From: a virus
DNA length: 26,572 nt
IMG/VR virus record: IMGVR_UViG_3300025102_000239
Coordinates: 1-26,572 of that record
Strand: one strand, 5' to 3'
The first letter of the stretch is position 1. The number at the start of each line of letters is the position of its first letter. Positions 1 to 26,572 of this stretch are shown in pieces. A model generated the notes under the pieces. The model did no database searches. It was not told the origin of the DNA and worked only from the letters and a program-made list of their open reading frames with translations. A program made the translations under genes and the position numbers.

Positions 1-3000
1 AGATTTGCTGTCTTTGATCCAGAGGTTGAGCCAACTGCTGAGGATTATAGAAAAAGCTATATGCTCGAAAGAGTTCCAGTAAAAAAATCTGATAGAGGTC
101 AAGCCCCTAGTCCTGTTTACGGTAAGGTGCTTGAGGGCGGAACAGAACGTCTTGTTGTTCTCCCAACAGGGCTTCAAAACAATCACGCTAACGGCATCCA
201 AGATGGTCACGGTTTAGTTCATATACAGCAAAGAAGCCATGACAAAGATCTTTTCATGAACTCTAAGTACGGCAGGGTTGAAGAAGCGATAAGAGATTTA
301 ATGGATAGATGGAGAAGACAAGACTTTCAAGATGGCGAAGATGTAATCTCATATCAAAATCAGAACAAGCTTGTCCTTGAGTGGCGCAAGAATATTACTA
401 ACGGAAGTCCACCTCTTAGGCTTGTGTTGGAAAGAGGCAGCAATGTTTCAACACGAGGCAAAGAAGTATCAACTCTTCAACCAAATTTTTATTATGTAAA
501 AACATTCTTCCCTATAATGGAAAAGAAAGCTCGTAAGACTGTAGCTAATACACATCCATACAGAAAATCTACAATGCTTAGTTCTCTTCCTGTTCAGATA
601 GAGCAAAAAAAATATGACCTAAGCTATGCCAAAGCTTCTGACTTCATAGCAAGAAAATTAGGATATTTTATTCCACAAACTAAGTCCCAAGACATAGCTG
701 ATAAAATTATAAATAAATTTCAAGATGATTTTATTTCTGTGGGTCGTATGTATCAAGAACTTCAGCAAAATAATGTAGAAATACCAGATGCTTTTGATGC
801 TTATTTAGCAGAGGAGCTTTATCATGGTAAAGTTCCCGAAGAGTTAAGGGCAAGAGAAGATCTATATGCCGCTCCAGTTGATGCCATAAAAGAATTAAGT
901 ATATCCCAAGATAGTATTGATAGGCTTGAGGGTTTATCTGATGCGGCATCTGAAAATGGAAACGGATTTGTAAAGCAAGCACTCTCATCTTATGGAAGTA
1001 AGAAACAGGCTGTAGGTGACGCAGTTATTTATGCCACTCACGCTAAAGAAAGAAATGCGTTTATAAGAACAAGAGACCCAAGTAATGACTCAGGTTCTGG
1101 AATGTCTGATGCAGAGGCTGATGCTATACTAGCTTGGGTTGCAACCATTGATCCAGATAACGCTGCAAGATTACAAAGAATGCAATCTGGAATAAGAGAC
1201 ATAATAAAAAACACGAACGATTCCCGCGCAGACTACGGGTTAATTGCCGAAGACTTACGGCAAGATAAAAACTTTGATAACTATGTTCCTCTGCGTGGCA
1301 AGGAAGACCCAACAGATAATGATATGAGTTTTACCAGACCTAAAAGCGGAAGTCCTTTTGGTGTTAGGGGCAGAGAAGATAGACGTGCTCTTGGTAGATA
1401 TGATTATGCAACCGATATACTTGCAACTGTGTTAAATCAAAATCAGAACGCAGTTATCAGAGGTGAGAGAAACAAAGTGGGTCAAGCTTTCATTGGATTA
1501 CTGGAAAGCAAACCAAACGAGACTCGTGGGTATGGACGTATCCTTGATAAGATGCCGACAACAAGAGCGTTGGATTCTTCTGGAAATGTAGTTGAAATTG
1601 TAGATAGATTTGCAGCAGATAATGATAATATATTTGTGGCTAAGGTAAACGGCAAAGATGTTTATGTTGAGTTAGCAGATAAAAGATTAGGTAGATCACT
1701 GAAAGGTTCAGACGGCACTGGATCTAGTAGTCTTGACACAATCAATCGTGCGATGGGTAAGTTAAATAGATACCTGTCAAACATAAACACATCTTACAAC
1801 CCAGAGTTTATGATAACTAACTTGGTTCGTGACTTGCAAACAGCAGGTGTGAATGTCCAACAGTTTGATGCTAAAGGCATGGTTGGAGCTATGTCTAAGG
1901 ACTACAGGAAAGCATTCGTAGGAATTAAACGTGCCATTGTGAACGGAGATGAGAGCAGTGAGTGGTCTCAGATCTACAGAGAATTTGTTCGTGACGGTGG
2001 TCAGAACTCTGCAAACCCCATGACCAGTATCGCTGATCAAGTTGAAAGCATTAATAAAATATTAGGAGACATCCAAGAGGATGGTGTTCGAGGTAAGTTC
2101 AACAAGGTAAAGAATAGTTTTGTCGGTAAGGGTGCAGGTTCAATCCTAACTTTATTAGAGAATTACAACACTGTAATCGAGAACGCTATTCGTGTTACCA
2201 CATATCACAATTTAAAGAAGCAAGGTTTCTCAGGGGCGCGAGCAGCTCAAGCGGCTAGGAATGTAACGGTAAACTTTGGTAAGGGTGGTGAAGCAAAGAC
2301 ATTCATGAACTCTTGGTATCTGTTTTACAACGCGTCTATCCAAGGTTCATTTGCACTTTTCAATGCGCTACTAAGATCTAAAAAAGTACAAGCCATATGG
2401 GTTGGTCTTGTAGGCGCAGGTTTATTTCAAGACTTTATTAACTCTCTTGTTTCAGAAGAAGATGAAGATGGCATATTAATATATGATAAAATACCAGATT
2501 ATATTCTAGAACATAATTTAGTTTTACCACTAGGTGATCTTGGTGCAGGTAGAGATTACCTAGCAATACCCATGCCCTATGGATTAAACGCAGCGGTCAA
2601 TGCAGGTCGATCATTGGGTAGAACTATGAGAGGTGAATACTCTGCATCAGAGGGCGGTCTTAGCATGGTGATGACTGCGGTGGATGCTCTTAATCCAATA
2701 GGTGGAACAGAAAATCTATTTAACTTTGCTGTGCCAACTGCATTCGATCCTTTTGTAGAGATCATGAGGAATGAAAATTACGCAGGTGTGCCAGTATATA
2801 AACAGGCGTACCCTGGTGATGACTCTCCTGATAGTCAAAGATATTTTAATAATGTCAGCCCATCGTCTAAATGGATTGCAGAAAACTTAAACTCTTTAAC
2901 TGGTGGTACGAGCGAGATCTCTGGTTTTGTGGATTGGAATCCAGAGATTATGGATTACTGGTTTGAGTTTTTAACTGGTGGTATTGGGAGATTTACAAAG

Positions 3001-3420
3001 AGAACATTTGTGGACGTTCCTACCACAGCTTACGCTGAAGGATTTTCTCAAGACCTAGCAAGAGAAATTCCCTTTGCAAGGAAGTTATACGGCACTGTTT
3101 CTGACAGAGAAAACATTGGTATCTTTGTGGAAAAAAGAGATAAGGTTCTTCGCGTTGCAGCAGAGATAAAAGCAGCACAAGATGCAGGGGATAGAGACAG
3201 GCTTATAAGAGCTAGAGAAAAATACTCAGAAGAGTTTAGATTAATCCCTCGTATTAAAGCAATAAACAATGCTATCAAAAAAATATCGCGCCAACAAAAT
3301 GCTGTTCGTGATAATGTAAATATGCCAGATGCACAAAAACAATTGATCTTAGATAGGTTAGATGAAAAGAAGCAAATGCTTTACTCTCGTGGTAATGAGT
3401 TCATGAAAGATTACAGATAG
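1..3420 (+). CDS. Large polyvalent protein, LPD38-type C-terminal part (5' partial)
   Basis: The frame is open from base 1, so the first ATG (61) is internal and the N-terminus lies outside the window. About 1,139 codons are visible. Upstream of that ATG it reads RFAVFDPEVEP, like the end of a preceding domain in phage polyvalent proteins. Next comes a segment with GHGLVHIQQRS and a following LVLER, reminiscent of the BECR/PBECR-type nuclease domains found in such proteins (inference). The C-terminal half (NTSYNPEFMITNLVRD, then ENYNTVIENAIRV, and NASIQGSFALFNALL before a hydrophobic stretch at about residue 780) matches what I know of the LPD38 domain. Family knowledge: polyvalent proteins are multi-domain phage proteins thought to be injected with or to act on incoming DNA. 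The tail is basic and coiled-coil-like. The gene ends 1 base before the stop of the convergent gene. LPD38 assignment is fairly sure; the nuclease domain is tentative. Confidence 0.75.
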   Translation, partial: RFAVFDPEVEPTAEDYRKSYMLERVPVKKSDRGQAPSPVYGKVLEGGTERLVVLPTGLQNNHANGIQDGHGLVHIQQRSHDKDLFMNSKYGRVEEAIRDLMDRWRRQDFQDGEDVISYQNQNKLVLEWRKNITNGSPPLRLVLERGSNVSTRGKEVSTLQPNFYYVKTFFPIMEKKARKTVANTHPYRKSTMLSSLPVQIEQKKYDLSYAKASDFIARKLGYFIPQTKSQDIADKIINKFQDDFISVGRMYQELQQNNVEIPDAFDAYLAEELYHGKVPEELRAREDLYAAPVDAIKELSISQDSIDRLEGLSDAASENGNGFVKQALSSYGSKKQAVGDAVIYATHAKERNAFIRTRDPSNDSGSGMSDAEADAILAWVATIDPDNAARLQRMQSGIRDIIKNTNDSRADYGLIAEDLRQDKNFDNYVPLRGKEDPTDNDMSFTRPKSGSPFGVRGREDRRALGRYDYATDILATVLNQNQNAVIRGERNKVGQAFIGLLESKPNETRGYGRILDKMPTTRALDSSGNVVEIVDRFAADNDNIFVAKVNGKDVYVELADKRLGRSLKGSDGTGSSSLDTINRAMGKLNRYLSNINTSYNPEFMITNLVRDLQTAGVNVQQFDAKGMVGAMSKDYRKAFVGIKRAIVNGDESSEWSQIYREFVRDGGQNSANPMTSIADQVESINKILGDIQEDGVRGKFNKVKNSFVGKGAGSILTLLENYNTVIENAIRVTTYHNLKKQGFSGARAAQAARNVTVNFGKGGEAKTFMNSWYLFYNASIQGSFALFNALLRSKKVQAIWVGLVGAGLFQDFINSLVSEEDEDGILIYDKIPDYILEHNLVLPLGDLGAGRDYLAIPMPYGLNAAVNAGRSLGRTMRGEYSASEGGLSMVMTAVDALNPIGGTENLFNFAVPTAFDPFVEIMRNENYAGVPVYKQAYPGDDSPDSQRYFNNVSPSSKWIAENLNSLTGGTSEISGFVDWNPEIMDYWFEFLTGGIGRFTKRTFVDVPTTAYAEGFSQDLAREIPFARKLYGTVSDRENIGIFVEKRDKVLRVAAEIKAAQDAGDRDRLIRAREKYSEEFRLIPRIKAINNAIKKISRQQNAVRDNVNMPDAQKQLILDRLDEKKQMLYSRGNEFMKDYR

Positions 3421-3432
3421 TTCAATTGAACA
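3419..3432. promoter_or_regulatory. Palindromic site 1 (GTTCAATTGAAC)
   Basis: A perfect 12-bp palindrome, 13 of 14 bases of the consensus AGTTCAATTGAACT. It spans the stop codons of both convergent genes (TAG at 3418-3420, and TGA of the minus-strand gene at 3424-3422). It belongs to a set of seven such sites in the window. Function unknown: operator, terminator or processing site. Confidence 0.5.
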
Positions 3433-3844
3433 TTTTAAATCTGTTTATTGGTATCAGTCCGATTGCCTCTATATCTGATGGATCGTTCCGCCTGTTCCAA
3501 CCTTCACTGCTATACTCAATCTCGCATTGCATATCTAGGTTGCAGTACCCAGTGGCATCAGTCCACTGAACGACAAACAAACACGGCACATTACAAACAT
3601 TCTTTAAGTTCTGTGCCATAAGTAATTTAGTTAAAGATATAAAACATGTAGGGTATTTGTTATGCTCCACACCACGGTGACGCATCTCTACAAACGCCTG
3701 TATCTTTTTCCCTCGCAGCGCAACGTAATCAAACTGTGCGTACTTCATCTGTCGCTGCATCTGACATTGCCACTTCCTCTCTAGCAATGAGGCAAGCTGT
3801 CTTTCGTTGACCTCATCACCAGAGTTTTCATACGTTGGCTTCAT
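3422..3844 (-). CDS. Small PD-(D/E)XK-like nuclease (putative)
   Basis: A 140-residue protein, last gene of the recombination operon. It carries an N-terminal helix with E22 and then a strand pair, FDY (D39) followed by AFVEMRHR (E53, R55). This gives the E...D-Xn-E-X-K/R spacing of restriction-endonuclease-fold nucleases, with Arg where Lys is usual. A later hydrophobic strand (CLFVVQW) fits the fold. Small single-domain nucleases of this type occur in phages for resolving or trimming DNA. The start overlaps the upstream AlpA-like gene by 17 nt and has no strong Shine-Dalgarno, so it is probably translationally coupled. The fold is inferred from motif spacing only; it could be a non-catalytic relative. 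Confidence 0.6.
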   Translation of the reverse strand: MKPTYENSGDEVNERQLASLLERKWQCQMQRQMKYAQFDYVALRGKKIQAFVEMRHRGVEHNKYPTCFISLTKLLMAQNLKNVCNVPCLFVVQWTDATGYCNLDMQCEIEYSSEGWNRRNDPSDIEAIGLIPINRFKMFN

Positions 3845-4016
3845 CTTTACTTTCTATCCACTTAATTACTGATGAGTACTTCCATCGCTTGACCCTCTCA
3901 CTAAACACTATCGGGTCTGGGAAGTTATCTTCTTTCTTAATTATCTTTCTTGCAGACTTGGGGTGCATCGACATCATTCGAGCAACCTCATTCAAATCAA
4001 TTAGTTTTTCTTCCAT
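3828..4016 (-). CDS. AlpA/excisionase-like helix-turn-helix protein
   Basis: A 62-residue basic protein. LIDLNEVARMMSMHPKSARK (about 5-24) looks like the HTH of the AlpA/MerR-like excisionase superfamily, followed by a wing with FPDPIVFSERVKRWKYSSV and the terminal helix IKWIES. The F-P-x-P...R-W pattern is typical of AlpA-type regulators. Such proteins bind DNA as transcription regulators or recombination directionality factors. No integrase is visible, so a regulatory role is more likely here. It overlaps the upstream gene by 16 nt and the downstream gene by 17 nt, so it is embedded in the operon. It is one of two plausible DNA-binding regulators in the window that could act on the repeated palindrome (inference). 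Confidence 0.75.
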   Translation of the reverse strand: MEEKLIDLNEVARMMSMHPKSARKIIKKEDNFPDPIVFSERVKRWKYSSVIKWIESKDEANV

Positions 4017-4447
4017 GTCTTAAAGTCCTCTCTAAGTTGTTCAAATTTCTTACGAGCTTCTGGGTCACTCCTGAACTCTGTTCTAGATTTTATATTGCAG
4101 TACTTCCTTATGCTGTTCGTAACTGCCTCTTCAACCTTTACTGGATCATGTTCATCTATGTGACCTGCATCATTCATATACTTTCCAAAATCTATATTAC
4201 GGCAAAGTAAACCTGCTGATGCTATCAGCCTTTCAATGTACTGATGCTCTTCTCTTGTCTCTGGTTCGTCCTGATCATTCAGTCTAACCATTGCCACAAC
4301 ATATCTTGTGCCTACCCAGTCAGTGTGTAGTTCTTGTGGGCAATCATTAGGGTGTACGTTAAGACGCAGTATGATACCGTTTCTGTCCTGCGACATCGAT
4401 ACCTTTACCGCCTCAAAGTTCATGGCTGCATCTCTAATCTCGCTCAT
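4001..4447 (-). CDS. Hypothetical phage protein, 148 aa
   Basis: Unrecognised. The N-terminal 55 residues read as beta strands (FEAVKVSMSQDRNGIILRL, then GTRYVVAMVRLND). They resemble small phage proteins that begin by restating an input feature and are found next to recombination genes. The C-terminal half is helical and basic (RSDPEARKKFEQLREDFKTWKKN). There are two cysteines around residues 36 and 82 and no zinc motif. The start overlaps the stop of the zinc-finger gene by ATGA and has a good Shine-Dalgarno (AGGAGTGAG), so expression is coupled. Position inside the recombination operon suggests a DNA-metabolism accessory; nothing in the sequence proves it. Confidence 0.7.
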   Translation of the reverse strand: MSEIRDAAMNFEAVKVSMSQDRNGIILRLNVHPNDCPQELHTDWVGTRYVVAMVRLNDQDEPETREEHQYIERLIASAGLLCRNIDFGKYMNDAGHIDEHDPVKVEEAVTNSIRKYCNIKSRTEFRSDPEARKKFEQLREDFKTWKKN

Positions 4448-4650
4448 CTCTCACTCCTATGAAAAACTTTCTTTCCAGTATATCTTTTGTCAGGTGGTAC
4501 ATCATCACTGTTGAAATGAAACTGAGCAGCATGAAGCCTATCTACATGGCTCTTTGTTTTATCTTTCTTGTGACCGCAAGACTGACCAGACTGTGCTCCA
4601 CATGCAGGACATTCTACCTGCTGAACCATTGCTTTAGTTACTGTCACCAT
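4444..4650 (-). CDS. Small phage zinc-finger protein
   Basis: A 68-residue protein with C14, C17, C25, H35 and H40 in CPACGAQSGQSC...HVDRLHAAQ. This is the arrangement of short phage zinc-binding proteins of the 'CPxCGA..G..C...HxxR' type. A single zinc-bound module plus a basic tail (TGKKVFHRSER) suggests nucleic-acid or protein binding. Start chosen at the ATG preceded by GGAGAG. It overlaps the upstream HNH gene by 17 nt and the downstream gene by 4 nt. Role unknown beyond membership of the recombination operon. Confidence 0.75.
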   Translation of the reverse strand: MVTVTKAMVQQVECPACGAQSGQSCGHKKDKTKSHVDRLHAAQFHFNSDDVPPDKRYTGKKVFHRSER

Positions 4651-4924
4651 TGAATCTCTCCCAGTTTCTTTTTGCCCATCCTATTGAGTCAATCCCAGTT
4701 AAATCCCACCATGTTCTTTCACTACCAAAACGGTGTAGTTCTGTATGGCAGGTGCGGCACAGAGGTACAGCGAAGTTATCTCCCGACTTCATGCCTATTC
4801 CACGTTCCCCAACATGTTGTAGGTGGTGTGCCTCTGCACCGCGTCTGCACACTAAGCAAGGAGATCCTCGCAAAGTATTCAGATACTTCTCATCCCGAAT
4901 GTTTTTGTGTTTCGGAATAAGCAT
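4634..4924 (-). CDS. HNH-family nuclease (Ref/DUF968/YbcO-like)
   Basis: A 96-residue single-domain protein. Zinc and catalytic positions are visible: C23-x2-C26, the HH pair H33-H34 (EAHHLQ), C56-x2-C59-H60 and H64 (LCRTCHTELH). This arrangement is that of small phage HNH proteins such as DUF968 and P1 Ref, which nick or cut DNA, Ref in a RecA-dependent way. Lambdoid phages place such genes in their recombination (nin-like) region, as here. It follows the SSB-like gene by 3 nt. No inactivating change is seen in the HH or zinc ligands. Family is fairly certain; the exact substrate is not. Confidence 0.8.
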   Translation of the reverse strand: MLIPKHKNIRDEKYLNTLRGSPCLVCRRGAEAHHLQHVGERGIGMKSGDNFAVPLCRTCHTELHRFGSERTWWDLTGIDSIGWAKRNWERFNGDSN

Positions 4925-4927
4925 AAT

Positions 4928-5245
4928 TTAAAATGGGATCTCATCATCCATATCATTTGATACAGATCCTTGTGTGTTACTGTTGTTAGAAGATCTATTG
5001 TGACCACCGTTGCGCTCGTAAAAAACACTAGAGTTTAAAGATAGAAAGTTCATACCTGACTTAGATTGTCTGATCCAAGCAGATAGATCTGCCTTTGGAT
5101 GCTTAACACCCTCATTCAACTGAGCCATCAAGTCTCTAACGACATCACCATCAACCTCAATGTTGCCAGTGTAGTCAGGTTGTCTTTCATTTTGTTTCTT
5201 TCTGTTCTTAAACAGTGCACCTGATGCTTTATCATAATCAGCCAT
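4928..5245 (-). CDS. SSB-like ssDNA-binding protein with acidic tip
   Basis: A 105-residue protein. The N-terminal part (ASGALFKNRKK...PDYTGNIEVDG...LSAWIRQSKSGMNFLSL) looks like the short OB-like or DUF736-like phage proteins that coat ssDNA. A low-complexity linker rich in Asn and Ser follows. It ends in NDMDDEIPF, nearly identical to the DDDIPF tip by which bacterial SSB recruits partner proteins. Start overlaps the annealing-protein stop by 8 nt, with GGAG upstream. Position right after the annealing protein is typical of phage recombination operons. Likely protects ssDNA and recruits replication and recombination enzymes. The core is smaller than a canonical SSB OB fold, so binding should be treated as inferred. 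Confidence 0.72.
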   Translation of the reverse strand: MADYDKASGALFKNRKKQNERQPDYTGNIEVDGDVVRDLMAQLNEGVKHPKADLSAWIRQSKSGMNFLSLNSSVFYERNGGHNRSSNNSNTQGSVSNDMDDEIPF

Positions 5246-5966
5246 TAGCTTTCTCCTTTAGTTCTTTTGCACGTTTCTTAAAATTAGTTAGAAGTTCTTC
5301 GTAGTCGCTTGGTCTATTGGTTTCTAGCAAGTTCAAAGTTGATTTGTTTTTCTTCCAAAGCTTACCAAGACTTTCATAAGTATTGTGTACCTTCATAAGC
5401 TCAGTGAAGGCATCGGTTACCATATCCCAACCGTTAGTCTTCTCAACCGTATCATCCTTAGCACTTAGTACATCTGGTGTAGTGCTCTCAGGGGGCGGTG
5501 GAGTGGGGGTAGTCTCTTGTATAGGGTCAACAACCTCTTTAACCTTTCCCTTACTCTGCCGCTCCTCTCCGTCGCTCTGAGGTAGATCTTCACCTGCATA
5601 TATGTAATGACCTAGACCATGATAAGCTATCGCCTTGGCTAAACCACGCTGAAGTGCGGTGTTAACCTCAAAAGCATCTGGGTTTTGTATCGATTTGTTC
5701 TTGTAGTTAAGAACAGGAAAAAGTTCAGTTGCACTAATTCCCTCGACAGTCACAGTGACCTCAACGAAAGCATATCCGCTTTCATCTTTTATATAAGCCA
5801 TGCCATCATGAAGGTGCTTGGAAAATGTTGCTTCTGGATAATGTTCTTTCAGCTTACCCCAAGCCCAAGCCCAAGAAAGATATGTCATGCCGTTTTTCTT
5901 TTCGGTCTTATCGTTGACATCGATGGCCGACAGTGTTTCCCACACTGATTTCTTTTCTTTACTCAT
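5238..5966 (-). CDS. DUF1071/Sak3-like single-strand annealing protein
   Basis: A 242-residue protein from the ATG at 5966. This start has GGAG about 8 nt upstream and overlaps the exonuclease stop as TAATG; the longer frame (5978) would run into that gene. NGMTYLSWAWAWGKLKEHYP (about 25-44) is the signature of DUF1071, a phage annealing-protein family of the Sak3 group. It is followed by LNYKNKSI, NPDAFEVNTALQRGLAKAIAYHGLG and YIYAGED. After about residue 130 comes a Pro/Thr-rich linker and a basic helical tail ending KKRAKELKEKANG. Annealing proteins pair complementary ssDNA made by the partner exonuclease, here the gene immediately upstream. Family assignment is confident. Confidence 0.85.
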   Translation of the reverse strand: MSKEKKSVWETLSAIDVNDKTEKKNGMTYLSWAWAWGKLKEHYPEATFSKHLHDGMAYIKDESGYAFVEVTVTVEGISATELFPVLNYKNKSIQNPDAFEVNTALQRGLAKAIAYHGLGHYIYAGEDLPQSDGEERQSKGKVKEVVDPIQETTPTPPPPESTTPDVLSAKDDTVEKTNGWDMVTDAFTELMKVHNTYESLGKLWKKNKSTLNLLETNRPSDYEELLTNFKKRAKELKEKANG

Positions 5967-6856
5967 TAATTTCTCCATCCGTTAAATTGTTCGCAGAACT
6001 CTGACACTCCGCAGTAATTACCTTGGCATCTGGTTAGTTCACCCTTACGATGCTCTATTATTAAACTGATTTCCTCCTTGTTTATATGATCGATAGCCTC
6101 TTGCTCTGTCTCGTAGACACGCAGTGCTCTCTTCACGCTCTTCTTTTTTACAGCCCATGTATCGGGCTTCGCCCACTGTTCTTCTGGTGTGCATAGTTGC
6201 TCCTTGTCGAACAGATCGTAGTTAGCTTGAGCCTCTTGGTGCTCATGCATCTTTCCATAAATATATTCTTCTCGCTCTGCCTCACTCCAAAGGGGCAGAT
6301 CAATTACAACTATGGGTGATTGGGGATAGTCCTTATCAAACTCAGCCTTACGTCTCTGCCAATCTCTAAGCACTGCACAGATACGAATGTTGCTGACCTT
6401 CCTAAGTTTATTTTTGCCATCCTCTGAATTTTCTATGAGCCAAGCGTAGCAGTTCTGCTGCCTCTCCCAATCTTTCTTACCCAAAATAACAGACCATGCA
6501 GACGTAACCTTGTAGTCTGTAATCTGCACAGTTCCGTTTGGCAAAACCTCTTGATGATCTAATGCTCCTGACAGAACCCAGTCCAGTACCTTGGCGTAAA
6601 GTCTTTCTTCTTTTACCACGTTCTCAGGATCATCTGCGCTTTCGAGAATATGATGAACCGCTGTACCAAGCAAAGGCCAGATCATATCGACAACATCCTT
6701 TGACATCTCGCTCTTGTTCTTCTCGCGTAATAATCGAACACGAGGAGAGTCGATCAGCGTGGTTACACTGATGTCGGACTTGCCCTTGGAGTACTTATCG
6801 TCTCTCGCAAAATTAAGAAAGGCATCAGGCAACTGATGCTCGTTGGTTATTTTCAT
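5966..6856 (-). CDS. RecB/Cas4-like PD-(D/E)XK exonuclease
   Basis: A 296-residue protein from ATG 6856, chosen over a GTG 12 nt upstream because GGAG lies 8 nt before it. Nuclease motifs are in order: GTAVHHI (H68/H69), SGALD (D100), ITDYK (D114, K116) and QQNCYAW (Q134, Y137). This is the H...D...D-x-K...QxxxY pattern of RecB-family nucleases. The C-terminus has C277, C282 and C288, recalling the cysteine cluster of Cas4/AddB enzymes, but the usual N-terminal cysteine is missing, so an Fe-S cluster is doubtful. First gene of the operon, it would supply ssDNA for the annealing protein that follows. A sigma70-like promoter lies just upstream. Confidence 0.85.
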   Translation of the reverse strand: MKITNEHQLPDAFLNFARDDKYSKGKSDISVTTLIDSPRVRLLREKNKSEMSKDVVDMIWPLLGTAVHHILESADDPENVVKEERLYAKVLDWVLSGALDHQEVLPNGTVQITDYKVTSAWSVILGKKDWERQQNCYAWLIENSEDGKNKLRKVSNIRICAVLRDWQRRKAEFDKDYPQSPIVVIDLPLWSEAEREEYIYGKMHEHQEAQANYDLFDKEQLCTPEEQWAKPDTWAVKKKSVKRALRVYETEQEAIDHINKEEISLIIEHRKGELTRCQGNYCGVSEFCEQFNGWRN

Positions 6857-6877
6857 TGTATTCTCCACTCTCTTATG

Positions 6878-6906
6878 GTTAAATCATATAAGGAACATAA
6901 TGTCAA
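6878..6906 (-). promoter_or_regulatory. Sigma70-like promoter for the recombination operon
   Basis: On the minus strand a perfect -35 hexamer TTGACA (6906-6901) is followed, after 17 bp, by TTTAAC (6883-6878, 4 of 6 matches to TATAAT). Predicted transcription would start near 6871, leaving a leader of about 15 nt that still contains the GGAG site. It lies in the only gap between this operon and the divergent RusA gene. Confidence 0.45.
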
Positions 6907-6928
6907 ATAAGATATTTTAAGGGTACAT

Positions 6929-7345
6929 ATGGATAACTTTGACAAGACCTTCACAATATATGGTGAACCTGCCTCGAAAGCTAACTCACGAAAGATGGTA
7001 GTGATTAGAGGCAAACCTGCCCTAATCAAATCAACAAAGGCTAGAGGCTACGTCAAGATGTTCGAGCAGCAATGTCCTGTAATGGAAGTGCCAACGACAG
7101 ATGATGTTGTGGTTGAGATGATGATCTATTACGCAAGCCGTAGACCTGACCTAGACGAGAGCCTTATCCTCGACTGTATGCAGAACCGTATCTACAAAAA
7201 TGATAGGCAGGTGAAACAAAAAATTATTTACTGGGGTTTGGATAAAGAAAATCCAAGATCAATCATCAGGGTTAGGTCTTGTGACGTAGATAAAATCCCT
7301 TTCTATTTATCTTATGATACTATTCTAATAAAGAAATATAGTTAA
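6929..7345 (+). CDS. rusA: RusA-family Holliday junction resolvase
   Basis: A 138-residue protein. The family features are visible: an N-terminal strand with IYGEPASKANSRK; YYASRRPDLDESLILDCMQN carrying D74, D76 and D82; then IYKNDRQVKQK with D92 and K98. These acidic residues match the metal site of RusA, which cuts four-way DNA junctions as a dimer. Length is close to that of E. coli RusA (about 120). The C-terminus (after about residue 115) is AT-rich and runs into the AT-only tract. Start is ATG 6929 with AAGGG upstream. Transcribed away from the recombination operon but sharing its control region, it would finish the recombination begun by the exonuclease and annealing protein. Confidence 0.85.
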   Translation: MDNFDKTFTIYGEPASKANSRKMVVIRGKPALIKSTKARGYVKMFEQQCPVMEVPTTDDVVVEMMIYYASRRPDLDESLILDCMQNRIYKNDRQVKQKIIYWGLDKENPRSIIRVRSCDVDKIPFYLSYDTILIKKYS

Positions 7346-7402
7346 TATAATATATATATAATATTAATATATATATAATATATATATAACATATATATAA
7401 AT
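7342..7402. repeat. AT-only tract A, copy 1
   Basis: Almost pure alternating A/T between the RusA stop (7345) and the helicase promoter. At least 35 nt (from 7343) are identical to the start of a tract at 19768-19802. A run this long without G or C, present twice at module borders, is not expected by chance at this composition. Could be a DNA-unwinding element, a promoter UP region, a recombination hotspot or a slipped microsatellite. Confidence 0.8.
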
Positions 7403-7421
7403 ACTCTCGAAAAATTCTTGC

Positions 7422-7451
7422 TTGACGCATCGGCATTCCTTCCTCTATGTT
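7422..7451 (+). promoter_or_regulatory. Possible promoter for primase-helicase
   Basis: TTGACG (7422-7427) and TATGTT (7446-7451) are separated by 18 bp. Both are partial matches to sigma70 hexamers. The predicted start near 7458 leaves a short leader with AGGAG at 7466-7470. The AT-only tract directly upstream could act as an UP element. Weak evidence. Confidence 0.35.
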
Positions 7452-7478
7452 CGTCGGATCAGAGTAGGAGAACAAGTC

Positions 7479-9257
7479 GTGCACATCGAACAAGAAGTTC
7501 GTGGCGAGGCTTATAGATTGGGTGAAGGTCAGCATAAAATCAAATGCCCAAGCTGTAGTCACAGCCGCAAAAAGAAAAACGATAAGACACTTTCTCTCCG
7601 CATAGAACAAGACAAAACTTTATATCAGTGTTGGCACTGTGGTCAGCAAGGTATTGTTCCTATGCGAGAGGAGTTACCAGAGATAAAGAGAGAAAAAACA
7701 ATGTCCATTGCAAAAAAAGTTCAAAGAAAAGAATTAACGGAAAGCTCCCTGGTTTGGCTGCAAGAACGAGGGATAAGTAAAGAAACCGCTACTAAAGTTG
7801 GATTGGTTTCAACGCATCATTGGATACAGGCACTAGGAAAAGAAACTGAATGCATCATGTTTCCGTACACCAATGAGGGTCAAGATTATGCGTACAAGAT
7901 TAGATCGATAGAAGGTAAAGGCTTCGCATGTAGCGGTGCACCTCAAACATTTTTTAATATGCAAGGTGTAGAACGTAACGATGATATGATTATTTGTGAG
8001 GGCGAGATGGATGCCCTTGCGTTTATCGAAACAGGTTACGACAGCGTTGTGTCAGTGCCAAATGGTGCGGTCATGAAGGTTGTCGATGGGCAGATAGATC
8101 CTAAAGAAGATAATAAATTCAAGTTCTTATGGGCAGCAAAGAAGAAAATAGATGCGGCTGCTCGTATCATAATCGCCACTGATGCAGACAGTGCAGGTCA
8201 GGCAATGGCGGAAGAGATAGCCAGACGTATCGGCAAGGATCGATGCTTCAAGATAGAGTTCCCAGAGGGATGCAAGGATGCCAACGATGTGCTTCTCAAG
8301 CATGGCAAGGATGGTATCGATAAAGTTGTAGTTGATTGTAAACCTTGGCCTGTCGCGGGATTGTATGACGCTTCTCATTTCTATGAACAACTTGATGAAA
8401 TTTACGAGAACGGTATGGGCAGAGGTGAGAGCACTGGCTACGACAACGTAGATGAATTGTACACGATAGTAGCAGGACAGCTCACGGTTGTTACTGGTCA
8501 CCCATCTTCTGGCAAGTCAGAGTTTGTAGATCAGATCATGATGAACATGGCACAAGAGAAGGGTTGGAAGTTTGCAATATGTTCCTTTGAAAACGAGCCA
8601 AGGATTCACATAGCAAAGCTAATCAGTAAGTACATTCGTAAGCCTTTCTTCCAAGGCTCAATGAAAAGACTTAGCCATAAAGAATTATCAGACGGAAAAG
8701 AATTTGTTCAATCGCACTTTTCTTTTTTGTATCAAGCTGATGGATCAATGTCTTCAATTGATAGCATCATCGAAAGACTAAAGATAGCAGTGCTTAGACA
8801 TGGTGTTAGAGGTGCTATCATAGACCCATACAATTACATTCAAAAGGGAAGAGATGTAAGTGAGACTGAGTGGGTGTCAGACATACTGACAAAGCTCAGA
8901 GTATTTGCTCAGGCTCATGGCATACACTTGTGGTTCGTAGCTCATCCAACAAAGATGATGCGAGGAACAGACGGCAAAGTACCTGCACCAAAAGGATATG
9001 ATATATCTGGTAGTGCAGCATGGTTTGCTAAGGCTGACGTTGGTCTTACTGTGCACAGACCACACCCATCTGGATCTCCTGTATCAGAGATACACATATG
9101 GAAGTGCCGCTTCTCATGGGTTGGTAAGCAAGGAGAGACCGAACTTGACTTCGATGTTCCGACATCAACCTACAGGAAGCATGTACCTGATGAGTTCCTT
9201 GATGTGCCAAATGATTATAACGATGTAGATAATGATGATGATCCCCTCCCATTCTAA
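7479..9257 (+). CDS. Bifunctional DNA primase-helicase (T7 gp4/Twinkle type)
   Basis: A 592-residue protein from GTG 7479, which has AGGAG 8 nt upstream. The longer frame begins at a TTG without a ribosome site and inside a probable promoter. Order of domains: a zinc-binding primase finger (C23-x2-C26, C51-x2-C54); a TOPRIM domain (ICEGEMDAL, about 172-180, and DAD at 235-237); a linker; then a RecA-like helicase with Walker A GHPSSGKS (340-347), Walker B ending D449, the VAHPTK sensor near 487-492 and an Arg finger candidate near R544. The enzyme unwinds DNA as a hexamer and makes primers. It ends in an acidic tail DNDDDPLPF, like T7 gp4, used there to contact the polymerase. No DNA polymerase lies in this window. 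Confidence 0.92.
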   Translation: MHIEQEVRGEAYRLGEGQHKIKCPSCSHSRKKKNDKTLSLRIEQDKTLYQCWHCGQQGIVPMREELPEIKREKTMSIAKKVQRKELTESSLVWLQERGISKETATKVGLVSTHHWIQALGKETECIMFPYTNEGQDYAYKIRSIEGKGFACSGAPQTFFNMQGVERNDDMIICEGEMDALAFIETGYDSVVSVPNGAVMKVVDGQIDPKEDNKFKFLWAAKKKIDAAARIIIATDADSAGQAMAEEIARRIGKDRCFKIEFPEGCKDANDVLLKHGKDGIDKVVVDCKPWPVAGLYDASHFYEQLDEIYENGMGRGESTGYDNVDELYTIVAGQLTVVTGHPSSGKSEFVDQIMMNMAQEKGWKFAICSFENEPRIHIAKLISKYIRKPFFQGSMKRLSHKELSDGKEFVQSHFSFLYQADGSMSSIDSIIERLKIAVLRHGVRGAIIDPYNYIQKGRDVSETEWVSDILTKLRVFAQAHGIHLWFVAHPTKMMRGTDGKVPAPKGYDISGSAAWFAKADVGLTVHRPHPSGSPVSEIHIWKCRFSWVGKQGETELDFDVPTSTYRKHVPDEFLDVPNDYNDVDNDDDPLPF

Positions 9258-9405
9258 AAAGTTTTTGATTGTTCGTGAGGGAGAAGAAGCACCAGTCATT
9301 CATGTCTATGTAGACGGTAAAGAGGTGGCAGTGCTTGAGCTTACGCATCATGAAACACTGAGGCTCGTCAGCAACTTGTGTGATAAGATGATTGAAAGTA
9401 TTTGA
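9238..9405 (+). CDS. Small hypothetical protein, 55 aa
   Basis: The frame overlaps the helicase end by 20 nt and reads KKFLIVREGEEAPVIHVYVDGKEV, then AVLELTHHETLRLVSNLC and ends KMIESI. It has the look of a strand-strand-strand-helix mini-protein rather than a shadow frame. Three in-frame ATGs sit in tandem (9232, 9235, 9238) and none has a good ribosome site, so the start is uncertain and re-initiation after the helicase is likely. No family recognised. Followed by a structured RNA segment and a terminator, so it is the last gene of this transcript. Confidence 0.6.
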   Translation: MIPSHSKKFLIVREGEEAPVIHVYVDGKEVAVLELTHHETLRLVSNLCDKMIESI

Positions 9406-9413
9406 CGTTCTTA

Positions 9414-9481
9414 TATCGGAGTGCTAGATGTTGCGTCAGGATATTGGTTCAGACATACATCTGGATTTCTCCACTCTGATA
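9414..9481 (+). ncRNA. Candidate structured RNA (nested stems)
   Basis: Outer helix 9414-9423 pairs with 9472-9481 (10 bp, one G-U). Inner helix 9426-9431 pairs with 9457-9462 (AGATGT/ACATCT). A further GUC/GAC pairing is possible at 9435-9437/9452-9454. The block starts 9 nt after the small-gene stop and ends 2 nt before an intrinsic terminator, so it is either a separate small RNA or a 3'-UTR structure. A tRNA was considered and rejected, because there is no T-arm. No known RNA family recognised. Confidence 0.45.
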
Positions 9482-9483
9482 CT

Positions 9484-9511
9484 GGGACGCCTTCGGGCGT
9501 TCCTTTTTTTT
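9484..9511 (+). terminator. Intrinsic terminator, + strand
   Basis: Stem GGGACGCC (9484-9491) and GGCGTTCC (9496-9503) close a UUCG tetraloop, followed by eight T (9504-9511). A textbook rho-independent terminator for the RusA/helicase transcript. Confidence 0.92.
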
Positions 9512-9552
9512 AAAAAAATACGCAGGGAGAAGAGCAGCGTTCTCAACCTGCG
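9512..9552 (-). terminator. Intrinsic terminator, - strand
   Basis: Read on the minus strand: CGCAGG (9552-9547), two unpaired bases, GAGAA (9544-9540), an 8-nt loop, TTCTC (9531-9527) and CCTGCG (9526-9521), followed by TATTTTTTT (9520-9512). It ends the minus-strand cluster and lies back to back with the + strand terminator. Confidence 0.88.
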
Positions 9553-9560
9553 CTAGTTTA

Positions 9561-9608
9561 ACGATAGTAAATTGAGGCGAACCTGATGAGAGGTTTCTAT
9601 ACTATCGT
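9561..9608 (-). other. 3'-UTR hairpin
   Basis: ACGATAGTA (9561-9569) pairs perfectly with TACTATCGT (9600-9608). Inside it AACCT and AGGTT form a second stem closing a 6-nt loop. It begins at the stop codon of the 68-aa gene, upstream of the minus-strand terminator. Possibly protects the mRNA 3' end. Confidence 0.5.
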
Positions 9609-9814
9609 CAGTGTATGGTCACATTCTCTATGTTTTCGTCATTAAGCTGCTCAAGAACATGACCAATGCTGACCGCAATATGAAACCAATTTTCTCCCAT
9701 ACCGTATACTTCCATAATATTTACGATAAGATTTATAACTTGTTCGCCAGTTGCCTTGGGTGGTAACTGACTAACAAGATCAATGAGAGCTTCTTGATTT
9801 AATTCTTTGTACAT
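9608..9814 (-). CDS. Hypothetical protein, 68 aa
   Basis: A 68-residue acidic, helical protein (YKELNQEALIDLVSQLP, then ATGEQVINLIVNIMEVYG, then WFHIAVSIGHVLEQL, ending ENIENVTIH). No family recognised. Last gene of the long minus-strand cluster, immediately followed by a hairpin and an intrinsic terminator. The ATG at 9814 has only a weak upstream ribosome site. Codon pattern and hydrophobic helix periodicity support a real gene. Confidence 0.6.
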   Translation of the reverse strand: MYKELNQEALIDLVSQLPPKATGEQVINLIVNIMEVYGMGENWFHIAVSIGHVLEQLNDENIENVTIH

Positions 9815-9863
9815 TTTATTTTTTATGTTACCCTATAATTGTTTTTCATTTTTGCTCCAACTA

Positions 9864-9881
9864 GGGCGGCTCTTGCCGCCC
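9864..9881 (-). terminator. Intercistronic GC hairpin
   Basis: GGGCGGC (9864-9870) and GCCGCCC (9875-9881) form a 7-bp stem with a 4-nt loop, 5 nt after the stop of the 250-aa gene. No T-run follows on the minus strand, so it is a weak terminator or an mRNA-end stabiliser. Confidence 0.45.
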
Positions 9882-9886
9882 CTCTT

Positions 9887-10639
9887 TTAGAAGTCCACAA
9901 GTTCCTTCACAACGGTATCCTTGATCCTTCTTTTAAGCAAGCTCTCTGCACGAGAGAACTCTTGATGTGTAGCAAGTATAGTATCGTCATACGTTTCGTA
10001 CTTGAATACCCAACCTTTTTCTATGGTAGCATTATCACGGTAAACTTTAAGAACATCACATTCGTAAGCAACGACACCATCCTTGACTAGTCTGCCAAGG
10101 TTTTTCTTATAGGCATTCATGATAAATCTTTCGCCATCACCTGCTTTGACAGTGGCAATACCCTCTGCGTATACAGTCTTACCCCAACCAAGAGGTACAT
10201 CGACATTGAAGTTGCTGCCGTATCTACCTGTTTGTTCTTCAACGTAAGGTTTACTGCCTCTTTCACATCTGACCTCCCAACCCCTAGATGGAAAGGCTTC
10301 ATTGAGTTCACTTGCTGCCCAAACAACATTGCTTTCGATGGCTTTCTTGATAACGCTTTTATCTTCTACATACTTAGCTTTACTTCTGTGACCCTTGATC
10401 AACTTTAGAAAACTATGAGCATATAGAACCACATTCCTGATGTTGTCTCTGCCTATGCTGTCGCTCATTAGCTTGAGAACTGTAGGCGCTCCATCATAAT
10501 CAAAGTTTTTCCAGTTGTATGAACTGGCATCTTGACAAAACTCTTTGATCTCATCACCAGAAAAACCATACGTTTTGAAGAACCTACTTAGTTCTTCCCT
10601 TGCGTGTTCTATTACTTTTAGATTGTTCTTGTATTCCAT
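9887..10639 (-). CDS. Hypothetical phage protein, 250 aa
   Basis: Unrecognised. Start set at ATG 10639 (MEYKNNLKVIEHAREEL), with GAGTGAG upstream, rather than a GTG 9 nt earlier. The N-terminal 90 residues are helical. The C-terminal half is mixed alpha/beta and basic (WEVRCERGSKPYVEEQ, then NVDVPLGWGKTVYAEGIAT, ending RRIKDTVVKELVDF). No catalytic motif or membrane segment is visible. A palindromic site sits 20 nt upstream of the start, at the spacing also seen before two other genes, so expression may be controlled through it. Confidence 0.72.
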   Translation of the reverse strand: MEYKNNLKVIEHAREELSRFFKTYGFSGDEIKEFCQDASSYNWKNFDYDGAPTVLKLMSDSIGRDNIRNVVLYAHSFLKLIKGHRSKAKYVEDKSVIKKAIESNVVWAASELNEAFPSRGWEVRCERGSKPYVEEQTGRYGSNFNVDVPLGWGKTVYAEGIATVKAGDGERFIMNAYKKNLGRLVKDGVVAYECDVLKVYRDNATIEKGWVFKYETYDDTILATHQEFSRAESLLKRRIKDTVVKELVDF

Positions 10640-10775
10640 TTTTCTCACTCTCTGTTTTTAGTTCTATTGAACTTTTTTCCCAAGGTGCTTTTGATAACGA
10701 CACCTTCATATTATTATTGGCAAGCTTACGTTTGTAACCTAACCATTCTTTTTCTGCTGTTGTGAAACGCTTCAT
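10584..10775 (-). CDS. Hypothetical basic protein, 63 aa
   Basis: A 63-residue lysine-rich protein (MKRFTTAEKEWLGYKRKLANN...). It starts within the stop of the preceding gene (ATGA overlap) and overlaps the next gene by 56 nt, more than the other junctions here, so the C-terminal third may be fortuitous. The palindromic site lies inside its frame, encoding SSIEL. No family recognised. It could be a small nucleic-acid-binding protein, by charge only. Confidence 0.5.
   Translation of the reverse strand: MKRFTTAEKEWLGYKRKLANNNMKVSLSKAPWEKSSIELKTESEKNGIQEQSKSNRTRKGRTK
10660..10673. promoter_or_regulatory. Palindromic site 2 (AGTTCTATTGAACT)
   Basis: 13 of 14 consensus positions, flanked by T-runs on both sides. 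It is 20 nt upstream of the start of the 250-aa minus-strand gene. The same core recurs at 13539 and 18131. Confidence 0.55.
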
Positions 10776-10960
10776 ATCTTTACACCATTAACTCTTAGCT
10801 TTGAGACAAACGACTTTAGATCCTCACGCGCATGAAACAAATCTTGTTGTACGTTAGGACTAGCATCGAACCGATACCGCTCTTCTTCTAGCCTATTTAC
10901 TTGCTGCTTTAAGAAACGATACTCAAACTTTTGAGCAGGGCTTAGTGCTTCATCTCCCAT
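10772..10960 (-). CDS. Hypothetical coiled-coil protein, 62 aa
   Basis: Two helices predicted from the sequence: SPAQKFEYRFLKQQVNRLEE and NVQQDLFHAREDLKSFVSKL, with heptad-like leucine and valine spacing. No family recognised. It starts in a TAATG overlap with the exported protein upstream and ends in an ATGA overlap with the next gene, so translation of the three is coupled. Confidence 0.65.
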   Translation of the reverse strand: MGDEALSPAQKFEYRFLKQQVNRLEEERYRFDASPNVQQDLFHAREDLKSFVSKLRVNGVKI

Positions 10961-11172
10961 TATGGTCTCACCTTTGGCTTGACCAGTTTGTTAGATGCAA
11001 CCTCAGTGCCCTTGCAGTGTATCGTTACTGCATCATGTTGGCTTTCCATCATAAAATACATGGCCTCTTTGCTATAACTACAATCATCATAGCTTTTAAA
11101 TAGTATGTTGTGTGTTACCTGTTCGCCTTGAACAAAGTAACTTAACACCATGAACGTAAAATATTTAATCAT
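10960..11172 (-). CDS. Small exported two-cysteine protein
   Basis: A 70-residue protein from ATG 11172 (MIKYFTFMVLSYFVQG). This start is coupled to the upstream stop as TAATG and has GGGGAG before it; the longer frame lacks both. The first 16 residues are a hydrophobic core with one early Lys, resembling a short signal peptide. The mature part holds two cysteines (YDDCSYSKEAM and TIHCKGTEV), a layout found in small periplasmic phage or bacterial proteins with one disulfide. A similar layout appears in the gene at 18499-18660. Function unknown; an envelope role, in lysis or exclusion, is possible. Confidence 0.6.
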   Translation of the reverse strand: MIKYFTFMVLSYFVQGEQVTHNILFKSYDDCSYSKEAMYFMMESQHDAVTIHCKGTEVASNKLVKPKVRP

Positions 11173-11516
11173 TAAACTACTCCCCTTAAACAATTTGCAT
11201 TTAATTTTTCTTTTTTATGTTTTTTAACATATTCTTTAGTTATGTTTAGTTTTCTCATCCAGTTACTACATGTTTGATAAGTGTTAAAACCAAGCACCCT
11301 GTAAGAATCTTCGACTCTCCATCTATTTTCTTCAAGAACTCTGATGATATAGTGTCTTGCTACTTCATTTATAATTGATTGAAGATCAAAGTCATCAGTA
11401 ATTCTACGATTAAGAATTGTACATTCTTCGGATCTATTCCTGTACTTAACGGCAATTTCCATCATCTCCTCAATAGCTTCTGGCATTGCATCTTTAATAG
11501 ATATATCGATATTCAT
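11172..11516 (-). CDS. Fis-type HTH DNA-binding protein
   Basis: A 114-residue protein. Residues 51-91 (EVARHYIIRVLEENRWRVED, then SYRVLGFN and TCSNWMRKLNI) follow the Fis/NtrC C-terminal pattern: a helix, an A/S-x-x-LG turn and a recognition helix ending in a KLNI-like motif. The N-terminus is acidic and helical. The C-terminus is lysine-rich. Proteins of this fold bend DNA or regulate transcription. The start codon overlaps a degenerate copy of the palindromic site (11511-11524), which would allow autoregulation (inference). Ends in a TAATG coupling with the exported protein gene. No strong Shine-Dalgarno. Confidence 0.72.
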   Translation of the reverse strand: MNIDISIKDAMPEAIEEMMEIAVKYRNRSEECTILNRRITDDFDLQSIINEVARHYIIRVLEENRWRVEDSYRVLGFNTYQTCSNWMRKLNITKEYVKKHKKEKLNANCLRGVV

Positions 11517-11552
11517 ATTGAACTCACTTTCTTTTGTTATTAAATTGATTGA

Positions 11553-11573
11553 GGGGCAGTCCTCCGCTGCCCC
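11553..11573 (-). terminator. Intercistronic GC hairpin
   Basis: GGGGCAG (11553-11559) pairs with CTGCCCC (11567-11573) around a 7-nt loop, just after the cysteine-rich gene and before the Fis-like gene. The AT-rich sequence that follows has no clean T-run, so it is at most a leaky terminator. Confidence 0.45.
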
Positions 11574-11579
11574 ACGACT

Positions 11580-11786
11580 TCACTCTGGTAAGCAATCAAA
11601 GCACCATATCTCACAGTCATCATGAGGTGGGTGACCCCATTCGATAACATCTTGATGGCACTTGTCGCACTCGACACACTGACAATCAGCGCATATAAAA
11701 AACCCACTCTCCGCAGGTAGTCGGTTGACGAACTTACCGCTGCCCCACGCAACGCTATCGCCACAGTCCTTGCACTCATCAGTCAC
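11580..11786 (-). CDS. Cysteine-rich zinc-ribbon-like protein, 68 aa
   Basis: Ten cysteines in 68 residues: C5-x2-C8, C32-x2-C35, C37-x2-C40-x2-C43, C58, C62-x2-C65, plus H44, H52 and H55. This suggests two or three bound zinc ions. Start is a GTG (11786) overlapping the stop of the preceding 49-aa gene. The C-x2-C knuckles and aromatic spacers resemble RING/LIM-like treble-clef modules, which usually mediate protein contacts, but no specific family is recognised. The overlapping longer frame in this interval has no such pattern and is treated as a shadow. Confidence 0.65.
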   Translation of the reverse strand: MTDECKDCGDSVAWGSGKFVNRLPAESGFFICADCQCVECDKCHQDVIEWGHPPHDDCEIWCFDCLPE

Positions 11787-11928
11787 TAGAAGCCTCTATT
11801 TTTTTGTCTACTGGAATTAAAATTTTGACATGGATAAATCCACCAGACATTGAGCTAATGCTGTATGCATAAGGGCAGGTCTTTACCCATTGTAAAAACC
11901 CTTCCATGTTTTCAATCTGGAAGTTCAT
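11779..11928 (-). CDS. Small hypothetical protein, 49 aa
   Basis: Reads MNFQIENMEGFLQWVKTCP, AYSISSMSGGFIHVKILIP and ends KKIEASSD. A helix-strand-strand mini-protein by appearance. It overlaps the upstream gene by 17 nt, with GGAGTACGAAA before the ATG, and the downstream GTG by 8 nt, so it sits in a coupled string. No family recognised. Confidence 0.6.
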   Translation of the reverse strand: MNFQIENMEGFLQWVKTCPYAYSISSMSGGFIHVKILIPVDKKIEASSD

Positions 11929-12037
11929 TTTCGTACTCCTTTGAAATCATATCAAATAATTTTTTTGCTTCGTAATCTCCGCGATCTGCCATGTCTGCCA
12001 AGTATCGCAAAACCATTTGTTTTAGTTCATCACTCAT
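11912..12037 (-). CDS. Small hypothetical protein, 41 aa
   Basis: Reads MSDELKQMVLRYLADMADRG, DYEAKKLFDMIS and ends YENELPD: an acidic amphipathic helical peptide. It has a strong Shine-Dalgarno (GGAGGATCAAG) and overlaps the upstream stop by 8 nt, which supports it despite its size. No family recognised. Confidence 0.62.
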   Translation of the reverse strand: MSDELKQMVLRYLADMADRGDYEAKKLFDMISKEYENELPD

Positions 12038-12290
12038 CTTGATCCTCCGCTTGCAAGAAGTCAGCAAAGGTCTGACACATCTGAGTTATAACCGTAGCAA
12101 GTGCCATGTCTCTTTGCTTTTCTTCTGTCGTAAGCATGAGCACACCGCCCAATGCTCTCGCCAAACTGACCATCGCCATCTTGCCATCAGCTTCATTCTT
12201 CTTGAGATACTTCATCATCATTTTATATGCTTTCTTAAAGCTCTCATCTGCATCAAAGTCCGCTCGTACTACTGTTGTATATTTAGGCAT
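12030..12290 (-). CDS. Hypothetical protein, 86 aa
   Basis: A helical protein (FKKAYKMMMKYLKKNEADGK, then MAMVSLARALGGVLMLTTEE and ATVITQMCQTFADFLQAEDQ), methionine-rich, with a moderately hydrophobic central helix that is too polar for a clear membrane segment. Start ATG 12290 has AAAGGAGTGAG upstream. No family recognised. First of three overlapping genes running to 11779. Confidence 0.65.
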   Translation of the reverse strand: MPKYTTVVRADFDADESFKKAYKMMMKYLKKNEADGKMAMVSLARALGGVLMLTTEEKQRDMALATVITQMCQTFADFLQAEDQDE

Positions 12291-12308
12291 TTCTCACTCC
12301 TTTAATTT

Positions 12309-12386
12309 TCATATGTTCCACCATCCTAATGCTGCACCCACTGACCAGAGGATGCAGATTGTTATTGTTGCCACACTATAAATCAT
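12309..12386 (-). CDS. Possible 25-aa membrane peptide
   Basis: An ATG 8 nt after the stop of the VWA gene, with AGGTGA before it, opens MIYSVATITICILWSVGAAL followed by GWWNI. This is one hydrophobic helix and little else. Its position between two well-spaced genes and its ribosome site support translation. It could be a small membrane effector of the MoxR-VWA unit or a leader peptide. Very short, so uncertain. Confidence 0.4.
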   Translation of the reverse strand: MIYSVATITICILWSVGAALGWWNI

Positions 12387-12394
12387 GAGGTCAC

Positions 12395-13522
12395 CTACGT
12401 TGTCAGGTAGGTGGTGTCTCCCCAAGGTGCTTCCTTAGACCTTAGATATGACGAGACCCACAGTGTTGGGTAGTGTGGTGGGTTCTCTGGGTAATCCCAG
12501 ATCTCCAGATCACTGAGGTAGACCATGTTGTCTACTGGCAACTGGTGCTCTTCAATGTAGTCGAACACTGGCTTCACTCTCGTACCACCACGCCCATTGA
12601 TCTCAATCTTATCGATCTCCTCACCTTGCTCGTAACGTCTGACCGTTTGTATCTGAGCATCACAAGTTATCACCGTGATTGATCGTGGCTTGATGTCTTC
12701 ACTGATAGCATTGATCTCACCAAGGAAGAACTTTAGCTCTCGCTTAGATACAGACCCACTTGTATCGATGCCGACAACCACATCACCTGCACCAATCTTT
12801 TCGATAGACGGTGAGATGATACCAGTCATGTGATACATCTTTTTCTGAGGCTTGCGAAAGCTGTAGTCATCTGGCTGATCACCACCAACAAACCTACGCA
12901 TCACGTCACGCCAGTCAACTTGACTGCGCTCCATCTCCTCAATCAAAGACTTGATAGCAGAGGGTAGCTTACCAATTGCCTTAGCCCCAGATGCAGCCAT
13001 CATTACCTTGGTATCAATGTCTGCTTCCATCTGCTTGACCTCAGCCTCTGACATGTCACCGCCATCATCCTTCTTGGCATCCTTGACCTCACCCATAGCA
13101 GCGCCTTGAGCATACTTTTTCTTGGCATCATCAGGTAGTCGATCAAAGATAGCTTCTGCACTGAGACCCTTGTACTCTGGATCAATCAGCCCACCCTCTG
13201 GGAGAGTAAAGCCATTGTCCACAAGCACTTGATTGATTGCAAAGTCAGTCGCAATATTCCAAAGCTCAGGGTCACGCACACCACGTCTGAGGTGATGCTT
13301 GAATACAATGTGCAAAACCTCATGAGCCATGACACCTACGGTCTCTTCTTGATCCATTGTATCAACGAATGATGGTGACCATAAGATAGCCTTGCCATCA
13401 GTACACATAGTCGGGATGTCATCCTCTGACTTGACGTTGATTGATAGGCACATTGACCCAAAGAAGGGATGCTTGACAACTAGGCGCGTAACAGCGCGAG
13501 ACACTTTCATTTGTGCGTCCAT
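12395..13522 (-). CDS. VWA-like / putative metallopeptidase protein (DUF2201)
   Basis: A 375-residue two-domain protein. The N-terminal domain has H67-E68-x-x-H71 (VMAHEVLHIVFKHH) and a downstream acidic candidate ligand D93, as in the putative metallopeptidase part of DUF2201 proteins. A charged linker (about 145-175) leads to a C-terminal VWA-like domain with a MIDAS D-x-S-x-S (D253, S255, S257), a GGT (T314) and LSD (D338). Such proteins pair with MoxR AAA+ ATPases, here the next gene upstream in the same orientation. Families of this pair act as ATP-driven chaperones or metal-insertion machines; the phage target is unknown. All key residues are intact. Start has AGGAGAAAATT, and a palindromic site lies 16 nt upstream of it. 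Confidence 0.85.
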   Translation of the reverse strand: MDAQMKVSRAVTRLVVKHPFFGSMCLSINVKSEDDIPTMCTDGKAILWSPSFVDTMDQEETVGVMAHEVLHIVFKHHLRRGVRDPELWNIATDFAINQVLVDNGFTLPEGGLIDPEYKGLSAEAIFDRLPDDAKKKYAQGAAMGEVKDAKKDDGGDMSEAEVKQMEADIDTKVMMAASGAKAIGKLPSAIKSLIEEMERSQVDWRDVMRRFVGGDQPDDYSFRKPQKKMYHMTGIISPSIEKIGAGDVVVGIDTSGSVSKRELKFFLGEINAISEDIKPRSITVITCDAQIQTVRRYEQGEEIDKIEINGRGGTRVKPVFDYIEEHQLPVDNMVYLSDLEIWDYPENPPHYPTLWVSSYLRSKEAPWGDTTYLTT

Positions 13523-13538
13523 AATTTTCTCCTAAAAA

Positions 13539-13552
13539 AGTTCAATAGAACT
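13539..13552. promoter_or_regulatory. Palindromic site 3 (AGTTCTATTGAACT on - strand)
   Basis: Lies between a hairpin following the MoxR gene and the AGGAG of the VWA gene, 16 nt before its ATG. The minus strand continues with six T, as at sites 2, 5 and 6. Suggests separate control of the VWA gene. Confidence 0.55.
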
Positions 13553-13567
13553 AAAAGCTGAAATGGT

Positions 13568-13597
13568 AAGCAGGCATATTGACGTGTACGCCTGCTT
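13568..13597 (-). terminator. Hairpin after MoxR gene
   Basis: AAGCAGGC (13568-13575) and GCCTGCTT (13590-13597) form an 8-bp stem with a 14-nt loop, 8 nt after the MoxR stop. A CTTTT stretch follows some 10 nt later. Probably a partial terminator between the ATPase and VWA genes. Confidence 0.5.
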
Positions 13598-13605
13598 TAC
13601 TGTGA

Positions 13606-14619
13606 TTAAAGAATAAGGTTCTTGCCTACTGACATGATCCATTCTCTGATCGATGCATCAGCCTTGAGGTCTCGCTTGAGATCATCAGTGCGGTTCATTG
13701 CATCCTTGATCACAAAGGCAGCGAACTCCTGCTGAGGTAGCCGCTTTAGATATGTCACGATGTTCTTGGCGTTCTTGCCAGTCATCTTGGATGACAATGC
13801 AGCGCATACAGCATACTGAACATCAGGTGCATCAGGAATATCTGCACTTGCAGGATTAGCAATCAGCTTATCGATGTCAGGTACAACATCATACACCTTG
13901 AGGAAGCCATTGAACTCAGCCGTAGCCGCACGTCCAACCTGACCTGCGATAGCTTCAATCTGATTGACTGGATCAAGAGACCATTTGAGGATAGTAGCGA
14001 CACGCTCCCATGATCTAGGAGATGGGCAAGCATTCTCATCACGATTGAACTTGTGCAACCACTCAGGACGGAAGCGCAAGAATGCAGCAATACGCTCATC
14101 AATACGCTTGCTGTAGTAGTAGCCAATCGTATCTTCTAGGTCAGCCTCAATGTCTAGGAACATCAAGCGATCTTTGAGGTGAGAAGGCATGTTGTTTGTA
14201 CCTGCGCGGTCAGACATGCGGTTACCTGCCGCAATGATATGCCAACCCTCTGGAAGGTGATGTTTGCCTATGCGTCTCTCATTGACCAACTGTGCAGCAA
14301 TGTTTTGGTTAGACACTGGTGCTTGTGGTAGCTCATCAAGGAATAAGATACCCTTGCCATCTCGTGGCATCCAGTCAGGACATCTGCGATCCATCGTCTC
14401 GCCATCAGCATTGGGTAGTACCCAACCTGCAAGCTCACCTGCATCATACTGAGCCAGTGATAATATCTGACAACCAATGCTTAATTCCTTGGCGATCTCA
14501 TGGACAATGGAAGTCTTGCCAATCCCTGCACCTGATACAAGGTACGGCACACAATCTAATGTGTCAGTCTTGACTGTAATAGCGGCCTTAGCGATGGCCT
14601 TTGCTTGTGATAGTTTCAT
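13606..14619 (-). CDS. MoxR-family AAA+ ATPase
   Basis: A 337-residue protein from ATG 14619, coupled to the upstream stop as TAATG and preceded by GAGGG; the longer frame starts in the neighbour. Walker A SGAGIGKTS (29-37), Walker B ILFLDE (91-96), sensor-1 N133 (AAGNRMSD) and Arg-finger candidate R151 (LKDRLMF) are all present. LPEGWHIIAAGNR and the helix-bundle C-terminus fit MoxR/dynein-like AAA+ proteins. These form hexamers that work with VWA partners, and such a partner is the next gene. The likely role is remodelling a phage or host protein; whether for assembly, host takeover or defence evasion is unknown. Confidence 0.85.
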   Translation of the reverse strand: MKLSQAKAIAKAAITVKTDTLDCVPYLVSGAGIGKTSIVHEIAKELSIGCQILSLAQYDAGELAGWVLPNADGETMDRRCPDWMPRDGKGILFLDELPQAPVSNQNIAAQLVNERRIGKHHLPEGWHIIAAGNRMSDRAGTNNMPSHLKDRLMFLDIEADLEDTIGYYYSKRIDERIAAFLRFRPEWLHKFNRDENACPSPRSWERVATILKWSLDPVNQIEAIAGQVGRAATAEFNGFLKVYDVVPDIDKLIANPASADIPDAPDVQYAVCAALSSKMTGKNAKNIVTYLKRLPQQEFAAFVIKDAMNRTDDLKRDLKADASIREWIMSVGKNLIL

Positions 14620-14870
14620 TAGGATTTTCCCTCTATTTCTGAAAGCAGTTCGTCTGCTTTTCTGATTGCAATTACAAAATTTAGACATTCGATTTTTACA
14701 GAGCATGTCTCTACTCTGTCTCGTTTGGAGCGTAGACCGCTCTCTTTTTCTTCTTTTACAGCATTGTCAAAATCCTCATTTGCTTTGACAAGCATGTCGT
14801 TTAGTTCTTGCACACTGAATTTTTTGTATGCCTCAACTATGTTCATACTGTAGGTGTCTTCTAGTTCCAT
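14619..14870 (-). CDS. Hypothetical coiled-coil protein, 83 aa
   Basis: Mostly helical and highly charged (QELNDMLVKANEDFDNAVKE, then SVKIECLNFVIAIRKADELL, ending SEIEGKS), with heptad-like spacing suggesting a short coiled coil. No family recognised. It has a GAGGGGG site before its ATG and a TAATG junction with the MoxR gene, so the two are co-translated. It might be an adaptor for the ATPase, by position only. Confidence 0.65.
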   Translation of the reverse strand: MELEDTYSMNIVEAYKKFSVQELNDMLVKANEDFDNAVKEEKESGLRSKRDRVETCSVKIECLNFVIAIRKADELLSEIEGKS

Positions 14871-14875
14871 TGTGA

Positions 14876-15160
14876 TTACCCCCTCTTAGGTATCTTTATG
14901 TATTCTCTGGTTTCGATATGCTTGAACATCAGGTATTCAAACCCATCTAACGAACAAGTTCCCATGTACATGTAGTCATTTATCAATGCCTTTTTTGCCA
15001 TGTTGAAAGCTTCTCTTACTTTTTCTTTCATGTCATAATCTGTTATTGAAAGTGGGGGATCTGAGTATACTAGCTTTGTGCTATCTACATTGAGCGATTT
15101 TCCAATTTCCTCATTAAAGAAACTTCCAAAATATTCATTAGGATCTTGATTTTTTTTCAT
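14876..15160 (-). CDS. Hypothetical protein, 94 aa
   Basis: Unrecognised alpha/beta protein (NEYFGSFFNEEIGKSLNVD, then MKEKVREAFNMAKKALINDY and LDGFEYLMFKHIETREYIKI). No membrane segment or metal motif. First gene after the terminator at 15196-15220, with a palindromic site 20 nt upstream of the ATG and an AGAGAGAGAGG ribosome site, so it probably opens the transcript that carries MoxR. Confidence 0.65.
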   Translation of the reverse strand: MKKNQDPNEYFGSFFNEEIGKSLNVDSTKLVYSDPPLSITDYDMKEKVREAFNMAKKALINDYMYMGTCSLDGFEYLMFKHIETREYIKIPKRG

Positions 15161-15180
15161 GTTTACCTCTCTCTCTAAAA

Positions 15181-15194
15181 AGTTCTATTGCACT
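15181..15194. promoter_or_regulatory. Palindromic site 4 (AGTTCTATTGCACT)
   Basis: 12 of 14 consensus positions. It lies 1 nt beyond the T-run of a terminator and 20 nt before the next start codon, which is where a promoter or operator of a new transcript would be expected. Confidence 0.5.
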
Positions 15195-15195
15195 T

Positions 15196-15220
15196 AAAAA
15201 TTCAGCCCCCGAAAGGGCTG
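15196..15220 (-). terminator. Intrinsic terminator, - strand
   Basis: CAGCCC (15220-15215) and GGGCTG (15208-15203) form a stem over a 6-nt loop, followed on the minus strand by AA and five T (15200-15196). It ends the transcript from the 17-kb end of the cluster. Confidence 0.75.
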
Positions 15221-15223
15221 AGA

Positions 15224-15334
15224 TTAAAATGCAAGTACTACTATGAGTATGCCCACTGTTAAGGCAGTGAAGGCGATGCCAGAAGCAACGCCCTCAACAA
15301 AGATGATGCGCTTTTCGCGCTTGCTCAGTCTCAT
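15224..15334 (-). CDS. Small membrane protein, 36 aa
   Basis: Reads MRLSKREKRIIFVEG and then a hydrophobic helix ASGIAFTALTVGILIVVLAF. A positively charged N-terminus and one membrane segment imply the N-in orientation. It starts in an ATGA overlap with the upstream 228-aa gene and is followed directly by a terminator, which strongly supports it as a real gene. No family recognised. A holin-like or pinholin-like role is possible but unproven. Confidence 0.65.
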   Translation of the reverse strand: MRLSKREKRIIFVEGVASGIAFTALTVGILIVVLAF

Positions 15335-16017
15335 GCTGCGTCAGTGAACTCAGCAACTGTGCTATCAACTGCTACATTTTCCTCAGCAGCCTCAGCCTCA
15401 GCAGCCTTAGCAGCCTCTGAGTTGCGGTATGCTGTACGAGCAGCTTTAAGCTCACGCATGGCGTTCTCGAACTCATCAAGCTCTTCATCAGTCAGGCCAT
15501 CTTTGAATACATCACCTTGCACTCTCTTGCCGTTCTCATCTTTTTTGTTTGAGAACTTGCCGACCACTTGCTCTGCGAGGCGCTGCGCTTTTGATTTGTC
15601 GCTCTCACCTTTGACCGCTTTGGCAAGCTTGTTCTCGCTGTCGATCTCTAGCGTTGCAAGATCCTTGACGATAGCATCAGGTGTGTACTGGGTTGGTATT
15701 TCACCAAAATGATCCTTGAGCAATACGATAGCACCTACAGAATTTTCAAGGTAGCGTTTGGCAGTAGCCTCTTTTACACCTGCCTGTTCAACTAATGAGC
15801 CTTTGAGGATCTTAGAGTTGGCGCGTGGTAGGTTGCCCTTGACTAGTTTGACCTGAGCGATGGCAGCGATAACCTCGCCATAAGCTCCCATTTTTGCGCT
15901 GTTAGCAGCGGCATTGTTTTCTTTGTTTACACCCTTGAGAGAGGCGATCTCTTGCTCCGCGTTGTAGACGTTGTTGATTGCGGTATCGGATACGGTAAAA
16001 GTTTTTGAATTTGTCAT
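15331..16017 (-). CDS. Hypothetical protein, 228 aa
   Basis: Start at ATG 16017 (MTNSKTFTVSDTAINNVYNA), with AAGGATG upstream; the longer frame begins at a TTG without a site. Alanine- and lysine-rich and helical. The central part (KGSLVEQAGVKEATAKRYLE) has an HTH look, but not clearly enough to assign. The C-terminus is acidic and alanine-rich (SEAAKAAEAEAAEENVAVD). No membrane or metal motif. It could be a structural or DNA-associated protein made in quantity, given its composition. Two hairpins lie in its leader (16053-16088). Family not recognised. Confidence 0.72.
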   Translation of the reverse strand: MTNSKTFTVSDTAINNVYNAEQEIASLKGVNKENNAAANSAKMGAYGEVIAAIAQVKLVKGNLPRANSKILKGSLVEQAGVKEATAKRYLENSVGAIVLLKDHFGEIPTQYTPDAIVKDLATLEIDSENKLAKAVKGESDKSKAQRLAEQVVGKFSNKKDENGKRVQGDVFKDGLTDEELDEFENAMRELKAARTAYRNSEAAKAAEAEAAEENVAVDSTVAEFTDAA

Positions 16018-16052
16018 CTGTTCATCCTTTTTGGCTGACAAGTTTCTGTTAT

Positions 16053-16088
16053 CGGCATGATGCCGCGACTACAGCCCCTAGAGGCTGC
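16053..16088 (-). other. Two leader hairpins
   Basis: CGGCA/TGCCG (16053-16057/16061-16065) and ACAGCC/GGCTGC (16071-16076/16083-16088, one wobble pair) lie between two genes of the cluster. Neither has a T-run. Related stems occur at 16664, 17039 and 15203, suggesting a common processing or stabilising role. Confidence 0.45.
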
Positions 16089-16105
16089 ACTCATGGTCTC
16101 ATGAT

Positions 16106-16330
16106 TTACCATTCTCCTGTTGATTGAATTTCTGATCGTCTTTCATCTCGCATCTTAGCGACATCTCTGACTGTTTTTATTGCAGCGTGAAGGGTCATAA
16201 TGTTTGCCTCTTCTAGCATGGCAAGGATCATTGCCTCGTTGTAACATTCCACAATGATATCCCATCCATGCGTTTCATAATTTATGGCTGCATATTCTTT
16301 TACTTTTCTAGCCAACTCTTGCTGTGTCAT
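16106..16330 (-). CDS. Hypothetical protein, 74 aa
   Basis: A helical, mildly basic protein (QQELARKVKEYAAINYETHG, then DIIVECYNEAMILAMLEEAN and TLHAAIKTVRDVAKMRDERR). No family recognised. The AGGAGAAGACA site before the ATG is strong. Part of the small-gene string leading into the MoxR region. Confidence 0.68.
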   Translation of the reverse strand: MTQQELARKVKEYAAINYETHGWDIIVECYNEAMILAMLEEANIMTLHAAIKTVRDVAKMRDERRSEIQSTGEW

Positions 16331-16360
16331 TGTCTTCTCCTCTCTGATTATTTTGAACGG

Positions 16361-16636
16361 TTATATGAAACCGTGACGCTCATCCTCAATTGTGCGTTGC
16401 TCCATGCCATCTGAGAGCCAAGCCTCAGTGCCGTAAGGGATGCGACAATCCCAAAGCTCTGCGTTGAGGTAGCCACGTTCTGTTATCCGATCCCTAAACG
16501 CTACAGCATTATCATGCTCAATGAAGTTAACGTCTGACCTCGAATACTCACGGCCTTGCTCATCGCTAACCATGACCACCCAACGATCATTAAAATCCAT
16601 AGTCACTTGGGCGTAATCAACTTTAATTTTAACCAT
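16361..16636 (-). CDS. Hypothetical protein, 91 aa
   Basis: Start at ATG 16636 (MVKIKVDYAQVTMDFNDRW), 6 nt after AAGGAG. The longer frame begins at a GTG inside a hairpin. Strand-rich (WVVMVSDEQGREYSRSDVNF) and acidic. No family recognised. It has a general similarity of composition and size to its upstream neighbour (GREYSRSDV versus GHEYSHEEF), so the two may be related; that is a weak inference. Confidence 0.66.
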   Translation of the reverse strand: MVKIKVDYAQVTMDFNDRWVVMVSDEQGREYSRSDVNFIEHDNAVAFRDRITERGYLNAELWDCRIPYGTEAWLSDGMEQRTIEDERHGFI

Positions 16637-16663
16637 TGTTTGCTCCTTCATAAAATTAATGAT

Positions 16664-16679
16664 GCAGCCCGTAGGCTGC
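16664..16679 (-). other. Intercistronic hairpin with UACG loop
   Basis: GCAGCC (16664-16669) pairs with GGCTGC (16674-16679). On the minus strand the loop is UACG, a stable tetraloop. Lies between two small genes, with no T-run. Confidence 0.5.
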
Positions 16680-16689
16680 ACTGTTAATC

Positions 16690-17004
16690 TTACGCTGCGA
16701 TTGGTGCAGGGAAACGCTTGCCTATCTGCTTTACCTTAGCGGTAAGAAAAGCAAGGTGATAAAGGTTATCAGGATCAAATTCCTCATGAGAGTACTCGTG
16801 ACCCTCTGTCTCATGCAGCCAACTATTGGTGCGTACTACATAACGATCACCATCGAAGTCAGTGTAGCTGTATTTAAATGCACATCTAACACCGCCTGAT
16901 CTAATTTTTAGCCATGCTGTTCTTCCAGTATCGGCAACTATTGTAGTCGTTGTCTCAGTTCCATAAGCTGAGAATGAAGTAATTTCAGTATTGATTGATG
17001 CCAT
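16690..17004 (-). CDS. Hypothetical protein, 104 aa
   Basis: First gene of the minus-strand cluster. Strand-rich, with a Thr-rich stretch (YGTETTTTIVADTGRTAWL) and an acidic-histidine segment (HETEGHEYSHEEFDPDN). No family recognised. The GGAGGTAAACCACA site before ATG 17004 is strong. Its promoter must lie in the 17005-17500 region, but no convincing hexamers were found. A CGGCA/TGCCG hairpin (17039-17057) lies in the leader. Confidence 0.68.
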   Translation of the reverse strand: MASINTEITSFSAYGTETTTTIVADTGRTAWLKIRSGGVRCAFKYSYTDFDGDRYVVRTNSWLHETEGHEYSHEEFDPDNLYHLAFLTAKVKQIGKRFPAPIAA

Positions 17005-17511
17005 TGTGGTTTACCTCCGTTAAATGAAACCATGACAACGGCAACTGATTGCTGCCGCTCTCTATTGTTTCACTCTGTGCTATCTCTGCGTCACTACTAC
17101 TGAAAGCTGTTATTCTCTACATTCAACCACCTCACTGACCCTATTCTCAGTGGCGGCACTCGCAGCGTTTACATTAAGCAGAAATTTTTATGCACTAAAT
17201 TTACACATGCATTGTCGGTCAGTCCTACTTGCATCTCTCTTTTACAGACCGTCCAGTATATCTGGTGGCGTGTGCCTCGCGGCGAGGTGCTTTGGTGAGC
17301 CTATTGGCAGGGCTTGTGAGCCTATGTTCGGAGGGATTGTGAGGGTTAAAACCTCGTTGCTTCCCTGCGTCTGTCATTCTTCTCGCATATCTAGATACCT
17401 ATGTAAACCCTTATATTCCCTTTTATTCTCTTTTATTCTCTTATTATCAGTATTAGCCAATAAATAAAGGGATATCGTGACAAAAAAAAATTTAGATGTT
17501 AGGATAAAAAA
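17005..17511. other. Non-coding region upstream of terS; candidate packaging site
   Basis: About 500 bp without a convincing gene between divergent units. It holds a hairpin at 17039-17057, the palindrome CCTCGC-G-GCGAGG (17275-17287), three GTGAG boxes at 17295, 17316 and 17339 (21 and 23 bp apart, roughly two helical turns; the first two extend to GTGAGCCTAT), and TTTTATTCTC-type tandem repeats at about 17417-17445. Iterated sites next to terS are what a pac or cos region, or an origin, would show. Inference only. Confidence 0.4.
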
Positions 17512-17525
17512 AGTTCTATTGCACT
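17512..17525. promoter_or_regulatory. Palindromic site 5 (AGTTCTATTGCACT)
   Basis: Identical 14-mer to site 4, embedded in A7...T5 flanks, about 100 nt upstream of the terS start and at the end of the repeat-rich non-coding region. Confidence 0.5.
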
Positions 17526-17625
17526 TTTTCTGAGTATCGTTTGCCCCAGATTAAGTGAAAATATCAGGGTGATTTGTTTTGCCCAAAATCCCGTAAGCAA
17601 GCGCAGCGTTAGAAGGATTGCCATA

Positions 17626-18132
17626 GTGAGTAATAAGAAACCTAAGTTAAGAGTAGTACAGGGTAATAAGAAGAATAATGGCACTAGGAAGAAGAGTGCC
17701 ACCAGTAAGAGAACAGGGTTAACAGATAAGCAAGAGGCATTTGCTTTAGCAGTGTTCGAGGGTAATAACTTTAGTGAAGCATACAGGATAGCATACGATG
17801 CCTCAAACATGAGTGCAGCATGTATTCATACAGAGGCTTGTCTACTAGTACAGAACCCAAAGGTCTCCGAAAGGTTAGAGGTCTTAAATGCTGATAGGGT
17901 TAAGCAGCAGCGCATGTTGAGCCTCTCTCGAAGTGATTTCGTTTTGAAACAGCTTACAGATGAGGCAACCAATCAGGATAACTCAGATGGTGCAAGAGTA
18001 AGAGCATTAGAACTTCTAGGTAAATCAGTTGCACTATTTACGGACAAGGTAGAAACGGAAGATAAGACAGAGCGAGACCCTGAGACGATTAAGGCTGAGT
18101 TAGAAGCTAGACTGAATAGGCTGTTAGGATAG
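17626..18132 (+). CDS. terS: Terminase small subunit (Terminase_2-like)
   Basis: A 168-residue protein from GTG 17626, with AAGGA 8 nt upstream; the longer frame starts at a GTG without a site. After a lysine-rich N-terminus, LTDKQEAFALAVFEGNNFSE (32-51) and AYRIAYDASNMSAACIHTEA lead to LLVQNPKVSERLE. This is the HTH-containing core of the Terminase_2 family. The rest is helical and ends in EAELEARLNRLLG-type sequence, which may contact the large subunit. TerS recognises the packaging site, often just upstream of or within its own gene. Unusually, it is separated from terL by 1.8 kb carrying opposite-strand genes. Its TAG stop is part of palindromic site 6. Confidence 0.85.
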   Translation: MSNKKPKLRVVQGNKKNNGTRKKSATSKRTGLTDKQEAFALAVFEGNNFSEAYRIAYDASNMSAACIHTEACLLVQNPKVSERLEVLNADRVKQQRMLSLSRSDFVLKQLTDEATNQDNSDGARVRALELLGKSVALFTDKVETEDKTERDPETIKAELEARLNRLLG

Positions 18133-18144
18133 TTCTATTGAACT
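18131..18144. promoter_or_regulatory. Palindromic site 6 (AGTTCTATTGAACT)
   Basis: Starts within the terS stop codon and continues into TTTTTAG. It is the same 18-base string (AGTTCTATTGAACTTTTT) seen at sites 2 and 3. Confidence 0.55.
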
Positions 18145-18340
18145 TTTTAGTGTGTGTTTTGGGTCGAGCCGTGCGTGTATAAATTTATAATGAGTTAGCT
18201 TACCCCACCTACCCCCGACCCCCCTGTCTGCGTGACGCCCACGCTCGTACGTATACATGATGTTCCACACAAACGATTACAAACCCCTAGGAATCCTACA
18301 CCCCCTCTATAATATACATTCAAAAAACGAAATATGTTAA
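18145..18340. other. Non-coding region after terS with C-rich tract
   Basis: No gene is seen. It holds the palindrome TATAAATTTATA, a C-rich strand at 18203-18224 (runs of 4, 2, 5 and 6 C, with a G-quadruplex-like complement), and a GCGTG/CACGC hairpin near 18229-18243. Strong strand asymmetry next to terS makes it a second candidate for a packaging or replication site. Confidence 0.4.
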
Positions 18341-18502
18341 TCACTTAGACTTTGCTCGCCTGTTATATTTCTTTTTATAGCGAGCTTTTTTTATTATTGG
18401 TGCATTGGTTCTAACTATATTGGAATTACTGCTGATGATTAGGATAGTGCCGTCATCATCTAGTGCCGCCCACTTGTATTTGTTCAATTGAACTAATTTC
18501 AC
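18341..18502 (-). CDS. Small basic protein, 53 aa
   Basis: Begins at a GTG overlapping the upstream TGA (GTGA). Reads MKLVQLNKYKWAALDDDGTI, LIISSNSNIVRTNAPIIKKA and a strongly basic tail RYKKKYNRRAKSK. A short beta-hairpin plus a positively charged tail suggests nucleic-acid binding (charge only). The palindromic site 7 lies in its first codons, and a + strand terminator is embedded in its tail-coding DNA. No family recognised. Confidence 0.55.
   Translation of the reverse strand: MKLVQLNKYKWAALDDDGTILIISSNSNIVRTNAPIIKKARYKKKYNRRAKSK
18354..18392 (+). terminator. Intrinsic terminator after terS, + strand
   Basis: GCTCGC (18354-18359) and GCGAGC (18380-18385) close a 20-nt loop that contains an ATA/TAT pairing, then seven T (18386-18392). 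It would stop terS transcription before it runs into the opposing genes. Confidence 0.7.
18481..18494. promoter_or_regulatory. Palindromic site 7 (TGTTCAATTGAACT)
   Basis: A perfect 12-bp core palindrome, 13 of 14 consensus positions, within codons 3 to 7 of the 53-aa basic protein gene. Confidence 0.5.
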
Positions 18503-18660
18503 TTCTCAATTTTGATGCATACGACTTTAGAACTGGTGTTGGTGACTAGAACTTTTGCTTTTGCCTTAGCTTCTTTGCAGGATTCTTCGTTAGAATAGCT
18601 ACCAACATGGTAATGATCAAAGGTTCCACTCACTAACTGTAGCCATAATAGTACCCACAT
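18499..18660 (-). CDS. Small exported two-cysteine protein, 53 aa
   Basis: Reads MWVLLWLQLVSGTFDHYHVG, SYSNEESCKEAKAKAKVLV and ends NTSSKVVCIKIEK. A short hydrophobic N-terminus resembles a signal peptide ending near SG, and the mature part has two cysteines (C28, C48) that could pair. The layout matches the exported protein at 10960-11172. AAGGA lies about 11 nt before the ATG. It lies downstream of a membrane protein gene and a holin-like gene, so an envelope or lysis-related role is possible. Its stop overlaps the next start (GTGA). Confidence 0.6.
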   Translation of the reverse strand: MWVLLWLQLVSGTFDHYHVGSYSNEESCKEAKAKAKVLVTNTSSKVVCIKIEK

Positions 18661-18689
18661 CTATAAACAATCCTTATTGTGCATGATTA

Positions 18690-19142
18690 TCACCACCTAC
18701 CTTGCCATTGGCCTAGAAGATAGAAGGAAACAAACAATATACCCCCACCTATTAGGAATATTGTAGCACCAATAGCGAAATTTATCATGGCATCTACCTG
18801 TTCTTGCTTGCGATACAGCTCATCCTTGCGTTGTTTACGCATTCTCGCCTCTATGGACAGCACTTCTTTCCAGGCACTTGGGCCATATGTCCAAGATATG
18901 TGATCTTTTATCTCTGCCCTCATTTGCTCCATCTTTTTCTTTTGAGCAAAGATCTGTAGGGCTGTCTCTTCATCAGATCCTTTGAATGTCTTCTTCCAGA
19001 ACGGAGGATTCTTCTCTCGTTCTTCTATATTTGTAAAGTCAGAGAAAGCTTTGCCCCAATTAGCAAGCTGTCCTGTCATATCCTGTAAATCTTTTCCCGC
19101 ACCAATGGCTGCTTTGAGACCTTTAAAAGCACCTGTTGCCAT
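18690..19142 (-). CDS. Phage membrane-anchored protein, one C-terminal TM
   Basis: A 150-residue protein: a glycine/alanine-rich N-terminus (FKGLKAAIGAGKDLQDMTGQ), a conserved-looking middle (NPPFWKKTFKGSDEE), a basic coiled-coil (KKKMEQMRAEIKDHISWTYG and EARMRKQRKDELYRKQEQ) and a TM helix at about 120-144 with a short tail. I recall similar proteins in marine phages, without a known function. The in-frame codons upstream of the ATG read GIDPISCVA, like the usual start of such proteins, but no ATG, GTG or TTG precedes them before a TAG, so the true start may be an ATC or ATT codon. Confidence 0.65.
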   Translation of the reverse strand: MATGAFKGLKAAIGAGKDLQDMTGQLANWGKAFSDFTNIEEREKNPPFWKKTFKGSDEETALQIFAQKKKMEQMRAEIKDHISWTYGPSAWKEVLSIEARMRKQRKDELYRKQEQVDAMINFAIGATIFLIGGGILFVSFYLLGQWQGRW

Positions 19143-19196
19143 TGCGACACAACTAATCGGATCGATGCCTGCACCCTAACCGAATATCTCCCGTCT

Positions 19197-19427
19197 TCAG
19201 ACCTTTTCTGCTAGTTTATCTATCTTTCCTTCTAATCTAACCAGATGGTCTACCACCCTAGACAGTTCTGATTGATGATCTTCTCGTTTAATATAGCTCT
19301 CACGAGTCATGTTTAGCAAGATGTTGAGTCTTTTTACCTCACTACTCATCTGACTAATCCACCACCCCATAGGCACTACAACTAAAGCAACGATGATATT
19401 CCATATCATAGGTATTGAAAGTTCCAT
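19197..19427 (-). CDS. Holin-like small membrane protein
   Basis: A 76-residue protein from ATG 19427, in a TAATG overlap with the upstream gene. One N-terminal TM (about 5-25: IPMIWNIIVALVVVPMGWWI), then a cytoplasmic-type coiled coil (SSEVKRLNILLNMTRESYIK, SRVVDHLVRLEGKIDKLAEK). This one-TM-plus-coil layout is common in phage lysis cassettes and is often labelled holin or Rz-like, but there is no lysin nearby in this window, so the call is tentative. No second TM is seen. Confidence 0.55.
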   Translation of the reverse strand: MELSIPMIWNIIVALVVVPMGWWISQMSSEVKRLNILLNMTRESYIKREDHQSELSRVVDHLVRLEGKIDKLAEKV

Positions 19428-19738
19428 TATGGTGCTTTCCCACCTTCCCATGCTTCATTTATATCAGGCGTGTCAGGATTATCCCCGATAAGTTGCCCTT
19501 TAGAATTTCTTGCTCGTTTAGGTTTACCTGTAGACTTAGGTTCCGCAGGCCAGTCAGCATCTTTTAGATTAGGCCAGTTCTCATGTACCATCAGGTTACG
19601 CAAAGCATCACTGTAAACAGACCAATCATTTTTTTCAGCATCTGTTAATGAACTATCGTTTGCCTGTTTCCAATCGGATTCTGCAAGTAACGTGTTGCGT
19701 TTTAACTTAACAACATCTGCTTTATTAGATTCTGTCAT
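19427..19738 (-). CDS. Tail assembly chaperone-like protein (Phage_tail_APC type)
   Basis: A 103-residue protein. RNTLLAESDWKQANDSSLTD, then WSVYSDALRNLMVHENWP and the closing DWPAEP match the pattern of Phage_tail_APC proteins (LL..SDW...Y..ALR....WP..P), small helpers usually next to tail-fibre genes. The C-terminal 30 residues are a disordered tail (KPKRARNSKGQLIGDNPDTP). A strong AGGAGG precedes the ATG. It is the first gene of the minus-strand block and is transcribed out of the AT-only tract. Tail-fibre genes are not in this window. Confidence 0.6.
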   Translation of the reverse strand: MTESNKADVVKLKRNTLLAESDWKQANDSSLTDAEKNDWSVYSDALRNLMVHENWPNLKDADWPAEPKSTGKPKRARNSKGQLIGDNPDTPDINEAWEGGKAP

Positions 19739-19749
19739 TGTGCCTCCTG

Positions 19750-19842
19750 TAATATATATAATATATATAATATAATATATATATAATATTAATATATATA
19801 TATACTTAAAATATATATATTAGTATATACTATATTTTGAGA
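19750..19842. repeat. AT-only tract A, copy 2
   Basis: Over 80 nearly pure A/T bases between the divergent 103-aa gene and terL. It includes at least 35 nt (19768-19802) identical to the tract at 7343. It likely contains or supports divergent promoters; TATACT and TATATT boxes occur but cannot be ranked. Confidence 0.8.
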
Positions 19843-19868
19843 TAGAAATTCTCCCTTATCTGTCTCTT

Positions 19869-19903
19869 GGTAGGTGGGCAACCCCACCCTTAGCCTGCCT
19901 ACC
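19869..19903 (+). promoter_or_regulatory. Structured leader of terL
   Basis: Two mutually exclusive stems: GGTGGG/CCCACC (19873-19878/19883-19888, 4-nt loop) and GGTAGG/CCTACC (19869-19874/19898-19903). They share GG at 19873-19874, so only one can form fully at a time. It is 17 nt upstream of the terL ATG and its GGAG. A possible attenuator or translational switch. Confidence 0.4.
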
Positions 19904-19920
19904 TTACAAACGGAGAAAAG

Positions 19921-21414
19921 ATGCAGAAACTTGCTGCAATGAAAGATAAGATATCCCAGTTACCTGTAGAGCAGCAGGTAGAACTACTGGATCTTCTGGC
20001 AGAACTAGAGGAAGTAGAAAACAAATCTGCTTCCAAAGATGACTTCATCAGCTTCGTAAGAATGATGTGGCCTAGTTTTATATCAGGCACTCACCATCAA
20101 AAGATGGCTGATGCTTTCGAGAGAGTAGCCAAGGGTGAACTAAAGCGTTTAATCATCAACATGCCACCCCGACATACCAAGTCAGAGTTTGCTTCTTATC
20201 TTTTGCCTGCATGGTTTCTTGGAAAGTATCCAGAAAAGAAAGTTATTCAAACGGCACACACAGCAGAACTTGCGGTGGGATTTGGTCGTAAGGTTAGAAA
20301 CCTGATACAATCAGAAGACTTCCAGAAAGTTTTTAGTGGCATTACCCTGTCATCAGACTCCAAAGCTGCGGGCAGGTGGAACACAAACAAGCGCGGTGAT
20401 TACTTTGCGATTGGTGTTGGCGGTGCGGTTACAGGTAAAGGTGCAGATCTTTTGATCATAGATGACCCTCACAGCGAACAGGACGCGCAACAAGGGCAGT
20501 TTAACGCTGATGTCTACGACAGAGTATACGAATGGTACACATCAGGCCCACGGCAGCGTCTACAGCCAGGAGGAGCTATCATTGTTGTGATGACCAGATG
20601 GTCTAAGAAGGATCTCACTGGTCAGATTCTACAATCAACATCAGACAGACAGGGAATGGATGACTGGGAAGTGATAGAGTTTCCTGCGATCATGCCATCA
20701 GGCAAGCCGTTATGGCCTGAGTTCTGGTCTCAAGATGAACTAGATGCACTAAAAGCAGAACTTCCTGTATCGAAATGGTCAGCCCAGTATCAACAAGACC
20801 CCACATCTGAGGAAGGTGCTCTCATCAAACGAGAGTGGTGGCAGGAATGGGAGAACGATAGACCGCCACCGTGTGAGGCTATCATACAATCTTGGGATAC
20901 AGCGTTTCTTAAAACCCAAAGATCAGACTACAGTGCCTGTACAACATGGGGTGTGTTCTACATTGAGGGTCAGCCTAATGTAATTTTGCTTGATGCCTAC
21001 AAAGAAAAGCTAGAGTTCCCTGAATTGAAACGCGCAGCATACGATAAGTACCAAGAGTTTGAACCTGATCAGATGATTGTGGAGAAGAAAGCCTCTGGTG
21101 CACCCCTGATATTTGAGCTTAGAGCTATGGGTATTCCAGTAACAGAGTTTACACCTTCGCGTGGACAAGATAAGATTGCTAGAGTAAATGCAGTAACAGA
21201 CCTATTCGCAAGCGGCTCAATATGGTATCTTCCTACTAGATGGTCGGAAGAAGTGATTGAAGAGTGTGCATCATTTCCTTCTGGGGATCATGATGATTTA
21301 GTGGACTCCACCACACAAGCTCTGCTAAGGTTCAGGCAAGGCGGTTGGGTGAGAGCCGAAATGGATGACTGGGATGACGAGCCAAAATATCAAAGACCAG
21401 TCGAGTATTACTAG
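19921..21414 (+). CDS. terL: Terminase large subunit
   Basis: A 497-residue protein. ATPase: MPPRHTKSE (81-89) as the Walker A equivalent, LLIIDDPH (177-184) as Walker B with the catalytic acid, and MTRWS (224-228) as motif III. Nuclease: SWDTAF (D326), VEKKASG (E388) and the DHDDLVDS box (456-463), the three acidic positions of the RNase H-like headful/cos nuclease. The motor packages DNA through the portal, the next gene, 9 nt downstream. Start has CGGAGAAAAG. An N-terminal helical region of about 40 residues (LPVEQQVELLDLLAELEEVE) may bind TerS. All key residues are intact. Confidence 0.95.
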   Translation: MQKLAAMKDKISQLPVEQQVELLDLLAELEEVENKSASKDDFISFVRMMWPSFISGTHHQKMADAFERVAKGELKRLIINMPPRHTKSEFASYLLPAWFLGKYPEKKVIQTAHTAELAVGFGRKVRNLIQSEDFQKVFSGITLSSDSKAAGRWNTNKRGDYFAIGVGGAVTGKGADLLIIDDPHSEQDAQQGQFNADVYDRVYEWYTSGPRQRLQPGGAIIVVMTRWSKKDLTGQILQSTSDRQGMDDWEVIEFPAIMPSGKPLWPEFWSQDELDALKAELPVSKWSAQYQQDPTSEEGALIKREWWQEWENDRPPPCEAIIQSWDTAFLKTQRSDYSACTTWGVFYIEGQPNVILLDAYKEKLEFPELKRAAYDKYQEFEPDQMIVEKKASGAPLIFELRAMGIPVTEFTPSRGQDKIARVNAVTDLFASGSIWYLPTRWSEEVIEECASFPSGDHDDLVDSTTQALLRFRQGGWVRAEMDDWDDEPKYQRPVEYY

Positions 21415-21423
21415 GAGATAGTC

Positions 21424-23868
21424 ATGGCTATTGAAAAGCAAATGGAACCTTCGGATCTAGAAATCGAAGAAACGGATGCTGAAAATATTGAAGTAGAGAT
21501 TATAAATCCTGATGCTGTATCGATAGATACTGGTGACGGTGGTGTGATCATAGACTTTGAAGGGGACATAAGCGAAAGCATTACAGGCCCAGATCATGAC
21601 GCAAACCTAGCTGAGTTTATCGATGAATCTGAATTACAATCATTGGCATCTGAACTTGTAGGAGAATTTAATTCTGATCGTGAGTCTAGAAAAGACTGGG
21701 CAAGAGCCTACGTTAAAGGATTAGATCTTCTTGGGATGAAGATAGAAGAACGTAGCCAACCGTGGCAAGGGGCATCTGGTGTGTTCCATCCAGTTCTTAC
21801 AGAGGCCGTTGTGAGGTTTCAGGCACAGGCAATGGGTGAGTTATTCCCTGCGTCTGGGCCAGTAAGAACCAAGATTATGGGTAAATTAACCCCAGAAAAG
21901 ACAGATCAGGCAGACAGAATAGAGACAGAAATGAACTATCTTCTGACTGAAGAGATGACGGAATACCGTGATGAGACAGAGCAAATGCTCTTTAAGCTAC
22001 CGCTTGCAGGGTCTGCTTTCAAAAAGGTTTACTATGATCCGTTAGAAGATAGACCTGTAGCTATGTTTGTTCCCGCAGAAGACTTTGTTGCTTCCTATGG
22101 TGCATCAGATCTGGCTTCTTGTCCTAGATATACACACATCATGAAGAAGACGGCTAACGAAATCCTAGAGTTACAGGTTGCAGGGTTTTACAAGAAAGTA
22201 GACATTCCTGATCCAGAGCCAGACTTTTCAGACATACAGGAAAAATATGATGAGCTTGATGGTGAGAGCGCAGTAATAGAAGATGATGATCGTCATACAA
22301 TTCTAGAGATGCATGTTACCATGAACATGCCAGATGAGTTCGATGATCCAGATGGAATAGCCAGACCTTACGTTGTAACGATTGATAAGTCTTCAAAAGA
22401 AGTATTGGCGATAAGAAAAAACTGGTATCAGGAAGATGAAAAGAAAAAGAAAAGATTACATTTCGTACATTACAAATACCTACCTGGATTGGGTTTCTAC
22501 GGCACAGGTCTTATCCATCTCATTGGTGGATTGGCTAAGTCAGCGACTTCGATCCTTCGCCAACTTATTGATGCGGGTACATTATCTAATTTGCCTGCGG
22601 GTCTTAAAGCTCGCGGTCTCCGCATTAAAGGTGATGACACTCCGCTTATGCCAGGTGAGTTCAGGGACGTGGATGTTCCAGGTGGTGCGATACGGGATTC
22701 AATTACGTTCATCCCTTACAAAGAGCCATCAGGCGTTCTATACTCGTTACTTGGCAACATTGTCGAAGAAGGACGTAGGATAGGTTCAGTTGCTGATATA
22801 CAGGTTGGAGACACAAATGCTCAAGCACCTGTAGGCACAACGCTCGCTCTAATGGAACGCAGCATGAAAGTTATGTCTGGTGTGCAAGCTCGTATGCATG
22901 CAGCCATGAAGAACGAACTACGCCTGCTGTCAAAGATCATACGCGATTACATGCCATCAGAATATGCTTATGAAATGGATGGTGACTTTGACAGACAAAA
23001 AGACTTTGATGCACGAGTAGATGTTATACCTGTTTCAGATCCTAACGCTGCAACAATGGCTCAAAGAATCATGCAGTATCAGGCAGCTTTGCAGCTATCT
23101 CAACAAGCGCCTCAGCTATACGACATGGGCAAGTTGCACCGTCAGATGCTAGAAGTGTTGGGGATACAGGATGCAAGCGATATTGTTAAACTACCTGATG
23201 ATATTAAACCTGCTGATCCTGTTACAGAAAACATGATGATGCTCAAGCAAGAGCCAACTAAGGCATTCAAGTATCAAGATCATGAAGCACACATAGCAGT
23301 TCACATGGGCGCTATAGAAGATCCTAAGATGCGAGAGCTTGTAGGGCAGTCACCGTTTGCACAAGCTATTGGTGCGGCTATGGCAGCGCATGTTACAGAA
23401 CATGTTGCGTTCCAGTATAGACGTGAGATGGAAAAGATGCTTGGTGTCGAGTTGCCAAACGAAGATCAGCCACTACCAGAAGATGTAGAGGTGGAGATCT
23501 CAAGGCTTGCAAAAGAAGCAGCAGAGAAACTGTTGCAAAAAGGTCAAGCAGAAGCTCAACAACAGCAAATGCAACAACAACAACAAGATCCTGTTGTACA
23601 AATGCAACAAGCAGAACTTCAAATTAAGCAAAAAGAACTAGAGCACAAGATCCAAATGGATACGCAGAAGTTGCAGCTTGATGCGATGGCAAAAAGTTCA
23701 AATGCACAAATTCAACAAGAACGTATTTCCGCTGAGAACCAACGTGAGGGTGCACGTCTTGGCGTAAAACTAGCCACCGATCTGGATAAATCACAACGTG
23801 AAGACCAGAAAGAGGGCGCAAAACTAGGTATTGAAATAGCTAAGGAGCTTGTAAAGGGAGATGAGTGA
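21424..23868 (+). CDS. Portal protein (long, P22-like size)
   Basis: An 814-residue protein following terL, with AGGAGATAGTC before the ATG. An acidic N-terminal extension (about 1-70) precedes the core (WARAYVKGLDLLGMKIEERS, PWQGASGVFHPVLTEAVVRF, LPLAGSAFKKVYYDP, SVADIQVGDTNAQAPVGTT), typical of long portals of podovirus-like phages. After about residue 690 there is a Q-rich, coiled-coil tail (AEAQQQQMQQQQQDPVVQM, KQKELEHKIQ), probably the barrel or crown inside the head. The dodecameric portal is the DNA channel and the base for the motor. The family is clear from position, size and core pattern. The gene overlaps the next start by 8 nt. Confidence 0.88.
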   Translation: MAIEKQMEPSDLEIEETDAENIEVEIINPDAVSIDTGDGGVIIDFEGDISESITGPDHDANLAEFIDESELQSLASELVGEFNSDRESRKDWARAYVKGLDLLGMKIEERSQPWQGASGVFHPVLTEAVVRFQAQAMGELFPASGPVRTKIMGKLTPEKTDQADRIETEMNYLLTEEMTEYRDETEQMLFKLPLAGSAFKKVYYDPLEDRPVAMFVPAEDFVASYGASDLASCPRYTHIMKKTANEILELQVAGFYKKVDIPDPEPDFSDIQEKYDELDGESAVIEDDDRHTILEMHVTMNMPDEFDDPDGIARPYVVTIDKSSKEVLAIRKNWYQEDEKKKKRLHFVHYKYLPGLGFYGTGLIHLIGGLAKSATSILRQLIDAGTLSNLPAGLKARGLRIKGDDTPLMPGEFRDVDVPGGAIRDSITFIPYKEPSGVLYSLLGNIVEEGRRIGSVADIQVGDTNAQAPVGTTLALMERSMKVMSGVQARMHAAMKNELRLLSKIIRDYMPSEYAYEMDGDFDRQKDFDARVDVIPVSDPNAATMAQRIMQYQAALQLSQQAPQLYDMGKLHRQMLEVLGIQDASDIVKLPDDIKPADPVTENMMMLKQEPTKAFKYQDHEAHIAVHMGAIEDPKMRELVGQSPFAQAIGAAMAAHVTEHVAFQYRREMEKMLGVELPNEDQPLPEDVEVEISRLAKEAAEKLLQKGQAEAQQQQMQQQQQDPVVQMQQAELQIKQKELEHKIQMDTQKLQLDAMAKSSNAQIQQERISAENQREGARLGVKLATDLDKSQREDQKEGAKLGIEIAKELVKGDE

Positions 23869-24049
23869 TAGTGTGTTTTCGCTGTTAGGGCGAAAGCTTG
23901 ACGAGTATGAAGAAGATATTAAGACATATCTTGCATCTGGTCAGGCAGAAGATCTTGGTTCGTATAATCGTTTGGTCGGTAGATGTGATCTAGTAAAAAT
24001 TATACGACAAGATTTAGAGGATATAGAAAAAAGATATATTGAAAGTTAA
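23861..24049 (+). CDS. Small head-module protein, 62 aa
   Basis: An acidic helical protein (FSLLGRKLDEYEEDIKTYLA, SGQAEDLGSYNRLVGRCDLV, IIRQDLEDIEKRYIES). It overlaps the portal stop by 8 nt, so it is translationally coupled. Small helical proteins in this position are common in head modules, but no function is known to me. It could be a portal or scaffold partner. The helix-loop-helix pattern is clear. Confidence 0.72.
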   Translation: MSDSVFSLLGRKLDEYEEDIKTYLASGQAEDLGSYNRLVGRCDLVKIIRQDLEDIEKRYIES

Positions 24050-24084
24050 AAATTTTTTTACTATTGTCCAAATCAGGGAGTATT

Positions 24085-24098
24085 CGTGGATGTCCACG
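24085..24098. other. Short intergenic inverted repeat
   Basis: CGTGGA-TG-TCCACG in the 90-bp gap between the 62-aa gene and the co-chaperonin gene. The only other element seen in this gap is an AAGG ribosome site before ATG 24140. Confidence 0.4.
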
Positions 24099-24139
24099 CA
24101 AGGTGACTGTGAACCTTTAAATCACTGCAAGGTATTGAA

Positions 24140-24508
24140 ATGTATACAGGAAATACGACTACAGAAGAAAAGGTAGCTACTAAACTGCCACAGCCAAAAG
24201 GATACAAGATTCTTATTGGCGTACCAGAAATCAGCGACAAGACAGACGGTGGGGTGTTTATGCCTGATGGCCTTAAAGCATCAGAAGAGACTGCTTCTAT
24301 TATTGGTTTTGTTATGGAGCTAGGCGCAGATGCCTACGCTGATAAAGAAAAATTTCCACATGGATCGTACTGCAAGAAGGGAGACTTCGTAATCTTTCGA
24401 TCTTACTCAGGCACTCGATTTAAAGTACATGGGAAAGAGTTTCGTCTTATTAACGATGACACTGTGGAAGCAGTTGTGGAAGATCCAAGGGGGTATTCAA
24501 GAGCATGA
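24140..24508 (+). CDS. GroES-like co-chaperonin
   Basis: A 122-residue protein. KLPQPKGYKILIGVPEI (15-31) is the first barrel strand. Residues 31-52, with TDGGVFMPDGL, are the likely mobile loop region. Then IIGFVMELGADAY, GSYCKKGDFVIFRSYSGTRF and HGKEFRLINDDTVEAVV complete the GroES/cpn10 barrel. Phage co-chaperonins such as T4 gp31 replace host GroES to fold the capsid protein in GroEL. Its place between portal and scaffold genes fits capsid folding. Length is slightly above host GroES. It ends in an ATGA overlap with the scaffold gene. Confidence 0.85.
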   Translation: MYTGNTTTEEKVATKLPQPKGYKILIGVPEISDKTDGGVFMPDGLKASEETASIIGFVMELGADAYADKEKFPHGSYCKKGDFVIFRSYSGTRFKVHGKEFRLINDDTVEAVVEDPRGYSRA

Positions 24509-25479
24509 ATAATCGAGCGCAACAAGAAGAGTATGAAGATGATTTTACTGAAGATCAAAATGTTCAGGAAGATCAAGTTGATCAGGAGGATGATGGCTTT
24601 GAAATAGAAGTTGTTGACGATACTCCAGAGCAAGACAGAGGAAAACCCAGAAGATCTGATGGTAGTGAGCCACAGATTCCTGATGATGATGAAATAGAAA
24701 ACTATAATGAGAATGTTCAGAAACGCATTAAACAATTAAAGTTTGAGTATCATGAGGAACGAAGAGCAAAAGAAGAAGCAGGTCGTCTTCAGGATGAGGC
24801 TTTGCGTTATGCAGAGCAAATCAAACAGGAGAACGATAAGCTCAAGAGAACCATCAATGATGGTGAGGTAGTTCTAGTCAATCAAGCCAAAGGTCGGGTA
24901 GACGCACAGCTAGAGAAGGCTAGGACTGCTTACAAGTCAGCGTATGAAACTGGTGACTCTGATGCTCTTATCGAAGCTCAAGAAGCAATAGCAAAGCTTA
25001 GTGTAGAAAAGGATAAGTATGATTCATACAAGCCTAGACCTGCGCCTAAGCCTGCGCCAGAACCACAGTACCAACAGCAGAATATGCAGCCTCGAAAACC
25101 CAGTCAAATGGGTGTGGAGTGGTCAGAAGACAACCCTTGGTTTGGGGAGTGGAGCAAAGACTACGATCCTGAAATGACAGGGTATGCATTTGGCGTTCAT
25201 GAAAAACTTGTAAAAAGTGGTATTGCGCCAGACACTGAAGAGTACTATAATGAAATTGATGATGCGATGCGTCGTGTCTTCCCAGATGAGTTTGACGATG
25301 AGCCTTTTGAGGAATTAGCACCTCAACGTCAGACAGGCAACGTGGTTGCCCCTGCCGCTAGAAGCGGTAAAAAACCACGCAAAGTGCAACTGACCTCAAC
25401 GCAGGTTTCTCTCGCCAAGAGACTTGGTCTGACAAATGAACAATATGCGGCGCAATTAATGAAGGAAGTGAAAAGATGA
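24505..25479 (+). CDS. Capsid scaffolding protein
   Basis: A 324-residue, highly charged protein with an acidic disordered N-terminus (to about residue 65), a long coiled coil (about 70-170: KRIKQLKFEYHEERRAKEEA, RYAEQIKQENDKLKRTINDG), a Pro/Gln linker, and a C-terminal HTH-like basic tail (STQVSLAKRLGLTNEQYAAQ, ending MKEVKR) that would bind the capsid shell. This composition, and its position between portal and capsid genes, are typical of scaffolds. Linked by ATGA overlaps at both ends. Scaffold identity rests on layout rather than a sequence motif. Confidence 0.8.
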   Translation: MNNRAQQEEYEDDFTEDQNVQEDQVDQEDDGFEIEVVDDTPEQDRGKPRRSDGSEPQIPDDDEIENYNENVQKRIKQLKFEYHEERRAKEEAGRLQDEALRYAEQIKQENDKLKRTINDGEVVLVNQAKGRVDAQLEKARTAYKSAYETGDSDALIEAQEAIAKLSVEKDKYDSYKPRPAPKPAPEPQYQQQNMQPRKPSQMGVEWSEDNPWFGEWSKDYDPEMTGYAFGVHEKLVKSGIAPDTEEYYNEIDDAMRRVFPDEFDDEPFEELAPQRQTGNVVAPAARSGKKPRKVQLTSTQVSLAKRLGLTNEQYAAQLMKEVKR

Positions 25480-25919
25480 CGAACCGAAACTCACGCAACA
25501 CAGAGACTCGTGACGAGTCAAAACGTAAGGTGACATGGGAAAGACCTTCGGCGTTACCAATCCCCGAACCTAGAAACGGTATTGAATACCGATGGGTTCG
25601 CACATCAACACTTGGGAATAGTGACAATACGAATGTTTCTTCTAGATTTCGTGAGGGATGGACACCTGTTCGTAAAGATGATCACCCAAACCTTCAAGTT
25701 GTGTCTGATATCGATTCTCGATTTACAGACAATATTGAGGTCGGTGGATTGCTGCTATGTCAGAATGATGCCGAAAATGTGCAAGCTAGACGTGATGCAC
25801 AGCAAAGACAGGCCGAAGGCCAAATGGATGCTGTGGATAATAGCTACTTGCGTAACTCAGACCCTCGTATGCCCGTTCTAAATCCAGAGCGAAGCACACG
25901 ATCTTCGTTTGGCAAGTGA
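25476..25919 (+). CDS. Hypothetical head-module protein, 147 aa
   Basis: Basic N-terminus, then a strand-rich core (GIEYRWVRTSTLGNSDNTNV, SSRFREGWTPVRKDDHPNLQ, IEVGGLLLCQND), a helix rich in Q and R (AENVQARRDAQQRQAEGQMD) and a tail. I recall similar genes between scaffold and capsid in marine phages, with no assigned role; a minor capsid, head-completion or RNA-binding role is possible. ATGA overlap with the scaffold gene. Confidence 0.72.
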   Translation: MTNRNSRNTETRDESKRKVTWERPSALPIPEPRNGIEYRWVRTSTLGNSDNTNVSSRFREGWTPVRKDDHPNLQVVSDIDSRFTDNIEVGGLLLCQNDAENVQARRDAQQRQAEGQMDAVDNSYLRNSDPRMPVLNPERSTRSSFGK

Positions 25920-25967
25920 CTCGAAAGGGTAGCTTGTCGTAATTTTAAACTTTTAGGAGTATGAGAC

Positions 25968-26572
25968 ATGGCTACTACAGCAGCTCCCTACGGTCTACGT
26001 CCGATCAGACGATCAGACGGAATGCCGTATGCAGGTTCTACGAACCAATATCTCATCGATCCCGCAGGTGAGGCCACTAATCTATTTTATGGTCAAGCTG
26101 TTATAATCGGGGCAGATGGGTACATTGCGTTGGCTACAGGTTCAGGTGCAGACCTAACCTCCAATAGCATTTCAGGCACTTCAGGCGTTGGCGCAATAGG
26201 CGTTTTCGTTGGTTGTGAATACGTTAACTCTTCAGGTCAAGTGATACAGGATCAGCATTATCCATCTGGTACAGCCAATGGTGGTGCTATTAAAGCCTAT
26301 GTGATTGATGATCCAAATGTACTGTTCCAAGCGCAGCTTGATGGTACAGGTGCTCAAACAATCATTGGCACAAACACATTCTTTGCGGCAGCGCAGAGTA
26401 CCTCAACAGGCAATACCTCAACAGGTAACTCTACGTCAGCATTGGATGCTACTGTAAAAACGGCTGCGGCAGCATTCCGCATCGTTTCTCACGTGTCAGA
26501 TCCAAGTGATGCATTCCCAGATGTTCTTGTTAAGTTCAATCCAGGTGCTCACCAAATGACAAATAATGTTGG
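25968..26572 (+). CDS. Capsid/head structural protein (3' partial)
   Basis: Starts at ATG 25968, with AGGAG 8 nt upstream. 201 full codons are visible before the window ends. MATTAAPYGLRPIRRSDGMP followed by YAGSTNQYLIDPAGEA is like the N-termini of head structural proteins annotated in marine phages. A strand-rich, Gly/Ser/Thr-rich body follows, with the tandem repeat TSTGN-TSTGN (codons 145-154). Position after the scaffold suggests the major capsid or the main decoration protein; no HK97-fold motif can be judged from this part. Confidence 0.7.
   Translation, partial: MATTAAPYGLRPIRRSDGMPYAGSTNQYLIDPAGEATNLFYGQAVIIGADGYIALATGSGADLTSNSISGTSGVGAIGVFVGCEYVNSSGQVIQDQHYPSGTANGGAIKAYVIDDPNVLFQAQLDGTGAQTIIGTNTFFAAAQSTSTGNTSTGNSTSALDATVKTAAAAFRIVSHVSDPSDAFPDVLVKFNPGAHQMTNNV

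Follow-up and report, generated by a model that had tools for sequence, protein, structure and literature searches.

Conserved palindromes at gene boundaries of marine phages as putative sites of a phage-encoded DNA-binding protein

A 14-bp palindrome recurs at gene boundaries along 26,572 nucleotides of viral DNA (IMG/VR record IMGVR_UViG_3300025102_000239, positions 1 to 26,572; the whole stretch is hereafter called the window), raising the question of whether it serves as an operator bound by a dimer, as a phage-specific promoter or as an RNA hairpin acting on translation. Seven copies had been proposed in a sequence-only reading, at 3419, 10660, 13539, 15181, 17512, 18131 and 18481, and all seven were found there. 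The pattern AGTTC-N4-GMACT is present at six sites in the window, compared to a mean of 0.10 and a maximum of 2 in 300 dinucleotide shuffles, and the relaxed pattern WGTTC-N4-GMACW at 10 sites (mean 0.42, maximum 2, also in 300 dinucleotide shuffles). When up to three mismatches to the pattern AGTTCWATTGAACT were allowed on both strands, 29 matches were obtained, compared to 7.9 (sd 3.8) in shuffled sequences, with none of 100 shuffles reaching 29. Weaker matches at 5722, 8705 and 23695 lie within conserved genes and may be coding coincidences. An Rfam scan of the window gave no match at gathering score, a tRNA scan gave nothing and a near-identity search against phage records returned no match; to our knowledge, the palindrome does not correspond to a classic LexA box.

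Three sites precede start codons by 16 to 20 nt, as had been claimed: AGTTCTATTGAACT at 10660..10673, 20 nt ahead of the start of the cl7 gene (9887..10639, minus strand); the palindrome at 13539..13552, 16 nt ahead of the gene of a VWA-type protein (12395..13522, minus strand); and AGTTCTATTGCACT at 15181..15194, 20 nt before the ATG of the 14876-15160 gene. The last of these is located between that gene and a terminator-like hairpin (15202..15221, minus strand) directly upstream of it, in agreement with the earlier description of one site directly after a terminator. Another copy of AGTTCTATTGCACT, at 17512..17525, lies upstream of the terminase small subunit gene terS (17626..18132, plus strand), where a site had been predicted, and another copy of AGTTCTATTGAACT, at 18131..18144, overlaps the terS stop codon. 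Overlap with a stop codon was also verified for AGTTCAATTGAACA at 3419..3432, which covers the convergent stop codons of the polyvalent gene (61-3420) and the 3422-3844 gene, while TGTTCAATTGAACT (18481..18494) is found 4 nt past the stop of the 18499-18660 gene. The T run described after the identical 14-mers has to be corrected at 18131, where four T, not five, lie beyond the 14-mer. In addition, a degenerate candidate site with three mismatches, AGTTCTTTTGCACG (5260..5273), was detected 14 nt before an SSB-like gene (4928-5245).

A motif search in relatives had been set beforehand as the test of this arrangement, and it confirmed an excess at gene boundaries and conserved places that do not change freely. 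In 12 lineage-A records, in which 5-15% of the DNA is non-coding, 79 of the 89 AGTTC-N4-GMACT sites are not wholly within a gene, as judged with a simple gene caller that may misplace small genes and starts, and with both the window and record G001 (which share 98% of their 31-mers) counted here, in site placement and in the half-site tally below. The proportion in lineage B was just 16 of 25 sites. Orthologous places keep their sites among relatives, usually 13-22 nt before starts or on stops. For instance, in 42 of 43 relatives a site is located in the 300 nt ahead of the VWA gene, and the site at the stop of the polyvalent gene recurs in relatives, with a different palindrome in G014. L050, a 5.8-kb fragment with 73% identity in VWA, has no site. 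Among 32 non-redundant lineage-A sites, all at most 32 nt from a start, 28 are located 13-22 nt before the start codon, after merging sites with flanks at least 75% alike and dropping too-short windows, which were also dropped in promoter scoring. Convergent and divergent sites do not fit this spacing.

The 15181-type site persists among relatives while the gene after it differs, as would be expected if the palindromes marked boundaries at which gene modules recombine, or resembled partition sites; in cluster O phages, such repeats are reported to take part in recombination (PMC4351075). However, the spacing from the ribosome-binding site hardly varies and promoters adjoin or overlap two of the site classes, so that such a role appears very improbable.

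Of these two classes, the first is represented by a sigma70-like promoter (GTGACA-17-TAGGAT, with a TG in front of the second hexamer; 17477..17505, plus strand) that ends 6 bp ahead of the site at 17512, which would cover approximately +1 to +14 if the promoter is used. This terS promoter has a counterpart at the corresponding position in G002, G003, G004, G007, G008 and G011, making seven records including the window, and was recovered by a separate scan as well. In the second class, at cl26, the second promoter hexamer overlaps the palindrome in five records. The best sigma70 score had a mean of 5.84 at 46 tandem sites compared to 4.74 (sd 2.39) at 451 control starts (p 0.007), and the excess was maintained when each downstream gene family contributed a single value (n=24, p 0.016); convergent sites remained at the control level (4.48), with no promoter excess. 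A plain consensus promoter scan of 9000-19900 gave 18 promoter-like sites compared to 23.8 in shuffles, that is, no excess.

A strong sigma70 promoter is missing from many tandem sites, and several sites are found past a terminator-like hairpin and ahead of the ribosome-binding site. Both features could be explained if the palindrome itself were a phage-specific promoter element, at which a phage factor with the host RNA polymerase would produce activation and not repression. We regard this as unlikely, given that the terS and cl26 sites have -35/-10 pairs of their own and that an element lying over +1 or -10 is more in keeping with repression. The sites on convergent stop codons also argue against a plain promoter, as they would yield antisense transcripts.

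Start-associated sites keep a nearly constant distance from the ribosome-binding site and others overlap stop codons, which could also point to a hairpin formed by the mRNA, in its leader or 3' end, that steers translation or decay. The perfect 14-mers do fold, at -3.0 to -3.6 kcal/mol, and one whose A and T flanks are complete reaches -8.1 kcal/mol. However, GCACT variants are conserved at their sites even though their RNA is unpaired (0 kcal/mol), no site of the 12 lineage-A records shows the compensated double variant, folding of the lineage-C palindrome yields just -0.2 kcal/mol, and the palindrome centre may face either way with respect to the gene. As hairpin-breaking variants are conserved without compensation, the palindromes behave as DNA sites and not as RNA sites, and the hairpin acting on translation that had been suggested becomes very unlikely. 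An intrinsic terminator or regulatory RNA hairpin was rejected on the same basis, the stem not being kept by compensation and the GCACT variants remaining unfolded.

At like places, each lineage carries its own palindrome: AGTTC-N4-GAACT in lineage A, AAGTTCA-N2-TGAACTT in B, AAAGTT-N6-AACTTT in C and AAGTTA-N4-TAACTT in D, with no AAGTT-N6-AACTT in the lineage-D loci L185 and L189. At least one perfect AGTTCAA half was detected in 80 of 91 non-coding lineage-A sites and in 16 of 16 lineage-B sites, compared to 36 of 76 coding look-alikes. Together with the symmetric arms and the two site classes at sigma70-like promoters, the perfect halves of the lineage-A sites support the dimer-bound operator among the roles first suggested. 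We propose that the palindromes are sites of one phage-encoded dimeric DNA-binding protein that would act as a promoter repressor and roadblock, with the cl3 protein as the first and cl7 as the second candidate binder, a proposal whose chances we judge to be even.

Concerning the identity of this binder, the AlpA-like and Fis-like proteins put forward in the sequence-only reading were rejected on account of their distribution, as they are missing from several motif-bearing records. The Fis-like gene is present in 4 of 14 motif-bearing records, two of them the same virus, and the AlpA-like gene was not detected in the palindrome-bearing G015 and G016 (lineage B) and G014 (lineage D), the records G014 and G016 being certain or possible fragments. 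An HTH_3 repressor was also discarded as common binder, being found in 2 of 10 cl3-bearing records (G007 and G008) plus G017.

Two other proteins do show a fitting distribution. The first candidate, cl3 (15331..16017, minus strand), is a conserved protein of 228 aa that co-occurs with the palindromes, and the second, cl7, is a conserved basic protein of 250 aa with the same distribution as cl3, whose own gene is preceded by a palindrome. Both belong to a block cl3-MoxR-VWA-cl7, together with a MoxR-type AAA ATPase (13606..14619, minus strand) and the VWA-type protein (best PHROG phrog_1314; the VWA name was assigned from sequence). All 80 kept cl3 loci (61 new, 19 earlier) bear a site, these loci having been fetched around cl3 and several being stretches of the same contigs. 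When TerL relatives were analysed, taking 25 of the longer contigs (at least 12.7 kb) and leaving out 55 of the 80 TerL loci, cl3 was present in 2 of the 25, G025 and G026, many of the records being fragments. G026 has 12 AGTT-N6-AACT sites, five of them non-coding, compared to 0.5 in shuffled sequence; G025 has a single match to this pattern, within a gene, and five GTTA-N4-TAAC sites, all non-coding, for a shortened pattern picked after the fact. The cl3-less G033, G036, G046 and G047 (57-59 kb) showed no clear excess of either pattern. However, eight GTTA-N4-TAAC sites (0.6 in shuffled sequence), four of them not wholly within a gene, were found in G030, where cl3 was not detected, and three and two in its relatives G031 and G032. 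G030 matched late-gene families alone and none of the early ones tested, so that its genome may still encode cl3, and the palindromes in G030-G032 without detected cl3 make the TerL test weaker than it appears.

The same three records, all of them fragments, would also be expected if the palindrome were bound by a different protein, of phage or host, and cl3 and cl7 co-occurred with it by descent only. That SSB, Sak-like, exonuclease and primase-helicase genes and the giant polyvalent gene are common to most palindrome-bearing records fits with this alternative as well. On the other hand, the GC content of palindrome-bearing loci ranges from 0.33 to 0.60, which suggests different hosts, and the AlpA-like and Fis-like genes are missing as described above. 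Moreover, L070 and L073 have relatives of SSB, Sak, MoxR and VWA but gave no significant match to cl3 or cl7; a palindrome family is missing from their examined stretches, and AGTTC-N4-GMACT from their whole records. We consider a different binder a serious possibility, although not one that we would favour.

Regarding cl3 as the preferred candidate, no Pfam match over the cut-off was obtained, a profile search against PDB sequences reached E near 1 at best, and Foldseek gave no PDB match (best E 0.31); for neither cl3 nor cl7 did searches of PDB folds yield anything convincing among the matches listed. In a structure model of cl3 of moderate confidence (pLDDT 73.9), helices 65-77 and 83-104 are arranged like a helix-turn-helix. 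Residue 88 of cl3 varies with the inner base of the palindrome, R being found with C in 509 of 518 half-sites and K, V and M mostly with A, in a tally of 103 loci in which the same contigs are repeated. Covarying columns were also detected in the control proteins (VWA, 2 of 374; MoxR, 3 of 337; cl7, 1 of 246; compared to 3 of 218 in cl3), and the covariation may represent one event, as lineages A and B group on a VWA+MoxR tree (support 90), so the relation is suggestive only. A bolder version, for marine phages in which no integrase was detected, has cl3 founding a new family of phage-wide DNA-binding regulators, a single dimer serving as operator-repressor at promoters and as roadblock where genes converge, with residue 88 as the recognition residue that sets the palindrome of each lineage and the syntenic MoxR-VWA chaperone pair remodelling cl3 to free the genes; it seems improbable to us. 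A scan of bacterial genomes for cl3 produced a single partial relative. It is located at the end of a 6.7-kb contig that is labelled as an Akkermansiaceae MAG, lacks AGTT-N6-AACT and may be a stray phage contig.

According to the proposed mechanism, a single phage-encoded dimeric protein would bind the palindromes and control transcription units genome-wide. The start-associated sites follow the preceding gene, often past a hairpin, and come ahead of the next gene's ribosome-binding site. There they would reach into the -10/+1 region of a compact promoter, where the bound protein would repress. At convergent stops we purely infer that the same protein would be a stoperator-like roadblock against read-through.

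Several actinobacteriophage clusters are known to carry palindromes dispersed between genes, for which the cited portions of those papers offer no explanation; a literature search for the letters AGTTCAATTGAACT gave no match among the papers covered. Microbacterium cluster EG phages have inverted repeats (GATCAACCNNGGTTGATC) at genes at the right genome ends only, about 14-22 bp ahead of start codons, and no function is given in the portion cited (PMC7302621). The start spacing is alike, 28 of 32 lineage-A sites being at 13-22 nt, whereas sequence and hosts are different, and convergent-stop sites, promoter overlap, a changing palindrome and a candidate binder are not described in that portion. 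Cluster O mycobacteriophages such as Corndog carry 34 copies of a 17-bp palindromic repeat with invariant arms, 11 of them clearly within genes, for which a dimeric regulator was suggested and a transcriptional role thought unlikely in the portion cited (PMC4351075). As in clusters O and EG, as far as described there, one inverted repeat is present in multiple copies that mostly occupy short intergenic regions (79 of 89 here), and as in cluster O the many, partly intergenic copies are conserved among relatives; in contrast, here most sites are not wholly within genes, one half may vary and promoters are found at two site classes. In the temperate cluster A mycobacteriophages, an immunity repressor that blocks elongation binds 13-bp stoperators, which are aligned with the direction of transcription. 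These are similar, from the cited portion (PMC6550527), in their many genome-wide sites, most not promoter-associated, and in a specificity that diverges with the repressor, but the present sites are palindromic and not oriented with transcription. An integrase search that covered PF00589 gave 0 matches in 10 cl3-bearing records, possibly fragments. Finally, the cluster K mycobacteriophages have SAS, 13-bp asymmetric sequences immediately upstream of starts, and ESAS repeats with variable spacers (PMC3203893, as cited in part), which are likewise conserved and start-linked, with an inverted-repeat consensus that differs between subclusters, whereas a compact palindrome ahead of the ribosome-binding site is present here.

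While such repeats were already known in actinobacteriophages, their occurrence in marine phages, the switching of the palindrome and the candidate binders are new. With many relatives whose palindromes diverge and with two candidate binders named, the role of such repeats becomes directly testable by in vitro binding and, if the proposal is true, one protein controlling operators and gene ends genome-wide would add a regulatory strategy for marine phages.

The window, a virus record of 26,572 bases, has gene content that fits a tailed phage related to marine podovirus-type phages, the relatives of its TerL including those of phages 023Pt_psg01, HTVC027P, DSL-LC04 and HTVC023P (52-59% identity). 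A GroES-like co-chaperonin gene lies within the head module (24140-24508) and is annotated in four isolates too. All seven palindromes located by the sequence-only reading, starting at 3419, 10660, 13539, 15181, 17512, 18131 and 18481, were found in place. AGTTC-N4-GMACT occurs 6 times in the window vs. 0.10 in shuffled sequences, and WGTTC-N4-GMACW 10 times vs. 0.42, a strong excess over chance; five records checked by shuffling gave 8-15 sites each against 0.13-0.23.

A scan for relatives with the VWA protein (gene 12395-13522, minus strand) yielded 74 loci. The palindrome was detected at one mismatch or fewer in every locus of L001-L043 (VWA identity of 61% or more); in 42 of these 43, all but L043, the 300 nt preceding the VWA gene contain a site. 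It was detected in this form in none of L044-L046, L051 and L056-L068, nor in L050, a fragment with 73% VWA identity. When 14 whole or long records were counted with a pattern relaxed at one end, 61 sites fell at tandem junctions, 59 in genes, 22 at convergent and 16 at divergent junctions and 5 at record edges, many of the in-gene matches being a few recurring conserved coding places (helicase, portal, Sak-like). For AGTTC-N4-GMACT, a stricter pattern, the sites not wholly within a gene numbered 79 of 89 in 12 lineage-A records, among which the window and G001 are the same virus, and 16 of 25 in two lineage-B records.

De novo searches revealed a single palindrome family in each lineage: AGTTC-N4-GAACT in A, AAGTTCA-N2-TGAACTT in B, AAAGTT-N6-AACTTT in C and AAGTTA-N4-TAACTT in D. 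In the lineage-D record G014 it stands at orthologous places, upstream of cl7 and where the polyvalent gene (15966-24281, minus strand) has its stop codon. As the GC content of palindrome-bearing loci ranges from 0.33 to 0.60, one host factor is unlikely to be the binder across lineages. Lineage D also has non-coding arrays of repeated TACTAG words (L180:5993-6110, L180:17285-17355, L188:8418-8535), and similar words occur in G025. G017 and G018, which are more distantly related, carry another palindrome, TATTAG-N5-CTAATA; the dispersed form TATTAGNNNNNCTAATA, often shortly after stop codons, was seen in G017 (L106-L108), G018 (L109), L056, L057 and L060, and is non-coding at 7 of 7 places in G017. 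G017 contains an integrase and an HTH_3 gene; PF00589 was found in none of the 10 cl3-bearing records searched.

In lineage A, 32 non-redundant sites were located no more than 32 nt from a start codon, 28 of them 13-22 nt upstream of it, close before the ribosome-binding site. A GC-rich hairpin directly precedes several palindromes, and site 15181 follows a terminator-like hairpin. Most lineage-C examples run stop codon, hairpin, palindrome, T-run, ribosome-binding site and start, and in G026 (L314:7030-9412) a similar cassette of hairpin, palindrome and ribosome-binding site precedes each of the MoxR, VWA and cl7 genes. Sites between convergent genes lie on or next to stop codons, e.g. at terS (17626-18132, plus strand) and the polyvalent gene. 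Iteron-like repeats CGTCTACCG(A/T)..., possibly an origin or promoter, directly adjoin a palindrome at L110:6200-6270 (G004) and in a like place in G007 and G008.

The mean best sigma70 score was 5.84 at 46 tandem sites vs. 4.74 (sd 2.39) at 451 control starts (p 0.007; p 0.016 when each downstream gene family contributes a single value, n=24), and 6.3 in 22 divergent readings. Convergent sites showed no promoter excess (4.48 in 34 readings), and thus a roadblock role is what we infer there. A plain consensus scan of 9000-19900 gave no excess, with 18 promoter-like sites vs. 23.8 in shuffles. Upstream of terS, two separate scans identified GTGACA-17-TAGGAT (17477-17505), ending 6 bp short of the palindrome, with like pairs at this place in six further records; in five records, the palindrome at the cl26 gene shares bases with the second hexamer, TAAAGT. 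These positions fit a repressor operator, although the consensus scan and the convergent scores speak against it. Between the leftward operon and terS, no gene could be called with confidence over more than 500 bp (17005-17568), a stretch containing the terS promoter and one palindrome.

An RNA hairpin had also been proposed. Close relatives keep the GCACT variant at places 15181 and 17512 even though it disrupts the stem (0 kcal/mol), whereas folding energies are -3.0 to -3.6 for perfect 14-mers and -8.1 for one that has complete A and T flanks; as RNA, the lineage-C palindrome hardly folds (-0.2). No compensated double variant appeared in the 12 lineage-A records, the duplicated virus included, vs. 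25 single variants and 54 perfect non-coding sites. A perfect AGTTCAA half occurred at least once in 80 of 91 non-coding sites vs. 36 of 76 coding look-alikes. On balance, such a pattern would be left by a dimer that binds DNA through one strong half.

The AlpA-like and Fis-like proteins suggested as binders fared poorly, the former being undetected in G014, G015 and G016 and the latter encoded in 4 of 14 motif-bearing records. Two of the smaller genes that have no function assigned, cl3 (15331-16017, minus strand) and cl7 (9887-10639, minus strand), occur in lineages A, B, C and D, and their best match was no better than E 0.04 in G017, G018 and four isolates. All 80 cl3 relatives kept of the 125 found had a site, in loci that were fetched around cl3. 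In a less biased test on 25 of 80 records found by TerL, cl3 was present in two, G025 and G026. G026 has 12 AGTT-N6-AACT (5 non-coding) vs. 0.5 in shuffles; G025 has it once only, within a gene, and carries GTTA-N4-TAAC five times, all five non-coding, a form chosen after looking. The 23 other records had 20 AGTT-N6-AACT in total vs. 17 for the reversed control. GTTA-N4-TAAC was found in records where cl3 was undetected, 8 times in G030 (4 not wholly within a gene, one on a stop codon just ahead of the next gene) and 3 and 2 times in its relatives G031 and G032, and in the other 20 records 11 times vs. 20 for the control. Thus, the support for cl3 from the TerL test is less clear-cut than the initial count suggested. 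In G030 (L316, L317), G031 (L318) and G032 (L319), these 8, 3 and 2 copies are mostly GTTAANNTTAAC, some on stop codons. Among the families tested, G030 matched head, tail and packaging only, with no replication gene; it appears to cover a genome's late half, so that its phage may or may not encode cl3. G031 and G032 look like late-half fragments as well.

The cl3 structure model, of moderate confidence, predicts a long helix and, after it, two more in an arrangement like a helix-turn-helix, and a fold search gave no PDB match. At residue 88, which lies in the latter of these two, R goes with an inner C (509 of 518 half-sites, 103 loci), and K, V or M with an inner base that is mostly A; G026 has Y here and G025 has L, C being the favoured base in neither. 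As the tree places lineages A and B together (support 90), one event can explain this covariation, and control proteins too have columns with such a pattern. The cl7 protein is mostly basic and its own gene is preceded by a palindrome in many records, and it is therefore a serious rival to cl3.

The form of the repeats is shared with the nearest known cases, Microbacterium cluster EG, where inverted repeats lie 14-22 bp before starts (PMC7302621), the inverted repeats of cluster O mycobacteriophages (PMC4351075) and the cluster A stoperators (PMC6550527); the accessible portions of the EG and O papers give no established function. As far as those portions go, sites on convergent stops, promoter neighbourhoods, a palindrome changing between lineages and candidate binders set the marine-phage palindromes apart. 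A literature search, with subscription journals mostly outside its reach, returned no mention of the repeat for these phages. For a jumbo-phage MoxR-vWA pair, a role in virion assembly has been proposed (PMC7824862), so that linking the MoxR-VWA pair to regulation is speculation. The palindrome itself is a real and strong observation, best read as the DNA operator of a phage-encoded dimer, for which we infer cl3 as the binder and repression as the effect.
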